From contig JAUSLL010000018.1 of the NCBI GenBank assembly GCA_030649335.1, positions 1 through 64,000 on the forward strand: 64,000 nt of DNA, in the 5' to 3' direction. Below are positions 1-64,000 of the stretch, piece by piece. The first letter of the stretch is position 1; every line of letters starts with the position of its first letter. The position numbers and the translations under genes are program-made. The DNA comes from Parvibaculum sp. Lineage in GTDB: Bacteria; Pseudomonadota; Alphaproteobacteria; Parvibaculales; Parvibaculaceae. The notes below the pieces were generated by a model that was not told the origin of the DNA, did not search any database, and was given only the letters and a program-made list of their open reading frames with translations.

Positions 1-489
1 CGGCACCCAACAAATCGCGTGATGTGCGGCGCAATACGTCGTGTCACAGCCCCCCACCGGCGCTCGGCAAAACGAAAAGCCGGGCGAGCCGGGGTCGCCG
101 ATCGGGTATTTGCATTCGTGCTTTTGCAACTCAAGCACCGCGGCCGCTGTGTTGGCCGGCGGCTTGCCACCACGCGCGACGACCGGCAATTCGAACGGAA
201 TCAGGGGCTCAACTTCGCGCGGCACTGGCGGCTCGAACCGGCGGACCTGCGGCACGGCACGCGGTACCGGCGCGGGCTTGGCGCGGCGCTCGATGTTCCG
301 TTTCTGAGACGCGCCGCCGGACCGGCCCTTCAATTTGATGCCCATGCGAAACAATCGACCACAGACGGCGGAGCGGGTTTTGCCAACTTTGCGCGCAATT
401 TCCGCCGCAGACTTTTCGTCTTTTGCCATCGAAACCGCCGTCTCGACCATCGCCGGAGTCCAGTTATTTTGCCCCTCGGAATAGGCCAT
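1..489 (-). CDS. GcrA-like cell-cycle regulator on the prophage (3' part outside window)
   Basis: Reading leftward from ATG at 489, the frame is open for 163 codons to the window edge, so the C-terminus is missing. The first 50 residues (NWTPAMVETAV, then AAEIARKVGKTRSAVCGRL) match the N-terminal helix-turn-helix-like domain of GcrA, and a Pro/Arg linker follows. The last visible part has the cysteine/histidine pattern CKYPIGDP, FSFC, TYC, AAHH of the GcrA C-terminal domain. In Caulobacter GcrA binds sigma70-RNA polymerase and activates promoters methylated at GANTC. A phage copy could redirect host cell-cycle transcription; that is inference. It belongs to the leftward arm, downstream of the possible virion gene. 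Confidence 0.85.
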   Translation of the reverse strand, partial: MAYSEGQNNWTPAMVETAVSMAKDEKSAAEIARKVGKTRSAVCGRLFRMGIKLKGRSGGASQKRNIERRAKPAPVPRAVPQVRRFEPPVPREVEPLIPFELPVVARGGKPPANTAAAVLELQKHECKYPIGDPGSPGFSFCRAPVGGCDTTYCAAHHAICWVP

Positions 490-605
490 TAAAAAATACC
501 CTTTAGTTTCAATGATTTGTGAGCAGGAGAGTCGCGCTGCCGCGCGGTACCCGCATACCCCACCCCGTCGGGAAGAACCTAATGCCCCCACCCCCTATGC
601 CCCTG

Positions 606-1211
606 TCAGCGCCCAATGTGTGCCGCCTTCCAGTTGCGAGCGAAGTTTATCTCAACCTTTGCGCGTGTTGATTGTTGCACAGAACGATGTAATGAGACTT
701 TCGGCGTGATCTTTTGGCGCTTGATACCTTGGTACATGAGGGTCAAGCCGTTGATGCCTCGCTTGAAGACCGAGATGCCGCCATTCTTGGATTTGGTGAC
801 GAAAGCGTATTTGCCGTTCAACACCGCCCCAGGGGATAGGCGTTTGGGGATTTTGCTGGCCTTATTGGGCCGTGCAGCCTTGGGGATGTAGCGATATTTC
901 GACGTTTTGGGGGCACGGATGCTGCTGGCATCGTCGAGTTGGTCCGCCATGAACCAATCCTTTGACCCGACTTCGGCTCGCATATGGCTGAAACCGTCGC
1001 TCTTGCGTGCTGGCGTGATCCTGATGCCCTTGGCGGCCCATGTGGACCTCAGGGTCATCTTGCCCGCCATGTCGCTCCGGAGCGTCGTCTGTGCGTCTTT
1101 GGCCGTGTCTGTGAGGGTCTTGGCCATGACGAATGGCAGTTGGTCCCGCGTCGTGCGCTCGATGCCACGAATGAAGGTTTTTAGGTCCGGAGTGAGAATC
1201 GTTGCTTTCAT
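606..1211 (-). CDS. Putative phage tail/virion morphogenesis protein
   Basis: 201 residues, basic, no membrane segment. The layout resembles lambda minor tail protein Z / gp10-like tail-completion proteins: an N-terminal helical part (TTRDQLPFVMAKTLTDTA) and a C-terminal part KYAFVTKSKNGGISVFKR followed by SLHRSVQQ. The similarity is weak and read by eye. No Shine-Dalgarno sequence precedes ATG 1211; the palindrome CGTCAA-TT-TTGACG lies 3 bases upstream, where a ribosome site would be. If the call is right, this is the only candidate structural gene in the window. Confidence 0.45.
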   Translation of the reverse strand: MKATILTPDLKTFIRGIERTTRDQLPFVMAKTLTDTAKDAQTTLRSDMAGKMTLRSTWAAKGIRITPARKSDGFSHMRAEVGSKDWFMADQLDDASSIRAPKTSKYRYIPKAARPNKASKIPKRLSPGAVLNGKYAFVTKSKNGGISVFKRGINGLTLMYQGIKRQKITPKVSLHRSVQQSTRAKVEINFARNWKAAHIGR

Positions 1212-1213
1212 AG

Positions 1214-1227
1214 CGTCAATTTTGACG
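1214..1227. promoter_or_regulatory. Dispersed palindromic operator, copy 1 (exact)
   Basis: CGTCAATTTTGACG, exact six-base arms. It sits immediately before the start codon at 1211, overlapping the expected ribosome binding site, so a bound protein would block expression of that gene. Other copies are at 7954, 12060, 14910, 15796, 16900 and 17661. Confidence 0.7.
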
Positions 1228-1236
1228 GAATGAAGC

Positions 1237-1597
1237 GAGTTACAGCAAGCGTAACTTTTTTATTGTTTGTTTATAATGGGTTAGTCGGTTGAGTTACATT
1301 CCGTGCACTGACTGTAACTCGTTTTGTAACTCAAATTTCTTAATGAAAACAACCTCTTATTATATATATCCCTATAAAGTTACATTTATATATATAGACA
1401 CCCCTATGTGCGCATGACCTTTTTTATTTTTATTTGGGAAAAAATAAAAAAAATAAAAAGACGTATTTCTCTCTATGGGTGTTCTTTCTGGAAAAAGCGT
1501 AGTTTTTGTAACTCCGCGTCTAAGTTGATGATTTTAAAGGCAAAGTGCGAGATACACGGCTGTAACTCCGCTGTAACCCGCAGGCGTTTTGTAACTC
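1237..1597. repeat. GTAACTC iteron cluster with AT-rich core; candidate phage replication origin
   Basis: This gene-free, AT-rich stretch holds seven exact copies of GTAACTC: direct at 1314, 1326, 1508, 1562 and 1591, inverted (GAGTTAC) at 1237 and 1291. Near copies are at 1251 (GTAACTT), 1377 (AAGTTAC) and 1573 (GTAACCC). Several are preceded by T-runs, for example CGTTTTGTAACTC at 1320 and 1585. Between the two groups is a run of TATATA sequence (1370-1396) and an A/T-only inverted repeat (about 1419-1460), as expected of a DNA-unwinding element. Iterons flanking an AT-rich core are typical of replication origins. The primase and helicase genes are in the same arm, but the initiator is not identified. 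Confidence 0.5.
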
Positions 1598-1643
1598 ATT
1601 TCGGCCTGTTATTGGTAGAAATGGGCGCGGAATATGCGCGGGA

Positions 1644-1745
1644 ATTGATTTCGCCTATTTTTCTAATTGCTCGATGCTATTTATTTAATAGCGGAAAACC
1701 ATATTCCGGATATTGCCGGAAATTGCCGGAAATTGATTTCGCCTA
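1644..1745. repeat. Direct repeats beside the iteron region
   Basis: ATTGATTTCGCCTA (14 bp) occurs at 1644-1657 and 1732-1745. Just before the second copy is a 10-bp tandem pair, ATTGCCGGAA at 1712-1721 and 1722-1731. No gene is credible here (1228-1779). Role unknown; could be part of the origin or a recombination site. Confidence 0.5.
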
Positions 1746-1779
1746 ATTAAAATATGGTTTTGAATATTGGCGACGGTAT

Positions 1780-2277
1780 TTAATCCGCCTTTTCGACGCT
1801 GACCGTTGATATTTTTTCGGCCTTCGCGTCATAGATGCAGGCGAATCGCATCGGGACAATCGCGCCAAAACCATTTTTGAAGCCAACGCCGCTGCCGGTC
1901 ATGGCAATTTTTGACCTGCCTGCGTCGTAAACAGCGATGGTCGAATAGCGTTCCGAGTAGGGTTTCCAGACCGCTTCCAGCTTGGCACGTTTTGAAACGG
2001 CGGCTTCGCAGGCGGTGCGGGCTTCGACTTCGAATGTCTTTACGAGGCAGTCCGCCGAAACGAGGCAGGCGGCGCGCTCGACGTCGTCAAGGTCGCTTGA
2101 TGCCTTCTCATACTTATCCGCCGTTGCTGCGGCTGTGAGTGCCGCAATCGAGGCGGTGCCGAACGCGACGGCATAGAGCCCGGATCGTGCCCAAGATCGC
2201 CGAAACGCGGCCCTGCCCGCCAGAAAAAGCATGGCGACGGCGATAACGGCGGCGGTACTGAAAATGACAAACGGCAT
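1780..2277 (-). CDS. Small inner-membrane protein, unknown function
   Basis: 165 residues. Start ATG 2277 is chosen because AAGGGGG lies 6 bases upstream; an upstream in-frame start lacks this. Two hydrophobic helices, near residues 4-20 (FVIFSTAAVIAVAMLFLAG) and 30-48, are followed by a soluble part with two cysteines (AACLVSADCLV) and a third further on. The topology suggests a membrane-anchored soluble domain. Last gene of the leftward operon that starts at the 3725 promoter. I recognise no family. Confidence 0.6.
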   Translation of the reverse strand: MPFVIFSTAAVIAVAMLFLAGRAAFRRSWARSGLYAVAFGTASIAALTAAATADKYEKASSDLDDVERAACLVSADCLVKTFEVEARTACEAAVSKRAKLEAVWKPYSERYSTIAVYDAGRSKIAMTGSGVGFKNGFGAIVPMRFACIYDAKAEKISTVSVEKAD

Positions 2278-2326
2278 TACAATCCCCCTTCGTAAAGCGG
2301 GGATTGTGCGGGACAAGCTGGGATAT

Positions 2327-2361
2327 GTCGAGCCGCACCATTTGAGGCGGCACGGCTCGAC
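2327..2361. terminator. Hairpin between two leftward genes
   Basis: GTCGAGCCG (2327-2335) pairs with CGGCTCGAC (2353-2361), and ACAAG/CTTGT further out can extend the stem. There is no T-run on either side, so it may be a factor-dependent terminator, a processing site or an mRNA stabiliser. Confidence 0.35.
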
Positions 2362-2371
2362 TTGTGCCTAT

Positions 2372-2938
2372 TCAGCGGGTTTGGGCGGCTGGTTTCTTCA
2401 ATGATGGCTTTTCAGTCATCGCGTCGAGCCATTCGATCGCGGTTCGGGCCACGTCTGGCGGCATCGCTTTTGATGGCCCAAACATGGTGCGCGTGGCGGT
2501 GTATATCGTCGATGCCGAGCATTCGAGGCGTTCCGCAGCGTCGGCTATTGCGTCCGAAACCGTCCGCGGCCGCGCCGCCCGTTCCGCGACCTTTTCCCGC
2601 TTGAGCGCGATGACGTGAGCCGCGCGCATGAAGCCCGCTTTTACCGCGGCGATGATGCCGGGGCTGTGCGCCGTATCCGCGAAGGCGTTGATCATGGCTA
2701 TGCATTCCGGTTCCGTGAGCCAAAACACGGTCGATGCCACAGTGTTGCCGTCCTGGTCAGGTTCCGACGTGACCGTGACCGCATGGGCGTCGCTGCCTGT
2801 CAGAGCCCGCACAAGGTATGCCGGCGACCGGAAAAGCCCGCCTGCGTCGCCGACAATCATGTGATGCAGCGCCGTATGTGGGAAGCGCGCAGCATCGTCG
2901 AGTAGGTCGATTTTGTTCCATTGCATGAAGTGGGTCAT
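2372..2938 (-). CDS. Possible phage regulatory (Rha/antirepressor-like) protein
   Basis: 188 residues, soluble. The centre reads FWLTEPECIAMINAFADT followed by AAVKAGFMRA, which resembles the Rha/antirepressor segment where an LT-D/E-E-x-L core is followed by an arginine-rich helix. The C-terminal part (SDAIADAAERLECSASTIYT) could be a helix-turn-helix. ATG 2938 overlaps the stop of the HTH gene at 2935 (ATGA), so the two are translationally coupled. Family assignment is tentative. Confidence 0.4.
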   Translation of the reverse strand: MTHFMQWNKIDLLDDAARFPHTALHHMIVGDAGGLFRSPAYLVRALTGSDAHAVTVTSEPDQDGNTVASTVFWLTEPECIAMINAFADTAHSPGIIAAVKAGFMRAAHVIALKREKVAERAARPRTVSDAIADAAERLECSASTIYTATRTMFGPSKAMPPDVARTAIEWLDAMTEKPSLKKPAAQTR

Positions 2939-3192
2939 GTGCCCGCCCCGTCTCGACGTTGGTCTGCAAGCCCGCGCGCCAAGGTCCAGGCAAAATCAAG
3001 ATTTGCCTGCGATCGCTCACAAAGCCGGATGATGATTTCAACGTGAGGCGGGACATCGGCTTCGCCAGACTCCCAGCGTCGCACCGTGCGGCCCCTGTCG
3101 TCGCGCCTGGACTGCGTTCCGAGTAGGTCCGCCATTTCGTTAGCCGACAGCCCGAAGGCATCGCGGGCGGCGCGGAATTCTTGCGGGGTCAT
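2935..3192 (-). CDS. XRE-type helix-turn-helix regulator
   Basis: 85 residues. MTPQEFRAARDAFGLSANEM, then ADLLG and RRWESGEADVPPHVEIII, is a Cro/CI-type HTH, the pattern often found in short phage and toxin-antitoxin repressors. Start ATG 3192 has GGAG 9 bases upstream. It is the third gene after the operator-controlled promoter at 3725-3753 and is a candidate for the protein binding the TAGGGC operators; no binding evidence exists. Confidence 0.7.
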   Translation of the reverse strand: MTPQEFRAARDAFGLSANEMADLLGTQSRRDDRGRTVRRWESGEADVPPHVEIIIRLCERSQANLDFAWTLARGLADQRRDGAGT

Positions 3193-3219
3193 TCTGATTT
3201 ACTCCATGTTAAGAGAAGT

Positions 3220-3237
3220 GCCCGGCCGAAGCCGGGC
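3220..3237. terminator. Intercistronic hairpin
   Basis: GCCCGGC (3220-3226) and GCCGGGC (3231-3237) with a CGAA tetraloop. It lies between the stop of the gene at 3247 and the start of the HTH gene at 3192. Without a T-run it is more likely an attenuator or mRNA-processing hairpin than a full terminator. Confidence 0.4.
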
Positions 3238-3246
3238 TCTCAGGTG

Positions 3247-3492
3247 TTAAACGTATCTATTGCGGATCAAGTAGGACGTGAGAGAGAGCCGATCCGGGGC
3301 TTCTCGATAAATTCTCGGGGTAGGGCAGACATAGAAGACCGCCGCGCCTTCGCGGCAAAGTTCCCCGATCATTTGCTCGGCGTCGTCAAACTGGCGCTCA
3401 AGTTTTTCATAAGCGCGGTCGTCGGCTTTGCAGCGTCTTTTATCGCGGGCGTCGAGTTGGGCGTCGAGCTTGGAGTCAAAGTCGGTTTTCAT
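3247..3492 (-). CDS. Small charged phage protein, unknown
   Basis: 81 residues from ATG 3492, which has GAGGGG upstream. The first half is highly charged and helical (MKTDFDSKLDAQLDARDKRR); the C-terminal part has one pair of cysteines (GELCREG, FYVCPTPRI). Second gene of the leftward operon from the 3725 promoter. No family recognised. Confidence 0.5.
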   Translation of the reverse strand: MKTDFDSKLDAQLDARDKRRCKADDRAYEKLERQFDDAEQMIGELCREGAAVFYVCPTPRIYREAPDRLSLTSYLIRNRYV

Positions 3493-3506
3493 TTTCTGTT
3501 TTCCCC

Positions 3507-3677
3507 TCAATGCTTTGTCGCGGCGTGCGCGGCGCTGGTGTTCATTGTGTCGTAAAGGTCGGAAGCAAGTTTCTCCCATGAGCCCGAGCCGAGCACTGCG
3601 TCGAAGGCTTCGGCGGCCGTGCGACCCGCGATCAATTCTTTGGCAATGGCGAGTGTGATTTTTTGCGAGGCGGTCAT
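3507..3677 (-). CDS. 56-residue phage protein, first gene after the regulated promoter
   Basis: ATG 3677 to TGA 3507 encodes 56 residues beginning MTASQKITLAIAKELIAG. GGA lies 9 bases upstream of the start. The position, directly after the -10 box at 3725-3730 and 15 bases before the next gene, supports a real leader gene. No family recognised. Confidence 0.5.
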   Translation of the reverse strand: MTASQKITLAIAKELIAGRTAAEAFDAVLGSGSWEKLASDLYDTMNTSAAHAATKH

Positions 3678-3724
3678 TTGCTTTGATCCAGTGTTGCGGC
3701 CGGTCGGCCCGTTTCGATAAACAC

Positions 3725-3753
3725 AGAATAGGGCATCAAGCCCTATACGTCAA
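3725..3753 (-). promoter_or_regulatory. Leftward promoter with operator filling the spacer
   Basis: Read leftward: -35 TTGACG (3753-3748), a 17-base spacer, -10 TATTCT (3730-3725). Most of the spacer is the inverted repeat ATAGGGC-N5-GCCCTAT (3728-3746). A protein bound there would cover the promoter. It drives the genes from 3677 leftward. Confidence 0.75.
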
Positions 3754-3787
3754 CAATAAAAAACACAAAATCCAAAAATAATTCATA

Positions 3788-3816
3788 TTGACACATAGGG
3801 CCACAAGCCCTATCTT
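3788..3816 (+). promoter_or_regulatory. Rightward promoter with matching operator in the spacer
   Basis: -35 TTGACA (3788-3793), 17-base spacer, -10 TATCTT (3811-3816). ATAGGGC-N5-GCCCTAT (3795-3813) fills the spacer and shares both arms with the leftward operator 67 bases away. It drives the gene at 3864. The mirror-image layout implies one regulator controlling both directions. Confidence 0.75.
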
Positions 3817-3863
3817 TGTTTCAGTCAAGGGCGATTAAGCCCGCCAACATGGAGAATGACAAA

Positions 3864-4415
3864 ATGACCAATTACATCGCCGATCGCTTCATCCCCGCCG
3901 GTTCCGTCAAAGTGACAGACCGCCATTCTGACGCCGTGGTTTATCTTTATGAGGCACGCGGGCAATTCATGGTCGTCGCCTATCACGGCAAGGCCGGAAA
4001 GCGTGACTTTCACTTCCGTTATACGAAAGAAGCCACCCGCACGGCCCGCGTCGCCGAATTCTTTAAACAGCGCCAGGCACGTCGCGCCAGCATGGCGGCC
4101 CGTAAGGCGGAGAGCAACAAGCCGCACACACTTGAAGTCGGCCACGTCCTGAAATCGACATGGGGATACGATCAAACAAACGTCGATTTTTATGAAGTCG
4201 TCGAAGTGAACGGCGCGCACATGGTCACAATCCGCAAGATTGCATCGAGCGCGGAATCAACCGGCGACATGACAGCCCGCGAAATGCCGGTCATAGGCGA
4301 ATATATCAGCGCGCCGAAGCGCAAGCGCGTCACGTGCGGCGGCGTCCGCATTGCCTCTTATTCTTTTGCATCGCTTTGGGATTGCCGCCCCGTCTCGACA
4401 TCATCTTACGCTTGA
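3864..4415 (+). CDS. Conserved phage/plasmid hypothetical protein (YDQTNVDFY motif)
   Basis: 183 residues. The C-terminal half reads LKSTWGYDQTNVDFYEVVEV and ends ASLWDCRPVSTSSYA, hallmarks of a common phage and plasmid family of unknown function. The N-terminal half (YLYEARGQFMVVAYHGKAGK) is beta-rich, followed by a basic helix. ATG 3864 has GGAG 9 bases upstream; an in-frame TTG at 3816 would overlap the -10 box and is rejected. Only rightward gene in the left arm, driven from 3788. Confidence 0.7.
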   Translation: MTNYIADRFIPAGSVKVTDRHSDAVVYLYEARGQFMVVAYHGKAGKRDFHFRYTKEATRTARVAEFFKQRQARRASMAARKAESNKPHTLEVGHVLKSTWGYDQTNVDFYEVVEVNGAHMVTIRKIASSAESTGDMTAREMPVIGEYISAPKRKRVTCGGVRIASYSFASLWDCRPVSTSSYA

Positions 4416-4433
4416 GTGTTGGGGCCGCGGCCG

Positions 4434-4745
4434 TCATGTGCGGCCGGCGGCCCTCGCCTTGCGGCCGGCGGCCCTGTGCGGCGCGTCATACGTGTTATGG
4501 CACCGCTGGCACCAATGCCGCATGCGCCGCGTGTCGCGCGTCTCAAGGTTATCATGGTCCAGATGCGCGACGGTCAGCACGACGCGGGATCCCGTGACGG
4601 GGTGCGGCTCACCATTTTTGGCGCGGCAATCCGGGTATGCCGGGCTGCCCTCGCAAGCGTTGCCCGATCTGGCGCGGATGAAGGGCACGATGCCCGTTTT
4701 CCAGTCCGCCGGGTATCGGGATTTATTTTCGGGGCGGATTGGCAT
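4434..4745 (-). CDS. HNH-type phage protein
   Basis: 103 residues from ATG 4745, whose A is shared with the stop of the preceding gene (TAATG). CEGSPAYPDC, VVLTVAHLDHDN and MRHWCQRCHNTYD form the CxxC-flanked HNH-like fold seen in phage HNH proteins; the AHLDH histidines would be the catalytic/metal site. The end encodes a tandem RAAGRKARAAGR from a 15-bp DNA repeat at 4440 and 4461. Likely a nicking or packaging-related endonuclease; specificity unknown. Confidence 0.65.
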   Translation of the reverse strand: MPIRPENKSRYPADWKTGIVPFIRARSGNACEGSPAYPDCRAKNGEPHPVTGSRVVLTVAHLDHDNLETRDTRRMRHWCQRCHNTYDAPHRAAGRKARAAGRT

Positions 4746-4978
4746 TACGCGCGGACCGATATTTGATGCCGCAACTCTGCTGCCATTGCCGGGTGCATAT
4801 AAAGCCGGTTCCCGATTTGAATGACATCCTTTTTCGGCACATAGACGATTTCGATGTTTTGCCTGTGCTTGCGACGTCTGCGCCGCGCCCTTGCTGGCGA
4901 CCGGACCCGCGACCAATCTTCTTTTGGTTCGGTCATGTGTATGTCTTCGAAAATTTGCATTCCGGCGTAGCTGTTCAC
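4745..4978 (-). CDS. Small basic phage protein
   Basis: 77 residues from GTG 4978, which overlaps the stop of the preceding gene (GTGA). A strongly basic stretch (RSPARARRRRRKHRQ) precedes a short beta-type end (IEIVYVPKKDVIQIGNRLY). Internal ATGs at 4960 and 4936 are alternatives. Possibly nucleic-acid binding by charge alone. Confidence 0.5.
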   Translation of the reverse strand: MNSYAGMQIFEDIHMTEPKEDWSRVRSPARARRRRRKHRQNIEIVYVPKKDVIQIGNRLYMHPAMAAELRHQISVRA

Positions 4979-5244
4979 GGCTTCACCGCCGATCGCTGCT
5001 CGATTGCCAGCCGAGTTTTTAAAATTCTCTCATTCAACTCCGCGTGCCTGCGCGCCCTTCGCCGCGCATCTTCGGCCATGTCTGTGATCAAATCCATAAT
5101 CGGGACGCGCATCCATTCTGGGATGGTCGCGCCGATTTGCGATTCAAACTCACGGATGTTGATTTCGGGCCGCTTGTTTTTTGCCCGCGCCGCACATGCC
5201 TTTTCGAGCGCGAGAACTATCATCGCAATGTTTTCATCGCTCAT
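4975..5244 (-). CDS. Phage hypothetical protein, helical
   Basis: 89 residues from ATG 5244, with GGGAA 7 bases upstream; an in-frame GTG at 5283 would overlap the previous gene by 16 bases. Mostly helical with charged heptads (DLITDMAEDARRRARRHAEL). No family recognised. Coupled to the next gene by a GTGA overlap. Confidence 0.5.
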   Translation of the reverse strand: MSDENIAMIVLALEKACAARAKNKRPEINIREFESQIGATIPEWMRVPIMDLITDMAEDARRRARRHAELNERILKTRLAIEQRSAVKP

Positions 5245-5267
5245 AGGCAATTCCCGCGCCACGGCGG

Positions 5268-5432
5268 CTATATGGTCGGCCACGGCTTCACCGCCTCAAG
5301 CCCCGCAATCTTCGCCTCGATGGCCTCCGCCGACATTTGAAATTCAATTGCACTCAGTTCGGCGTTTTCTTTGAGCGTTTTGAATTTTCCAAGTTCGACG
5401 CGCAGCGCCTCAATTTCGTCAGTGTTCGTCAT
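5268..5432 (-). CDS. 54-residue coiled-coil-like phage protein
   Basis: ATG 5432 overlaps the preceding stop (ATGA) and TAG 5268 ends it. Sequence MTNTDEIEALRVELGKFKTL continues as a short amphipathic helix to residue 45. GGAAATTG precedes the start. Position and coupling support it; function unknown. Confidence 0.5.
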   Translation of the reverse strand: MTNTDEIEALRVELGKFKTLKENAELSAIEFQMSAEAIEAKIAGLEAVKPWPTI

Positions 5433-5815
5433 TTTTCAATTTCCAAGTTGAGTGCGGCGACGGCCGCCGCAGATGTCAGGGTGTCGAGCGCCTTTTTCAG
5501 ACATGAAGCGCATAGAGTTTGCCACCGCGACTCGAAGTCCGGCTCATCACCCAATTGAATTAGGATTGGGGAATCTTCGCGGCATATATCGCATTTGTTT
5601 TCAATCCATCCGGCCCGACCTATCGCCGCGTCAACGTCAGCGACGGAGCATGTCTCAAGGTTGAGGGCAGACAATTCCGCCCGCGACTCGCCTATGCTTT
5701 TTGGGTCAGATAGCCAAAACACATAATTGTCAGAATGATTTTTGTACTGCTCAAAAAAACGCTTTCGAACACTTAGAATTTCGTCGCGCTGTGTAATAAT
5801 TTTCATCCTGCTCAT
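5429..5815 (-). CDS. Phage protein with two CxxC motifs
   Basis: 128 residues, ATGA-coupled to the proteinase gene upstream (5812-5815) and to the 54-residue gene downstream. CDIC and CASC, 28 residues apart, form a likely zinc ribbon in the C-terminal half; the N-terminal half is charged and helical. Could bind nucleic acid or protein. No family recognised. Confidence 0.5.
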   Translation of the reverse strand: MSRMKIITQRDEILSVRKRFFEQYKNHSDNYVFWLSDPKSIGESRAELSALNLETCSVADVDAAIGRAGWIENKCDICREDSPILIQLGDEPDFESRWQTLCASCLKKALDTLTSAAAVAALNLEIEK

Positions 5816-6585
5816 TGCAGCCCCGCCACAAATGGAGCCTGCCCCACGGGCGGCAATTCACTCGCAACACCTGCCGCGCCGGTCATGTCAACCCAGACAA
5901 ACGGCCGCCGCGCGGATTGCATCTTCAAAAAGAGATACGGCGACTCGGCAATGGGCACGACCATCGCGTTTTTATTGTCGAGAACGAATGCACCTTTGTC
6001 GGTCGAGGCAATCAACACGGCATGGCCATCGCCGGTCCAGTCGCGCGCCACGGCGAGCAAGAGAGACTCGACGGGGAATCCCTTTTTGATAAGTGCGCGG
6101 CGCTTGAACATGGCGATGTCTTCACAGTCGCCGCCATCTTCGCCGGGTTCGACCCAGACTTCGGACCGGCCAAATGCGGCTTCGTCGTCACGTTCCGGCA
6201 ACAGATTTCCGTAGCGGTTCACTTCGTCGAGTGCGGCAAACGATGTCGCGTTTAGCGTGATGACGCGCGGGCTGTCCGTACCCCCGCTGCACATATCGGT
6301 CGCGGAATTGGCGACGCACATTGCGACATATCCGAATGGCGGCATAACGGCTGCGGCGCTATTCGTGACGGGTGCGGGGATTGCGCCAGTTGCACAGCCT
6401 GCAAGTGCCGCAATCGTCACGATGACCGTGATTTTTTTTGCCAGTTGCCACACGAGATAGATGATAAGCGCCCAAAACGACAAAGAGCCGAACGCCAGAA
6501 TTGAAAACCCGACCCACGGCGGACACTTCGGGCCAGCATCGTCGTCTTCCCATTTTCCGATTTTGGGGATGTCATGTCGGGTCAT
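5812..6585 (-). CDS. Transglutaminase-like cysteine proteinase (BTLCP/C93-like), membrane-anchored
   Basis: 257 residues. GGDCEDIAMFKRRALIKKG, then GDGHAVLIAST and FVLDNKN, is the Cys-His-Asp active-site pattern of bacterial transglutaminase-like cysteine proteinases. N-terminally there are two hydrophobic segments: a membrane helix at about 27-45 (FSILAFGSLSFWALIIYL), then ITVIVTIAALAGC, whose LAGC resembles a lipobox but comes too late for a standard lipoprotein signal. ATG 6585 overlaps the previous stop (ATGA); an earlier start would run through the upstream gene in another frame. Codons 52-55 contain eight consecutive A. In phages these proteins may process peptidoglycan-linked or surface proteins; role here is unknown. 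Confidence 0.75.
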   Translation of the reverse strand: MTRHDIPKIGKWEDDDAGPKCPPWVGFSILAFGSLSFWALIIYLVWQLAKKITVIVTIAALAGCATGAIPAPVTNSAAAVMPPFGYVAMCVANSATDMCSGGTDSPRVITLNATSFAALDEVNRYGNLLPERDDEAAFGRSEVWVEPGEDGGDCEDIAMFKRRALIKKGFPVESLLLAVARDWTGDGHAVLIASTDKGAFVLDNKNAMVVPIAESPYLFLKMQSARRPFVWVDMTGAAGVASELPPVGQAPFVAGLQ

Positions 6586-6917
6586 GTGGATCGCTCCAAA
6601 TTGGCGGCTTGTTCCGCCGTGAGACTGCGCACGCCAAGCGCGGCGATGGCTGCGTCGATGCGCGTGATGGTTTCGGCGCTGGCGTCTATGCCGCCTGCAA
6701 GTGCCGCGTCGCGTATTTCGAGAAGAAGCGCGTTCGCCGCCGCAAGTGCTGTAGGCGCGCTGCCCATGACCACGGCGTCGACGTAGAACGTGCCGCCGCT
6801 GCGAATGTCGGAGACGCCGACGAAAAAGAAATTCGACATCACGCGCATCGCGTTCATTTTGTCGGCGACGTGGCGCAGGAATTTGTCGCGTTTTTGTTGC
6901 GCGCGGGACTCGGTCAT
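6582..6917 (-). CDS. Phage hypothetical protein
   Basis: 111 residues, ATGA-coupled on both sides. The N-terminal half contains FFFVGVSDIRSGGTFYVDAV; the C-terminal half is Ala-rich and helical. Soluble. No family recognised; conserved spacing argues that it is a working gene of the leftward operon. Confidence 0.5.
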   Translation of the reverse strand: MTESRAQQKRDKFLRHVADKMNAMRVMSNFFFVGVSDIRSGGTFYVDAVVMGSAPTALAAANALLLEIRDAALAGGIDASAETITRIDAAIAALGVRSLTAEQAANLERST

Positions 6918-7099
6918 GGCGTTGGACCGAGTAATTTGCGGAGCGGGTCATATACAAAATCGCTCCAAACGAGCGCCGCGATGCCGCCAAGCCCGAACAG
7001 CAGATCGCGCGACACGTCGTCGGGAATGAAGAACAAAAAGGCCTGCTGTATTACAAAAAGCGCGAAAATTCCGAGAGTTAATCGCAATAAAAATTTCAT
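6914..7099 (-). CDS. Small two-helix membrane protein, holin-like
   Basis: 61 residues from ATG 7099 (overlapping the previous stop as TGATG). Two membrane helices, residues 4-24 (LLRLTLGIFALFVIQQAFLF) and 32-48 (LLFGLGGIAALVWSDFV), with a positively charged end. Size and topology fit a class II holin, but no lysin gene is adjacent, so the role is open. Confidence 0.5.
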   Translation of the reverse strand: MKFLLRLTLGIFALFVIQQAFLFFIPDDVSRDLLFGLGGIAALVWSDFVYDPLRKLLGPTP

Positions 7100-7512
7100 C
7101 ACGCACGCCCTTCCGCGCGACGCTTGCGCCACTTGCGGACCTGCGCCGAATTCATGCGGCCATTGCGCTGTATCGCTTCCATCGCTTCCGCTTCGGCGAT
7201 GATTTCGGACGCGGAGCGGGTGCGAACCGGCAAGGCGGCGCGGCTCGCGTCGTGGCGCTGCACGCGTTTCAGCCCGCAACGGTCGGCAAACTCGACACAT
7301 GCGCCGCCCTTCGTGCCTTGCAGCAAGGCGAGGACATAAATCGGTCGCGTGTCTGCGTCAGATACCGGAGAACGTCGCGTCAGTTTTGACGCTTGGCGGG
7401 CAAGGAAAGCGTCGAGCGCGAAGCACGCGTCGGCCAACTTGTGCGCGTAGGGGCGGAGCGTGGCGCGGATCATGTCGGCGCGGCGGTCGGGCATTGTGAA
7501 TGTGATGGTCAT
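7099..7512 (-). CDS. Phage hypothetical protein
   Basis: 137 residues. GGGAAAA precedes ATG 7512, which overlaps the previous stop (ATGA). A helical N-terminus is followed by a basic C-terminal end (MNSAQVRKWRKRRAEGRA). The coding DNA contains a one-mismatch copy of the dispersed palindrome (7378-7391), perhaps by chance. No family recognised. Confidence 0.5.
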   Translation of the reverse strand: MTITFTMPDRRADMIRATLRPYAHKLADACFALDAFLARQASKLTRRSPVSDADTRPIYVLALLQGTKGGACVEFADRCGLKRVQRHDASRAALPVRTRSASEIIAEAEAMEAIQRNGRMNSAQVRKWRKRRAEGRA

Positions 7513-7658
7513 TTATGTTTTCCCATTTTTGCGGCGCGGACCCGTCGCGCCTCGATGATTTTGTCAACCCATTGCGGCGCGTAGTGTTCGCGCGTCGCAA
7601 TGCGGGCAAGCTGTTCGCGGGTTCGGGCCGCTGCCACTTCGTCGCGGGTCGCGGTCAT
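7509..7658 (-). CDS. 49-residue basic phage protein
   Basis: ATG 7658 to TGA 7509, ATGA-coupled at both ends. Begins MTATRDEVAAARTREQLARI and ends in a basic tail (VRAAKMGKHK). Too short for domain recognition; coupling at both ends makes it credible. Confidence 0.5.
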   Translation of the reverse strand: MTATRDEVAAARTREQLARIATREHYAPQWVDKIIEARRVRAAKMGKHK

Positions 7659-7885
7659 ATCGCCACCCCGCCGCGCGTGTTCCAACGCTGCGCCAGCGCC
7701 TTTTCCGTCTGATCAATAAGCACGGGGCCGACGGGGCACTTCGGGGATGAACAGCAGCCAATAAACCCGCCGACATGAGTGCCGCGCGGCGTCACGGAAA
7801 TTTCTGACGCGCAAAACGGGCACGGCTCGAATTTCACGTAATTGGCCGCCGCATCTGTCGGGCCGGTATCAACAACAAGCGACAT
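7655..7885 (-). CDS. Lar-like restriction-alleviation zinc protein
   Basis: 76 residues from ATG 7885, with GAGGG 7 bases upstream. PCPFCASE, then CCSSPKCPVGP and the end ALAQRWNTR match the Lar family: two cysteine pairs and a terminal A-x-W-N-x-R. Rac-prophage Lar lessens type I restriction. Two methyltransferase genes in the same operon fit an anti-restriction role. The nearest dispersed palindrome (7954) is in its upstream region. Confidence 0.65.
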   Translation of the reverse strand: MSLVVDTGPTDAAANYVKFEPCPFCASEISVTPRGTHVGGFIGCCSSPKCPVGPVLIDQTEKALAQRWNTRGGVAI

Positions 7886-7953
7886 CTTCAATCCCTCATT
7901 CCATCATTTTTCCGTCTGCGTTAAAACGTATTCCGTAAAAATAACGGAGTCAA

Positions 7954-7967
7954 CGTCAATTTTGACG
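7954..7967. promoter_or_regulatory. Dispersed palindromic operator, copy 2 (exact)
   Basis: CGTCAATTTTGACG, extended to AACGTCAA-TT-TTGACGTT. It lies between the primase stop (7968) and the Lar-like gene, a position to block read-through or a downstream promoter. Read leftward it is preceded by GCGCGGATAA, which is shared with the copy at 12060. Confidence 0.75.
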
Positions 7968-10775
7968 TTATCCGCGCAACCAAGAAAGCGGCAGCCAAAC
8001 GGCGCGGGATTTGTCGAAACGGGAAAAGGAAATCGGCGACTTTCCGGATTTTTGAGCGCCTGGAATGGCGGACAAGGTGCGGCTCCACCCCGAAGCCCAA
8101 GGCGAGCCGGAAAGCACTTTCGACAAGCCGGAATGTTTGTTTGCGACCCACAAGCCACCATCGGCGAGTCGCAGTCCGAGACGTTGCAAAACCTTCTCCG
8201 CGCGGTCGCCGTACAGGTCGCCAGCCGCGCCATTGACTGCCATTTCGAGCAATTCCGACACGGTGAATTCCTCCGCCCTGCCCTGGTCAATCGTGGCGCG
8301 TTCGCGGTGTTGCATGATCCGCGCAATAAGCTGGCGTTCGTCGCCATCGTCACGGCCCACAGGCCCGACATCGTTAAAGCCCTTGTCTTGCAGCCACTTC
8401 AGCGCGGCGCTGTATTCAATATGCCCCGTGCTGTGCAGCAAATATGCCCCGGCGAGCATCGGCCCGTATTGCTGGCCCGCGCGCATCGATCCGAAATAGG
8501 CCGCAGCGGCGCGCGTGAACACTTCGCAATTGTGTTGCAGCGCGACCAAGTTGCGGACCGTGCGCGCAATCATTCCGGCGATGTATTCCGGCGAAAGCGT
8601 CTCGCTCAATAGCCGCGACAGCGTTTCCCATTTCGCCGTCATGGCTTCCGCCGCGGCATCATCTGCGGCGTGTATAGGCATCAAGGCGAGTTGCGTGATG
8701 CGCGTTTCGTCGGCGTGAAATTCAATCGACGGATTTACTGACGAAAATATGAAACATGATCGCACGCGAAAGCCCTTGGCCTTGTGCGCCGATCCGCCCT
8801 TGACGATTTCGCCGCCTGAATCCGTCGATGAAACGCGGGCCAAGTCGATGATGGTGCGGATACGTGCGCGGGTCGCATCGTCTTTGCCTTCGGCTTCGTC
8901 GAACAGCACGGGGCGGGCATCGTATTCCAATGATTGCCGGATTCCCGCCTCGGTCGTGGCGCCCTCGACGATGAAGGCCAGCGGCGAAATGAGCGGCCCG
9001 ACGAAGCGTGTCATAACTGACGTCTTGCCGGATCCTGACGGGCCGACGATCCAGATATGCGGACGCCACGGCAAGACGCCGCAGACCGGCGCGACGACAC
9101 AAGCCCCGGCGAGCAAGTAAGCATGGAGCGGCGACTCCCAGCTAAATTCGCGGGCCATGTCGAGCGTCTTGATCGCGTCACGGTTTTGCAGCGGGGCAGA
9201 CAGGTCCAAATCGACGGACTCGCCGGTTTCGTAAACGAATCCGGTTTTCATGGTTTGGACATCGACGAAAGCCTCATCGACCCACAGCGCGTCGCCCATG
9301 TGAAACACGTTCCGGCCCGCATCGATCCACGCCCCACGGCCACGCCTTTTGCGCTGGCCATTGAAAACGCCGCATTTCATGGATGCTTGAATCAGAGCAT
9401 TCGCGGCGAGGCTCCAATCGACGCGGCCCTTTTCGTCTTGGTAACGCGATTGCCAAAACTGGAACGGGGCGAGGAAAAATAAATTATTTGAAGTGTGCCC
9501 CGCCGCGGTCAGTTCGATGATTTGGCCGCCACTTGCGGGCAGATATGAACAGACGCCGCGGTCATAGCCCAAAAGGCGGAACGGTTGATCGTCGGCCCGC
9601 GTGCCTGGGTCGCTTGGTTCGAATACGTCGCCGCCGTCATGCCCGTCATGGGCCGGAATTTCGTCATGGTGCGGCGGTTCGTCATTCGGCGCGGCTGCGG
9701 CGGGCTCATAAACCGGCCCGCGCGCCCTTGCGGCGGCCACGGCCGTTTTAAGCCATATCCACGCATCGGCGGGGGTCACGGATTCCGCTTCCATATCGGC
9801 GGCGTCCCATCCGTCGCGCCTCCCGTCGGGTCGATCGATGACGACGATTTTTGCGACGCCGTGCAACAATTCGGCGACGCGGCGCATGGCCAGAAACCCG
9901 CCCTGCTCCGCCCAAGGCATTTCGGTGCCGATGTTGTCGCCGGTTTTATAGGCTTGAGTATCGGCATCGGGCCACGCCACGACGTTGCGGCCCGCAAGGG
10001 CAGACCATTCCGCACGGTCCACGCTATTTGTGCCGTTGGGCCACGTCACGGCGACCATATCGGGAAAGAGGCGCGACGCAGCGGCGGCGGCTTTTTCGCC
10101 CTCGCACAAGATGACGGCTTTGTCGGGCCGCTGTGCGAGTTGGTCCAAATTCATAAGCGGGCGCGGTTGCGGAAAGCTGACATCGACCCAGCCTGTGAAA
10201 CCTTCGGGGCCTTCGCAATACGTCAGAGTCGGCGCGATCTTGACGCGCTTCCCCGCATCGTCGGTCCATTCCTGCCGGATAACGATGCCGAGCAATCCGC
10301 CGTCGCGGTCCCTGTAGGGCCATGCCGCCGCTATTTGGCGCTCGACATATTTGCCCGACTTGTGCTGATAAAACTTGGCGCGCCCGTTTTTGATAGGGTC
10401 CGGCGCGTCTTTCGGGACCGGCATTACGGCCCGATATTCACTGGCGTCTGACTTCGGGTCAGCTGCGACGGGCGCGGCGCGCTTCTCCGGATCCGGCACA
10501 TATTCGCCGGTGATGACCTCGACGGCGGGGCGAAACTCCGCGCCCGTGATTTTCATAACAAAATCGATGATGTCGCCGTGTTCGCCGCAGCCGTGACAGT
10601 GCCAGAATTGCTTAGCATCGACGACGGAAAATGATGGCGTCTTCTCGCCGTGAAACGGGCACAGCGCGGAGTATTCCGAACCCTTCTTTTTCAGGTCGAT
10701 ATATCGCCCGACGATTTCCGAGACTTTGAATTTGGCGCGGATTTCGTCGGTGTTGATTTTGGTGCGGGGGGTCAA
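7968..10775 (-). CDS. Phage DNA primase-helicase (CHC2 zinc finger, TOPRIM-like, ATPase)
   Basis: 935 residues. Residues 39-63 carry a CHC2 zinc finger (CPFHG, WHCHGCG). A TOPRIM-like core follows, with CEGEKA at 224-229 and WPDAD at 268-272. A linker rich in Asp/His/Pro (355-400) leads to a helicase-type ATPase with Walker A GPSGSGKT (578-585), Walker B LFDEAE (624-629) and a FIFSSVNPS sensor segment. It should prime and unwind phage DNA at the fork. The start is TTG 10775, chosen because AAGGGG is upstream and it overlaps the VRR-NUC stop (TTGA). Largest gene of the prophage in view. Confidence 0.85.
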   Translation of the reverse strand: MTPRTKINTDEIRAKFKVSEIVGRYIDLKKKGSEYSALCPFHGEKTPSFSVVDAKQFWHCHGCGEHGDIIDFVMKITGAEFRPAVEVITGEYVPDPEKRAAPVAADPKSDASEYRAVMPVPKDAPDPIKNGRAKFYQHKSGKYVERQIAAAWPYRDRDGGLLGIVIRQEWTDDAGKRVKIAPTLTYCEGPEGFTGWVDVSFPQPRPLMNLDQLAQRPDKAVILCEGEKAAAAASRLFPDMVAVTWPNGTNSVDRAEWSALAGRNVVAWPDADTQAYKTGDNIGTEMPWAEQGGFLAMRRVAELLHGVAKIVVIDRPDGRRDGWDAADMEAESVTPADAWIWLKTAVAAARARGPVYEPAAAAPNDEPPHHDEIPAHDGHDGGDVFEPSDPGTRADDQPFRLLGYDRGVCSYLPASGGQIIELTAAGHTSNNLFFLAPFQFWQSRYQDEKGRVDWSLAANALIQASMKCGVFNGQRKRRGRGAWIDAGRNVFHMGDALWVDEAFVDVQTMKTGFVYETGESVDLDLSAPLQNRDAIKTLDMAREFSWESPLHAYLLAGACVVAPVCGVLPWRPHIWIVGPSGSGKTSVMTRFVGPLISPLAFIVEGATTEAGIRQSLEYDARPVLFDEAEGKDDATRARIRTIIDLARVSSTDSGGEIVKGGSAHKAKGFRVRSCFIFSSVNPSIEFHADETRITQLALMPIHAADDAAAEAMTAKWETLSRLLSETLSPEYIAGMIARTVRNLVALQHNCEVFTRAAAAYFGSMRAGQQYGPMLAGAYLLHSTGHIEYSAALKWLQDKGFNDVGPVGRDDGDERQLIARIMQHRERATIDQGRAEEFTVSELLEMAVNGAAGDLYGDRAEKVLQRLGLRLADGGLWVANKHSGLSKVLSGSPWASGWSRTLSAIPGAQKSGKSPISFSRFDKSRAVWLPLSWLRG

Positions 10776-11161
10776 ATCTTAATCCCCTTCACCGCGTCGG
10801 CGGGATCGCGGGCCACGACGTATGCCGCGCCGAACGCCGTTGCGACGCGCTCGAATTTGGTTTGCAACTCGGATTGTCTACCCTTGCCTGATTTACATTC
10901 GACCGTGATGTAGCGCCCGATCGTCTGGCCCACCATTTCCGGCGTTATGGTGATGCGCTGGAATCCTATGATGTCGCCCGACCCCGGCACGCCGAACGCG
11001 ACGCGGCGCGGGTCAGCGATAAGCACGGACCCGTTGCGCATGAATTGTGGTCGCCCCATCCATGCGACGCCCGTGTTATTCCGCCACGCGCGGACGTCGG
11101 GATCGGCGCTCAAGGCGAGAATGGTTTGCTTTACAAGATGGGTTGCCGCGCTGTCGGTCAT
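10772..11161 (-). CDS. VRR-NUC domain nuclease
   Basis: 129 residues from ATG 11161 (ATGA overlap with the ORF ending at 11158). WRNNTGVAWM, then GVPGSGDIIGFQ, YITVECKSGKGRQSELQ and AAYVVARDPADA match the VRR-NUC fold: D in GD-I-G, then E-x-K in VECKSG, as catalytic PD-(D/E)XK residues. Typical of phage structure-specific nucleases near primase and helicase genes. The same frame is open upstream into the methyltransferase, so a fused product is possible. Confidence 0.75.
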   Translation of the reverse strand: MTDSAATHLVKQTILALSADPDVRAWRNNTGVAWMGRPQFMRNGSVLIADPRRVAFGVPGSGDIIGFQRITITPEMVGQTIGRYITVECKSGKGRQSELQTKFERVATAFGAAYVVARDPADAVKGIKI

Positions 11162-12046
11162 GCGAGTTTGCCTTGCTTGTCGAGCGTTTCGACCATCTGG
11201 ATTCTTGTGCCGATCCAGCGCATACAATTTACCGCCATTGAGTTGCCGAGCGCCTTGTATCGCGGGCCATCGGCGGCGGGCTTGCCGCGCACTTCTATGA
11301 GCGTGTAACGGCGCGGAAACCCTTGCAAAGATTCGCATTCTTCGGGTGTGAGGCGGCGCACGGCCCAAGGTTGCGCGACGCATGACCGCGACGAACCGCC
11401 TGACGCGGCGCGGCGGAGAATCCCGGCGCAAGCCTTCGGGCTCAAATAGAACCGCTGCGGCACGTCGCCAGTCTCCAATATATCCGACAATGAACAGACG
11501 CCGGCGTCTTTGAGGGACAGCCCGTCCAAACCCGTCCACTCGGCAATATTGAGCGTCAAGCACTCGGTATGCGAGCCCGTAAGCGTTCCGGTATCCTGGG
11601 ATGATTCCGAAGTTGGACCATCCGCCGTCGGGGACATCGACGACTTGGCCGCTGAACAATCCCAAAATTGTTGCAAAGTCTTGTCCGGCGTTGCTCGAAA
11701 GAACGACGGGGACATTTTCCCAAAGGAGCCAGCGGGGGCGAAGTTTTGCAGCAATGCGGCCAAACTCAAGCGAAAGGTTGCCACGGTCGCCATCGAGTCC
11801 GGCACGCAACCCCGCGATGCTGAAATCTTGGCAGGGGGTTCCGCCGACAATAATGTCAACTGTGTCATTGATTTTCCAGTCATCGTGTTTTGTCATGTCG
11901 CCGAAGTTCGGCACGTCGGGATAGCGCGCGGCCAAAACGGCGCACGGGAATTTTTCGATTTCGGAAAAGCCGACCGGCTTCCATCCCAAGGGATGCCACG
12001 CGACGGATGCGGCTTCGATGCCGCTGCATATCGAAAGATAATTCAT
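10772..12046 (-). CDS. dcm: DNA cytosine-5 methyltransferase, motifs I-VIII, frame runs on into VRR-NUC
   Basis: ATG 12046 overlaps the stop of the adenine methyltransferase (ATGA). Motif I is SICSGIEAASVAW, motif IV GGTPCQDFS with the catalytic Cys, motif VI LLWENV and motif VIII QRRRRLFIVG. After about residue 215 (FEPEGLRRDSPPRR) similarity stops: the target-recognition region usual between motifs VIII and IX is absent, and motifs IX and X lie in the +1 frame. This frame has no stop and continues through the VRR-NUC gene to 10772, giving 424 codons. Either an internal deletion inactivated the enzyme or frameshifting makes it. Host or phage DNA protection is the expected role. Confidence 0.6.
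   Translation of the reverse strand: MNYLSICSGIEAASVAWHPLGWKPVGFSEIEKFPCAVLAARYPDVPNFGDMTKHDDWKINDTVDIIVGGTPCQDFSIAGLRAGLDGDRGNLSLEFGRIAAKLRPRWLLWENVPVVLSSNAGQDFATILGLFSGQVVDVPDGGWSNFGIIPGYRNAYGLAYRVLDAQYCRVDGFGRAVPQRRRRLFIVGYIGDWRRAAAVLFEPEGLRRDSPPRRVRRFVAVMRRATLGRAPPHTRRMRIFARVSAPLHAHRSARQARRRWPAIQGARQLNGGKLYALDRHKNPDGRNARQARQTRMTDSAATHLVKQTILALSADPDVRAWRNNTGVAWMGRPQFMRNGSVLIADPRRVAFGVPGSGDIIGFQRITITPEMVGQTIGRYITVECKSGKGRQSELQTKFERVATAFGAAYVVARDPADAVKGIKI
11158..11868 (-). CDS. ORF overlapping dcm in another frame; carries methyltransferase motifs IX and X
   Basis: 236 residues from ATG 11868, in the +1 frame relative to the dcm frame. Residues to about 155 (ending CSLSDILETGDVPQRFYLSP then KACAGILRRA) resemble a phage protein I have seen overlapping cytosine methyltransferase genes. 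The rest (RRLTPEECESLQGFP, ADGPRYKALGNSMAVN) is the C-terminal part of a cytosine-5 methyltransferase: motif IX region and motif X. So this frame holds both an overlapping protein and the missing end of the enzyme. It may be expressed itself or reached by frameshifting. Confidence 0.5.
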   Translation of the reverse strand: MTQLTLLSAEPPAKISASRGCVPDSMATVATFRLSLAALLQNFAPAGSFGKMSPSFFRATPDKTLQQFWDCSAAKSSMSPTADGPTSESSQDTGTLTGSHTECLTLNIAEWTGLDGLSLKDAGVCSLSDILETGDVPQRFYLSPKACAGILRRAASGGSSRSCVAQPWAVRRLTPEECESLQGFPRRYTLIEVRGKPAADGPRYKALGNSMAVNCMRWIGTRIQMVETLDKQGKLA

Positions 12047-12789
12047 GCCTGCCCCATATCGTCAGATTTGACGTTATCCGCGCGGAATAAATCCGGACGT
12101 TCGCCCCATCTTGAAAGCCGTTCGCAGGCAACGTCGAACCACTTTTCAGATGATTCAATCCCGATGAAAGCGCGGCCAGATTCCAGCGCGGCGACGCCCG
12201 TTGTGCCGGTGCCCATAAAAGGATCCAGAACCGTCGCGCCTGCATCGGTTGAATTTGTGATGTAGTGCTTCATCAAGGCGACGGGCTTTTCCGTCGGATG
12301 CAGCGTGACATCGACTTGCGGGCAGCGAATGAGTTGCTTCGCGCCCTTGTCGGTTATGCCGCGCGCCCTGCCCTTCCATGAGTAAATCGTGAATTCCAGA
12401 TTCTTCATGTACCAGCGATTAGGCGTCGCGGTGCCCTTGTCCCAGACGAGCAAATTATGAAACTTGAATCCGGCATTAAGCATCGCGTTTTGTGCCGCGT
12501 TTTGGTTCTTGTCGTTTGCCATGACATAGGCGTCGGCATCATCGGCGAGTGCGGCGAAGGCGAGCGGCATCCAGTCGGAAAATTCGATGTCGCAATCGAC
12601 GATGCCGCCGTCGTTGTCATAAACTTCGACCGCGAAGACACCGCCCATTTCGCCGGTATATTTCCCACCCGCCGTCAGCCTGTACGGCGGATCGCTGCAA
12701 AGCACTTTCGCGCCGCGAATACGCGGAAGCACGTCGCGGCAGTCAGCGAGATATAGCGTCGCCGCGCCTATTGTTTCGACTCTTGTCAT
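12043..12789 (-). CDS. DNA adenine/cytosine-N4 methyltransferase (DPPY type)
   Basis: 248 residues from ATG 12789 (ATGA overlap with the cupin-like gene). SDPPYRL near residue 33 is the catalytic motif IV and LDPFMGTGTTGVAAL near 190 is the AdoMet-binding motif I, the order of the beta class. HPTEKPVALM between them is characteristic. It would modify phage or host DNA against restriction. Its last codons contain a one-mismatch copy of the palindrome (12060). The target sequence cannot be read from the gene. Confidence 0.85.
   Translation of the reverse strand: MTRVETIGAATLYLADCRDVLPRIRGAKVLCSDPPYRLTAGGKYTGEMGGVFAVEVYDNDGGIVDCDIEFSDWMPLAFAALADDADAYVMANDKNQNAAQNAMLNAGFKFHNLLVWDKGTATPNRWYMKNLEFTIYSWKGRARGITDKGAKQLIRCPQVDVTLHPTEKPVALMKHYITNSTDAGATVLDPFMGTGTTGVAALESGRAFIGIESSEKWFDVACERLSRWGERPDLFRADNVKSDDMGQA
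12060..12073. promoter_or_regulatory. Dispersed palindromic operator, copy 3 (one mismatch)
   Basis: CGTCAGATTTGACG, inside the end of the adenine methyltransferase gene and 14 bases before the dcm start. Read leftward it has GCGCGGATAACG in front, the same extension as the copy at 7954. Confidence 0.55.
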
Positions 12790-13274
12790 TCCCCACAGCC
12801 TCGCCCGACTGCGCCGATGTCCCGCGCGTCGACGAATTCCTGCCACGGACGCCACCCCTTCGGGCAATGGAAGCCCCATTCACGGATGCGCGGGCCGGTG
12901 ATGAACAGGGTCCAGCATGGCGTATTTGTGTCGCCTAATTCGAGGCGGTGCGCCACGGTCGCGCGGCGGAACACAATCGAACCGGCGCGGCGCAACTTGG
13001 GCCGATACTCTCCCGCGACGTACTCCCAATAAAACCCCTGCAACACAATCGAAATGTTGAACCACGGATGATCGTGCAGCGCCGTGTCGTCATCGCTGCG
13101 CAAGATTTGATGCAAATAGATATTGCCGAACGCGTTGCGCGGCACGACAAACCATCGATTTAACTGCGGATTTACAGCGCCGCCGATGATGAAATCCGGC
13201 GCGCGTCGCACAAGCGAATAGCAACGCATGATAAGCAGGCACAAAAGCACGCAAATAAATGAAACGAATAACAT
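12786..13274 (-). CDS. Membrane-anchored cupin-like phage protein
   Basis: 162 residues from ATG 13274, with GAGGGGG upstream and overlapping the helicase stop (TGATG). An N-terminal helix (LFVSFICVLLCLLIMRCY) anchors a cupin-like beta barrel: LHDHPWFNISIVLQG, GSIVFRRATVAHRLEL and WTLFITG carry the two histidine-bearing cupin motifs. The end WGFHCPKGWRPWQEFV matches a widespread phage family of this type. Substrate unknown. Confidence 0.6.
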   Translation of the reverse strand: MLFVSFICVLLCLLIMRCYSLVRRAPDFIIGGAVNPQLNRWFVVPRNAFGNIYLHQILRSDDDTALHDHPWFNISIVLQGFYWEYVAGEYRPKLRRAGSIVFRRATVAHRLELGDTNTPCWTLFITGPRIREWGFHCPKGWRPWQEFVDARDIGAVGRGCGE

Positions 13275-14809
13275 CAATTCCCCCTCGCTGTTGCAATGAA
13301 TGGCAGTTCCGCGCCGCGCTTCGCGTCGTCTTTTCTTTTCCGCGCCTCGACGATGATGCGGGCCCGCGCCGCTGCCTTTTGCGGTGAATTCCCGTCGCGG
13401 CGTCGGAATAATTCGGTCAGCGATTGCAGGTCTTTCGCCATGCCTTGCTCGCGGTATCTCGCGCGACTGACGGCGACGTGATCCACTTCGATCAATTCGC
13501 CGTCGACTTGCTCCGGGCTGTTCGATTTTGTCGGTGCCGCCGCGCCGCAATGGGGGCAGAATTCAAGCGCCGATGCGTATGACGCGAAACATTCGAGGCA
13601 AATCGTGATGGCATTAGCTGGCGTTAAATCCCGCTCGCCCGCCGCACCTTTTCTTTTCTTGCGACCGTCGAGGCTCCACTCGATTTCGTCTTCGGGGAAG
13701 CCCAGATTCGGACGCCAAACGCCGTTGACGGTTTGGCCGCAGTTCCCGACGTGATCGATGATGTAAGCGAATTCTTTGCCGGGATAGCGACGCAGCACGC
13801 GGCCCATTTGCTGCCGGTGCATCGCTATGGATTTTGTTGGCCGCAACAGGATGGCGGCTGCGACGATCGGGACGTCGGTGCCTTCATTGACGATGTTGCA
13901 ACTCGTGATGCCGTGCAGCGTGCCGTCGCCAAGACCACGGATCGCGGCGTGACGCTCGACGTCCGGCGTGTTGCCGTCGACACTTTTGACGCGATACCCC
14001 GCCGCGACGAATTCTTCGGCGACGTGCTTGGCATGTGCCACATTGGCGCAAAACGCGATGAAGGGCTGCCCGTTGCAAATCCGCGCGTAATGCGCGATGG
14101 CGTCGCCGGTGATTTGTCGCCGGTCCAGAAGCGCGGCGGCTTCGGCTGCGTTATAGTCCCCGCCCTTGGTGTGGAGAGACAACAAGTCGAGCGATACCGG
14201 CGGCGAAAAGACACGGGGCCTTGCGAGCCATCCCGCATCAATGAGTGAGCCCACAGTCGGACCCTGCACCATGCTCGTATAGATGCCGCCGGAATTGACG
14301 CCCAAGCCCTTGCCGTCGAGCCGTTCCGGCGTTGCGGTCAATCCGAGCCACTTGGCATCGGGCATGGCATCGACAAGCCTGCGCCACGTACCGGCGGCGG
14401 CGTGATGGCCTTCATCTAGGAAGCCAAGGTCGAATTTTTCAATCGTGTCGAGCCGCCGTGCAATGGTCTGGATCGATGCCACGCTTGACGGGGCTTCCGA
14501 GTTGTAAAACCCGCGCCCGACCTCCGCGATTTGTTCCCGAATGGCATGGCGTCTGACGGAATCCGGCGCGTCGATCCGGTGCCAGACGCCTTCGCGTGCC
14601 AGCGCAAGCGACGTCTGCACGACAAGTTCCTGCCGGTGAACGATGAGCCCGCAGCTATTTCCCTTTTGCTGCGCCGCATTCACGATAAATGCCATTACTT
14701 TCGTTTTGCCCGCGCCTGTCGGCGCAACGGCAAGCGGCGCGGTGCTTCCCTGTGAGAAGTCGGCCCGAATGTCGGCAATAAATTTCTTTTGATAGTCGCG
14801 GAGTGTCAT
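13274..14809 (-). CDS. Superfamily 2 DEAD/DEAH-like DNA helicase
   Basis: 511 residues. Walker A APTGAGKTKVM (about 30-40), motif II DEGH near 130, motif III LTATPERLDG, and a C-terminal helicase domain with VNEGTDVP and QQMGRVLRRYPGKE (motif VI). A CxxC/CxxC knuckle (CLECFASYASALEFCPHCG) follows near residue 400. It most resembles RadD/UvsW-type ATP-dependent helicases that remodel forks. First gene of the leftward replication operon; ATG 14809 has GGGAA close upstream. Confidence 0.85.
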   Translation of the reverse strand: MTLRDYQKKFIADIRADFSQGSTAPLAVAPTGAGKTKVMAFIVNAAQQKGNSCGLIVHRQELVVQTSLALAREGVWHRIDAPDSVRRHAIREQIAEVGRGFYNSEAPSSVASIQTIARRLDTIEKFDLGFLDEGHHAAAGTWRRLVDAMPDAKWLGLTATPERLDGKGLGVNSGGIYTSMVQGPTVGSLIDAGWLARPRVFSPPVSLDLLSLHTKGGDYNAAEAAALLDRRQITGDAIAHYARICNGQPFIAFCANVAHAKHVAEEFVAAGYRVKSVDGNTPDVERHAAIRGLGDGTLHGITSCNIVNEGTDVPIVAAAILLRPTKSIAMHRQQMGRVLRRYPGKEFAYIIDHVGNCGQTVNGVWRPNLGFPEDEIEWSLDGRKKRKGAAGERDLTPANAITICLECFASYASALEFCPHCGAAAPTKSNSPEQVDGELIEVDHVAVSRARYREQGMAKDLQSLTELFRRRDGNSPQKAAARARIIVEARKRKDDAKRGAELPFIATARGN

Positions 14810-14907
14810 CGGGTTCCCGTCCGAATGTTGGCCAGGCGAGGCGATGGGAACCCTTAAACCGCGTTGCCCGCTATTCTTGGAATCGCCCGCCTGACCGACC
14901 CGAAGGA

Positions 14908-14925
14908 AACGTCAAATTTGACGTT
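14908..14925. promoter_or_regulatory. Dispersed palindromic operator, copy 4 (18-bp perfect palindrome)
   Basis: AACGTCAAA-TTTGACGTT is perfectly symmetric. It lies in the 268-base gap between the divergent helicase and repressor genes. Read leftward, TTGACA (14932-14927) is followed by 17 bases of this palindrome and a poor -10 (TTTCCT), so it may sit in a weak leftward promoter. Best candidate for the repressor's main operator. Confidence 0.75.
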
Positions 14926-15010
14926 ATGTCAACGGCGGAAAAAGCGAAGCGTGACGGGCTGACAAAAAATTGCGCAGTTTACCTAGTAATGCTGTGGATT
15001 AATTCGTAAT

Positions 15011-15039
15011 TTGACGTAAAAGTAAAAAGAGCCTATTTT
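15011..15039 (+). promoter_or_regulatory. Promoter of the repressor gene
   Basis: TTGACG (15011-15016), 17-base spacer, TATTTT (15034-15039). A half-site of the palindrome (CGTAATTTGACG, 15005-15016) overlaps the -35 box, which would allow autoregulation. Confidence 0.65.
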
Positions 15040-15077
15040 CCGGCACCTGTTGAGTAAACCGAGTTATGGAGACGCTA

Positions 15078-15743
15078 ATGCCTCGCACCCGCTCGCCCGG
15101 AGCCCCGCCCCACGACGCCAGAAATCGTCGTCAGCGGGAATTGATCGACACCCGCATGCACGAATGCGGCATCGATACCATCGCGCAACTCGAAGACATG
15201 GCGGGAGTGAAGCGCGATAAGGTCAGGCACTTCCTGAAAGGCTACACCAAAAGCCTAAACTCCAATGCGATGCAAGCAATTTGCGCCGTGTTGGGGATTC
15301 CGGTTTACGATTTTGTCGGCGGGCCGGACACAGGCTGCGCGCGGGAACAATTCGTGTTTCACGTCGATGACGTCTCAGAGTCCCCGCCCGCGGTTAAGTC
15401 GCTTGGAAAAATTGGAATCTCCATCCCCGCAAAATTTGGGATGCCAGGCAACGGAAACCTAGGTGCATGGGTCGTCGCTGGCGATAGCTCGATGTCGCCG
15501 GTCATTGCAAAGGGCGATTTCGTTTGGGTCGACTGGCGCGATGCTTTCAACGGCGCTGGGATTTATCTTTTACGCGGCGCGGCGAAAACGGCGCCGACAT
15601 TATTGCGCCGCGTCACGCCGCACGGCATCGGCGGCAAGGTCGATGTTACGGCGGAGAACGCGCGGCACGGCGGGCAAAGCAATATCTCGCTTTCTGCGCT
15701 GCGGTTTCTTGGCCGCGCGACGCACACAATAAAAAAGATTTAG
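15078..15743 (+). CDS. CI/LexA-like phage repressor (HTH plus S24-like domain)
   Basis: 221 residues from ATG 15078, with GGAG 6 bases upstream; ATG 15066 lacks a ribosome site. An N-terminal HTH (IAQLEDMAGVKRDKVRHFLKG) is followed by a C-terminal S24-like domain with GDSSMSPVIAKGDFVWVDW. The Ser of the peptidase motif is present, but where LexA/CI have the catalytic Lys (usually K-R-V) the sequence is LLRRVTP. Self-cleavage is therefore doubtful, and induction may use an antirepressor. Located between the two divergent arms, it is the likely master repressor and probable ligand of the dispersed palindromes. Confidence 0.75.
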   Translation: MPRTRSPGAPPHDARNRRQRELIDTRMHECGIDTIAQLEDMAGVKRDKVRHFLKGYTKSLNSNAMQAICAVLGIPVYDFVGGPDTGCAREQFVFHVDDVSESPPAVKSLGKIGISIPAKFGMPGNGNLGAWVVAGDSSMSPVIAKGDFVWVDWRDAFNGAGIYLLRGAAKTAPTLLRRVTPHGIGGKVDVTAENARHGGQSNISLSALRFLGRATHTIKKI

Positions 15744-15795
15744 TAAATTCATTTTGACGCTTGCGTTAAATCTTGATTTCGCTCTATGGTTAAAA

Positions 15796-15809
15796 CGTAA
15801 AGTTTGACG
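15796..15809. promoter_or_regulatory. Dispersed palindromic operator, copy 5 (one mismatch)
   Basis: CGTAAAGTTTGACG in the 114-base gap after the repressor gene. A possible weak promoter (TTGCGT 15761, TATGGT 15785) lies just upstream, so the site could control the rightward recombination operon. Confidence 0.55.
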
Positions 15810-15857
15810 CTTCGAAATTACGGAGTCAGTCGATGCGGACGAGGCCAAGGGTGAAAC

Positions 15858-16064
15858 ATGAATGGAAACGCGAAACCAAAAACATCGGAAGAAGCGAAAA
15901 AGTTGCGTTGCGTGAATACTCAGTCCAATTGCGACGGTGATGCCTGTAAGGCTTGGTCGCACGTCGTAACGCTAGAGGTCGAGACGGGAGAACCGGCGAC
16001 AGCCGAGGCGATTGAGGCAGGGGCTGACGTCATTAATTTCGGCACCTGCGGCATGCTGAAATGA
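15858..16064 (+). CDS. Small cysteine-containing phage protein
   Basis: 68 residues, with AAGGGTG upstream of ATG 15858. Four cysteines (RCVNTQSNCDGDACKAW and the terminal TCGMLK) suggest metal binding. ATGA-coupled to the nuclease gene. First gene of the rightward operon; no family recognised. Confidence 0.5.
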   Translation: MNGNAKPKTSEEAKKLRCVNTQSNCDGDACKAWSHVVTLEVETGEPATAEAIEAGADVINFGTCGMLK

Positions 16065-16876
16065 CGCTTAACAATATCATTCGCGTCTCGGATTTGCCTT
16101 CAGTTGCGGATTGTTCCCGCCGCTGGATGTCGCGGAGCCGCCCCGCCGAAGTCAAGGCGGCTGGGTTCGACCTGCGCGAAATGTCGTCATCAATCGGCGC
16201 GGCAATCGGGACCGGCACACATGCCGGACTCGAAAACGCTTTCCGCTCCAAGATGGAGGCGCGCGTTATTGAAGTTGAGTCTTTCCGCGAATGCGCCGCC
16301 GAGTCGATCATGGAGTCGATCAAAGATGGTGTCATCTGGGACGATGCGACGACGAATGTGGATGCCGCCATTACTCAGGCGACGCGGCAAGCCCGCATCA
16401 TCTGGGATTATTTCGGCGACGTTATTGAGCCCGTGGCCATTGAAGAAAGACTATCTGCGGACATCGGCGACGGGTTTATTTTGCGCGGTCATATTGATGT
16501 CAGAGAAGCGGCCCGTGTCGTCGATTTCAAGACCGGCACAGTGCAGCGGGCCAATCAGCCGCAATACGGCGGTTATAGTTTGGTCGCGCGGTCGAACGGT
16601 CACACTGTTGATGCTGTTGCGGAAATATATTCAAAACGCGTCGGCGTGACGCGGGATCAGCCCGCGCCTACTCTGACGGAATACGATATCGCGGAGTCTG
16701 AAATCGCGGCGCAAGAAATCTATACCCGCATGAAGGCCGACATTTTGGCATTCAGGGAACGCGGCGATCCGTGGGTGTTTCTGCCAAATCCGAACTCGAT
16801 GAATTGTAGCGAGAATTATTGCCCGGCATGGGGGACTTCTTTTTGTCGGGCGCATAAGCAGCCCAAGGCGAAATAA
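16061..16876 (+). CDS. PD-(D/E)XK (RecB/Cas4-like) exonuclease
   Basis: 271 residues. GHIDVREAARVVDFKTG (around 146-162) has the D...D-x-K core of RecB-family nucleases, followed by QPQYGGYSLV (motif III Q/Y). The C-terminal cysteines (MNCSENYCPAWGTSFC) with an N-terminal Cys near residue 18 could hold an iron-sulphur cluster as in Cas4/AddB. Followed by a RecT-like gene, it forms a phage recombination pair: a 5'-3' exonuclease feeding single strands to an annealing protein. Confidence 0.75.
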   Translation: MTLNNIIRVSDLPSVADCSRRWMSRSRPAEVKAAGFDLREMSSSIGAAIGTGTHAGLENAFRSKMEARVIEVESFRECAAESIMESIKDGVIWDDATTNVDAAITQATRQARIIWDYFGDVIEPVAIEERLSADIGDGFILRGHIDVREAARVVDFKTGTVQRANQPQYGGYSLVARSNGHTVDAVAEIYSKRVGVTRDQPAPTLTEYDIAESEIAAQEIYTRMKADILAFRERGDPWVFLPNPNSMNCSENYCPAWGTSFCRAHKQPKAK

Positions 16877-16899
16877 CGCCCTTTTTATCAACCCAATAA

Positions 16900-16913
16900 C
16901 GTCAAATTTGACG
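16900..16913. promoter_or_regulatory. Dispersed palindromic operator, copy 6 (exact)
   Basis: CGTCAAATTTGACG, preceded by ATAA and followed at once by GGAAAGAG, the ribosome site of the RecT-like gene (ATG 16928). Confidence 0.75.
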
Positions 16914-16927
16914 GAAAGAGAACCGAA

Positions 16928-18037
16928 ATGAGTGAGACAGAAAAAGCCGTGGCGACGGTCGAGCCGCAGGCGTCGACACAGGCCCTTAGCGTCTTTGATA
17001 GCGCGGCAGGGTTCGATCTGGCGCAACGCATGGCGCGCGCCCTTGTGACGTCCGACATGGTGCCTGCGGCGTATCGCGGCGAAGACAAGATCGGCAATGC
17101 GATTATCGCGCTCGACATGGCGAAACGCACCGACTCCAATCCGGTCATGGTGATGCAAAATTTGCACATCATTGAAGGCCGCCCGTCGTGGTCATCGCAA
17201 TTCATCATTGCCGCGCTCAATTCTTGCGGCATGTTTTCACCGCTGCGCTTCACGATGGCGGATGAAGGCGAAAAGGAAGTTTCGTTCCAGACATGGGGCG
17301 ACAAGAAGGGCGAGCGGGTCACCAAGACCCAGAAGATTCGCAACAAGACCTGCACGGCATACGCCATCGAAAAGGCGACGGGCGAGCGCCTTGATGGCCC
17401 GACCGTAAGCATGGAAATGGCCGTCGCGGAAGGCTGGTATGCCAAGAACGGGTCAAAATGGCAAACCATGCCGGACTTGATGCTTCGCTACCGCGCCGCC
17501 GCTTTCTTCGGTCGCTTGTATGCGCCGCAAATCTTGATGGGCATGCAGACCGACGACGAAGTGCGCGACGTTGCGGAAATGCGCGACATCACCGCCGCGC
17601 CCGAAGTCGCCACGGCCCGCACCGCGACGGACACGGCTGTCAATTCCGCTGACCCGATAACGTCAAAATTGACGGAATCAAAGCCCGACGAAAAGCCCGC
17701 CCCGGCGGTTGCTCAAGCGGGTCGCGGACGCCCCACCAAGGCCGACACAGACGCAGCGGAGGCCGACGGACAAAAGGCAAAGCGTAGCGGCGTACCGCGC
17801 GAAGCGGTGCCGGACGCCTTCGGCAAACCGTCGCTTAAAGCGGCATGGGAATCCGGCTGGGATGCCGAAGAAAAGCGGCCCGCCGCGACCGACAAGACCG
17901 GCGCGCCGTTCGATTTCGATGGCGAGACGGGCGAAGTGCTTGAAGACGGCGCGGCTGGCGATGGTGCCGCCGTGAAACAGGATGCCGCCGACGGGAAGCA
18001 AGTTGCCGCCGATGACGACGGCTTGGGATTTGAATGA
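16928..18037 (+). CDS. RecT-like single-strand annealing protein
   Basis: 369 residues. The first 210 (AQRMARALVTSDMVP, NAIIALDMAKRTDSNPVMVM, WSSQFIIAALNSCGMFSPL, MLRYRAAAFFGRLYAP) match the RecT-type recombinases of alphaproteobacterial phages. The remaining 150 residues are a low-complexity Ala/Asp/Lys tail containing RGRPTKADTD, perhaps a partner-binding linker. It should anneal single strands made by the nuclease upstream. An exact palindrome copy lies in the tail coding region at 17661. Confidence 0.65.
   Translation: MSETEKAVATVEPQASTQALSVFDSAAGFDLAQRMARALVTSDMVPAAYRGEDKIGNAIIALDMAKRTDSNPVMVMQNLHIIEGRPSWSSQFIIAALNSCGMFSPLRFTMADEGEKEVSFQTWGDKKGERVTKTQKIRNKTCTAYAIEKATGERLDGPTVSMEMAVAEGWYAKNGSKWQTMPDLMLRYRAAAFFGRLYAPQILMGMQTDDEVRDVAEMRDITAAPEVATARTATDTAVNSADPITSKLTESKPDEKPAPAVAQAGRGRPTKADTDAAEADGQKAKRSGVPREAVPDAFGKPSLKAAWESGWDAEEKRPAATDKTGAPFDFDGETGEVLEDGAAGDGAAVKQDAADGKQVAADDDGLGFE
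17661..17674. promoter_or_regulatory. Dispersed palindromic operator, copy 7 (exact, inside a gene)
   Basis: CGTCAAAATTGACG with GATAA in front, within the low-complexity tail of the RecT-like gene. An in-gene position would stall transcription rather than block initiation. Confidence 0.65.
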
Positions 18038-18282
18038 TGGCGAATGCCCGCATCGTAGGGATTACCGCTGTCGCCGCGCTCATTGCTGGCGGGTTTATGG
18101 CATCCGCGCACGGCGAGCAAATAGAAATCAGGCATCGCCCGCACCCCGATCCGGTCGCCGTTGATCCGGAAATTCGCAGACGCCCCGTCTCGGCAAAACA
18201 GGGCCGCAACAAATACACGCCGCACCAAGGCGCACGCGAAATCGCGCGGCGTCGCAAGAAAATGGGAATCGCAAATGACTGA
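18034..18282 (+). CDS. Small exported or membrane-anchored protein
   Basis: 82 residues, ATGA-coupled to the RecT-like gene. An N-terminal hydrophobic helix ([18 protein letters not shown]) ends in a plausible signal-peptidase site (ASAHG), followed by a His/Pro/Arg-rich basic tail. Function unknown. Confidence 0.5.
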
Positions 18283-18445
18283 CACAGCACTCATCGCCGC
18301 GCACGACTACAAAATCCGTGAGCGCGCAATGCAAGCCGCAATCGATATCGCCAGCATGGGCGACACGACGGAAGACATTATTAAGTCCGCCGCATCCATT
18401 GAAGCCTATCTGCGCGGGAACACAGGGAAACCAAGCAATGACTGA
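18275..18445 (+). CDS. 56-residue phage protein
   Basis: ATG 18275 (GGGAATC upstream) overlaps the previous gene by 8 bases, and the end overlaps GapR by 8 bases. Helical, beginning [20 protein letters not shown]. No family recognised. Confidence 0.5.
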
Positions 18446-18713
18446 CACACAAACCACGCCCGCGCCCGCGCAGACCGGCGGCGTCGCCCACGATCAACTC
18501 CGCTCCATCATCGAGCGCATCGAGCGACTCGAAGAAGAAAAAGCGGCGACCGCTGCCGACATCAAAGAAGTCTACGCCGAAGCCAAGGGTAACGGCTTTG
18601 ACACGAAATCGCTGCGCCAAGTCGTGCGAATCCGCAAGCAAGACAAGGCGGAGCGGCAAGAGGCCGACGCAATTCTCGAACTCTATTTGTCAGCATTGGG
18701 GATGGTCGAATGA
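18438..18713 (+). CDS. gapR: GapR-family (DUF2312) nucleoid-associated DNA-binding protein
   Basis: 91 residues. [38 protein letters not shown] and [20 protein letters not shown] reproduce the GapR coiled-coil DNA clamp over its full length. Caulobacter GapR encircles overtwisted DNA ahead of forks and polymerases and stimulates topoisomerases. Here it is inside a phage recombination/replication operon, overlapping genes on both sides, so it probably serves phage DNA topology or alters host chromosome behaviour. Confidence 0.92.
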
Positions 18714-19429
18714 CACATATCGACGGATCAAAACGCATCGTGCGGGTCGATGCCAAAAAATTCGCGGCGGCGGCAATTTTCCGTTGCCACGAGGAAACGC
18801 GCTACTACTTGAACGGCATCTATGTCGAGCCGCACCACGAGTCCGGCGTCATCATGGTCGCCACGGACGGGCACCGCATGGCCGTCATTCACGACCCGAC
18901 CGGATATGCAAACGCGCCTTTCATTTGCAAGGCGTCGCCACGCTTCTATGCCGCCTGTGCCCGCCGTGGCGCGAAGCGCGACCAACTCAAGCGCCCCGGC
19001 CAAGTGCAATTCATTGGCCGCACCGCATATCTGACGTGCGAAGGCTTTGATGATGATGTGTCGATCATCGGCGTGACGCATCTTGAAATTGAATATGCGC
19101 CTGAAATTGACGGGACATATCCGAACTGGCGGCGCGTCATGCCGATGATCAAAGACGACGCAACTTGCGCCGCGCCGCGCTTCGGTGTGAACGCGGCATA
19201 TGTCGCCGATTTTGCCACGGCATTGACCATCATTTCCGGCATGAAAACGGCAATCGTCACAATGACCGTCGATAGTGATGCTGAGTTTGTCGGCTCGCCA
19301 ATCGCTGTCACGTCAAACGGTGTGCCTGAATTTTTCGGCGTATTGATGCCTGCGCGCGCAGACCTTTGCCCGCCGCGCCCCGCATGGCTCACCCTCCCCG
19401 CCCCCCAGAAAAACGAGGCCGCAGAATGA
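18710..19429 (+). CDS. Sliding-clamp-like (DnaN-like) phage protein
   Basis: 239 residues. [12 protein letters not shown] and [11 protein letters not shown] are the signature of the beta-clamp repeat (RYYLNG, ATDGHRLA in DnaN). About two clamp-type domains fit, compared with three in bacterial DnaN, so a trimer or a regulator of the host clamp is possible. ATGA-coupled on both sides, with GapR before it. The mode of action is inferred from sequence resemblance only. Confidence 0.6.
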
Positions 19430-19905
19430 CATTCATGTTTTCAACACAGGCGCTTGTGGCGGCAATTTTCATCGGGCTTGGCTTGCTCGCGGTTTACCTG
19501 TTGCGGCGTGATCACAAGCGGAGTGTGGCGTTTTCCGAAAGTTTCGGCGCGGTCAATAATGGGATCGACGAAGAAGACTTCGACGCATTCCTGCGCAGAA
19601 TGCACGGCGGCGACTCCGACAACGGCTTGCACGGCATGGAAACCCCGACCGCGACCGTGCCCACCGAAAAGCACAAGCCCTGCCCATGCGGTGACGGCGG
19701 CGGCGTGCATTGCTCGCACGACGGATGCCCCTACCCGCCTGCCGTGAAGCACCAATCCCCACGCAAGCCCCGTGCAAAGAAACCGCGACCCGCTGGCAAG
19801 AAACCGGCGAAGGCGAGCGCGGCGAAACCCAAGCCCCGCGCTGCAGCAGCAAAAAAGCCCGTCACGAAAAAGCCCGCCAGCAAAAAGAAAGCCGCCAAGA
19901 AATGA
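19426..19905 (+). CDS. Membrane protein with a histone-H1-like Lys/Ala/Pro tail
   Basis: 159 residues, ATGA-coupled. An N-terminal membrane helix (6-26, TQALVAAIFIGLGLLAVYLL) is followed by an acidic middle, a cysteine knot (CPCGDGGGVHCSHDGCPYPP) and a 50-residue basic tail built of KKPAKAS-like repeats. Such tails bind DNA or RNA non-specifically; together with the anchor this could tether DNA to the membrane. No homologue recognised. The tail is repetitive enough to arise by slippage. Confidence 0.55.
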   Translation: MTFMFSTQALVAAIFIGLGLLAVYLLRRDHKRSVAFSESFGAVNNGIDEEDFDAFLRRMHGGDSDNGLHGMETPTATVPTEKHKPCPCGDGGGVHCSHDGCPYPPAVKHQSPRKPRAKKPRPAGKKPAKASAAKPKPRAAAAKKPVTKKPASKKKAAKK

Positions 19906-21605
19906 AAGCCCAAATCCAAAACTTTCGCGGTATTGAATCCGCTGAAATCGACTTCGACAAAATCGCGCTTGTGACCGGCGATAACGCGGCGGGCAAGACT
20001 TCCGCACTTCTCCCGATTGCATGCGCCTTGGCAGGCGTAACAACGCCGCTGGGACTGCGCAAGACCGACGGCGGCATGTTAGTCCGCGTCGGCACAGGTC
20101 GCGCCCAAGTCGACGTCACGGGGCCGGACGGCGGCGTCAGCATTGAATGGCCCAAGGCGGAACGCTCGACGAAAGGCACACCGCCCGGCGCGTCTAAAAT
20201 CGCGGTCGGACTGGAGTCCATCGTCGATATGGATCCGAAAGACCGCGGCACGCTTTTGGGTGCGCTGCTCAAGATCATCCCGAACCGCGACGACTTGAAT
20301 CAAGGCTTGACCGACGCGGGCATGATCCGCGCGCCGAAAGACGATCCGGACCGCTTCGCGCCTTTTGACAAGGTTTGGGCCACAATCGAGCGCGACGGCT
20401 GGGACGCTGCGGCGGAACGGGCACAAAAAGCTGGCACGGAACAAAAAGGTGCTTGGCGGCAAATCACGGGCGAGCCCTACGGCTCGAAGAAAGCCGACAC
20501 ATGGCAGCCCGATGGCTGGGACGGCGCGCTGGCGCAACGCAGCAAGGAGTCGCTCGAAAGCGATGTCGCGGCGGAGCGGAACGAACTCGAATTCAAGGTC
20601 GGCAAACAAGCCGTCAGCGCGGAACGCATCGCGGAACTTGAGGCGCTTGCTGGCACGATTGAAGACCGCGAAACGGCGCTCGATGACGCGAAAAAAAGCG
20701 CGTCATGGCTCCGCGACGTGGCCACGGCGGCGCGCACGGCCCGCGAAGCCTGCCTGCCCGCGACACAGAGCGCGGGGCATCCCTGCCCGTCATGCGGGAC
20801 AAAGTTGGAACTTGTGCCAGCGCCGGGCAACACGGGCGGCAAGCAACTCGCCACGGTTTCCGAACTCTCAAGCACAGAACTCGACGAACGCCGCAAGGCC
20901 ATTGCATCGGCGGATGGCGCGCTTGAAAAGGCGAACTCGGAAGCCCGCGCCGCTGCATCGAAAGAGTCCGAAGCGAATTCAACCTTGTCGGCGGCCCGTG
21001 CCGCGCGCACCGAACTCGACGGCGGTGCCACCACGGACGGGGCAAGTGCGGCCGAAGTTGACAAGGCCCGCGAAGCCGTGCGCCGCGCCGAAAACGCACT
21101 AAAGGCTTTCACGACAAAGACCGAGGCGGACCGGATCCACGCAGCGATTCAGCGGAACGAAACGCTTGTCGGGATTCTGGCCACGTCCGGCGTGCGCCGC
21201 GCCGTGTTGCTGCGTGCGCTCGCCACGTTTAACGAGCGCCTGGCCACGGTTTGCGCCGACGCGAAATGGGAAAAGGTCGCCATGACCGATGCCATGACGG
21301 TCGAATATGCGGACCGGCCCTATGCCCTGTTGTCCGGCTCGGAAAAATACCGCGCCGCCGCGACGTTTCAGGTCGCAATCGCCGAACTCGATGGGTCATG
21401 CGCCTGCGTCATGGATGGGGCCGACATTCTCGACAATGCGGGGCGCGCCGGTTTGATGCGGATGCTTGTGGCGCGAAACATGCCCGCCGTGGTCGGAATG
21501 ACGATGGCGAAAAGTGCGCCTGTCCCGCCGCTCGCAGAGAAGGGACTCGGTTTCGTTTATCGCGTTGATAACGGAAAATCTGACGTTATCGGGGGCGCAG
21601 AATAA
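19902..21605 (+). CDS. Rad50/SbcC-like AAA ATPase with zinc hook
   Basis: 567 residues. Walker A GDNAAGKT (26-33) follows a standard SMC-type start (MKAQIQNFRGIESAEIDF). A coiled coil surrounds CPSCG (295-299), one half of a Rad50-type zinc hook, and Walker B-like CVMDGAD is at 502-508. The arms are short and there is no partner SbcD/Mre11 nuclease beside it. It may process or hold phage DNA ends. ATGA-coupled to the H1-like membrane gene. Confidence 0.75.
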   Translation: MKAQIQNFRGIESAEIDFDKIALVTGDNAAGKTSALLPIACALAGVTTPLGLRKTDGGMLVRVGTGRAQVDVTGPDGGVSIEWPKAERSTKGTPPGASKIAVGLESIVDMDPKDRGTLLGALLKIIPNRDDLNQGLTDAGMIRAPKDDPDRFAPFDKVWATIERDGWDAAAERAQKAGTEQKGAWRQITGEPYGSKKADTWQPDGWDGALAQRSKESLESDVAAERNELEFKVGKQAVSAERIAELEALAGTIEDRETALDDAKKSASWLRDVATAARTAREACLPATQSAGHPCPSCGTKLELVPAPGNTGGKQLATVSELSSTELDERRKAIASADGALEKANSEARAAASKESEANSTLSAARAARTELDGGATTDGASAAEVDKAREAVRRAENALKAFTTKTEADRIHAAIQRNETLVGILATSGVRRAVLLRALATFNERLATVCADAKWEKVAMTDAMTVEYADRPYALLSGSEKYRAAATFQVAIAELDGSCACVMDGADILDNAGRAGLMRMLVARNMPAVVGMTMAKSAPVPPLAEKGLGFVYRVDNGKSDVIGGAE

Positions 21606-21961
21606 TGGCGGAAGATATTGGGGCGATGAAGAAGCCGATGACCGCAAAAGAAATCGACGCATCGATCGGGCTGCGGTTGAAATACATGCGCCAAGACCGC
21701 GCCTTGACGCTCGAAAAGATGGCCGACGTTTTGGGCATCGGGCCGCAGCAGCTTTGGAAATACGAGAACGGCAAAAATTCCATCCGCGCGAATCTGTTGC
21801 TCGATTTCGCGGCGCGACTCGGCGTCTCGTATATCTATTTCGTCGCGCATTATGACGATGATGCGTACTCAGAATATCAGCTTGTGAAGGCATGGCGGGC
21901 TCTTGGCAAGAGACTCAAGGCAAGCACCCTAAAGTCACTCATACACATGGGGCGCAAATGA
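21605..21961 (+). CDS. XRE-type HTH regulator
   Basis: 118 residues; ATG 21605 overlaps the ATPase stop (TAATG). IGLRLKYMRQDRALTLEKMA, then DVLGIGPQQLWKYENGKNSI, is a standard XRE fold; the rest is helical. A decayed palindrome (GATAACG at 21567, CGTTATC at 21584) sits just upstream. ATGA-coupled to the next gene. Confidence 0.75.
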   Translation: MAEDIGAMKKPMTAKEIDASIGLRLKYMRQDRALTLEKMADVLGIGPQQLWKYENGKNSIRANLLLDFAARLGVSYIYFVAHYDDDAYSEYQLVKAWRALGKRLKASTLKSLIHMGRK

Positions 21962-22164
21962 CCGCGCCCGCAAAACTGAAACCCGATGACTTCTACACCG
22001 AAGCCGAAGTCGCGGCGATCCTGCGGCGACGCCCGCAAACGCTGAAAAACTGGCGCGTCAAGGGCGAGGGCCCGCCGATTTTCAAGATCGGGCGAAGCGA
22101 TGCGGCACTGTATCCACGCGCGGCATTCGAGGCATGGGTGCGGGCGCGGATAGGTGCGGCATGA
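21958..22164 (+). CDS. AlpA/excisionase-like HTH protein
   Basis: 68 residues. DFYTEAEVAAILRRRPQTLK then NWRVKGEGPPIFKIG is the winged-helix pattern of AlpA/MerR-type DNA-binding excisionases. It could serve as Xis or as an activator. The 11-bp-phased repeats at 26179, near the likely attachment site, are possible targets. ATGA-coupled on both sides. Confidence 0.7.
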   Translation: MTAPAKLKPDDFYTEAEVAAILRRRPQTLKNWRVKGEGPPIFKIGRSDAALYPRAAFEAWVRARIGAA

Positions 22165-22574
22165 CCTCATGGATGACGTCAGAGATTCGCACGCTCCGCG
22201 AAATGTTCGAAACAAGCCCGACCAAAGAAGTCGAGGCGGCAATTCCGAACCACACCCGCGCGGCAATCGCGGCGCAGGCTCGCAAGATGGGGCTGCGCAC
22301 GCCGCGCCGCCTTGCTCCGGATCGGTCAAGGTTCTACGTGATAAACGCGATGGCGGCGCACCGCATGGCCGCAGGGAAGCCGATGGAGGCTGTGGCGCGG
22401 AAATTCGGACGCGACCGCACCTTGATTTACCGCTGGGAAAGCGGCGCAGGCAACCCGAACCTTTCGTCGTTTCTCGCCTATGCAAAGGCGCTGGGTTTGC
22501 GCGTCACTGTTGAGGATGCGAAGGGCGAAACGGTTTGGCGACAGGGTGAAATTTTTAAAGGGAATCCGAAATGA
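22161..22574 (+). CDS. Two-domain DNA-binding protein (Myb-like plus XRE-like HTH)
   Basis: 137 residues. Residues 5-45 (TSEIRTLREMFETSPTKEVE, then IPNHTRAAIAAQARKMGL) look like a Myb/SANT or GcrA-type HTH. Residues 57-120 (HRMAAGKPMEAVARKFGRDR, TLIYRWESGAGNP, LSSFLAYAKALGLRV) form an XRE-type HTH. A regulator by fold; target unknown. ATGA-coupled on both sides. Confidence 0.6.
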   Translation: MTSWMTSEIRTLREMFETSPTKEVEAAIPNHTRAAIAAQARKMGLRTPRRLAPDRSRFYVINAMAAHRMAAGKPMEAVARKFGRDRTLIYRWESGAGNPNLSSFLAYAKALGLRVTVEDAKGETVWRQGEIFKGNPK

Positions 22575-23176
22575 CGCAATCATATCCACTGGCATGGCCC
22601 GATGGCTGGGTGCGAACTCCGCACTATAAGCGAGTCGACACAAACCGTTTCAGCACAACCTTTGTTAAGGCGCGTGATCAGCTTTTCGACGAATTGCGCA
22701 AGCTGGGTGCGCGGTCGGTTATTCTCTCAACAAATATGGCGCTGCGGAATGACGGGCTTCCATATGCTGAAGCCGCGCGGAAACGCATCACAGACCCAGG
22801 CGTCGCCATTTATTTCACGTTGAAAAATCGCCCGATGGTTATGGCGCGCGATGAGTTCCAAACCGTGCATGACAATCTTCGATCGATCGGCCTTGCAGTC
22901 AGTCACTTGCGCGGCCTTGAGCGCCACGGCGGGGCGACGATGATGGAGCGCGCCTTCTCCGGTTTTGCCGCATTGCCCCCACCTTCAAATGCCGCCCCGC
23001 GCCGGTCATGGCGGGACGTTATGCAATTAACCGAAGATTTTGAACCGCACCCAGAAACCGTCGATCTTCGTTATCGTGCGCTCGCAAAGAAGACTCACCC
23101 CGACGCGGGTGGCTCGGCCGAAACCTTCGCCGAATTGAACAACGCGCGGTCAGAAGCTTTGCAGGCGTGCAAATGA
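22571..23176 (+). CDS. Phage J-domain protein
   Basis: 201 residues. The C-terminus (DLRYRALAKKTHPDAGGSAE, FAELNNARSEAL) has the HPD motif and flanking helices of a J domain. The N-terminus (YPLAWPDGWVRTPHYKR) is typical of a phage family of this kind. It should recruit host DnaK, perhaps to act on replication proteins as lambda P does with DnaJ/DnaK. ATGA-coupled. Confidence 0.7.
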   Translation: MTQSYPLAWPDGWVRTPHYKRVDTNRFSTTFVKARDQLFDELRKLGARSVILSTNMALRNDGLPYAEAARKRITDPGVAIYFTLKNRPMVMARDEFQTVHDNLRSIGLAVSHLRGLERHGGATMMERAFSGFAALPPPSNAAPRRSWRDVMQLTEDFEPHPETVDLRYRALAKKTHPDAGGSAETFAELNNARSEALQACK

Positions 23177-23514
23177 CAGCAGACGCGCGCCCCGTTAATT
23201 GCCGGTTACGCCTTCAAGACGAAGGCAAACCATATCCCAAGTCGTCATGTACGGCTTGCGGCGGGTCGATCATGACGGGGCTTGGCAATGAGTGCCATGT
23301 CTCCGCCATGACAGACCGTGAACGGATGATAGATGAAGCTGTGCGGGAGACTACGAAGGGGAAGCCCAGGGCATACGGCAGAGACGGGCTTCGTTGTATT
23401 TTAATCAACAGCGAAGCATGGGGGAATCGCGCGGCGGAGGAAATATATTCGCACTTCATACCCAAGGTGCGGGCTCATTTTGCCGAAATCGCCGCGCGGA
23501 ACGCAGCCCCATGA
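23173..23514 (+). CDS. Phage hypothetical protein with cysteine motif
   Basis: 113 residues, start ATG 23173 overlapping the J-domain stop. The first half has cysteines (NCRLRL, SCTACGG, NECHV), a possible zinc site. The second half (MTDRERMIDEAVRETTKGKP onward) is helical. It may be two modules; an internal ATG precedes the second. No family recognised. Confidence 0.45.
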   Translation: MTADARPVNCRLRLQDEGKPYPKSSCTACGGSIMTGLGNECHVSAMTDRERMIDEAVRETTKGKPRAYGRDGLRCILINSEAWGNRAAEEIYSHFIPKVRAHFAEIAARNAAP

Positions 23515-23909
23515 GTACATCCGACGACTACGCCCGCGCATATGGCATGGCTGCGCGCCAGCAGGCTTCAGGTGCCTACGGTTATTCCGACATCACGGGC
23601 AGGAAAGCCGCGCGGCAAATGGTGCGCGACATCGGCGAAATCGTGGCGCAGGTCGAAGGCGTCAACGTCGCGGCTTCCATTTTGTACCAAGCCGCCGACG
23701 CTATCTCCGCGTCGCTTGTGATGCCCTACGTCGTGATGCCGCCGATTGTCGAGCCTGTGCCGGTCGCGGATCCCGTGCCCGTCGAGACGCCGCGCCGCGC
23801 CGCGCTTGCCGTGGCGTGGGATGCTACGCGCTCAAGCGGTGACGCCGTGTTCCGGTCCATCGGCATCGCGGCCACCATTGCGGGCGTGCTATGGGCATTG
23901 CTGGGATGA
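23511..23909 (+). CDS. Tail-anchored phage protein
   Basis: 132 residues, ATGA-coupled. A soluble N-terminal region, then a Pro/Val repeat (PPIVEPVPVADPVPVETP) and a single hydrophobic helix at the very C-terminus ([19 protein letters not shown]), the topology of a tail-anchored membrane protein. Function unknown. Confidence 0.5.
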   Translation: MSTSDDYARAYGMAARQQASGAYGYSDITGRKAARQMVRDIGEIVAQVEGVNVAASILYQAADAISASLVMPYVVMPPIVEPVPVADPVPVETPRRAALAVAWDATRSSGDAVFRSIGIAATIAGVLWALLG

Positions 23910-24310
23910 CAAACACGTCGTCACGCATGAAAGAATGGCGGCCAATTCTAGGCGAGGCGCAAAACTGGCGCTGTTGCTATTGCCATCATGTGATGACCGA
24001 GTCCGACGACGAAGCCGACACGGCCATAACCGTCGAGCATGTCATCCCGCGCACCTTCGGCGGATCAAGCCATTGGCTGAATTTGGTGGCGGCATGCCGC
24101 CGCTGCAATCACGGGCGCGGCGACTCCCCGATGGACCCAGGCATAACGCAAGAAATGTTCATCGAGTTTTTAATCGATGGACGGATGCTGCGGCCCAAGT
24201 ACCAAATCGAGGCTGACCGCATGTTTGGCGTCGTGCGCAGCGGGAGGCGCAAGGCGGAGCGACGTCCGGAAAATCTGAAATCGCGGCGCAAGAAAAAGCG
24301 CGCGGCATGA
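23906..24310 (+). CDS. HNH endonuclease
   Basis: 134 residues, ATGA-coupled. CCYCHHVM, then [26 protein letters not shown], is the complete HNH/McrA-type motif with two CxxC zinc knuckles. The C-terminal tail is basic ([13 protein letters not shown]). Could be a free-standing phage nuclease; not next to terminase genes, so a packaging role is not indicated. Confidence 0.8.
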
Positions 24311-24323
24311 AAGGAATCGGAAA

Positions 24324-24674
24324 ATGGGGCAGCGCGGGTGCGTCAGGATGGGCGGCATAGAAGGCGGTCGGCGGATCAACACCGATGATGTTTTTGAATT
24401 GGCGGTATCGCGGGCGCTTGGGCCTGAAATATTCGCCGACGCTGGCATCGCAATGGAACTTTGGCAGGCACTCGCCAACGTCGAATGGACCCACAACGAA
24501 CACGGCGCAGCCTCGTATTCGTTCCGTGCCGCTGGCGACCTCATAGCAGCCATCAGGGCCGAAGGCGATTATATGGACTGGTATTGCTGCGCTCAAGATG
24601 GCGTCGTCAGCGAGCGGATAGAGGCGGCGATGCAGATGGAGGGGTGGCAACCGCGAAAGATATTTGAAGAATAG
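24324..24674 (+). CDS. Phage hypothetical protein
   Basis: 116 residues with GGAA upstream of ATG 24324. A 17-codon reading frame (24307-24360) overlaps its start and could be a leader. Contains [20 protein letters not shown] then [20 protein letters not shown], a soluble alpha/beta protein. No family recognised. Confidence 0.5.
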
Positions 24675-24689
24675 CCGGGATTTTTGAAT

Positions 24690-24726
24690 ATACGCTATTG
24701 ACGCACATACGCTAACGGCGTATATA
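24690..24726 (+). promoter_or_regulatory. Strong promoter with operator across spacer and -10
   Basis: TTGACG (24698-24703), exactly 17 bases, TATATA (24721-24726). ATACGC-TAACG-GCGTAT (24707-24723) is an inverted repeat covering the spacer and the edge of the -10 box, and a further ATACGC half-site lies at 24690. Same architecture as the promoters at 3725 and 3788 but a different arm sequence. Confidence 0.75.
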
Positions 24727-24773
24727 AGAGGGGTGGCGCGGCGATGGGTCGGGCCGGAATGGAGTGAAGCAAG

Positions 24774-25313
24774 ATGGGTGCGCTAGGAGAAATCGAGAAA
24801 GCCAAAAACAAGATGCAAGCAACTACGCATGAGCCCGCCGCGCTTATTTTGCTGTCGGTTTCTGCCCTTTCTGAAATTGGGCGGAACGGTTTTGATTTCG
24901 GCATGATCGAGAACCCCACCATATTTGGCGTGCCATACGAAATTGACGCCGAATTGCCCGAAGGTTTCAAAATTCTAAGCGAGGCGCAGGCTACAATTTA
25001 CAAGAAGGTGCGGGCCGCTGTGAGAAAATGGGGGCGCAAAATGCACCTCGCCCCAGACGAAGCGCGTGCGCTGCGCCTTGCTTATGAAGACGGTCAAGTA
25101 AGTGCCCAAATTAAGTTTCACGGCAAAGCGAATGAGGCTGGAGTCGATGCCGACGAAACGCTGCAATATTTGTGTGACCGTGGGCTGCTACAGCGCACTG
25201 GCACAGACTCCGGCGAAGGTACATATGCCAACAATTACGGCTTGACCGCTGAAGGCCGGACATTCTGGGATGGTGTGAAGGCGGCTGTCAAAAGCGAAAA
25301 TAAATCCGCATGA
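24774..25313 (+). CDS. Unknown phage protein under a regulated promoter
   Basis: 179 residues, with GGAG upstream of ATG 24774. The C-terminal half (ETLQYLCDRGLLQRTGT, YGLTAEGRTFW) looks like a winged-helix domain; the N-terminal half is helical. Its own strong promoter suggests early or lysogenic expression. ATGA-coupled to the HTH gene after it. Confidence 0.5.
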   Translation: MGALGEIEKAKNKMQATTHEPAALILLSVSALSEIGRNGFDFGMIENPTIFGVPYEIDAELPEGFKILSEAQATIYKKVRAAVRKWGRKMHLAPDEARALRLAYEDGQVSAQIKFHGKANEAGVDADETLQYLCDRGLLQRTGTDSGEGTYANNYGLTAEGRTFWDGVKAAVKSENKSA

Positions 25314-25504
25314 CCCCCGCCGCGCTCGCCGCATGGCGATCCCGCCTAGCCCTGCCCCAGACGGAAGCCGCCAAACGGCTCGCCTTGCCCGCTGGGACGT
25401 ATCGCAACTATGAGCAGGGCCGCAGGGCCATTCCTGCGCCGGTCGCCGCGCTGGCGGCCTATGTCGAGGCGTATGGCTGGCCCGCGCCGAAAAGGGGGAC
25501 GTGA
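25310..25504 (+). CDS. Small XRE-type HTH protein
   Basis: 64 residues. WRSRLALPQTEAAKRLALP, then GTYRNYEQGRRAIP, is an XRE fold with little else. It is co-transcribed from 24698 and is a candidate binder of the ATACGC operator there. Confidence 0.65.
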   Translation: MTPAALAAWRSRLALPQTEAAKRLALPAGTYRNYEQGRRAIPAPVAALAAYVEAYGWPAPKRGT

Positions 25505-25698
25505 TGAGAAACATCAAAAAATCAATAAGCCGCTGCGTTAGGTGCGGCGCGGGTCGGACCGTCACTATTTGCGGGCCGAGATATGATGTTTTGCTGCCGT
25601 CAGCATGTCCGACGAAAGAACAGTGCGAAAAAGAATCGCTTTCCGACGAGGGGCTTAGCGGCGTTTCTGACGCGCAAATTGAGAAGGAATCGAAATGA
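25504..25698 (+). CDS. Small zinc-ribbon-like phage protein
   Basis: 64 residues from ATG 25504 (TGATG overlap, GGGGG upstream). CVRCGAG, TICG and ACPTKEQC give five cysteines in 30 residues. ATGA-coupled to the last gene. No family recognised. Confidence 0.5.
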   Translation: MRNIKKSISRCVRCGAGRTVTICGPRYDVLLPSACPTKEQCEKESLSDEGLSGVSDAQIEKESK

Positions 25699-26138
25699 CC
25701 GACGAATATGGTTTTGCCGCTTCGGCGTTGACTGGCATGCAAATTTATGAACACGCCGCGCGAGGGTCGGGGCGCACGTCGCGGCTTGTCGAGCGCGCGA
25801 CGTCATACGATCAAATCGTCGTCGCCACGGCAAAGGAAAGGGATCGCCTTGAGCGCCTATGCCGCGACGCTGGCAAGAAACCGAAAATCTTCGTTTGCGA
25901 TCCGCGTGATGACATTCGACGCACAGTCGGGACGGCCCCGCGCGGGCGCACCTTTGTCGATCATGTCTGGACCTTGAAATGGTTTGAAGCGGCCGTCGAG
26001 CGAGCCGCCTCCCAACTTCAAGAAATGCAGGCCGATGCGTCAAAGACTTGGCCAGAAGCGCCGAAGCCAGCAATTGCGGGCGGGCATGACAGTAGCGCCC
26101 CGCTTCTCTCCCGACGCGACATCACCAACCGCGATTAA
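25695..26138 (+). CDS. P-loop-like phage protein, last prophage gene
   Basis: 147 residues. RGSGRTSRLVERATSYDQIV resembles the start of a P-loop NTPase (a GxGRT Walker A). The expected Walker B acid pair is replaced by TFVDHVWTLKWF, so ATP hydrolysis is doubtful. It recalls short phage proteins with a GRTT motif. The gene ends about 110 bases before the tRNA, at the prophage edge. Confidence 0.5.
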   Translation: MTDEYGFAASALTGMQIYEHAARGSGRTSRLVERATSYDQIVVATAKERDRLERLCRDAGKKPKIFVCDPRDDIRRTVGTAPRGRTFVDHVWTLKWFEAAVERAASQLQEMQADASKTWPEAPKPAIAGGHDSSAPLLSRRDITNRD

Positions 26139-26178
26139 CGCGGTAATTTAAATTCCGCGCCGTTTTCAATTCCCAACT

Positions 26179-26197
26179 GCTTCCAAATCGCTTCCAA
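26179..26197. repeat. 11-bp-phased repeat beside the likely attachment site
   Basis: GCTTCCAA occurs at 26179 and 26190, one helical turn apart, in the gene-free 26139-26247 stretch between the last prophage gene and the tRNA 3' end. Such spacing suits cooperative binding by an integrase arm domain or excisionase. The other attachment site and the integrase are outside the window. Confidence 0.4.
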
Positions 26198-26247
26198 GGC
26201 TCAAAATGACCATCACCCACATACAGGCTAAGTCATTGTTTCCGTTA

Positions 26248-26324
26248 TGGTCGGAGCGGCCGGATTCGAACCGACGACCCCTTGTCCCCCAGACAAGTGC
26301 GCTACCGGGCTGCGCTACGCTCCG
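26248..26324 (-). tRNA. tRNA-Pro (anticodon GGG)
   Basis: 77 bases including an encoded CCA (26250-26248). The acceptor stem CGGAGCG/CGCTCCG, an anticodon stem CTTGT/ACAAG with loop CTGGGGG (anticodon GGG), and a T-loop GGTTCGAATCC are all present. The 3' end faces the prophage, the standard target for tyrosine integrases, so the last bases are probably the core of attR. Confidence 0.95.
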
Positions 26325-26374
26325 ACTAAACCGGATGAAAGAACGCTGGAAACCAACGCCCTTTGAAGGCGCGG

Positions 26375-26403
26375 AATATAGACGGGGGTTTGCCCATGGG
26401 CAA
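26375..26403 (-). promoter_or_regulatory. Promoter of tRNA-Pro
   Basis: Read leftward: TTGCCC (26403-26398), 17 bases, TATATT (26380-26375). About 45 bases before the tRNA 5' end. It lies outside the prophage, so the tRNA stays expressed after integration. Confidence 0.65.
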
Positions 26404-26489
26404 CGCCTCTATGCCACTATTTCCGCGGCATTTTGCCGATTTTTGAGATGAGGAACAAAGAGATAGGAAATGAGAGCGCCGCGCGCCGT

Positions 26490-27008
26490 TTATTCCTCGT
26501 CTTCTTCATCTTCCCAAAGGGTTTCGTCGACTTCTTCTTTCAAAGACACAAGGTCTTCAAGTAATGCTTCAAGTGTGGCGCGCGCGTCCTTGGTGAGCGC
26601 GCCGCCGGTTGAGGACGCCTCATCGTCATTGCGGCGCACTGTTTCACGTGCAAGCTCAGCCAGCGAAGAATCAACCGTGCCTTTGCCCGTCTCGCTGACG
26701 AACTTCACGCCTTGTTCGCGGAAGACTTTCTGCACGCCTTTGATGGTGTAGCCATCGTTGTAGAGCAGTGTGCGTACACCGCGCAGCAGGTCCACATCCT
26801 CCGGCCGGTAATAGCGACGGCCGCCGCCGCGCTTCAGCGGACGGATATGCGTGAACTTGCTCTCCCAGAACCGCAGAACGTGCTGCGGTACATCGAGGTC
26901 GGTGGCAACTTCGCTGATAGTTCTAAACGCGTCAGGTGATTTCTGTATCGACAACCCAGGTCCTTGGCTCCGCTCTTCAATCCGGTCTCTTGATGCGGAT
27001 CTGGTCAC
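26490..27008 (-). CDS. MerR-family transcriptional regulator
   Basis: 172 residues from GTG 27008 (GGAG upstream). The N-terminal HTH ([20 protein letters not shown] then [12 protein letters not shown]) is MerR type and the end is very acidic (LWEDEEDEE). This gene directly follows ihfA in many alphaproteobacteria; its targets are not generally known. 14 bases separate the two genes, so they are co-transcribed. Confidence 0.9.
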
Positions 27009-27022
27009 GGTGTCTCCAGTGC

Positions 27023-27340
27023 TTATTCGGCGGCTTCGGCCTTGCCGCTCAGGGCTGAGTTGATCAGTTCCTTGAGCACATGGCTGGGGCGAAACACCAG
27101 CACACGGCGCGGCTTGATCGGGACTTCTTCGCCTGTCTTGGGGTTGCGCCCCATGCGGCCACCCTTCTGACGGACCGAGAAAGACCCGAAAGATGATAAT
27201 TTGACGGTGTCGCCCTTGGAGAGGCTTTCGCCAATTTCCAGCAACACCGACTCGACGAGTTCAGCCGATTCATTGCGCGACAGGCCGACTTCCTGATAGA
27301 CGGCTTCGCTCAAATGAGCCCGCGTTATGGTATCCCCCAT
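27023..27340 (-). CDS. ihfA: Integration host factor subunit alpha
   Basis: 105 residues from ATG 27340, with GGAGG upstream. [36 protein letters not shown] and [21 protein letters not shown] are the HU/IHF fold with the Arg-Asn-Pro DNA-intercalating loop. It bends DNA at specific sites with IhfB, including in phage integration. It has its own promoter (27365-27393). Confidence 0.97.
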
Positions 27341-27364
27341 AGACTTTCCTCCACATTCACGCAA

Positions 27365-27393
27365 AGCCTATGGCGAGGCGATTATCCCGTCAA
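27365..27393 (-). promoter_or_regulatory. Promoter of ihfA
   Basis: Read leftward: TTGACG (27393-27388), 17 bases, TAGGCT (27370-27365), ending about 25 bases before ATG 27340. Confidence 0.65.
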
Positions 27394-27490
27394 TATCAAT
27401 AGGATGCGCGAATCTTCTAAAGTGACATTCAGTTTCAGTCACCAAGTGAGTTAAGGCCGGTAACTGCAGCACTCATCACACGGAAACGAC

Positions 27491-28468
27491 TTACCAACGC
27501 ACCATCACAGAGCCCCAGGTGAAACCGCCACCCATGGCCTCAAGCAGCACAACATCGCCCTTTTTCACCCGCCCATCGCGGACCGCACCATCGAGCGCCA
27601 GCGGCACAGAAGCGGCCGATGTATTGCCGTGTTCTCCGACCGTGATGACCACCTTTTCGGGCGGCAGGCCGATACGCTTGGCGGTGCCGTCGAGGATGCG
27701 CTTGTTGGCCTGATGCGGCACGAACCAGTCAACATCATCAATAGTCATCCCCGTGGCCTCAAGCGACTCACGGATGGTGTCGGCGATGTTGACGACAGCA
27801 TGACGGAAGACCTCACGGCCTTCCATACGCACGTGGCCAGTGGTGCCGGTCGAGGACGGGCCACCATCGACATAGAGCTTGTCCTTGTAGCGGCCATCGG
27901 AATGAAGGTGAGCCGTGAGGATGCCACGATCAGCATTCGTACCCTCGCCTTCCGACCCCTGCACGATGACCGCGCCGGCGCCGTCTCCGAACAATACGCA
28001 TGTGGTTCGGTCGGTCCAGTCGAGCAAACGCGAAAAGGTCTCAGCGCCGATAACGAGCACAGTCTTTGACTGGCCGCAGCGGATGAAGGTATCGGCGATA
28101 GTGAGCGCATAGACAAAGCCGGAGCACACGGCCTGCACGTCGAAAGCGGCACCGTGATGAAGTCCGAGGGCGGCCTGCACGGTGACGGCCGTCGCCGGAA
28201 ATGTATTGTCGGGCGTGGTGGTCGCCATGATGATTGTGTCGATGGACTGCACGTCAATGCCCGAATGGGCGATGGCGGCACGCGCGGCATGAATCGCGAG
28301 GTCGGATGTCTTCTCGTCATCCGCCGCGATATGGCGGGCATGGATGCCGGTCCGCTCTACAATCCAATCGTCAGTTGTATCGACGATTTTGGTAATGTCG
28401 TCATTGGACATGCGGCGCGCTGGCAGATAGCTGCCGACGCCTGTGATAACGCTACGAATAATACTCAC
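27491..28468 (-). CDS. fabH: Beta-ketoacyl-ACP synthase III
   Basis: 325 residues, full length. Condenses acetyl-CoA with malonyl-ACP to start fatty-acid synthesis. The catalytic triad is visible: Cys115 in DVQAVCSGF, His in [11 protein letters not shown] and Asn in [13 protein letters not shown] 28468 overlaps the plsX stop (GTGA). Followed downstream by ihfA and merR. Confidence 0.97.
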
Positions 28469-29568
28469 GATAGAGCAGCCTCAGACTCATCAGGTGTGGC
28501 GGGAGCCGTGTCGCGGTTGCTGACCGGCTTCAACCCGTCAAGCGAGCCGAGATCGGCCATGATTTTATGTACAAGATCGGCGGCCGCGACATCAACGGCA
28601 ACGTCGATGGCATAGGCGAAACCTTCGGCATCAGTGCCGCCATGGCTTTTGACCACAAGACCATTGAGACCGAGAAACAACGCGCCGTTCGAGGTGCGCG
28701 GATCAAGCTTGCGGCTCAGCGCTTTGAACGCGCCTTGCGCGAAGAGATAGCCGATACGCGACATGAGCGAACTCTTGAGCGCGCCGCGCAAAAACTCGAC
28801 GATCATGCGCACAGTGCCTTCGGCTGTTTTGAGCGCGATATTACCGGTGTAGCCATCGGTCACCACGACATCGGTGGTGCCTTTGGAAATGTCATCACCT
28901 TCGACAAAGCCGTGGAACTTCAGAGGCAGGCCGGTGTTGCGCAATATCTGCGCGGCTTCCTTGACCTGCTCGGTGCCTTTAACTTCTTCCTGACCGATAT
29001 TCAACAACCCGACAGTAGGCTGCTCAAGACCAGTGATGATGCGCGCGAAAGCCTCGCCCATGACGGCGAATTGCACGAGCTGAAACGCACTCGGCCCGAT
29101 GGTGGCTCCGAGATCGAGCACAACGCTTTCGCCGCTTGCCGTCGGCCACAGAGCAGCAAGCGCGGGACGCTCGACATTGGGCATGGTCTTGAGAATGACT
29201 TTGGCCATCGCCATGAGCGCGCCGGTGTTGCCTGCCGACAGCGCCACCTGTGCACGGCCCGACTTCACAGCATCAATGGCAAGCCACATGCTGCTGGTCT
29301 TACGACCACGGCGCAAAGCCTGGCTCGGCAATTCCTCCATCGAGATTGCGACATCTGTGTGCACGATTTCGCTGATGGCAGCGACGCGCGGAAATTTATC
29401 GAGAACGGGCCGCATAGCCGCTTCATCACCGAAGATGACAAAGCGCACACCGGGATGGCGCAGAGCCGCTATATCGGCACCGCCAATTGTGGTTTCGGGA
29501 CCGTGATCGCCACCCATACCATCAATGGCGATGGTGAGCCCGCCCGTGCCTGTACCGCTAATCGTCAC
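28465..29568 (-). CDS. plsX: Phosphate acyltransferase PlsX
   Basis: 367 residues from GTG 29568, chosen because GAGG lies 5 bases upstream; ATG 29631 is in frame but would add 21 atypical residues. [12 protein letters not shown] is the PlsX N-terminal signature, with [12 protein letters not shown] and [11 protein letters not shown] following. Converts acyl-ACP to acyl-phosphate for phospholipid synthesis, and is coupled to fabH. Confidence 0.95.
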
Positions 29569-29691
29569 CCCAACCTCACTGATGCATTCTATGCCGCCAA
29601 GGGCATAGCCCAAGGCCGCCCCATTCGCCACGAAGATAACGAGTTGCGCGCATGTGACAACTCAAACGTCGCGCCCTAACCACTTGCAGAA

Positions 29692-30261
29692 TCAATCTTT
29701 TCTCTTGAGTTTTTCAAGGGCAGCAAAGGGATTTGGCTTGATTTCCGTCACTTCCGCAGAGGTGATTTCCGCCGGCTTGAAGACCGCTCCGGGCTTTTTC
29801 GGATAGGGGTCAATGGCGATGGCCAGTTGTTCCGACATAGCTTCCCCAAGGTCAATGACGCCATTTTCGATGGCTTCGGGGGGATCTTCGTTCTGCACAT
29901 CGACGATAATTTCTTTGTCCGATGCCTTGGCTGCGTCGCGTTCAATCATCTCGAGAGGCAGAAAATTCAGGGTGAATGACGATTTGACGTGCGCGTCAAT
30001 GGGCTCCAGCGTGGCGATGCAAGCCTGAACCACATCGGCCTCCAACGTGCCTTCGACGACAAGGCCGTGACGACGCCAGGGTTTGACGTTGGCCGTACCC
30101 TTGAACTTGTCGAGCGCAATGAGGTTGAAACGTGTCGCCAGAGCCGCACGCTCCCCCTCCCCGACTTCAAAACGCACAACCTTGCCATTGGGCGGCACAT
30201 CGGTAACGGCCAGAAGTTTGCTGAATTCCGGTGTGACATTGGTGGGCGGAACAGCACTCAT
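29692..30261 (-). CDS. YceD/DUF177-family protein
   Basis: 189 residues. RHGLVVEGTLEADVVQACIATLEPID is the DUF177 core, which in other bacteria is linked to 23S rRNA accumulation and usually precedes rpmF-plsX. Here it is 123 bases before plsX, without rpmF. ATGA-coupled to the chaperone gene upstream. Confidence 0.85.
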   Translation of the reverse strand: MSAVPPTNVTPEFSKLLAVTDVPPNGKVVRFEVGEGERAALATRFNLIALDKFKGTANVKPWRRHGLVVEGTLEADVVQACIATLEPIDAHVKSSFTLNFLPLEMIERDAAKASDKEIIVDVQNEDPPEAIENGVIDLGEAMSEQLAIAIDPYPKKPGAVFKPAEITSAEVTEIKPNPFAALEKLKRKD

Positions 30262-30824
30262 TGCGACATGTCCTTGTCATTGAATTCGATTGAGGGAAGC
30301 GCGCCCTCGAGCATGGATGCGGTGGAAACCGCCGTCAGAGCCGCATCAAACCGGCGGACATAGGCGGACATGAGCGCGAGCACGGCACCATCCGGCACGG
30401 CCCCGGCATAGACATTGCGCGTCAGAGCCGTCTGCAACGCGTCACTTTCGGGCGAATCAAGACCCTCGTCATAGGCCCCTATGCGACCATAAAAGGCAGA
30501 GGCCATGCCTTTAATCTCTTTGCCGACCTTGAGGTCGCTGATGCCGATTTCGCGAAGCGTCTGGTCCATATCGTCAAACAGGATGTCGAAAACCTTCTGG
30601 CCAAGCTCTTTTGACGCTTCAGCCTCGGTTTCCGCCACTTTACGTAAGCGCCGGAGCACCAGAAAGGCATGCAGCGCCAGCATTTCGAACCGGCCTTCCA
30701 GCGTGTCGGGCACGCCGCCGTCCAGATAAAGGGCGGGCTTGCGGGCTTGCGAGACCAACGCGGCATAGATAGCGTAAGCTTCCTGCTCACGATCCGTCCG
30801 GCCAAAAATTCTCTTCCACATCAT
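30258..30824 (-). CDS. Ubiquinol-cytochrome c chaperone (CBP3 family)
   Basis: 188 residues from ATG 30824 (GGAG 8 bases upstream). AYAIYAALVSQARKPALYLD, LHAFLVLRRL and FDILFDDMDQTLREIGISDL match the CBP3/UQCC1 family, which assists assembly of the cytochrome bc1 complex. Cytoplasmic, peripheral. Transcribed away from bamE. Confidence 0.9.
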   Translation of the reverse strand: MMWKRIFGRTDREQEAYAIYAALVSQARKPALYLDGGVPDTLEGRFEMLALHAFLVLRRLRKVAETEAEASKELGQKVFDILFDDMDQTLREIGISDLKVGKEIKGMASAFYGRIGAYDEGLDSPESDALQTALTRNVYAGAVPDGAVLALMSAYVRRFDAALTAVSTASMLEGALPSIEFNDKDMSQ

Positions 30825-30976
30825 GCCGTTAACTCCGTCCAGCCAAATTGCCCCCAGCCCCTGCTCAGGCTCGTTATTGCACATCGGCTTTCAAGAACAA
30901 GAAGCAGATTGAATTTAGCGACCGACAAGGGTAGGTCAACGTCAGAACATTCAGGGTCTCGGGAGGGTCCGCCAGT

Positions 30977-31489
30977 ATGACTTCCAATCGCTTACCGCGT
31001 CGCAGCCGTGTTGTGGCTGCTATTGCCATACTCGCCATGTCCACTTCCGCGCTGAGCGGCTGTATGCCGCTCGTGGCCCCCGTGACGTCAAACCGCGGCT
31101 ATATCGTCAACGAAACCGACCTGAAGAAGATCAAACCCCAGGTCTCGACCCTTGAGGATGTCGGCCGTTACATGGGCTCGCCCTCGACCATATCGTCTGA
31201 CGACGGTGTCGCCTGGTACTACATCACCAGCAAATTCGAATCTTATCTCTATCACCCGCCGGAAGAAGTCGAACGCACAGTCATCGCGGTGTATTTCGAC
31301 AAGACCAATATCGTGCAGGAAGTTCTCTATTACGGGTTGCAGGACGGTGAAATCGTCGACCTGGAGACGCGCAAGACCCCGACCCGCGGCAAGGAACTCA
31401 CCGTGCTCGGTCAGTTGTTCGGCAATCTGGGTCGCTTCAACAACCAGAACTCAACTTCAAATTCAAAGCCGAAACCCGGCGGTCGCTGA
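30977..31489 (+). CDS. bamE: Outer-membrane assembly lipoprotein BamE
   Basis: 170 residues. A signal peptide with lipobox LSGC (26-29) precedes a SmpA/OmlA domain: TDLKKIKPQVSTLEDVGRYM, DDGVAWYYITSK, IAVYFDKTNIVQEVLYYG. Component of the BAM complex. The Ser/Asn/Lys tail is variable. Followed by a strong terminator at 31519. Confidence 0.93.
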   Translation: MTSNRLPRRSRVVAAIAILAMSTSALSGCMPLVAPVTSNRGYIVNETDLKKIKPQVSTLEDVGRYMGSPSTISSDDGVAWYYITSKFESYLYHPPEEVERTVIAVYFDKTNIVQEVLYYGLQDGEIVDLETRKTPTRGKELTVLGQLFGNLGRFNNQNSTSNSKPKPGGR

Positions 31490-31518
31490 ACGCGGCGAAC
31501 AAAAAATCCCAAACGAAA

Positions 31519-31548
31519 GGGCCCCGCAAATTTGCGGGGCCCTTTTTT
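31519..31548 (+). terminator. Intrinsic terminator after bamE
   Basis: A perfect 24-base palindrome (arms GGGCCCCGCAAA and its complement, 31519-31542) followed by six T. The opposite side has A-runs (31501-31518), so it can also serve the converging hppA transcript. Confidence 0.9.
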
Positions 31549-31563
31549 AGTTTGCAGCTTGCC

Positions 31564-33684
31564 TCAGGCGGAGTGCGCGAGCACGGCGAGAAGCAGAAGC
31601 GCCACGATGTTCGTGATCTTGATCATCGGGTTCACCGCCGGACCGGCTGTGTCCTTGTAGGGATCGCCGACAGTGTCGCCGGTGATAGCGGCCTTGTGGG
31701 CCTCTGAACCCTTGCCGCCATGATTGCCGTCTTCGATGTACTTCTTGGCATTATCCCAAGCACCGCCACCCGCTGTCATCGACAGGGCCACAAAGAGGCC
31801 TGTGATGATGACGCCGAGGAGCATGGCACCCACCGCCGAGAAGGCTTCAGACTTGCCAGCGATGTTCAGGATGATGAAGTAGAGAACGATCGGCGACAGC
31901 ACAGGCAGCATCGAGGGAATGATCATTTCCTTGATCGCTGCTTTGGTGAGCATGTCCACCGCACGGGCGTAATCAGGCTTCGACGTACCGGCCATGATGC
32001 CCGGATCCGCCTTGAACTGACGACGCACTTCGACCACAACGGCACCCGCCGCGCGGCCCACCGCTGTCATGCCCATCGCCCCGAAGAGATAGGGCAGCAG
32101 ACCGCCGAGGAACAGACCGATCACGACGTAAGGATTGGACAGCGAGAAATCCGCCACCACGCCTGCGAAGTAAGGGTAGGTTTCCGGCGACGCGGCAAAG
32201 AAGGTCAGGTCCTGCGTATAGGCAGCAAACAGAACCAGCGCGCCGAGACCAGCCGAACCAATGGCATAGCCTTTGGTGACGGCTTTTGTCGTGTTACCGA
32301 CAGCATCGAGCGCGTCGGTGGTCTTGCGCACATCGGCGGGAAGATCCGCCATTTCAGCAATGCCGCCCGCATTGTCCGTGACCGGACCAAAAGCGTCGAG
32401 CGCCACAACCATGCCTGCAAGAGCCAGCATCGTTGACACCGCAATGGCAATGCCGAAGAGGCCTGCGAGGCTGTAGGTGGTGAGAATGCCGACCACGATG
32501 ATGATCGCCGGCAGAGCCGTTGATTCCATCGAAATCGCCAGACCCTGAATAACGTTGGTGCCGTGGCCCGTAACCGAGGCGGCAGCAATGCTCTTCACAG
32601 GACGATAATTGACGCCCGTATAATATTCCGTCACCCAGATGATGAGACCCGTGATGACCAGACCGGCGACGCCGCACATGTAGAGATCCCAGCCCGTGAA
32701 GGACTTGTCACCCACTGTGAAGGACGAGGCAAAGCCCACGACATGATCGGTCACGAAATAAAGCGCGATCAGCGACAATACAGCCGAAGCCACAAAGCCT
32801 TTGTAGAGCGCGTTCATCACGTTGTTGCTTTTGCCCAGACGGACAAAGAACACGCCGATGATCGAGGTGATGATGCACGCACCGCCAATGGCCAGCGGAT
32901 AGGTCATCATGTTCATCACAGCGTCGCCCACGAAGAAGATCGAGGCGAGAACCATGGTGGCGACGAGTGTCACCGCATAGGTTTCGAACAAGTCAGCCGC
33001 CATGCCAGCGCAGTCGCCGACATTGTCGCCGACGTTATCGGCAATGGTGGCCGGGTTGCGCGGATCATCTTCCGGAATACCGGCTTCAACCTTGCCGACG
33101 AGATCGCCGCCGACATCCGCACCTTTGGTGAAGATACCGCCGCCGAGACGGGCGAAGATCGAGATAAGAGACGCGCCGAAGCCGAGCGCCACGAGGGCGT
33201 CGATGACTTCACGCGAATTGGCCGCATAACCCATTTCGTAAACCAGCACACCGAAATAAACGGTGACCGAAAGAAGGGCCAGACCGGCAACGAGCATGCC
33301 CGTGACCGTGCCCGCGCGGAAGGCGATGGCAAGACCAGCAGCGAGGCTGATGCTGGAAGCCTGCGTGGTGCGCACGTTGGCCCGGACCGACACCAGCATG
33401 CCGATGTAACCAGCAAGACCCGACAACGTCGCGCCGACGAGGAAGCCGACGCCGACCTTAAGACCGAGCAAATAAGAAATGAGAGCGAAAATGACGATGC
33501 CAACGAGGCCAATCGTCGTGTACTGCCTGTTGAGATAGGCGCCGGCACCCTCCTGAATAGCCGCCGCAATCTCCTGCATACGGGCATTGCCCGCATCCGC
33601 TGCCAGAACTGAACGTCCTGCCAATATCCCGTAGAGTAGTGCCAGACCACCGCAACCGATGATCGCCCACAATGTGGTGCTCAT
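31564..33684 (-). CDS. hppA: K+-independent H+-translocating pyrophosphatase
   Basis: 706 residues from ATG 33684; about 15 membrane helices. [20 protein letters not shown] is the pyrophosphate-binding loop, followed by [20 protein letters not shown]. Lys in [16 protein letters not shown], where K+-dependent enzymes have Ala, marks the K+-independent class. It uses pyrophosphate hydrolysis to pump protons across the inner membrane. An upstream in-frame start adds 67 non-homologous residues overlapping thiL and is rejected. Confidence 0.96.
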
Positions 33685-33856
33685 AGTTATGTCCTTGCTT
33701 TTCTTACGGAAGCCGAAACCGCAACCGGACAAATCCGGTGACAGCTCCTCCCCCTCCCTGATCGAACTACAATTGGCCGAAACGATGCCAAATGCCGACA
33801 GGGAAAGCAACCGGACGCAGACCCACTGATTTGCGAAATGACGGAACGGGATGAGG

Positions 33857-34840
33857 CTAGAAGTGCCGAAAACCCTTTTGCGCAAGGGTCAAAGCCTTGC
33901 CGTTTACGTCAACGGCAGAGATTCCGAGCGATGCATCGGTGAGTTTTCCAATGCGCGTAACGCTGAGATTTGACGCTTTGGCGAGAGAATCAACCTCGCC
34001 GGCCGCATCCGGCGGCGCAGCAAAAACGATCTCGTAATCATCACCGCCGGTAAGAATGGTTTCGATAAGTGCAGGAGTACGCGCAAGACAAGCCGCCGCC
34101 GCATCGGATAAGGGCACCGACGCTGCGTCAATACGGGCACCGACATCCGACTGCGCACAAAGGTGTGCAAGATCAGCCATCAGACCATCAGAAACGTCGA
34201 GCGCGGCATGGGCCACACCGACAAGACGCGGACCAAAACCCACACGCGGCGAAGGGACACGATAGCGCGCGACGAGAGCGGCCAGATCCTGCACCGGAGC
34301 ATCTAACTCGCCCTGTGCCGCTTTGAGCCCCAGCGCCCCGTCGCCGATGGTGCCGGTGACATAAATATTGTCGCCCGCCTGCCCGCCCGACCGACGGATC
34401 ATGCAACCCGACGCAATTTCGCCGATGGCGGTGAGAGAAAAAGACAAGGGGCCAGGCGTCGAGACCGTATCGCCGCCCCAAAGCGAGAGACCGAATTCAG
34501 ACTGATCTTCGCCAAGGCCACGGGCAAAAGCGGCGATCCACTCAACAGGCGTTTCGCGGGTCCATGCAGTGGTGAGCAAATAGCCACGCTGGCGTGCGCC
34601 CTTGGCGGCCAAATCGGACAGGCTCACGCGGAGAAGCTTGCGAGCAACGTCAGCGGGCGGATCAGAGGGGAGAAAATGCACACCCTCGACAATGGCATCG
34701 ACCGTGAGGACAAGCTCGCAACCGGCAGAAGGTGCGAAGGTCGCGGCATCGTCACCGAGGCCATAAGCGCCGGGCGCATCAGCGGCGAGCGGCGCAAAAT
34801 ATTCCGCAATCAGATCAAATTCACTTGGACGCGGGGTCAT
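33857..34840 (-). CDS. thiL: Thiamine-monophosphate kinase
   Basis: 327 residues. [43 protein letters not shown] and [11 protein letters not shown] are standard ThiL motifs, the Asp residues binding Mg-ATP. Makes thiamine diphosphate. The nusB stop is 15 bases upstream, as in many proteobacteria. Confidence 0.96.
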
Positions 34841-34855
34841 GGCCGCACCCGCCGG

Positions 34856-35335
34856 TCAGGCCTTGCGAACCGTTGCGCCGAGACGGTCGAGCACCGCATT
34901 GACGACGCCTGGTTCGTCACCTTCGAAAAAGGCATTGGCTACATCAACGTATTCGTTGATGACAACTTTGACCGGAATATCCTTGCAGCGGCGCAATTCA
35001 TAAACACCGGCGCGGAGCACAGCGCGCATGGTTGCGTCGATGCGGGCGAGCGTCCAGCCTTTGGCCAAAGCGCCATTGATTGTCACGTCGATGTCGCGCT
35101 GTTCGCGCACCACACCACGGATCACTTCTTCAAAATGCGCTTCATCGGCTTCGGGGAAAGTCTCGCCTTCAATTTCCTGACCAAAACGATGGTTCACAAA
35201 CTCCACGACGATATCGTCAAGCTCGGTGCCGACCATGTCCATCTGGTAGAGCGCCTGCACCGCGCCAATACGCGCTGCCGAACGGGCACTGATTTTGGTC
35301 GATCCGACGTCGGGAGTGGCGGGGGCCGAGGACAT
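34856..35335 (-). CDS. nusB: Transcription antitermination factor NusB
   Basis: 159 residues from ATG 35335; an in-frame TTG at 35353 is the alternative. ISARSAARIGAVQALYQMDM, RIDATMRAVLRAGVYELR and INEYVDVANAFFEGDEPGVV are the NusB fold. Binds boxA RNA in rRNA antitermination. Lies between ribH and thiL, a conserved arrangement. Confidence 0.95.
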   Translation of the reverse strand: MSSAPATPDVGSTKISARSAARIGAVQALYQMDMVGTELDDIVVEFVNHRFGQEIEGETFPEADEAHFEEVIRGVVREQRDIDVTINGALAKGWTLARIDATMRAVLRAGVYELRRCKDIPVKVVINEYVDVANAFFEGDEPGVVNAVLDRLGATVRKA

Positions 35336-35367
35336 AAAGCGTTCTACTTTCAAATACCGGAGATGAC

Positions 35368-35826
35368 TTACGCGCCGAGCAGGCGGCGCAGGTCAATCAT
35401 ATCGAGGCAGGCATCGGCCGCGCCGCCGCCCTTGTTCTTCTGGTCAACCTTGGCACGAGCCCATGCCTGATCGCCGTTTTCAACTGTCTGGATGCCGTTG
35501 CCAAGCGCCAACGACCGGCTGACCACGAGATCCATGAGGGCGCGCGCGGATTCATTCGACACTATATCATAATGTGTCGTCTCGCCGCGAATGACGCAGC
35601 CGAGCGTCACAAACCCATCGAACTTCTTGATCTGACCGCCATGCGCCATGGCATCAAGCGCAAACTTAACAGCAGCGGGAATTTCGAGAACTCCGGGCAC
35701 CGCGATACGCGTGTAGGTCGCACCACGCGCCTCGATAGCTGCAATCGCGCCACGCGCCAGCTCGTCAGCGAGTTCGTCATAGAACCGAGCCTCGACGATG
35801 AGGATATGAGCCTGAGTGGTTGTCAC
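35368..35826 (-). CDS. ribH: 6,7-dimethyl-8-ribityllumazine synthase
   Basis: 152 residues from GTG 35826 (GTGA overlap with ribB). VPGVLEIPAAVKFA, LGCVIRGETTHYDIVSNE and QKNKGGGAADACL are diagnostic; His in THYD is catalytic. Joins the ribB product to the RibD-pathway pyrimidine. Confidence 0.97.
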   Translation of the reverse strand: MTTTQAHILIVEARFYDELADELARGAIAAIEARGATYTRIAVPGVLEIPAAVKFALDAMAHGGQIKKFDGFVTLGCVIRGETTHYDIVSNESARALMDLVVSRSLALGNGIQTVENGDQAWARAKVDQKNKGGGAADACLDMIDLRRLLGA

Positions 35827-36977
35827 GCGATCTTCTCCTTGGATTTCACTGTCGTAGATTTGACGACGCCGGCAGCCGTGATCGGGCGCTGACCGGCAAC
35901 CGAGAGGCCATAGCCCTCGAGACCGACAATACTACGATCCGTGTCGGACAGAAGGATCATCTCATGTACACCGAGGTCGAGCAGTATCTGCGCGCCGACA
36001 CCATACTCACGCAGGCGGCGCGGCATGCCCTGATCGCCCGCCTCGCCTTTGCGCAGCAGCAAATCCGACACGATGGTCGCCTGCGTATCACGGATGACGA
36101 CGACAACGCCGCGGCCTTCCTCGGAAATGATCCGCATGGATTCTTTGAGCATATCGGCGCGTGTACCGTGCGCACCCAACAGATCGTCAAATACGTTGGT
36201 CGCGTGCATACGCACCAGCACCGGTTCCGGCGTCGAGATATCGCCCTTCACCAACGCAATATGCTCGGCATATTCGACCGTGTTCAGATAGACCATCATC
36301 TTGAATTCGCCGCCGTAATTGCTCTCAAGCTCGGTCTCGATGGCGCGATGGATGAAGTGATCGTAACGACGGCGATAAGCGATGAGATCGGCGATGGTGC
36401 CAATCTTGAGCCCGTGAAGCTGGGCGAACTGCACGAGGTCCGGCAGACGCGCCATGGTGCCGTCGTCATTCATAATTTCGCAGATGACGCCAGCAGGATA
36501 AAGGCCGGCGAGACGCGAAATATCGACAGCGGCTTCCGTGTGACCGGCGCGTACGAGCACGCCGCCGTCCTTGGCGACGAGCGGAAAAACATGACCCGGC
36601 GAGACGATATCGGGCTGGCCTTTGGTCGGATCGATGGCGACGGACACTGTGTGGGCACGGTCATGCGCCGAGATGCCGGTCGAGATACCTTCGCGCGCTT
36701 CGATGGAGACGGTGAAAGCCGTCTGGTTACGCGACTGGTTGTTCGAGGACATGAACTCCAGATTGAGCTGCTTGGCCCGGTCGCCGGTGAGCGTCAGGCA
36801 AACAAGACCGCGACCATATTTGGCCATGAAATTGACGGCCTCAGGTGTGCACATCTGGGCCGGAATGACGAGGTCGCCCTCGTTTTCACGATCTTCCGCG
36901 TCAACGAGAATGAACATCTTGCCATTGCGGGCGTCTTCGATGATTTCCTCGATGGAGGAGATATATTCCTTGTACAC
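35823..36977 (-). CDS. ribB: 3,4-dihydroxy-2-butanone-4-phosphate synthase with degenerate GTP cyclohydrolase II domain
   Basis: 384 residues. The N-terminal RibB part is intact: VDAEDRENEGDLVIPA, ISAHDRAHTV, RAGHTEAAVD. The C-terminal RibA-like part has the fold (LVRMHATNVFDD, VIRDTQATIVSDLL, LREYGVGAQILLDLGV), but the zinc cysteines of RibA (CxxG...CxC) are missing; the segment reads DDLLGAHGTRAD. So GTP cyclohydrolase activity is unlikely and a separate RibA is expected elsewhere. This inactive extension is known in several alphaproteobacteria. Confidence 0.93.
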   Translation of the reverse strand: MYKEYISSIEEIIEDARNGKMFILVDAEDRENEGDLVIPAQMCTPEAVNFMAKYGRGLVCLTLTGDRAKQLNLEFMSSNNQSRNQTAFTVSIEAREGISTGISAHDRAHTVSVAIDPTKGQPDIVSPGHVFPLVAKDGGVLVRAGHTEAAVDISRLAGLYPAGVICEIMNDDGTMARLPDLVQFAQLHGLKIGTIADLIAYRRRYDHFIHRAIETELESNYGGEFKMMVYLNTVEYAEHIALVKGDISTPEPVLVRMHATNVFDDLLGAHGTRADMLKESMRIISEEGRGVVVVIRDTQATIVSDLLLRKGEAGDQGMPRRLREYGVGAQILLDLGVHEMILLSDTDRSIVGLEGYGLSVAGQRPITAAGVVKSTTVKSKEKIA

Positions 36978-36982
36978 GATGT

Positions 36983-37609
36983 CTATTCCTTCTTAGCCAG
37001 CCGCGCGACATAACGCGCCAGCATGTCGATTTCAAGATTAATGCGCTGTCCGACCCGCGCCTGACCCCATGTGGTCACGGTTTGCGTGTGCGGAATGATG
37101 TTGACGCCGAAGCGTGTGCGGGTCGAATTCGCCCCTGAAGGCAGGTCTTTGACCTCGTTTACGGTGAGCGAGGTGCCATCGAGCGTCACGGAACCCTTGG
37201 CCGCGATGAATTGTCCCAGACCATCAGGGGCCTCGAAGACGAAGCGTTTGCTGTCGCCATCGGCACGGATCGAGATGATCTCACCGACACCATCGACATG
37301 GCCGCTGACAATGTGGCCACCAAGCTCGTCACCAGCCTTAAGGGCGCGTTCGAGGTTGATCGGCGTGCCCTCGCCCCATGAGCCCAAGACAGTGCAGTCC
37401 AGCGTCTCAGCCGAAGCGTCGACCGCGAACCAGTTGCCATCCGCATCGCTACCCTTCTCGACAACGGTGAGGCAGCAGCCTGAACAGGCAATCGACGCGC
37501 CGAGCAACATGCTGTCGGGCTCATAGACTGTGCCGATCACGAAACGCGTGTCGCCGCGCTTTTCGATAGCGCGCACCCTTCCGACATCGCTGACGATCCC
37601 TGTAAACAT
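36983..37609 (-). CDS. ribE: Riboflavin synthase alpha chain
   Basis: 208 residues with the two-repeat lumazine-binding structure: MFTGIVSDVGRV starts repeat 1 and GGHIVSGHVDGVGEI starts repeat 2. Dismutates two lumazines to riboflavin. Two bases separate it from ribD. Confidence 0.96.
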   Translation of the reverse strand: MFTGIVSDVGRVRAIEKRGDTRFVIGTVYEPDSMLLGASIACSGCCLTVVEKGSDADGNWFAVDASAETLDCTVLGSWGEGTPINLERALKAGDELGGHIVSGHVDGVGEIISIRADGDSKRFVFEAPDGLGQFIAAKGSVTLDGTSLTVNEVKDLPSGANSTRTRFGVNIIPHTQTVTTWGQARVGQRINLEIDMLARYVARLAKKE

Positions 37610-37610
37610 A

Positions 37611-38720
37611 CTAACTCCGCATCACATAACTGGACAAAGTGTCGGACCCGAGCGCGAGCTGATGGGTCAGTGACAATTTGGGGGCATCGTCCACGCGTTC
37701 AATGCCGAGCGCAGCAATGGCAGGATATCCATCGCCCCCGATGATCGAGGAGGAGCGGAACCACTCGACGCGATCTACAAGCTGCGCCCGTACCAGCGAC
37801 GACGCGAGCCGCGCGCCGCCTTCAACCAGCAAACGCGTGATGCCACGCTGCGCGAGAATGCGCATGGCGGCTTTCATATCCATGAGACCGGTTTCGGCGA
37901 CGACGGGCACATCGATCAATTCAGCACCACAGTCGATGAAGGCGGCACGGCGGCCGGCCTCTGCCCCCGGAAAGGTCAACACCCAGACCGGCCCCTTGCG
38001 GGCGTCACGCACGAGCTTTGAAGTGAGCGGCAAACGCAAGCGACCATCAGCGATGATGCGCACGGGTGAACGCGCCTCAAGACCCGGCAGACGGCAAGTC
38101 AAAGTCGGATCGTCCACAATGGCCGTCGCGCTGCCGATCATGATCGCGTCATGCGTGGCACGCAGCAGATGGCCACGCTCACGCGCGCCGCTGCCGGTGA
38201 TCCATTTACTATGACCGGACTTGCTCGCCGTTCGTCCGTCAACGGAACTTGCGATCTTGAGCGTCACCAGCGGACGCTCCTCGTTGACCTTAAGAAAGAA
38301 ACCCTGATTGAGATAGAGCGCACGCGCCATGCCGACGCCCTCGACAACTTCAATGCCCGCTTTTTCCAGCATTGCAAAACCACGACCGGCAACACGCGGG
38401 TCAGGGTCCGACACGGCGGCGACAACGCGGATCACACTGGCAGCGATGAGTGCCTCGGCACAGGGGCCTGTCTTGCCATGATGGGCGCAGGGTTCGAGCG
38501 TCACATAAGCTGTTGCGCCGCGCGCCTTGTCGCCTGCATGTGCGAGCGCCATTGTTTCGGCATGGGGACGACCACCGGCCTGCGTATGCCCGCGCCCGAC
38601 CACGACACCGTCATGCACGATGACGCAACCGACCGCCGGATTGGGCGCAACCTGCCCCAACCCGCGCTCGGCAAGCGTCAGTGCCATCGTCATGAAATCT
38701 GTGTCGGTCGCTAGGGCCAT
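37611..38720 (-). CDS. ribD: Bifunctional pyrimidine deaminase/reductase
   Basis: 369 residues; GGGGAG precedes ATG 38720. The deaminase half has the zinc site HAETMALAHAG and PCAHHGKTGPCAEAL. The reductase half has LKIASSVDGRTASKSGHSKW and LLVEGGARLASSL. Catalyses the second and third steps of the pyrimidine branch. Only 59 bases separate it from nrdR, and no FMN riboswitch fits there. Confidence 0.96.
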   Translation of the reverse strand: MALATDTDFMTMALTLAERGLGQVAPNPAVGCVIVHDGVVVGRGHTQAGGRPHAETMALAHAGDKARGATAYVTLEPCAHHGKTGPCAEALIAASVIRVVAAVSDPDPRVAGRGFAMLEKAGIEVVEGVGMARALYLNQGFFLKVNEERPLVTLKIASSVDGRTASKSGHSKWITGSGARERGHLLRATHDAIMIGSATAIVDDPTLTCRLPGLEARSPVRIIADGRLRLPLTSKLVRDARKGPVWVLTFPGAEAGRRAAFIDCGAELIDVPVVAETGLMDMKAAMRILAQRGITRLLVEGGARLASSLVRAQLVDRVEWFRSSSIIGGDGYPAIAALGIERVDDAPKLSLTHQLALGSDTLSSYVMRS

Positions 38721-38779
38721 CGGCTCCCCGAAAAAAACAGATCAGGGCGTCCGAATATCAGTGCCAGGCGAAAGAGTGG

Positions 38780-39256
38780 TCAGTCGTCGTCTGTTCCATC
38801 TCCGCCCGGGCCGCTGAGTTCGCCCAGGAAATCCTCAAAGTCTTTTGCCTCGTGGAAGTTCTTGTAGACCGACGCGTAACGCACATAGGCGACAGCATCG
38901 ATGGAACTCAGACCCTCCATCACGAGCTTCCCGACAACATTGGACGGGATCTCATTCTCGCCCATGCTCTCGAGACGGCGCACGATGCCGCTCACCATAC
39001 GCTCTACCCGCTCTTGCTCAACTGGGCGTTTGCGCATCGCGATTTGCACGGAACGCATGAGTTTATCGCGCTCGAAGGGCACGCGGCGGCCATTTGTCTT
39101 GATAATTGTCAGCTCGCGCAGCTGTACCCGCTCAAATGTCGTGAAACGACCACCGCAGGCAGTGCAGAACCGTCGCCGCCTGATCGAGGTGTTGTCCTCG
39201 GTCGGGCGTGAATCCTTCACTTGCGTGTCTTCATTGCCGCAATACGGACAACGCAT
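38780..39256 (-). CDS. nrdR: Transcriptional repressor NrdR
   Basis: 158 residues. Zinc ribbon [17 protein letters not shown] and [17 protein letters not shown] (C3, C6, C31, C34), then the ATP-cone (VIKTNGRR-type segment [20 protein letters not shown]). Represses ribonucleotide reductase genes according to ATP/dATP. Between glyA and ribD, its usual alphaproteobacterial place. Confidence 0.97.
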
Positions 39257-39303
39257 ATCTCTGGCCCCCAGCCTGTCTCGTTTTTAGCGTGTGACGCGAA
39301 GAC

Positions 39304-40620
39304 TTACTTCACGCCGCCATAGATCGGAAAACGTCCGCACAGTTCGATAACACGTCCGCGCACCGACGCTTCAACCGCCGCATTGCCACTCTCGCCGTTT
39401 TCGGCAAGGCCTGACAAGACTTCATTGATGAGTTTGCCCACAAGCTGAAATTCAGCAACGCCAAATCCGCGGCTGGTGGCAGCCGGTGTACCCAAACGCA
39501 CGCCCGATGTGATTGTCGGCTTTTCAGGATCGAACGGGATGCCGTTCTTGTTGCAAGTGATGTTAGCGCGTTCCAGCGCCGCTTCCGCAACTTTGCCGTT
39601 GAGTTTTTTGGGACGCAGATCGACCAGCATCAGATGCGTGTCTGTCCCACCCGACACAATGGCGAGACCGGCTTCTGCAAGCGTCGCGGCAAGCGCACGC
39701 GCATTGTCCACAACAGATTGAGCGTATTGTTTGAACTCGGGACGCAGCGCTTCGCCGAAGGCAACAGCCTTGCCAGCGATGACATGCATCAGCGGGCCGC
39801 CCTGAATGCCGGGGAAGATCGCGGAGTTGATTTTCTTACCCAGATCCTCGTTGTTCGACAGGATCATGCCGCCACGCGGGCCGCGCAATGTTTTGTGCGT
39901 TGTTGTCGTCACAACATCGGCATAAGGCAGCGGGCTCGGGTGCACACCACCGGCCACAAGCCCTGCAAAATGGGCCATATCAACCATCAGATAAGCACCG
40001 ACGCTGTCGGCGATTTCGCGGAAGGCTTTGAAATCAATAACGCGCGGATAGGCAGAGCCACCGGCGATGATAAGCTTGGGCTTGTGCTCTTTGGCAAGGC
40101 CCGCGACTTCATCAAGATCAATCTGATGATCCTGTGCGCGCACGCCATATTGCACAGCGTTGAACCATTTGCCGGACTGATTGGGAGCGGCACCATGTGT
40201 CAGATGACCACCGGCGGCGAGGCTCATACCGAGAATAGTATCACCCGGTTTGATGAGCGACATCATCGCGCCCTGATTAGCCTGTGATCCGGAATTGGGC
40301 TGCACGTTGACATAGGCGCAGTCGAATAATTTCTTGGCACGCGAGATGGCCAACTCTTCGGCAATATCGACGAACTCGCAGCCGCCGTAATAACGCTTAC
40401 CCGGATAGCCTTCGGCATATTTGTTGGTCATCACCGAGCCCTGCGCTTCCATAACGGCGCGCGAGACGATGTTTTCCGAGGCGATCAGTTCGATCTGAGT
40501 CTGCTGACGATGAAGTTCCTTGTCGATGGCAGCCTGAATTTCAGGATCGGCTTTTGCCAGATCATCACTGAAAAAACCGGGGGCTACAGCCCGACCCGCG
40601 ACCGCATTGCTTGACGACAT
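39304..40620 (-). CDS. glyA: Serine hydroxymethyltransferase
   Basis: 438 residues from ATG 40620; a longer in-frame start would add 52 atypical residues. [31 protein letters not shown] and [15 protein letters not shown] (PLP Lys) are diagnostic. Interconverts serine and glycine with tetrahydrofolate. A possible leftward promoter (TTGGCC-N18-TATGAC) is in the upstream gap. Confidence 0.97.
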
Positions 40621-41152
40621 TCGATGAACCTTCATTCGACGGAAATTGCCAGCCCGACCCCAAACAACGCTTCGGTGCGGGTGTCCGGCCACAGCGAAAA
40701 CCGGGATCCAACCGACCCGCTCCGCTGCTGGCGTCATACCACATATCGCGGCCCGGGGCCAAGCTGCCACAAGCAAACCGAGGGTGAAAAGCCACCTCCA
40801 AAACGAACACAGTTCAAGTGCAATGCTTACTAATATTTAACAGCATTGCTTATCAATATTTGAGAATATGTCTCATCTGAATGCCGGAATTCCACATTTT
40901 ATGTGAATTGGAGGCGTAACTGGACACAGGTATATTTACAATAACGAGTAGCAATGAAAGAAAATTCTCAATTTCAAGCTTTTGATGTGGGTGAATGCCT
41001 TGTTTCACCCATCAAGTTACATTTACCCAAGAATAATTCCGTCAAACAACTTGAACAGAATCTTGGGCCGCCACTAAAATAGTGAACGATGCAAATTCAG
41101 CCACGTAAGAAGGCTAGTTGCCGAAAAGGTTTGAAGAGGATTTCTCTACGCG
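40621..41152. promoter_or_regulatory. Divergent glyA-mucR control region with repeats
   Basis: No gene. A 23-bp-spaced imperfect tandem repeat (TGCTTA and AATATTT at 40824/40847 and 40832/40855) includes the inverted pair CAATGCT (40821-40827) and AGCATTG (40842-40848). A second inverted repeat is GGGTGAA-N8-TTCACCC (40989-41010). A mucR promoter is likely at TTGAAC (41051-41056), 18 bases, TAAAAT (41075-41080). The AT-rich repeats are candidate MucR sites. Confidence 0.5.
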
Positions 41153-41602
41153 ATGAGTGACCAAGACACCAAGCCGGGCATTGAACCCTCGCACCTTCTC
41201 AAACTGGCCGGCCAGATCGTTTCTGCCTATGTGAGTAACAATGAAGTACCGACCGGTGAATTACCGGCTTTCATCCGCACGATACATGACGCGCTGAGTG
41301 ACCTGGAAAATGGCACAGACGCCGGCAACCGCGATCTCGTTCCCGTCGTACCTATCAAAAAATCCGTGACGCCCGACTTCATCATCTGTCTGGAAGACGG
41401 CAAAAAACTCAAAATGCTAAAACGCTATCTGCGCTCGCAATATGGGATGTCTCCGGAAGACTATCGCGCGCGCTGGGGCCTGCCCTCCGATTACCCGATG
41501 GTCGCGCCCAATTACGCATCGCAGCGTTCGCGGCTCGCCAAGCAGATCGGCCTCGGCAAGGCGGCCGGAAGCGATGGTGCCCGTACACGCCGCAAGAAAT
41601 AA
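41153..41602 (+). CDS. mucR: MucR/Ros-family regulator lacking most zinc ligands
   Basis: 149 residues. TPDFIICLEDGKKLKMLKRY, SPEDYRARWGLPSDYPMVAP is the Ros/MucR DNA-binding domain. Of the Cys2His2 ligands only the first Cys remains: the second is Asp, KRH is KRY, and the last His position is Gln. Related zinc-free Ros proteins still fold and bind DNA. MucR silences AT-rich genes and controls cell surface and motility; autoregulation is common. GAGG is 10 bases upstream of ATG. Confidence 0.92.
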   Translation: MSDQDTKPGIEPSHLLKLAGQIVSAYVSNNEVPTGELPAFIRTIHDALSDLENGTDAGNRDLVPVVPIKKSVTPDFIICLEDGKKLKMLKRYLRSQYGMSPEDYRARWGLPSDYPMVAPNYASQRSRLAKQIGLGKAAGSDGARTRRKK

Positions 41603-41627
41603 CCGGACATAGCGTTTAGTCTTATCG

Positions 41628-41927
41628 TCAGACGATGATGCCGCCGCCAGAATTGCTGCTGCCCTTCGGCGGCACATCAGGCGTGTCGGCAGCGTATCCC
41701 TCGCGCACCAAACGCAGACGCAGCTTTGCCAGCGCAATGCGCTGCAGCTCACGTTGCGAAGCAGGACCGACAGGGCCGGTCACTGACACTTCCACACCCG
41801 TCAGAACATCAACGGCAGCTACTTTGACGCTGCCGCCGATCGGCGTGAATTCAAAAATGATTTCGCGTTGGCCGCCGGTTTTTCCCGACGGCGCTGAGGG
41901 ATATCCGTTTCCGCTCTCAGGCGGCAC
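41628..41927 (-). CDS. Small conserved alphaproteobacterial protein, unknown
   Basis: 99 residues from GTG 41927, overlapping the hemA end by 11 bases. [40 protein letters not shown] and [12 protein letters not shown] match a short family of unknown function I recall near hemA-type genes (possibly DUF6898). No membrane segment. Confidence 0.7.
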
Positions 41928-43128
41928 GGGCGATGTTCCGTCGCGTCCAGACCTGATCCAACGCCTTGACCAGATCGCGCATCATATCGTCAGTGTGCAC
42001 AGGGCAAGGCGTGAAACGCAGACGCTCGGTGCCGCGCGGCACTGTGGGATAATTGATTGGCTGGACATAGATGCCGTGGTCGGAGAGGAGGTCATCGCTG
42101 ACCTGTTTGCAGATCACCGGATCGCCGACAAAAACCGGCACGATATGACTTTCGCACATCATCACGGGCAGGCCCGCATCAGCCATCATGCTGCGCAACG
42201 TACGGGCGCGCTCCTGATGCACATCGCGCTCAACATTGCTCGTCTTCAGATGCCGGATCGACGCCAACACACCGGCAACAAGCACCGGCGCAAGCGAGGT
42301 CGAGAAGATGAAGCCCGGCGCATAGGAGCGCAGCACGTCGATGAGCACGGATGAACCTGCGATATAGCCGCCCATGACGCCAAACCCCTTGGCCAGCGTG
42401 CCCTCGATGATATCGACCTTGTCGAGCACACCGTCACGCTCGGCGATGCCGCCGCCGCGCGGGCCGTAGAGGCCAACGGCATGCACTTCGTCGAGATAAG
42501 TCATGGCGCCATATTTTTTTGCAAGGTCGCAAATGGCTCCGATAGGCGCAATGTCGCCGTCCATCGAATAAACAGATTCGAACGCGACAATTTTGGGTTG
42601 GGCCGGATCAAGCTGCTTCAGCAGAATTTCGAGATGACCGAGATCATTGTGACGCCACAAGCGCTTTGGCCCGCCACCGCGCTTGATGCCTTCGATCATC
42701 GAGGCATGGTTCATCTCGTCGGAAATGATGACGCAATCATTGAAAACGCGTGCAAGCGTTGAAAGCGTCGCGTCATTGGCCGCATAGCCCGACGTGAACA
42801 ACAGCGAGGCTTCCTTCTGGTGAAGGTCCGCGAGTTCTTCTTCAAGCTCGACGTGATAACGCGTGGTGCCGGAAATATTGCGGGTGCCGCCGGACCCTGC
42901 GCCGACCTCATCTATGACGCGGTGCATGGCGTCAATGACGGCCGGATGCTGACCCATACCGAGATAATCGTTGGAGCACCAGACGATGATTTCACGCGGG
43001 CCTTGCGGCGTGTGGAAAGTGGCGCGAGGGAAATCACCGCGATGACGTTTGATATCGGCAAAAACGCGGTATCGACCTTCTTCCTTCACAGAAGCGAGCG
43101 CATCGTCGAGCTTTGCCTGATAATCCAT
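41917..43128 (-). CDS. hemA: 5-aminolevulinate synthase
   Basis: 403 residues from ATG 43128 (AGGA 9 bases upstream). [41 protein letters not shown] and [12 protein letters not shown] (PLP Lys) are diagnostic. Condenses glycine and succinyl-CoA, the Shemin route to haem used by alphaproteobacteria. hemB is nearby at 49624. Confidence 0.97.
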
Positions 43129-43279
43129 AGCCACAATCCTGTACTTGTCCGGACTACAGCTTAGCCGCTACAGCCCCTTGCCTCGCGTTCCGCCGAAGCG
43201 GATTGCCGTTAACTTAACAAGCCTGACCAGACTGACCATAAGCTAATTGTCGCACAAATTCACGGCCTTAGCTGGTTAT

Positions 43280-44062
43280 TTAAGACGCCCAAAGGCCTCT
43301 TTCCAGTAGAACCGCCTTCAAAACAGCCGGATGATCGGTCATCAAACCGTCCACACCGAGGTCTGCCAGACGGTTCATTTCTGCCGGATCGTCGATGGTC
43401 CAGACATGGACCTGCAGACCCATCTCATGTGCACGATCAAGCAGCGCGCGGTCCACCAGACGGATTCCATATTGCTCCAGCGGAATTTGCGCGCAGCCAC
43501 CTTCAAAGCCCCCCCACAAAAAAGCGAGCGGACCGGACCAACTGGAAAACCGCAACCGTGATGTATCGCCTGGCCCGAGACCCGTGCAAAGACGCGGCCC
43601 TAACGCCTCACGCGCGGCCACTGCGCGCGCACCGGAGAAAGACGTGACGCAGACTCGCTCCACCGCCCCGCAATCGCGCAACACGCGGATAAGCGGCACC
43701 ACGGCATTGTCGCGCTTGGGGTCAATGTTGACGCGCAAATCCGGCCACGCATGCAGCAGTTCTTCAAGGCGCGGAATTGGCTCAATGCCATCGACGCGGG
43801 CACGCGACACATCCGCAAAATCCATCTCGGCAATGACGCCGACCTGATCAGTGACGCGGTCAAGCTGGTCATCATGGAAAGCCAGCAACACCCCGTCACG
43901 CGTTGCATGAACGTCTGTTTCGACATAGCGATAGCCGAGATCTACCGCGCCCTGAAAAGCGGGCATGGTATTTTCCGGCCAATTGCCTGCACCGCCGCGA
44001 TGGGCGAAAGCGAGTATGCCGTCATGTTCAAGATACGAGAATTTGGCGACGCGCGATGACAT
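43280..44062 (-). CDS. Glycerophosphodiester phosphodiesterase
   Basis: 260 residues from ATG 44062, with a strong GGGGG 6 bases upstream. LAFAHRGGAGNWPENTMPAF, YRYVETDVHATRDG and LAFHDDQLDRVT are the GDPD active-site motifs (HR, ExD, H). No signal peptide, so cytoplasmic. Hydrolyses glycerophosphodiesters from phospholipid turnover. Confidence 0.93.
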   Translation of the reverse strand: MSSRVAKFSYLEHDGILAFAHRGGAGNWPENTMPAFQGAVDLGYRYVETDVHATRDGVLLAFHDDQLDRVTDQVGVIAEMDFADVSRARVDGIEPIPRLEELLHAWPDLRVNIDPKRDNAVVPLIRVLRDCGAVERVCVTSFSGARAVAAREALGPRLCTGLGPGDTSRLRFSSWSGPLAFLWGGFEGGCAQIPLEQYGIRLVDRALLDRAHEMGLQVHVWTIDDPAEMNRLADLGVDGLMTDHPAVLKAVLLERGLWAS

Positions 44063-44123
44063 AGTGATCCCCCTTTTCATCCGGTTTTTCAGCCGGACGA
44101 ATCTCCCTCGCGCGAAGCCTAGT

Positions 44124-45410
44124 CTAATTCAGCGCTGAAGGTGCGGAGATCCTAGCGTCGCGCTTATAAACATCGTCACGGAAATTGACGACGCCGTCCT
44201 CGCCGACCCATGCCGTCAGATACATCAGATAGATCGGCACCTTCTGGGTCAGGGTCACGTCCATGTGTTCACCGCCGTTGATCGTCTGGTCGATACGGCT
44301 ACGGTCCCAGCCGCCGTTGTCCTCAAGAAGCCAGGCGATCAGGTCGCGCACATCTTCGACACGCACACAGCCGGAACTAAAATTGCGCGCGTTACGACCG
44401 AACAGGCTTTTGACCGGTGTATCATGCAAATAGATCGCCTGATTATTCGGGAAGTTGATTTTGACCGTCCCGAGTGAATTGAGGCGGCTCGGGTCCTGAC
44501 GCAAACGATACTGGCTGGTCACACTCGGATCCGACCAATTGATCGTCGCAGGATCGACCTCGGTTGACGTATTCGCCCAGCCTTTGAACACGCGGATGCC
44601 CATACGGCTCAGGAATTTCGGATTGGCTTTGATCTTGGGCAACAGGTCTTTGGTCGCAATCGACAGCGGCACATTCCAATAAGGATTGAGTGCGATAAAA
44701 TTGACCTTGCTCGTAAGCTCCGGTGTCTGGCGATCTTCCTTGCCGACGATCACACGCTTACGCATCGCGACTTCGCCGTTCTCGACCGCTTCGACTTCCT
44801 GACCGGCAATGTTGACGAAGACATAGCGCTTGCCGAGAGTCGGTGCGACATCGCTGAGGCGTTTGAGATTGACCTCGAGCAGACGGATACGTTCGGCGAC
44901 CGGCACGTTGAGTGCATTGATTGTGCCGCGCCCCACCACACCATCGGGGAAGAGGCCATGACGCGCCTGAAACCGACGCAGACCTTCGAAGACACTTTCG
45001 TCAAAGGCCTGTTGATCGCCTTCCGATGCGGACATGTCACCGGTCGTGAGCAACCGCTTGCGCAACGCGGCGACGCGCGGATCGCGCATCCCCTTGCGCA
45101 ATTGCTCACCCTGAGGAACCGGCTGCCAACCACCCCAGCCTTCGATCTGCCGATACATGGAAATGGCGCGCACAACGGGCCAGAAACCGGCATCGCCAAG
45201 CGTCGGCACAGTGGACTTGAGCGCCGGATCGGTTGTGACTTGCGTTTGCGAATTAGGTGCCCAAGGATCAGTCCACTGGGATTCAACGGGATCGTAGCTG
45301 GACGAGGCCAAAGCAACCGAAGGCGCAGCAAATGCGAACAGGCCGCTGACAAGCAGCAGCCTCCGCATCATTGATGCACTCAGGTGCAAGATTGGGTGTC
45401 CGAGTATCAC
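44124..45410 (-). CDS. L,D-transpeptidase (YkuD) with peptidoglycan-binding domain
   Basis: 428 residues. Signal peptide (RRLLLVSGLFAFAAPSVALA), then a PG-binding module (LRRFQARHGLFPDGVVG) and a C-terminal YkuD domain with catalytic Cys in FSSGCVRVEDVRDL. GTG 45410 has GAGGGG close upstream; ATG 45371 would give a more ordinary signal peptide. Makes 3-3 crosslinks or attaches lipoproteins in the periplasm. Adjacent to its likely regulator. Confidence 0.92.
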   Translation of the reverse strand: MILGHPILHLSASMMRRLLLVSGLFAFAAPSVALASSSYDPVESQWTDPWAPNSQTQVTTDPALKSTVPTLGDAGFWPVVRAISMYRQIEGWGGWQPVPQGEQLRKGMRDPRVAALRKRLLTTGDMSASEGDQQAFDESVFEGLRRFQARHGLFPDGVVGRGTINALNVPVAERIRLLEVNLKRLSDVAPTLGKRYVFVNIAGQEVEAVENGEVAMRKRVIVGKEDRQTPELTSKVNFIALNPYWNVPLSIATKDLLPKIKANPKFLSRMGIRVFKGWANTSTEVDPATINWSDPSVTSQYRLRQDPSRLNSLGTVKINFPNNQAIYLHDTPVKSLFGRNARNFSSGCVRVEDVRDLIAWLLEDNGGWDRSRIDQTINGGEHMDVTLTQKVPIYLMYLTAWVGEDGVVNFRDDVYKRDARISAPSALN

Positions 45411-45543
45411 AGGCCCCTCATTTCGTTCCGGCCGATTTTAACCATATTTCGGCGGTGGCGTCCGTTTTCGGCACAAAAGCATCCGTCCGGCCAATTTCAA
45501 TCAGACGGTCTGCAAGATTTGTGCGGGAAAAACGCCTAAAAAA

Positions 45544-46056
45544 TCAGAGACGATAGCGGATTTGGTCGGTCCAAAAACGCTCAAGCTTGTGCAGTGTCGA
45601 GTTGATCTGCAGCAGCTCGTCATTGCTGATGTCACCCACTTCGGCGACCGAGCGGCAATGCTTGTTGTAAAGATCGTCAATCGACTTGCAGATGGCGCGA
45701 CCCTTGTCCGTCAAACGAACACGGACTGAACGACGGTCGAGGCGCGAACGCTGGTGGCTGATGTAATCAGCCTCGACAAGCTTCTTGAGATTGTAGGACA
45801 CGTTGGAGCCGAGATAATGACCGCGTGTGCGCAATTCGCCGGCTGTCATTTCGGCGTCGCCGATGTTGAACAGAAGCAACGCCTGAACGCTGTTGATCTC
45901 CGAGCAGCCGACGCGGTCGAGTTCGTCTTTGATCACGTCGAGAAGACGGCGATGCAGACGTTCGACATATGTCAGGGCTTCCAGATATGCAGGCTTTGAC
46001 GCCGCAGATTCTGAATTCGCTACAACCACATTCGCTTGTGAATTTGCAATGCCCAT
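45544..46056 (-). CDS. ldtR: MarR-family regulator, LdtR type
   Basis: 170 residues from ATG 46056 (AAGGG 8 bases upstream). EINSVQALLLFNIGDAEMTA, LGSNVSYNLKKLVEADYI and HQRSRLDRRSVRVRLTDKG form the winged helix. LdtR of Liberibacter and Sinorhizobium controls an adjacent L,D-transpeptidase and stress tolerance; the neighbouring gene fits exactly. Confidence 0.88.
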   Translation of the reverse strand: MGIANSQANVVVANSESAASKPAYLEALTYVERLHRRLLDVIKDELDRVGCSEINSVQALLLFNIGDAEMTAGELRTRGHYLGSNVSYNLKKLVEADYISHQRSRLDRRSVRVRLTDKGRAICKSIDDLYNKHCRSVAEVGDISNDELLQINSTLHKLERFWTDQIRYRL

Positions 46057-46249
46057 AAAAAATGCCCTTCTGACGCAACTTCTGACACATGGTGCCGGTC
46101 CGGCTCCTGCCTGAAGCACACATTATCCGTCATCCCCCTAACGACAGGTTTAAACGCGCACCACCTGCGGTTGACTCCGGCGTGTTACCCACAACGGAGT
46201 GCGACATGTTGGCAATGAAAAATGCTGTATGAATTCACGTTGCCGCAAA

Positions 46250-46270
46250 TTTGTTTCAGAATTGAACAAA
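46250..46270. promoter_or_regulatory. Candidate operator upstream of ldtR
   Basis: TTTGTT-N9-AACAAA in the otherwise gene-free 46057-46353 stretch. An autoregulatory site for the MarR protein is plausible but unproven; I see no confident promoter beside it. Confidence 0.35.
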
Positions 46271-46353
46271 CTAGTGGCAGATCGTTGCCATTACTTGGCG
46301 ATTCATATTTGCTTAGCCATACGCAAAGTTTTTCGTGATGGCGGACATTAGTG

Positions 46354-47244
46354 TCAGATTTCGCCTTTGATCATCTTGATGATGCCGGAAAAATCCAAAC
46401 CATCGTGACCGGAAGCTTCCATCAGCGCATAAAGCTGCGCCGCCTGTGCGCCCAAAGGTGTCGGCGCGCGCGCGGCTTTGGACGCATCCTGCGCGAGACG
46501 CAAATCCTTGAGCATCATGGCCGCTGAAAAGCCCGGTTGGTAATCACGGTTCGCAGGCGACGTCGCCACAGGACCGGGCACAGGGCAATAAGATGTCATG
46601 GACCAGCACTGGCCGGATGCGGTTGATGAAATATCAAACAGGGTCTGCGCGTCGAGACCGAGTTTCTCGCCGAGCACGAAAGCCTCCGACACGGCAATCA
46701 TCGAGATGCCGAGGATCATGTTGTTGCAGACCTTGGCAACCTGGCCATTGCCCGCCCCGCCCGCATGAAAAATATTCTTGCCCATCTGCTCAAGCACCGG
46801 CTTGGCCATCGCGAAGGCGTCATCCGTACCGCCTACCATGAAAGTAAGCGTGCCCGCCTCCGCTCCACCGACGCCGCCCGAAACCGGCGCGTCGATCATG
46901 CCCATGCCTGCCGCCGATGCCGCCGCGATCACATCGCGCGCCGAGGGCACGTCAATAGTGGAACTATCAATAAAGAGCGTGCCCTTTTGGGCGACCGCGA
47001 TAAGACCGCCATCGCCGAGATAAACAGAGCGCACATGCTCGCCGGCAGGGAGCATTGTCACCACGAATTCGACATCTCTGGCGGCATCCGGTGCAGTCGA
47101 AGCTTTCGTTGCGCCTGCCGCGACGAGCGTCGCCACGGCTTTCTCGCTCAGATCGAACACTTTGAGCACATGCCCGGCCTTGATAAGATTGCGTGCCATG
47201 GGGCCGCCCATGTTACCAAGTCCGATAAAGCCGATGGTCGCCAT
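46354..47244 (-). CDS. mmsB: 3-hydroxyisobutyrate dehydrogenase
   Basis: 296 residues from ATG 47244 (GGAG). TIGFIGLGNMGGPMARNLIKAG is the NAD-binding fold, APVSGGVGGAEAGTLTFMVG the substrate loop, and GNGQVAKVCNNMILG carries the catalytic Lys. Oxidises 3-hydroxyisobutyrate in valine catabolism, third step of this operon. Confidence 0.95.
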   Translation of the reverse strand: MATIGFIGLGNMGGPMARNLIKAGHVLKVFDLSEKAVATLVAAGATKASTAPDAARDVEFVVTMLPAGEHVRSVYLGDGGLIAVAQKGTLFIDSSTIDVPSARDVIAAASAAGMGMIDAPVSGGVGGAEAGTLTFMVGGTDDAFAMAKPVLEQMGKNIFHAGGAGNGQVAKVCNNMILGISMIAVSEAFVLGEKLGLDAQTLFDISSTASGQCWSMTSYCPVPGPVATSPANRDYQPGFSAAMMLKDLRLAQDASKAARAPTPLGAQAAQLYALMEASGHDGLDFSGIIKMIKGEI

Positions 47245-47263
47245 GCTTAGCTCCTGCTTCAAA

Positions 47264-47289
47264 TTCACCTCCCCTCAAGGGGAGGTGAA
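47264..47289. repeat. Perfect 26-base intergenic hairpin
   Basis: TTCACCTCCCC (47264-47274), loop TCAA, GGGGAGGTGAA (47279-47289), between two genes of one operon. No T-run. It may be a dispersed palindromic element or a processing hairpin that sets relative expression. Confidence 0.6.
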
Positions 47290-47297
47290 GTTTCTAA

Positions 47298-48338
47298 TTA
47301 TTCAAACGACAGTTCTTCACTTCCCAACGAAGCAAAATACCCATCCACCTCTACCGCGCTCACATCTTCCAGCGTTGCGGGCTCCCACTTCGGCGACTGA
47401 TCCTTGTCGATGATGATGGCCCGCACACCTTCGTAAAAATCATGGCCACGCATAAAGCGGTTAGTCAGTCGGAACTCAAGTCTCATTGCCTCCTCAAAAG
47501 ACAATGACGCACCGGTGCGGATCTGGCGATAGGCGACCAACAGGCTCAGTGGCGACTTTGTGGCGAGAACGCCTGCGACTTTCGTCGCCCATTCGCTGGC
47601 ATCGGCTTGGAGCGACCCGATAATCTCCGCGACGGAGCCGAGCGAAAAATGCTTGTCAATCTGCGCACGCTTGGTCCCCAGCGACGCTTCGCCCGCGTCA
47701 CCGGACAGACCCTTGAGCGCCGCATCGAAACTGTCGCCTGCGGCAAGACGCGATTTGAGCGCGGCAAAATTCTCTGACGGCACGAACACATCGGCAATGC
47801 CGGCGTGGATCGCGTCCGCTGCCTTCAGCCGTTCGCCGGTGAGGCCGAGAAACATACCGATCTCACCCGGGCAACGCGGCAAAAAAAATGTGCCGCCGAC
47901 ATCAGGAAACAAGCCAATACCGGTTTCGGGCATGGCGAAAGTCAGGCGCTCGCTCGCCACACGATGCGAACCGTTGACCGAGATTCCGACGCCGCCGCCC
48001 ATGTCGATGCCGCCCATCAGCGCGATATAGGGTTTTGGATAATTTTTGATATAGACGTTGAGGCGATATTCCTCGCGGTAAAAGTCGATGACATTGCGGT
48101 CACCGACCTTGCCCCAATCATGCAGCGCGCGAATGTCACCGCCCGCGCAAAAAGCCTTCTCGCCCACTGCTTCAATAATGACGAGTTTGACCGCATCATC
48201 GGCCGCCCAAGCTTTCAACTGCGGATGGATCGCGCGCACCATATTGAGCGTCAGCGCGTTAAGCGCCTTTGGACGGTTCAACGTGATGATGCCCGCAACA
48301 CCGTCACGCGAAAACAGGACTTCGGCTTCGTCGCTCAT
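47298..48338 (-). CDS. 3-hydroxyisobutyryl-CoA hydrolase (enoyl-CoA hydratase family)
   Basis: 346 residues from ATG 48338 (GAAGAG upstream), 2 bases after the dehydrogenase stop. GVAGIITLNRPKALNALTL, AFCAGGDIRALHDWG, MGGGVGISVNGSHRVASERL and AMPETGIGLFPDVGGTFFLPR mark the HIBCH branch, longer than plain hydratases. Releases 3-hydroxyisobutyrate for MmsB. Confidence 0.93.
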   Translation of the reverse strand: MSDEAEVLFSRDGVAGIITLNRPKALNALTLNMVRAIHPQLKAWAADDAVKLVIIEAVGEKAFCAGGDIRALHDWGKVGDRNVIDFYREEYRLNVYIKNYPKPYIALMGGIDMGGGVGISVNGSHRVASERLTFAMPETGIGLFPDVGGTFFLPRCPGEIGMFLGLTGERLKAADAIHAGIADVFVPSENFAALKSRLAAGDSFDAALKGLSGDAGEASLGTKRAQIDKHFSLGSVAEIIGSLQADASEWATKVAGVLATKSPLSLLVAYRQIRTGASLSFEEAMRLEFRLTNRFMRGHDFYEGVRAIIIDKDQSPKWEPATLEDVSAVEVDGYFASLGSEELSFE

Positions 48339-48340
48339 AT

Positions 48341-49480
48341 TCAACTCTTCAGCAATTCACGCGCGATGATGACGCGCATGATTTCATTGGTGCCTTCCAA
48401 AATCTGGTGCACGCGCAAATCGCGCACATGCCGCTCCAGCGGGAAGTCATTAAGATAACCGTAGCCACCGTGAATTTGCAGCGCCTGATTGGCAACCTCA
48501 AAGCTCACGTCCGTCGCAAAGCGCTTGGCCATGGCGGTGTGCATCGTCGCATCAGATGTCTTGGCATCCACTTTGGTGGCAGCCTGCATGAGCAGAAGGC
48601 GCGCGGCTTCAAGCTCGGTTGCCATATCGGCCAGCTTGAACTGTAAGGCCTGAAAGGAAGCGAGCGGTTTGCCGAATTGTTGACGCTCGGTGAGATAGGT
48701 CTTGGCGCGGGCAAGCGCCGCCTGCGCCGTGCCGAGCGCACAGGCACCGATGTTGAGACGACCGCCGTCGAGACCCATCATGGCGATCTTGAAGCCCTGC
48801 CCCTCTTCGCCGATGAGATTTTCAACAGGCACACGGCAATCATCAAAAATAACCTGCGCTGTCGGTTGGCTGTTCCAACCCATCTTTTTTTCCGGCGCAC
48901 CAAAGGACAGCCCCGGCGTGCCCTTCTCGACGACCACACAAGAGACGCCGCCTGCGCCCTCGCCACCTGTGCGCACCATGCAGACATAAATATCTGATGT
49001 GCCGCTACCGGAGATGAACGCCTTCGAGCCGTTGATCACATAATGATCTCCATCGCGCACGGCTTTGGTGCGCAACGACGCCGCATCCGAACCGGCGCTC
49101 GGCTCGGTCAGGCAATAGCTGGCGATGAGTTCCATCGTTGTGAGCCGCGGCAGCCATTTGCGGCGCTGCGCCTCGCCCCCGAATGTGTCGATCATCCAGG
49201 ACGCCATATTGTGAATCGAGAGAAAGGCGGCGGTCGATGTGCAGCCCGCTGAAAGGGCTTCAAACACCAAAGCCGCATCGAGCCGTGTCAGCGCCGAACC
49301 GCCGACATCCTCGCGCACATATATGCCGGCGAGGCCAAGGGCCGCCGCCTTGCGCAGGGTTTCAACCGGAAAGAAGGCGCGCCGATCCCAATCTGCGGCA
49401 AATGGCTCCAGTTCATCGGCGGCAAAAGCCCGCGCCATGTCCTGAAATGCCTGCTGCTCTTCGTTAAGCCCGAACCTCAT
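48341..49480 (-). CDS. Isobutyryl-CoA/acyl-CoA dehydrogenase
   Basis: 379 residues, GGAGG before ATG 49480. [51 protein letters not shown] and [20 protein letters not shown] are ACAD motifs. With the hydrolase and MmsB next to it, isobutyryl-CoA is the likely substrate. First gene of the valine-degradation operon. Confidence 0.92.
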
Positions 49481-49614
49481 GGAAGCCTCCCTCTGCGCCT
49501 AACTGCGCAGTTAACCCCTGATACTGGTCACTTTTTACGCTGTCAACGAAGGCAGATTTGCTACCTTCGCTTGACGTTGCGGCACGTTGCACTCCGCTCG
49601 CCCATTCGTTATGA

Positions 49615-51095
<1,481 letters not shown>

Positions 51096-51128
51096 TTTAA
51101 CGCCGTTCTTCTTTTGTCCGATAAGCCA

Positions 51129-51149
51129 TATGTTATCACTGTTAACATA
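51129..51149. promoter_or_regulatory. Probable TetR operator
   Basis: TATGTTA-N7-TAACATA, perfect 7-base arms, 34 bases before tetR ATG 51095. Size and symmetry suit a TetR dimer. Confidence 0.65.
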
Positions 51150-51203
51150 AAAGGCAAGCGATTAGCGTGAACACTCCGTGAACGGATGGCTAAAATTCAG
51201 ATA

Positions 51204-52358
51204 TCAGAAACCAGATATCGTGCTTGCGCCGGAAACCTGCACAACTGTGTCTGTGAAGAATCCGTTGAAGCCGCTTTGCATGCCGATGGAATACGCCCCC
51301 ATACGTGCGAACTCGATCCAGTCGCCCTCACCTATGTCGGCGGGCAAATCAAACTGCACTTTGAAGACATCGAGACTGTCGCAAGTGGGACCGAAGATAC
51401 GGAACGGCGTCAGTGCGCCGCCGACATCACTAACGCCATTGGCCTTGCGCGTGATGGCCCGCACAGGTGGCCTCAGGTCGGCCAAATGGATTTCCGACAG
51501 ACCGCCATAGATGCCGTCGTTAATATATAGGTCGTTGCCTTTGCGCAGTTGCACCTGCGTCAGCACCGAACAACCGTCCGCCACCAGCGCCCGACCGGGC
51601 TCTGCAAACAGCGGCACATCAATCGCCAGATCGCGTTTGGCGGCACGGATCACGTCGAAATATTCCTCCAGTGGCGGAATGGGGTCGCCATAGTCCGCCG
51701 GAAAGCCACCGCCAATGTCGAAATAGCTGATCGGTACACCAGAACGACGCACAACATCAGCGGCCACCTCCATCGACACGCGATAGGCCATTGGATCTGG
51801 ACACTGACTGCCGACATGGAAGGCAGTCGCCGTGCGCGAACCACGCGCATGAGCTTCCTTGAGCAAGGCCACCGCCTCGTCCGGCTGCGCCCCGAATTTC
51901 GACGACAGATTGTAAACGGATTTGTTCTTGGGCGTGGTCACGCGCACTTCAACCGTAATGTCTGTGCCGACCACTTCATGGAGCTTGTCCAACTCGCTCA
52001 GATGATCGACGACATAATGTTCGATACCATAGACATCGGACGCAGATTCCAGCGCTCCGCGCGATTTCACCGGATGGTTGAAATAGCAATGTGCATCAGG
52101 AAAAAGTTCGGTCAGTTTAGCAATTTCCGGCAACGACGCCGTGTCAAAATGCCGGACGCCTGCGCGGTAGAGCGCGCGCAGCACATGTGGATCGGGATTG
52201 CATTTCACCGCATAGAGCACCGTGCCCGGAAAGCCGTCGAGAAAGGCGGTGGCGCGTTTTTCCAGCACGTCCGGGAAGATAACGAACACGGGATATGACG
52301 GATTGAGGCGACTGACGACCTCATCGACGGAGCCGAATCGAATTTCTTTCATCGCCAT
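51204..52358 (-). CDS. Type III PLP ornithine/lysine-type decarboxylase
   Basis: 384 residues, alanine-racemase fold. VLYAVKCNPDPHVLR has the PLP Lys, HVGSQCPDP and FDIGGGFPADYGD bind phosphate, and FGPTCDSLDVF holds the catalytic Cys. Likely forms putrescine (or cadaverine); substrate cannot be fixed by eye. ATG 52352 is an alternative start. Three bases separate it from the dehydrogenase gene. Confidence 0.92.
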   Translation of the reverse strand: MAMKEIRFGSVDEVVSRLNPSYPVFVIFPDVLEKRATAFLDGFPGTVLYAVKCNPDPHVLRALYRAGVRHFDTASLPEIAKLTELFPDAHCYFNHPVKSRGALESASDVYGIEHYVVDHLSELDKLHEVVGTDITVEVRVTTPKNKSVYNLSSKFGAQPDEAVALLKEAHARGSRTATAFHVGSQCPDPMAYRVSMEVAADVVRRSGVPISYFDIGGGFPADYGDPIPPLEEYFDVIRAAKRDLAIDVPLFAEPGRALVADGCSVLTQVQLRKGNDLYINDGIYGGLSEIHLADLRPPVRAITRKANGVSDVGGALTPFRIFGPTCDSLDVFKVQFDLPADIGEGDWIEFARMGAYSIGMQSGFNGFFTDTVVQVSGASTISGF

Positions 52359-52361
52359 AAT

Positions 52362-53246
52362 CTATATCGCCTTTGTGACCTTATTCAGGCGGGCGACAAG
52401 ACTCGATGTATCCCAGCGATTGCCACCCATAGACTGCACATCGGCGTAAAACTGGTCCACAAGCGCCGTCACGGGCAATTGCGCGCCATTGTTGCGCGCC
52501 TCAGCGAGACAAATCGACAGGTCCTTGCGCATCCAATCAACCGCAAAACCATGATCGAACTCACCCGCGATCATCGTCTTATAGCGGTTTTCCATCTGCC
52601 AGCTTTGTGCAGCACCTTTGGAAATCACGTCAATAACAGCGGCAGGATCAAGCCCCGCCTGCGTCGCAAAATGGATGCCTTCTGACAGACCCTCAACAAG
52701 ACCAGCAATGCAAATCTGATTGACCATCTTGGTGAGCTGACCCGCACCTGCTGGACCCATGAGACGGCAGGCCCGCGCAAAAGCAGCGATGACGGGTTCG
52801 GCCTTTGTATAGGCAGCTTCATCACCACCGCACATGACGGTGAGAATGCCCTTCTCCGCCCCCGCTTGCCCGCCAGACACCGGCGCATCAACAAAGCCGA
52901 GACCGGCTTCGCGCGCCGCTGCATCCAACTCACGCGCGAGCGTTGCGGAGGCCGTGGTGTGGTCCACAAATACGCTGCCTCGCTCCATGCCCACGAAGGC
53001 ACCCTCGGCACCCAACGTGACGGCGCGGACGTCATCGTCATTACCGACGCAGGCAAAAACGAATTCGGCACCGGCTGCTGCTTCACGCGGTGTTTTGGCT
53101 GCACGTCCACCGTGCTCAGCGACAAAAGCTGAAGCACGTGCGGCAGTACGATTGTAAACAGTGACGGTGTGACCGGCATTGATGAGATGACCCGCCATCG
53201 GGTAACCCATGACACCAAGCCCGAGGAAAGCAACTGACACGCCCAT
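52362..53246 (-). CDS. NAD(P)-dependent beta-hydroxyacid dehydrogenase
   Basis: 294 residues, AGG before ATG 53246. VAFLGLGVMGYPMAGHLINA, DAPVSGGQAGAEKGILTVMC, GAGQLTKMVNQICIAG (catalytic Lys) and GFAVDWMRKDLSICL place it with 3-hydroxyisobutyrate/tartronate-semialdehyde/glyoxylate reductases. A paralogue of mmsB; substrate uncertain. Probably co-transcribed with the decarboxylase. Confidence 0.9.
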   Translation of the reverse strand: MGVSVAFLGLGVMGYPMAGHLINAGHTVTVYNRTAARASAFVAEHGGRAAKTPREAAAGAEFVFACVGNDDDVRAVTLGAEGAFVGMERGSVFVDHTTASATLARELDAAAREAGLGFVDAPVSGGQAGAEKGILTVMCGGDEAAYTKAEPVIAAFARACRLMGPAGAGQLTKMVNQICIAGLVEGLSEGIHFATQAGLDPAAVIDVISKGAAQSWQMENRYKTMIAGEFDHGFAVDWMRKDLSICLAEARNNGAQLPVTALVDQFYADVQSMGGNRWDTSSLVARLNKVTKAI

Positions 53247-53318
53247 ATCTGCCTCTTCAAAAAATGCATTTTCAGAAGATTAGCAGGCTATGAAGCCTGG
53301 ATCATGCTTTGACTTGAC

Positions 53319-54182
53319 CTATTCCACCGCACCAATGGCCGCGCGACGACCCGATTTGCACAACGCCGAACTTTCGATGGAGCAAGGCGCATAATAGAGA
53401 CGCAAGGTCGGGCCATCTGTCGTCAGGTCGTAGCAATCCTTGGTGTTGTAGTTGATGGCCTGAGACTGATGACACCAGCGATTGCCTTCGATCCACCAAC
53501 GACCACTGGCGCTTTCGCTACGCGTCGATGAATAAAGATTGTGATAGGTCTGGCGGTAAAAATGCGTCAGCGTGACTTCGGTCGTCCCGTCGGGATGGAG
53601 CTTAATGACGGTGTTGATGGCGTTATTGGTGCCCTGAATATCGTCACGTCCCATGACATTGAGCTTGAACGTGCGCCCGGACATTTGCGTGGCAATCATC
53701 GCACCGGTGAGCGAATTGCCCTTCTTGTTGAGGATCGTCTCAATTGCCTGGCCGCGTGCGCCCTGCCCTTTGCCTCCGGCGACGCCCATGCCGGCGAGTT
53801 CTTCCTCAAGCGTAAGCTCGGGTTCCGGCTCTTCCTTGGGTTCCTCAACGACGGGACGCGGCTTCTCGTCTTTCGCTTTACGCGGCGCGACTTCCAATTT
53901 TGGTTTGGGTTTCGGCTTTGGTTTGACCTTGGGTTTCTCAACAGCGGGCTTGGGCTTCACATCAACGGCCTTGGGCGCGGCAAAGCGATCATGCGCATCG
54001 CCTGCGGCCAGCTGAAAAATCAACGCATCACCGCCGCCCGGTCCCGGCACACCATAAATACCACCGAACAAGAGGCCGAAAAAGAACAAGACGAGATGCA
54101 ATGCAACCGCAAAGACGAGGAATGCAAAGAGCCCCGGCGGTTGCGGTGTTTCGTTTTCTGCCTGCGTATGGTTCCAGGACAT
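53319..54182 (-). CDS. TonB-like protein with an atypical C-terminal domain
   Basis: 287 residues from ATG 54182. One membrane helix (17-43) precedes a Pro/Lys-rich spacer with KPKPKPKP repeats (65-105) and an acidic part, as in TonB/TolA. The last 120 residues do not look like a TonB C-terminal domain. They read FKLNVMGRDDIQGTNNA, IKLHPDGTTEVTLTHFY, GRWWIEGNRWCHQ and CYDLTTDG, with four cysteines, a beta-rich pattern resembling DUF995-like periplasmic proteins. It ends an ExbB-ExbD-ExbD operon, so it should be energised by that motor. Confidence 0.7.
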   Translation of the reverse strand: MSWNHTQAENETPQPPGLFAFLVFAVALHLVLFFFGLLFGGIYGVPGPGGGDALIFQLAAGDAHDRFAAPKAVDVKPKPAVEKPKVKPKPKPKPKLEVAPRKAKDEKPRPVVEEPKEEPEPELTLEEELAGMGVAGGKGQGARGQAIETILNKKGNSLTGAMIATQMSGRTFKLNVMGRDDIQGTNNAINTVIKLHPDGTTEVTLTHFYRQTYHNLYSSTRSESASGRWWIEGNRWCHQSQAINYNTKDCYDLTTDGPTLRLYYAPCSIESSALCKSGRRAAIGAVE

Positions 54183-54184
54183 AT

Positions 54185-54589
54185 TCAACGGGCCGACTCC
54201 GTCTGCAGGGTCACTTCTTTGACCCCCGCTTTACGCAACCCTTCCATCAGCGTCAGCAGCGCGTCGGCGGGCGCATCCTGATCTGCTTTGATGGCAATAC
54301 GGTCAGTGCCTTCTTCTTTCATGAAGCCTTTGACCATCAAGCCACTTAGTTCCGGCGGCACCATGTTTTTACCGAGCCAGACGAAGCCATCTTTCTCAAG
54401 ATAGAGCGTCGCCGGAAGTCGAGAGTTTTTATCGTCGATCTGACCCGACGGCAAAGCAACCTTCACCGGCTCCGACGGCTCCATTGTGCCCGCCAGCAAA
54501 AAGAAAATGAGCAGCAGGAACACGACATTGATGAGCGGCACCATTGTCTCGTAGGGCGGGCGGCGGCGTGGTTCGTCGAATTCAATCAT
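54185..54589 (-). CDS. exbD: ExbD/TolR-family protein (second copy)
   Basis: 134 residues. A single N-terminal helix VPLINVVFLLLIFFLLAG with the region's polar residue, and a periplasmic domain (TDRIAIKADQDAPADALLTL). ATGA-coupled to the first exbD. Proton-channel partner of ExbB. Confidence 0.92.
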   Translation of the reverse strand: MIEFDEPRRRPPYETMVPLINVVFLLLIFFLLAGTMEPSEPVKVALPSGQIDDKNSRLPATLYLEKDGFVWLGKNMVPPELSGLMVKGFMKEEGTDRIAIKADQDAPADALLTLMEGLRKAGVKEVTLQTESAR

Positions 54590-54993
54590 GGCTTGAACTT
54601 ATCCACTTTGGCGGTCGCGACATTTTTAACACCCGCAAGACGCGCCGCTTCAACGGCGGCAACGAATGCCTGTGTACGCGATCCTTTTTCGGCGAAAATC
54701 GAAACAGTAAGGTCCATTCGGCCTCCAAGCGCCGCTTTCACAGCCGCACCTAATCCATCGGCCGTTACCGGCTTTTCAGCAACCCGCGTCGATCCGTCAG
54801 CCATCAGCCAGATTTCAACAACATTAGCATCCTGCGGCAAGCCGCCTTCGGACGCCGCAGGCGTTGTAACAGTCAGCAGCTGTGTATGCATGAACGTAGT
54901 CGTCAGCATAAAGAATATCAGCAATTGGAACACGACGTCGATCAGCGGTGTAAGGCTGAACAGGCCGCGTCGCCTGATTGGCTCCTCGAACAT
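54586..54993 (-). CDS. exbD: ExbD/TolR-family protein (first copy)
   Basis: 135 residues. LTPLIDVVFQLLIFFMLTTT carries the conserved Asp of the proton path; the periplasmic part ends VKNVATAKVDKF. It differs clearly from the second copy, where this position reads PLINV (Asn). 20 bases after exbB. Confidence 0.93.
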   Translation of the reverse strand: MFEEPIRRRGLFSLTPLIDVVFQLLIFFMLTTTFMHTQLLTVTTPAASEGGLPQDANVVEIWLMADGSTRVAEKPVTADGLGAAVKAALGGRMDLTVSIFAEKGSRTQAFVAAVEAARLAGVKNVATAKVDKFKP

Positions 54994-55013
54994 GTCGGGC
55001 GCTCCGTTCTGAC

Positions 55014-55766
55014 TTACTGAGCCGCTTTCGAGCGAGGCGCGCCGGGACGCGCATGCAAACCGGCGATCACACGGGCCGAAGCATCGCGCATGGCGAGCCG
55101 CACCTGATCGACCTTGCCTTCAAATAGATTGAGCGCGGTGATGGCAGGCAGCGCCACCACGAGACCAACCGCCGTGGTGAGCAATGCGGTCCAAATACCC
55201 CCCGACAACAACGCCGGATCAACCTTGCTGCCACCGGCTTCAAGCTTCTGGAAAGCCTGAATCATACCGATAACGGTGCCGAGAAGGCCGAGAAGCGGCG
55301 AGACATTGCCGATGATTTCGAGCCAGCGGAAATAGCTTTGCAACGAGCCAAGCTCCAGCGCACCGACGCGCGCAATTTCAGATGCCACGTCTTCATCACG
55401 CAGATCACCGCGCAATTTGGCGCGGATACCAGCAGCCATCGCTCGGGCGAGCGGTGTGCGCGGCTTGGAGACGATTTTGAGTGCACCCTCAAGATCGCCC
55501 GCCTCAATGCGGGCAACCGCCGGATCAACAAAATTGCGCTTGGAGAGGCCTGCAGACCAATATTGGAAGATCTTGAGCAGAATGACCGCAGCTGAGACAA
55601 CCGACAGAACCATGAGCAGCATGACAATCGGTCCGCCCTTGTCGATCAGGGGCCCGAGCGCGAACCAGGGTTCGGCTGCATCACTGCCCGCCAGGGCCGT
55701 CGACATGATTTCCGCGGCAGTTTGCGTCGTTTGGACTGCTTCAGCAGCCACTTCTTCTCCGGCCAT
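55014..55766 (-). CDS. exbB: ExbB/TolQ/MotA-type proton channel protein
   Basis: 250 residues, three membrane helices (about 47-70, 150-175, 190-212). IGNVSPLLGLLGTVIGMIQA and GGIWTALLTTAVGLVVALPA are the MotA/TolQ/ExbB signature. Forms the pentameric core of the motor driving the TonB-like protein. First gene of the operon. Confidence 0.94.
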   Translation of the reverse strand: MAGEEVAAEAVQTTQTAAEIMSTALAGSDAAEPWFALGPLIDKGGPIVMLLMVLSVVSAAVILLKIFQYWSAGLSKRNFVDPAVARIEAGDLEGALKIVSKPRTPLARAMAAGIRAKLRGDLRDEDVASEIARVGALELGSLQSYFRWLEIIGNVSPLLGLLGTVIGMIQAFQKLEAGGSKVDPALLSGGIWTALLTTAVGLVVALPAITALNLFEGKVDQVRLAMRDASARVIAGLHARPGAPRSKAAQ

Positions 55767-55931
55767 TCGCTTCCCCTAAAACTCTACTTGTTTCCTCATG
55801 CGGAATTCGCGTGACCGCAGGGCGCCTTTTTAGTAAATTCACGTTACGAAACCATCGTCCGTATCAAACGTCAAGTCGAACAAATGATACAGCCGTGCTA
55901 AACAGGCATCAGAAGCTGGGAAATTGGCGAA

Positions 55932-56471
55932 ATGACGACAAGAAAAATGGAAACAGCACCGGCTGAAGCCCCGGCTAAAGCCACGCCAACGGCCGAAGAC
56001 GACACGTATCGCTTCTCGCCGCAATATCTACTGAATTTGCTCATTAATGTGGGCAGTTTTCTCGCCACTATTTATGACAGACGCAGCCCGCTGACACGTC
56101 AGCAAACACGCGTCATTGGCGTGCTGCTCGCTCAGGACGGACAAACGCAGACGGAACTCGCCAACGCCCTCCAAATTCACAAAGTGTCAGTTGGTATTTA
56201 TATCAGCGAACTTGAGAAAATGGGGCTGGTGGAGCGCCGTCAGCACGAGACAGACCGCCGTGCGAAATGCATTTTCCTGACGAAATTGCTCCACGCGACG
56301 AAGCACATCGGCATGAAGCACTACGACACGGTGCATCACATCGCGACCGAAGGCATCGACGAACAGGCCTATCTGAACATGCTCGATTGCATCGAGTTGA
56401 TGCGCACTAATTTGATGACACAAGACATCAAGGATCGCGAAAGATCAGCCGGCGCTTCGACCTCGAACTAG
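55932..56471 (+). CDS. MarR-family regulator
   Basis: 179 residues. TRQQTRVIGVLLAQDGQTQT, ELANALQIHKVSVGIYISEL and EKMGLVERRQHETDRRAKC are a MarR winged helix, with a Pro/Ala-rich N-terminal tail. Converges with the flavin reductase gene, 3 bases apart. Targets unknown. Confidence 0.9.
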   Translation: MTTRKMETAPAEAPAKATPTAEDDTYRFSPQYLLNLLINVGSFLATIYDRRSPLTRQQTRVIGVLLAQDGQTQTELANALQIHKVSVGIYISELEKMGLVERRQHETDRRAKCIFLTKLLHATKHIGMKHYDTVHHIATEGIDEQAYLNMLDCIELMRTNLMTQDIKDRERSAGASTSN

Positions 56472-56474
56472 CGA

Positions 56475-56966
56475 TCAGGGATTGCCGGTGGCCAGCCCCT
56501 GATAGCCGCCACGGTGATAAAGCAGTGGGCGTCCGTCTTCGCTATATTCAAAATGAGTGACGCGACCGAGCATAATGATGTGGTCACCTGCCTCGTGACG
56601 CGCATAAACCTCGCACTCAAAATGCGCCAATGCCTCTTCAAGCGCCGGGCAGCCATTGCTCCCGACTCTGGTGGCCAGGCCTTCAAGATTGTGGTCGCCC
56701 TGCTTTGCCAGCCGGTTTGAAACCTCGCGGTGATTTTCTCGCAGAATATTGACTGTGAAATGCCTCACTGTGCTGAAAACCGGCAGCGTGTCCGACTTCT
56801 TGTCGAGACTCCATAGAACAAGCGGCGGCTCAAGCGAAACAGACGAAAACGAGTTCACCGTGATGCCGATAGGCCCATTGCCCGGAACACAAGCTGTGAT
56901 GACCGCAACGCCCGTAGCGAAGTGACCTAGCGCGTTGCGGAACTTTCGTTTGTCTTCCTCGATCAT
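56475..56966 (-). CDS. Flavin reductase-like protein
   Basis: 163 residues from ATG 56966 (AAAGG upstream); a longer in-frame start adds 64 unrelated residues. FRNALGHFATGVAVITA, GITVNSFSSVSLEPPLVLWS and FTVNILRENH are the FMN-binding split barrel of two-component monooxygenase reductases (HpaC type). No oxygenase is adjacent. Confidence 0.9.
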   Translation of the reverse strand: MIEEDKRKFRNALGHFATGVAVITACVPGNGPIGITVNSFSSVSLEPPLVLWSLDKKSDTLPVFSTVRHFTVNILRENHREVSNRLAKQGDHNLEGLATRVGSNGCPALEEALAHFECEVYARHEAGDHIIMLGRVTHFEYSEDGRPLLYHRGGYQGLATGNP

Positions 56967-57237
56967 CCGGCGGCCTTTTATTAACGCTCTATTGACTGAT
57001 GTAGCGCGATTCTGGGACGGGAAACGCCGCGCTTCACCCTTGTTCTCCGCGATTAAGGACAGTGCCGCCCTGCAGCGCAACCCAGCGAGAATGCAACTCC
57101 ATAGATTTTCACGCAAATCTCCCAGAATACACTTGGCGTTAACAGCCATTAGCCACAATGCAAGGTGACAGGACGTCTGCGGGTTGCCTTGGGCCCGTGT
57201 ATTGGTGGGACTTCAGTAGAAGAAAGTGGCGGGCGCG

Positions 57238-58104
57238 ATGCGGCTGATCGTGGGATTAATCATTGTTTTGGGTAGTGTGTTCGGCGGGTATGCAGCCTCC
57301 GGTGCCCATTTGGCTGTGCTATATCAGCCCTTTGAATTCGTCATCATTCTGGGCGCCGCTGCAGGCGCATTCGTGATTGGCAATTCGCCCACTGTTCTGA
57401 AAAGTACACTGGGCATTTTCGGCACGCTGTTTCGCGGCCCGCGCTACGGCAAAGCCGCCTACCTCGAATTGCTCGGCCTCCAGTTCACGCTGTTCAAGCT
57501 CGCCAAGAGTAAAGGCAACCTCGCGCTCGAAGTGCACGTTGAAAACCCGCAAGACTCGGCGATCTTCACGGCCTTCCCGACATTTGCCGCCGACCACCAC
57601 GCAGTTGAATTCATGTGCGACTACCTGCGCATGATTACGCTGGGTACGGAAAATGCGCATGAGTTGGAAACACTCATGGACGAAGAACTCGAAACCCACC
57701 ATCAGGAACGTGAACAGCTTGTCGGCGCCATTCAGGCGCTTGCCGACGGCACACCGGCGCTCGGCATCGTTGCCGCTGTGCTCGGCGTTATTCACACCAT
57801 GGGCTCGATCGATCAACCGCCGGAAATTCTCGGCCACCTCATCGGCGGCGCGCTCGTAGGGACATTCCTCGGTGTGTTGTGCGCCTATGGTTTCTTCGGT
57901 CCGATGGCTCAATCACTGAAGTCCATCTTCGAAGCCGAATCCAAATATTATCTGTCGATGAAAGCGGGTCTGCTCGCTCACATGGCCGGCTACGCGCCCG
58001 CCGTCTCCATCGAATTCGCACGCAAAGCATTGATGTCAGATGTCCGTCCGACATTCATCGAAGTTGAACAAGCAACAGCCAATCTGCAACCCGCCGCAGG
58101 CTAA
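57238..58104 (+). CDS. motA: Flagellar motor stator MotA
   Basis: 288 residues from ATG 57238; GTG 57226 is an alternative. Four membrane helices: LIVGLIIVLGSVFGGYAASG, FVIILGAAAGAFVIG, then ALGIVAAVLGVIHTMG and LIGGALVGTFLGVLCAYGFF. The proton channel of the motor, with MotB. Other flagellar genes are not in view. Confidence 0.95.
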   Translation: MRLIVGLIIVLGSVFGGYAASGAHLAVLYQPFEFVIILGAAAGAFVIGNSPTVLKSTLGIFGTLFRGPRYGKAAYLELLGLQFTLFKLAKSKGNLALEVHVENPQDSAIFTAFPTFAADHHAVEFMCDYLRMITLGTENAHELETLMDEELETHHQEREQLVGAIQALADGTPALGIVAAVLGVIHTMGSIDQPPEILGHLIGGALVGTFLGVLCAYGFFGPMAQSLKSIFEAESKYYLSMKAGLLAHMAGYAPAVSIEFARKALMSDVRPTFIEVEQATANLQPAAG

Positions 58105-58125
58105 GGGCTTAAACGGGATCAGATC

Positions 58126-59067
58126 ATGGCCGACGCACCTATCATCTACAAAAAAGTCAAAAAGGCAGCTCACGTCCATCACGGTGGAGCGTGGAAGATC
58201 GCCTATGCCGACTTTGTGACCGCCATGATGGCGTTCTTTCTGCTGATGTGGCTCATCAGCATGACCACGCCGGAACAGAAGCAGGGTCTTGCCGACTATT
58301 TCGCACCTGCCAGCGTCAGCCGCTCAACAAGCGGCGCCGGTGGTGTACTCGGTGGTACAGCGTTTGAAGTGGATGGTGCGCGCATGGCCGGTTCGGCCCC
58401 GCGTGTCGTCATGACCATCTCAACACCTGCCGCACCAAAAAGTGTTGAGACAAACGACAAACGCACGGCCGATGCCTCCGACGGCAAGCGCGAATCGAGT
58501 GAAGCAGAATCCACCGCACAAGGTCAGATCAGCAACAACACCTCAGCGGTCGAAACCAACGCCAAGGAAGAACAAAATTTCCGCAGCGCTGCCGAAAGCC
58601 TGCGTCAGGCAATGCAGGACAATCCGGAACTAGCCGAACTGTCGAAAAACGTCATCATCGACGAAACACCGGAAGGCCTGCGCATCCAGATCATCGATCA
58701 GGATGGGCGCTCCATGTTCCCGACAGGTCATGCCGAACCCTATGAACGCACGCGCCTGTTGCTTCAGGCTGTCGGCAAAATCCTGCTGCGCTTGCCCAAC
58801 CGCATCAGCATCGCGGGCCACACAGACAGTGTGCCTTATCAGGGTGTGCCCGGCTATTCCAACTGGGAACTGACGTCTGACCGCGCCAATGCGGCCCGCC
58901 GCATCATTGACGCTCAGGGCTTGCCGGACGACCGCATCTTTCAGGTCGTCGGCAAGGCAGATTCGGAGCCGCTCTTCCCCGAGGACACCCGCATGGCCGC
59001 CAACCGCCGCCTGAGCGTCGTGCTCCTGCGCGAAGCTCCGCCGACACCGCCAAATATGCGCCCCTGA
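58126..59067 (+). CDS. motB: Flagellar motor stator MotB
   Basis: 313 residues. AYADFVTAMMAFFLLMWLIS contains the proton-carrying Asp, PEQKQGLADYF is the plug region, and ISIAGHTDSVPYQG, NWELTSDRANAARRI form the OmpA-type peptidoglycan-binding domain. 21 bases after motA. Confidence 0.96.
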   Translation: MADAPIIYKKVKKAAHVHHGGAWKIAYADFVTAMMAFFLLMWLISMTTPEQKQGLADYFAPASVSRSTSGAGGVLGGTAFEVDGARMAGSAPRVVMTISTPAAPKSVETNDKRTADASDGKRESSEAESTAQGQISNNTSAVETNAKEEQNFRSAAESLRQAMQDNPELAELSKNVIIDETPEGLRIQIIDQDGRSMFPTGHAEPYERTRLLLQAVGKILLRLPNRISIAGHTDSVPYQGVPGYSNWELTSDRANAARRIIDAQGLPDDRIFQVVGKADSEPLFPEDTRMAANRRLSVVLLREAPPTPPNMRP

Positions 59068-59147
59068 TTTTCGCCTCCGGACTTGCGCTCCCGCCTTCTT
59101 CTCCCCACATTCAGTGGCGACGTGAGCGAGAGGGAGCCGCAACGCCT

Positions 59148-59642
59148 ATGAGCGAACATAACAACGCTGTGGACCGCATATTCGGTGAAGCAGGCAGCGA
59201 TGGGGCCTATGTCTGGCCCGCCGGTACCTTTGACGGGATCATCGTCTCTCGTGTACTGGCCTTTTGCGCCGACGTTGCCGTCATTCTCGTGCTGCTCACA
59301 GTGGCACTCATCGCCTATGTGATCCTGACAGCGGTAACATTCGGCTTGTTCTGGCCTGCAATCTCACTCGCTCCACTGATCCCGCTGGCCTATTTCACCC
59401 TGACGCTGGGCGGACCGCATTCAGCTACCCCGGGCATGCGCTGGCAAGGGATCGAACTGCGCACCTGGGACGGATATCGCCCCGGTTATGTACAAGCCGC
59501 CATCCAGACAATTCTGTTCTACGTATTTTGCGGCTTTGTGCTGGTACTGCTGGTGCCGCTATTCAACTATCGCCGCCGCTGCCTGCATGACTACCTATGC
59601 GGGACGGTGTTTGTACGCGCGCCGGGACTTGTCTCGGTCTGA
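59148..59642 (+). CDS. RDD-family membrane protein
   Basis: 164 residues. FDGIIVSRVLAFCADVAVIL begins the RDD domain (variant R..A..D), with helices at about 30-50, 58-80 and 115-135, and GGPHSATPGMRWQGIELR between. Family function is largely unknown; some members transport small solutes or ions. Confidence 0.85.
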   Translation: MSEHNNAVDRIFGEAGSDGAYVWPAGTFDGIIVSRVLAFCADVAVILVLLTVALIAYVILTAVTFGLFWPAISLAPLIPLAYFTLTLGGPHSATPGMRWQGIELRTWDGYRPGYVQAAIQTILFYVFCGFVLVLLVPLFNYRRRCLHDYLCGTVFVRAPGLVSV

Positions 59643-59729
59643 TAGCGTTCTGCCCCTCGTCATCCCCGCCCGTCCGCTCTATTGTAGGCTAGCCGGACAG
59701 TTTGCCGGCGGTTGAGACAGAGCGTCCCT

Positions 59730-60461
59730 GTGACAGAGCATTTTGGCAACCGGTTTCCGCAGTTTTACATCACAGCTCCCCAGCCGTGCCCCTATCTGCC
59801 GGGCCGTTTCGAAAAGAAGGTGTTTACGCATCTCCTCAGCGAAAATGCCGTAAGCCTCAACGACACGCTCAGCCAAGCCGGATTTCGCCGCAGCCAGAAC
59901 ATCGCCTACCGCCCCGCCTGCGACGGCTGCTCGGCCTGCGTCTCGGTGCGCATTCTCGTCAATGAGTTTGAACCCAACCGCAGCTTCCGCCGCATTCTGA
60001 CGCGCAACGACGACCTCACCGGTGCAGTCACCGACGCCCGCGCGACGCAGGAACAATTCTCGCTGTTGCGGACCTACCTAGACAGCCGCCACCCGGAAGG
60101 GGGCATGGCCGATATGACGGCGCTCGATTACGTCTCCATGATCGAAGACACAACAGTGCGCAGTTCGCTCATCGAATACAGACAAGGCGGCGAACCAACG
60201 GCGCCGCTCATTGCCGCGGCGCTGACCGATCAACTGCAGGATGGCTTGTCGATGGTTTACAGTTTCTACGATCCCGATGACGTAAGCCGCAGTCTCGGCA
60301 GCTTTATGGTCCTCGACCATGTGGAGCGCGCCCGCGCCCTCGGCCTGCCCTATGTCTACCTGGGATATTGGGTCGCGGATTGCCGCAAGATGGCCTACAA
60401 GATGCGCTTCCGTCCGCTCGAAGCTCTGGGCCTCGATGGCTGGCACGCCGTCACTGACTAA
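59730..60461 (+). CDS. bpt: Aspartate/glutamate leucyltransferase (Bpt; arginyltransferase family)
   Basis: 243 residues from GTG 59730; TTG 59712 is an alternative. [36 protein letters not shown] and [20 protein letters not shown] are ATE/Bpt signatures. Attaches Leu to N-terminal Asp/Glu, feeding the ClpS/ClpAP N-end-rule pathway. Confidence 0.94.
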
Positions 60462-60499
60462 CCCGCACGACAACACACCAAAAATTTCAGGAGACAGAC

Positions 60500-60979
60500 A
60501 TGGCCAGCTCGCCACAGCCAGACCTCGGTAGACGCATGATGAACCAGGCGCTTGCCGTTCTCGCCATGGTCGGCGTCATTGTCTATTTCGTCTATTCCGG
60601 CAATGTCGAACTCGACGAACCTGTGGTCTTCGAAGTTACCACCACGCAAGGTGCGACCGCCGGCACCGCGGACGTAATCCCCGTCACTCTCGAATTGCGC
60701 ATCATCAATCTGAGCAAGGATGGTGCGGCGCTGACGGTGCCGTCGCAATGCGACACTTTCAATTGGTTCCTGACCGGCCTCGACAACGAATTTGTGCAGT
60801 CGATGGCCGATGAAGGCGACTGTCCCAAGCAAACGGTTTCCACATGGCTTGATGCCAACAAGGCCATGGAAGAAACACATGTTCTGGCGCTCGACCCCAA
60901 GCGCGTGCACCCCGGTGAATACCGGTTACACGTCCGCTATTGGGGCCACGAAACAACCAAAGATATCACGATCAAATAA
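60500..60979 (+). CDS. Membrane-anchored BsuPI-like domain protein
   Basis: 159 residues. A helix (MNQALAVLAMVGVIVYFVYS) anchors a beta-sandwich whose pattern LELRIINLSKDGAALTVP, CDTFNWFL and PGEYRLHVRYWG resembles the BsuPI (intracellular proteinase inhibitor) fold. Two cysteines could pair outside the membrane. Follows bpt by 38 bases, ends 3 bases before the converging parC. Confidence 0.6.
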   Translation: MASSPQPDLGRRMMNQALAVLAMVGVIVYFVYSGNVELDEPVVFEVTTTQGATAGTADVIPVTLELRIINLSKDGAALTVPSQCDTFNWFLTGLDNEFVQSMADEGDCPKQTVSTWLDANKAMEETHVLALDPKRVHPGEYRLHVRYWGHETTKDITIK

Positions 60980-60982
60980 GAC

Positions 60983-63238
60983 TCACGCCGCGCCGAAGCG
61001 GCCGCCGAACTTAAAGCCAGAGGGATAGCCCTTAGGGGGCAGACGACCGGCCTGCGCACGCTCGCCGCGCCAATCCTTGAGATCGCTCGCCGAGAAATTC
61101 CGCGCACGGTTGGAACGGTCATAGACGATCAGACCTTCCTTGAGTGTGAAGCATTTCACGTCACCCAGACCGCCATCCTTATACTTCTGAAGGCGCACAC
61201 CCTTGCCGCGCGTCATCTCGTTGACATCTTTTAGCGGGAACACCACGAGCTTACGGTTCTCACCGATGACTGCCACCTGATCGCCTTGCACCACTGTGCA
61301 CACAACGGCTTCGTCAGTGCCCGACACATTCAGCACCTGCTTGCCCGCACGGCGCATAGCCACCACTTCGTTCTCAGGCACAACAAAGCCGTTGCCTTCA
61401 TGCGAAGCCACCAACAATTTGCGGTCTGGCTCGTGGACAAAAATCTGCACCACGTCGCGGCCCTCTTCCATGTCGATCAGCAAGCGCACGGGCTCGCCGT
61501 GACCGCGACCGCCCGGCAGCTTATCGCAACCCAGCGTATAGAAGCGTCCGTCCGTACCGAACAGGATGAGCTTGTCGGTCGTCTCGGCATGAAGGATGAA
61601 GCGATCTTTGTCGCCTTCCTTATATTTGATATCTGCGTCCGGCCCCAGATGCCCCTTCATGGAACGGATCCAGCCTTTGGCCGAAAAAACGATAGTTATA
61701 GGCTCGCGTTCAATCATCGCGTCGATCGGTACAAATTCGACATTGGGCGCATCCGCAAATGTCGTGCGGCGCTTACCGAGCGGTGTCGTTTTGCCGAATT
61801 TGGTTTTGACCTCTTTGATCTCGTCCGAAATGCGCGCCCATTGCGCGTCTTCCGACTTGAGCAAGGCGCGGATTTCTTTCTGCTCGGCGGTCAACTCTTT
61901 GTGCTCGCCGCGAATTTCCATTTCCTCAAGCTTGCGCAAGCTGCGCAGACGCATATTGAGGATGGCTTCGGCCTGATTGTCTGTGAGCTTGAAGGCCGCA
62001 ATCAATTCGCGCTTCGGCTCATCCTCATAGCGGATGATGCGGATAACTTCATCCAGATTGAGATAAGCAACAAGATAGCCTTCGAGCACTTCCAGCCGCT
62101 TGGCGATTTTTTCCAGCCGGAAATTCGACCGACGAACCAACACCTCCTGACGATGCGCGAGCCAGGCACGCAGCACTTCGCGCAGGCTCATAACACCCGG
62201 CACTTGCCCCGCCGACAACACATTCATGTTGAGCGAGAAACGGTTTTCAAGATCGGACGTCCGGAACAACGATTCCATCAAATGCTCGGGCTCAACACCT
62301 TTGCTCTTCGGTACCAGCACGAGACGGATGTCTTCCGACGATTCATCGCGCACGTCCTCAAGCAGCGGCAACTTCTTGTTGACCAGCAGCTCGGCAAGCT
62401 TTTCGACAAGCTTTGACTTCTGTACCTGATAGGGAATTTCAGTGACGACGATCTGCCAGAGGCCGCGCGGCAATTCTTCTTTGAACCAACGCGCGCGCAC
62501 GCGAAAACCGCCACGCCCCGTCGCATAAGCTTCGGCTATCGACTCTTTGCTCTCAACAATAATGCCGCCGGTCGGAAAATCAGGTCCCGGCACCAATTCG
62601 GTGAGTTTGGCCGCAGATGCATTAGGATATTTGATGAGGTGCAAGGCTGCTTCGCACAGCTCAAACGCGTTATGCGGCGGAATGCTGGTCGCCATGCCAA
62701 CTGCAATGCCTGCCGACCCATTAGCGAGCAAATTGGGGAAAGCCCCCGGCAACACCATCGGCTCTTCTTCGCTGCCGTCGTAAGTCTCGCGAAAATCAAC
62801 GGTGTCTTCGTCCAAACCGTCGAGCAACAGAGCGGCGACTTCGGTCATGCGCGCTTCGGTATATCGCATGGCAGCCGCATTATCGCCGTCGATATTGCCA
62901 AAATTGCCCTGCCCGTCGATCATCGGATAGCGCACCGCAAAATCCTGAGCGAGGCGTACAAGTGCGTCATAAACCGATTGGTCGCCATGCGGGTGATATT
63001 TGCCGATCACGTCGCCGACCACGCGTGCGCACTTCTTAAAGCCCGAGCCCGGATCAAGCTTCAACTGCCGCATGGCAAAAAGCACACGCCGATGAACCGG
63101 CTTCAACCCGTCGCGCACATCAGGCAGCGCGCGATGCATGATCGTCGAGAGCGCATAGGCGAGATATCGCTCTTCCAGCGCTTCCCTCAGATTGATGTCC
63201 TGTGCGGGGCCCTCCGGGGGCGTGACGACCTTGGCCAT
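60983..63238 (-). CDS. parC: DNA topoisomerase IV subunit A
   Basis: 751 residues. [40 protein letters not shown] and catalytic Tyr126 in [10 protein letters not shown] are diagnostic; ParC rather than GyrA by length and the short C-terminal part. Decatenates chromosomes. The phage GapR protein, if it acts like Caulobacter GapR, would stimulate enzymes of this kind. Confidence 0.95.
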
Positions 63239-63320
63239 ATCTCAACTTTCAACAACAGATAGCAGGCCCGCAAACTGACGTCTGCGGTCCCGCCTTTATA
63301 TCAACGATTCGCGGCCCGTT

Positions 63321-64000
63321 TCACGTTAAGGCGGCCCGCGCGGTCATGCGTTGCATGAGCCTGATTCGCGCATCCGGCAGGTGCCGCCCCAGCGGCGCAT
63401 AAAAATGCCGCTCCAAAAAATGGCCGGTGATCCGCAATCCCTCGGTCATGTCGTCAGGATGGCCGATGCCTGCCTGCGAACCGACCATAAACGGTGGCAA
63501 ACGAAACAGCCGCTCGGCATAGGGCGCACCAGCCTCGCGGCTGACCGCGCCGCCGCTGCGGGGTGAAACATAAGCCAGATCATCGCGCGATCCTGTGGCT
63601 GCGCATTGGCCAAGCTCCAGACCGAAACCCAGTTCCTGCAGCAATCCCAATTCCCATCGGACAAAAACGGCGGGCCAGATGTCCGCATCTTCCATCGTAT
63701 CGAGAAGCACCGACAGTCCTTCATAGAGCGGCGCATGCGCCTCTCGCTCCGGCAGGATGCCTGCGATGGCGCAGGCCGCGGTGAGCCCCGTCAGCGCAAA
63801 AGCTTCCTCCATCAACACACCGGCACGGGCTTTGAGCATCTCGACCGTGAATGAGCCAAGGTGCTCACTCAACCGCGCACGCCAATGGACACTCACAGAA
63901 TTACCGGGCTGCAATATGCCCTTGTAGCGTCGCCCCGCGCCGCCGCGCACCAACCCGAGATGCCGCCCGTGATCGCGCGTCAGCACTTCAGCTATGGCAC
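63321..64000 (-). CDS. recO: DNA repair protein RecO (5' end outside window)
   Basis: The frame is open to the window edge, about 226 codons, reading AIAEVLTRDHGRHLGLVRGG at the visible N-terminus, which matches the RecO OB-fold after about 15 missing residues. WELGLLQELGFGLELGQCAA and the C-terminal ARIRLMQRM fit. Loads RecA with RecR. Confidence 0.93.
   Translation of the reverse strand, partial: AIAEVLTRDHGRHLGLVRGGAGRRYKGILQPGNSVSVHWRARLSEHLGSFTVEMLKARAGVLMEEAFALTGLTAACAIAGILPEREAHAPLYEGLSVLLDTMEDADIWPAVFVRWELGLLQELGFGLELGQCAATGSRDDLAYVSPRSGGAVSREAGAPYAERLFRLPPFMVGSQAGIGHPDDMTEGLRITGHFLERHFYAPLGRHLPDARIRLMQRMTARAALT

Follow-up and report, generated by a model that had tools for sequence, protein, structure and literature searches.

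To our knowledge, immunity that relies on dispersed operators has been worked out in only a few phage groups: P1, phiC31, the relatives of L5, and SPbeta. The phiC31 repressor sites are conserved inverted repeats. Many of them are scattered over the genome of this temperate phage, and an excerpt of PMC4557955 gives 18–30 sites for phiC31 and L5 together. The stoperators of L5 and cluster A are 13-bp, asymmetric, orientation-dependent, and monomer-bound (PMC9283540, in excerpt); they lie in short gene gaps and around the repressor gene, and their motif changes between related phages (PMC9283540 and PMC6550527, in excerpt). The gene order given for the L5 clade is repressor, unknown gene, Cas4-family gene (PMC6550527, same excerpt). 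In P1, the single repressor C1 has 22 operators genome-wide (PMC8546580, in excerpt); the P1 operator is 17-bp and asymmetric, and the prophage is a plasmid. In SPbeta, the repeated element SPBRE, predicted from sequence 24 years ahead of the protein's discovery, lies in promoter regions and is bound by the master repressor MrpR (PMC10516654, in excerpt); the element is 15-bp, and MrpR has a tyrosine-recombinase fold. The operators of the lambdoid CI/Cro switch cluster in one or two control regions.

The window (the whole stretch of 64,000 nucleotides analyzed here) carries at 1–26294 (no strand assigned) the early and regulatory half of a prophage, the structural half of which is found on another contig of the same assembly (3.54 Mb, 135 contigs) at C33:1–26235. 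Both halves match phage families in a profile comparison, and they share a 48-bp att repeat: the core at 26247–26294 (no strand assigned), all but the first base of which falls within tRNA-Pro (26248–26324, minus strand), recurs at C33:26188–26235, adjoining a tyrosine integrase gene (C33:24195–25466); the gap between the two contigs is unread. Both halves contain copies of a 20-bp palindrome, TAACGTCAAWWTTGACGTTA, that lie beside a CI-like gene and, unlike lambdoid operators, are spread over early, regulatory, and late regions. Many prophage-specific copies of one site at gene junctions are what is seen in dispersed-operator immunity of the phiC31, P1, and SPbeta kind; the locus differs from phiC31 in host group and apparently in its repressor. 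As in L5-type systems, sites are found in short gene gaps and operon interiors. However, because the sites are palindromes, this is not an L5 stoperator system, and kinship with the L5 stoperators, to which a sequence-only reading of the window likened the sites, is not supported. The scattered sites, together with a like layout in a related prophage, suggest that one repressor may keep the whole prophage silent, and we consider dispersed-operator immunity, in which the CI-like product of the gene at 15078 (the putative binder) would silence early and late genes, the probable explanation.

When all 6 + 6 dyads with spacers of 0–12 were collected from 1–26294 with no motif named in advance, CGTCAA-2-TTGACG came out as the largest family, with 5 copies; in 60 order-3 Markov simulations, the corresponding maximum was 1–3 copies. 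This 14-bp core (CGTCAA-N2-TTGACG) begins 3 nt into the 20-bp site (site 1 is 1211–1230, its core 1214–1227). Five exact copies (1214, 7954, 14910, 16900, and 17661) and three with one mismatch (7378, 12060, and 15796) had been reported from sequence alone, and all eight are present, but the count was too low: the 20-bp model yields 11, of which nine are in the window and two on C33 (8742 and 21417), the additions being 21569–21588 and the C33 pair. Both halves of the sites carry the consensus, and the center is A/T in 21 of 22 symmetrized positions. All 11 sites score at least 21.4 bits, compared with a maximum of 12.1 in a parallel scan of 66.5 kb of host DNA and a top score of 19.8, below every site, in 40 Markov simulations of 52.5 kb. 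The number of exact matches expected by chance, earlier put at about 0.0016, is 0.0013 for 26,294 bases of the prophage's own composition; at up to two mismatches, the window has 20 matches where 3.72 are expected, a number reached in none of 100 shuffles.

The same reading had seen no copies in the core genome. For exact copies this holds in the window outside the prophage, where two one-mismatch copies occur (43720 and 44804), but not in the assembly, in which two of the seven exact copies are elsewhere: one within a cytochrome-oxidase subunit II gene and one between TetR-type and aminotransferase-type genes (all named by eye). With one mismatch allowed, the assembly has 44 matching places, compared with 5 for a backwards control pattern. 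The two host copies are what a host regulon or a compositional artefact could point to; with five exact copies in 26 kb and two in the remainder of the 3.54 Mb, and with the simulations against it, such an origin is refuted by density and hardly deserves any credence.

In the site-to-gene map, which comes from our own simple gene caller with nine genes set by hand, nine of the 11 sites are at gene junctions, 10–108 nt upstream of a start codon. The center of site 1 (1211–1230) is 10 nt before the start of a minor-tail-Z-like gene (606–1211, minus strand). Site 3 (7951–7970) overlaps the primase stop codon (gene 7968–10775, minus) 76 nt before the gene at 7655–7885 (minus), and site 4 (12057–12076, one mismatch) lies in the final codons of an N6/N4-methylase gene and 20 nt upstream of the C5-methylase start (12046, minus). 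The top-scoring site 5 (14907–14926) lies in the divergent gap between the helicase gene (13274–14809, minus) and the repressor gene (15078–15743, plus), and site 6 (15793–15812, one mismatch) is between the repressor stop codon and the gene at 15858–16064 (plus). Site 7 (16897–16916) separates a PD-(D/E)XK nuclease gene (16061–16876) from recT (16928–18037), 22 nt before the recT start, and the newly found site 9 (21569–21588, 27.2 bits) is at the end of an SMC/RecF-like gene (19902–21605), 48 nt before an XRE gene (21626–21961). The centers of the sites at 12057 and 21569 are 24–26 nt before a gene end and precede the next start. The remark that most copies sit in gaps or at gene starts or ends is right, but two sites, not one, are well inside genes: site 2 (7375–7394, one core mismatch) within 7099–7512 (minus) and site 8 (17658–17677) within recT, beyond the Pfam RecT domain match (residues 94–220). 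Counting sites in a gap or within 35 nt of a gene end gives 9/11, where the expected share is 0.28 in the early and 0.20 in the late half (P = 0.0002); two other distance cut-offs give 7/11 (P = 0.0045) and 9/11 (P = 0.0007). On C33, a longer, TTG-started reading (8731) of the gene called at 8824 would put site 8742 in its first codons.

Placement before genes would also be expected if the palindrome were an activator or promoter element, such as the site of a late activator or a phage-specific promoter, that turns genes on, and phage ZRG1 offers a parallel in its dispersed TTTAC-3-GTAAA (6 copies, 49–75 nt before the next gene in 5 of the 6), which overlaps the −35 element of promoter-like repeats. 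Against this, the distance to the start codon ranges from 10 to 108 nt, the sites are found across early, regulatory, and late regions, and in the window prophage no flanking column rises above the 95% level obtained with shuffled flanks (1.03 versus 1.05; the related prophage G005:C11, described below, has one such column, at 0.83 versus 0.77); we regard an activator as improbable. A point against the repressor reading is that, by eye, even a weak −35/−10 pair surrounds the palindrome in no more than 3 of the 11 site regions.

The gene bracketed by sites 5 and 6 encodes the repressor candidate (15078–15743, plus strand; the start may be 15066), with an XRE-type HTH and an S24-like C-terminal part. 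Its product matches the phrog_4 transcriptional repressor family (E = 9.8e-8) and reaches 20.9 bits against HTH_26, under the cut-off of 22; Pfam S24 was not matched in the domain search. By eye, the serine is kept (GDSSMSP), and the usual lysine position reads LLRRV, in a part where the alignment with two other proteins is weak. The PDB search listed two loose matches, neither of them a mycobacteriophage repressor, and a single-sequence structure model (pLDDT 40) was too poor for a fold search. A half-site said to overlap the repressor promoter is indeed present: TTTGACGTAA, at 15010–15019 (plus), contains the −35 element of a promoter-like match, TTGACG-17-TATTTT (15011–15039). However, promoter-like matches occur at chance level in that scan (8 versus 9.1 in shuffles), and TTTGACG, counted by hand outside full sites, is not enriched in the prophage (7 copies in 26.3 kb, compared with 15 in the 37.7 kb of host DNA in the window); the half-site may be a mere −35 box.

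Another phage HTH protein could read the same dispersed operators: the Cro-like XRE product of 21626–21961 (plus), which is a clear HTH_3 protein (E = 1.1e-9), clearer than the CI-like one, and whose start lies 48 nt beyond site 21569, or the products of the HTH genes 22161–22574 and 2935–3192. Yet the bracketed gene is the CI-like one in both prophages compared, and the promoter-like pair upstream of 2935–3192 carries a different palindrome, which leaves a reader of this kind unlikely. For the CI-like repressor, we infer that a dimer would bind TAACGTCAAWWTTGACGTTA at at least 11 places in both prophage halves, and that binding would repress: in the lysogen, it would cover promoters in gene gaps, for example in the divergent helicase/repressor gap, and probably also block transcription from gene to gene, in whatever shares, and therefore shut early and late operons alike. 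The sites that flank the repressor gene would control how much repressor is made and curb read-through into the nuclease/recT operon.

The strongest evidence comes from a comparison with relatives, made through the tail sheath, which has relatives in 12 genomes out of 385 in the class and in 5 out of 40 in the order, with the host's own genome counted. The regions compared were in G034 (two prophages), G089 (one of three places), G327, G243, G298, G201 (one of two), G111, G005, G025, and G022, leaving aside G195, G081, G066, and G292. The G005:C11 prophage, from another genus and with a sheath 48% identical to that of the window prophage, has a different palindrome, CCGGTAWWWWTACCGG, with 20 sites of at least 14 bits in the C11 region examined (no prophage ends assigned), compared with 0–1 in each of 20 simulations (top score 17.4). 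Sixteen of the 20 are in intergenic gaps, a class covering 10.7% of the sequence (P = 1e-12); a separate map of G005 sites, with genes from the same simple caller, dropped 4 of 19 matches, the central bases of which are not A/T. The 10-base core has 8 copies in the 3.5-Mb genome, 6 of them on C11; because a backwards control has 26 matches there, more than the core, only the clustering on C11 counts as support.

A CI-like gene is bracketed by sites in both prophages (14907/15793 here; C11:38785/39587 in G005, where the gene is at C11:38897–39508), and the two CI-like proteins, both of which match phrog_4, give a weak, colinear alignment (23%, pairwise E = 8e-4). Both late-region sites of the window prophage have G005 counterparts beside homologous genes: among the 28 flanks of 14 shared late genes, sites are present at 3 here (two sites), and G005 has sites at all of these and at 5 in total (P = 0.003, or 0.027 when the 3 flanks are treated as two sites; the restriction to late genes was chosen post hoc). 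The early sites do not recur (0 of 3 site-bearing window flanks of five shared early genes has a site in G005), and when the 20 homologous pairs are taken together, 3 of 6 agree (P = 0.2). The sequence-only reading had called for such a comparison of positions, in which the late sites and the repressor brackets have counterparts and the early sites do not. With their homologous late genes and different palindromes, the two related prophages amount to a natural experiment, and they pose the question of how repressor specificity can shift when 11–20 sites must shift too.

Within dispersed-operator immunity, the sites may act as convergent stoperators proper, most of them stopping RNA polymerase inside transcription units rather than covering promoters. 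Three site centers 10–22 nt before start codons, two sites deep in genes, and one inside the methylase operon are consistent with this, as is the order of repressor, small gene, and PD-(D/E)XK nuclease with flanking sites, which recalls the L5 clade (PMC6550527, in excerpt). Leaving out the divergent sites 14907 and 38785 and three weaker G005 sites (18976, 19019, and 55686; also left out of the flank columns), the better-fitting half is the one met first by polymerase at 12 of 13 unequal sites in G005 (3 ties, two-sided P = 0.003) and at 6 of 9 here (1 tie, P = 0.51), in a test chosen post hoc. However, the sites are palindromic, the bias in the window prophage alone is not significant, promoter-like sequence follows just downstream of many G005 sites (by eye), and the same bias would arise if one half overlapped a promoter or a ribosome site; action chiefly as stoperators is a tentative reading. 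It is more doubtful still, though conceivable, that a lineage of Mu-tailed prophages in one bacterial family independently evolved palindromic stoperators, in which repressor and 11–20 sites would change together, the most important positions (on either side of the repressor gene and at late-operon junctions) would be kept, and action on the elongating polymerase would be directional. The palindromic sites would also allow promoter cover and elongation block to be told apart in the laboratory.

A third prophage, in G034, has yet another palindrome, in 13 copies, with a weaker junction association (6–7 of 13; P = 0.005–0.06 depending on gene map, again from the simple caller, and distance) and an S24 repressor gene that is not bracketed by it. 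This prophage encodes a ParB protein, and dispersed palindromes could in principle be partition, replication, or recombination sites (parS-like, or iterons). In the window prophage, no ParB_N match is found on its two contigs, C33 and C97, att and an integrase mark the prophage as integrated, and placement tracks gene junctions; we hold this origin to be very improbable. Dyad families in G022, G201, G298, G327, and G111 gave nothing below 1e-3, and the GC-rich dyads of G089, G243, and phage PBb001 are read as a composition effect.

Searches for the repressor itself found no relative in phages (E = 1e-5), plasmids (0.01), 39 other genomes of the order (1e-5), 384 other genomes of the class (1e-4), or genome_contigs, and one match among viral contigs, 54% over 24 residues only; because no close relative was found, any joint change of site and repressor cannot be followed. 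The helicase had no relative among viral contigs. RecT had 232 relatives in viral_contigs (the best 80 taken) and 60 in genome_contigs; the exact motif is absent from the 142 loci scanned (these 140, most of ZRG1, and PBb001), and one-mismatch copies occur in 15 of them, one each except for two in L283. Eight of these copies, at the same place in recT homologues, were set aside as a protein-coding coincidence. Two motif scans of viral_contigs yielded at least 120 stretches in the first and 5 in the second, and 5 of 297 loci have two sites of at least 16 bits and none has three. Clustering of degenerate palindromes was dropped, being swamped by GC-rich codon patterns. Finally, a motif common to G034:C57 and G025:C147, CGGAAGCGCTTCCG with CTA after it, resembles a promoter element.

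The early half of the prophage occupies the first 26.3 kb of the window and is integrated at a tRNA-Pro gene (26248-26324). Because a 48-bp att core (26247-26294) is repeated at 26188-26235 of a second contig of the assembly (C33), where it adjoins a tyrosine integrase, and because C33:1-26235 carries the late, structural genes (terminase, portal, head protease, major head, sheath, baseplate, tail fibre), the prophage is divided between two contigs, with an unread gap between them. All eight copies of a dispersed palindrome, CGTCAA-N2-TTGACG, reported by a sequence-only reading are present, and when all 6+6 dyads were enumerated with the motif unnamed, it ranked first (5 copies, versus 1-3 in simulations). 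Of the seven exact copies in the 3.54-Mb assembly, five are in this prophage and two lie elsewhere. A symmetrised 20-bp model, refined in one round, yields 11 sites in the prophage (named by the first base of the 20-mer): nine in the window (1211, 7375, 7951, 12057, 14907, 15793, 16897, 17658 and 21569) and two on C33 (8742 and 21417). The weakest scores 21.4 bits, compared with maxima of 12.1 bits in 66.5 kb of neighbouring host DNA (first pass) and 19.8 bits in 40 simulations. In the two late sites the outer TAACGT...ACGTTA is conserved and the interior varies, which is why a search with the inner 14 bases had missed them.

By our own gene calls, nine of the 11 sites fall at gene junctions, with centres 10, 20, 22, 48, 56, 66, 72, 76 and 108 nt upstream of the start codon (chance P = 0.0002 at a 35-nt threshold; 0.0045 and 0.0007 at the other two thresholds tried); site 8742 would lie within the first codons if the C33 gene called at 8824 were given a longer reading. 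The earlier description of the copies as mostly in gaps or at gene starts and ends stands, but two sites (7375 and 17658), rather than one, are inside genes. GANTC occurs within 35 nt of 8 of the 11 sites versus 22% of control junction positions (noticed post hoc; P = 0.000-0.006 across four distances tried), and a link to GcrA and methylation is possible. The prophage encodes a set of cell-cycle type regulators, namely homologues of GcrA (1-489, minus strand; PF07750) and GapR (18438-18713, plus strand; PF10073; 75% identical to that of the related G005 prophage described below) and an N6/N4 DNA methylase (12043-12879, minus strand). GcrA and GapR on the prophage, together with a low number of GANTC in the host part of the window (52, versus 147 expected for equal bases), suggest an alphaproteobacterial host. 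Also present are a gene with a match to the central domain of the DNA polymerase III beta-clamp and a RusA-like match (18710-19429, plus strand) and an SMC/RecF-type ATPase gene (19902-21605, plus strand).

Site 14907 lies in the divergent gap between a helicase gene and a CI-like repressor candidate (15078-15743, plus strand), and site 15793 separates the latter from a nuclease/recT operon, positions that make the CI-like protein the probable binder of the palindromes. A dimeric XRE/CI-type repressor would suit a palindrome with an A/T centre; in the 434 and P22 operators, the central bases are read by indirect readout. Sites across early and late genes would silence the prophage at many points. 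Judged by position, those just upstream of ribosome sites, within operons and within recT would be badly placed to control promoters and would be consistent with a roadblock. In 12 of 13 unequal sites in G005 and six of nine here, the better half-site is the one that RNA polymerase reaches first, a bias spotted post hoc that overlap with other signals could explain. By eye, neither CI-like protein (window prophage or G005) has a clear Ser-Lys pair, so the trigger may be something other than RecA-dependent cleavage.

A half-site had also been placed at the promoter of the candidate repressor. It does supply the -35 of a promoter-like sequence (15011-15039), but such matches occur at chance frequency (8 observed, 9.1 by chance), and since a second one, at 3753, likewise has TTGACG as its -35, the half-site may simply be a promoter. 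The same scan gives a divergent promoter-like pair at 3753-3725 (minus) and 3788-3816 (plus), both carrying another palindrome, ATAGGGC-N5-GCCCTAT, between the -35 and the -10. On the minus side follow small ORFs and then an HTH gene (2935-3192) whose Aca2/YdiL match is weak and falls under its cut-off; in layout only, this would resemble an anti-CRISPR/aca operon.

Systems of this kind are already known: published accounts describe one repressor with many sites in phiC31 (PMC4557955), P1 (PMC8546580), SPbeta (PMC10516654) and L5 (PMC9283540, PMC6550527). The likeness to L5 stoperators drawn earlier does not extend to membership of the L5 family, as L5 sites are asymmetric whereas those here are palindromic. 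The matches listed from the open-access literature on stoperators, dispersed operators, Caulobacter or alphaproteobacterial prophage repressors and the half-site letters show no account of this system.

With the tail sheath as query, related prophages came up in 12 of the 385 genomes covered for the class and in 5 of the 40 for the order, the window's own genome included. In G005, from another genus of the family, the palindrome on the prophage contig (C11) is CCGGTAWWWWTACCGG; its 10-base core has eight copies in 3.5 Mb, six of them on C11, and because a backwards control has 26 copies, it is the clustering on C11 that constitutes the evidence. A G005 site model gives 20 sites in C11:1-60000, 16 of them in gaps, and sites 38785 and 39587 flank a CI-like gene (C11:38897-39508), in the way that 14907 and 15793 flank the repressor candidate of the window. 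The CI-like proteins of both prophages are likely homologous, though not securely so, since their match is weak. Both late sites have G005 counterparts, one upstream of the head-protease homologue and one at the 3' end of the baseplate-wedge homologue and upstream of the tail-fibre homologue (P = 0.003 counted by flanks, 0.027 by sites). Among the early homologues, which are rearranged, 0 of 3 flanks have a matching site, and when all homologues are taken together the figure is 3 of 6 (P = 0.2).

By eye, a TTTACAT/ATGTAAA-like element lies near roughly 8 of the 18 oriented sites of G005 (loci L326-L328), up to ~20 nt downstream; one downstream column of the site flanks reaches 0.83, slightly above the shuffled 95% level of 0.77. 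Phage ZRG1 has TTTAC-3-GTAAA within promoter-like repeats. In G034, of the same genus, the palindrome is CGCACG-S-CGTGCG, with 13 of its 15 copies on two contigs, each bearing homologous late genes and together probably one prophage; its junction association is weaker and, as one of the contigs encodes ParB, these palindromes may be partition sites. Sheath-related prophages of G034 (C57; L305-L306) and a further genome, G025 (C147; L329-L331), share a dispersed CGGAAGCGCTTCCG followed by CTA, with matching spacings, possibly a late promoter element.
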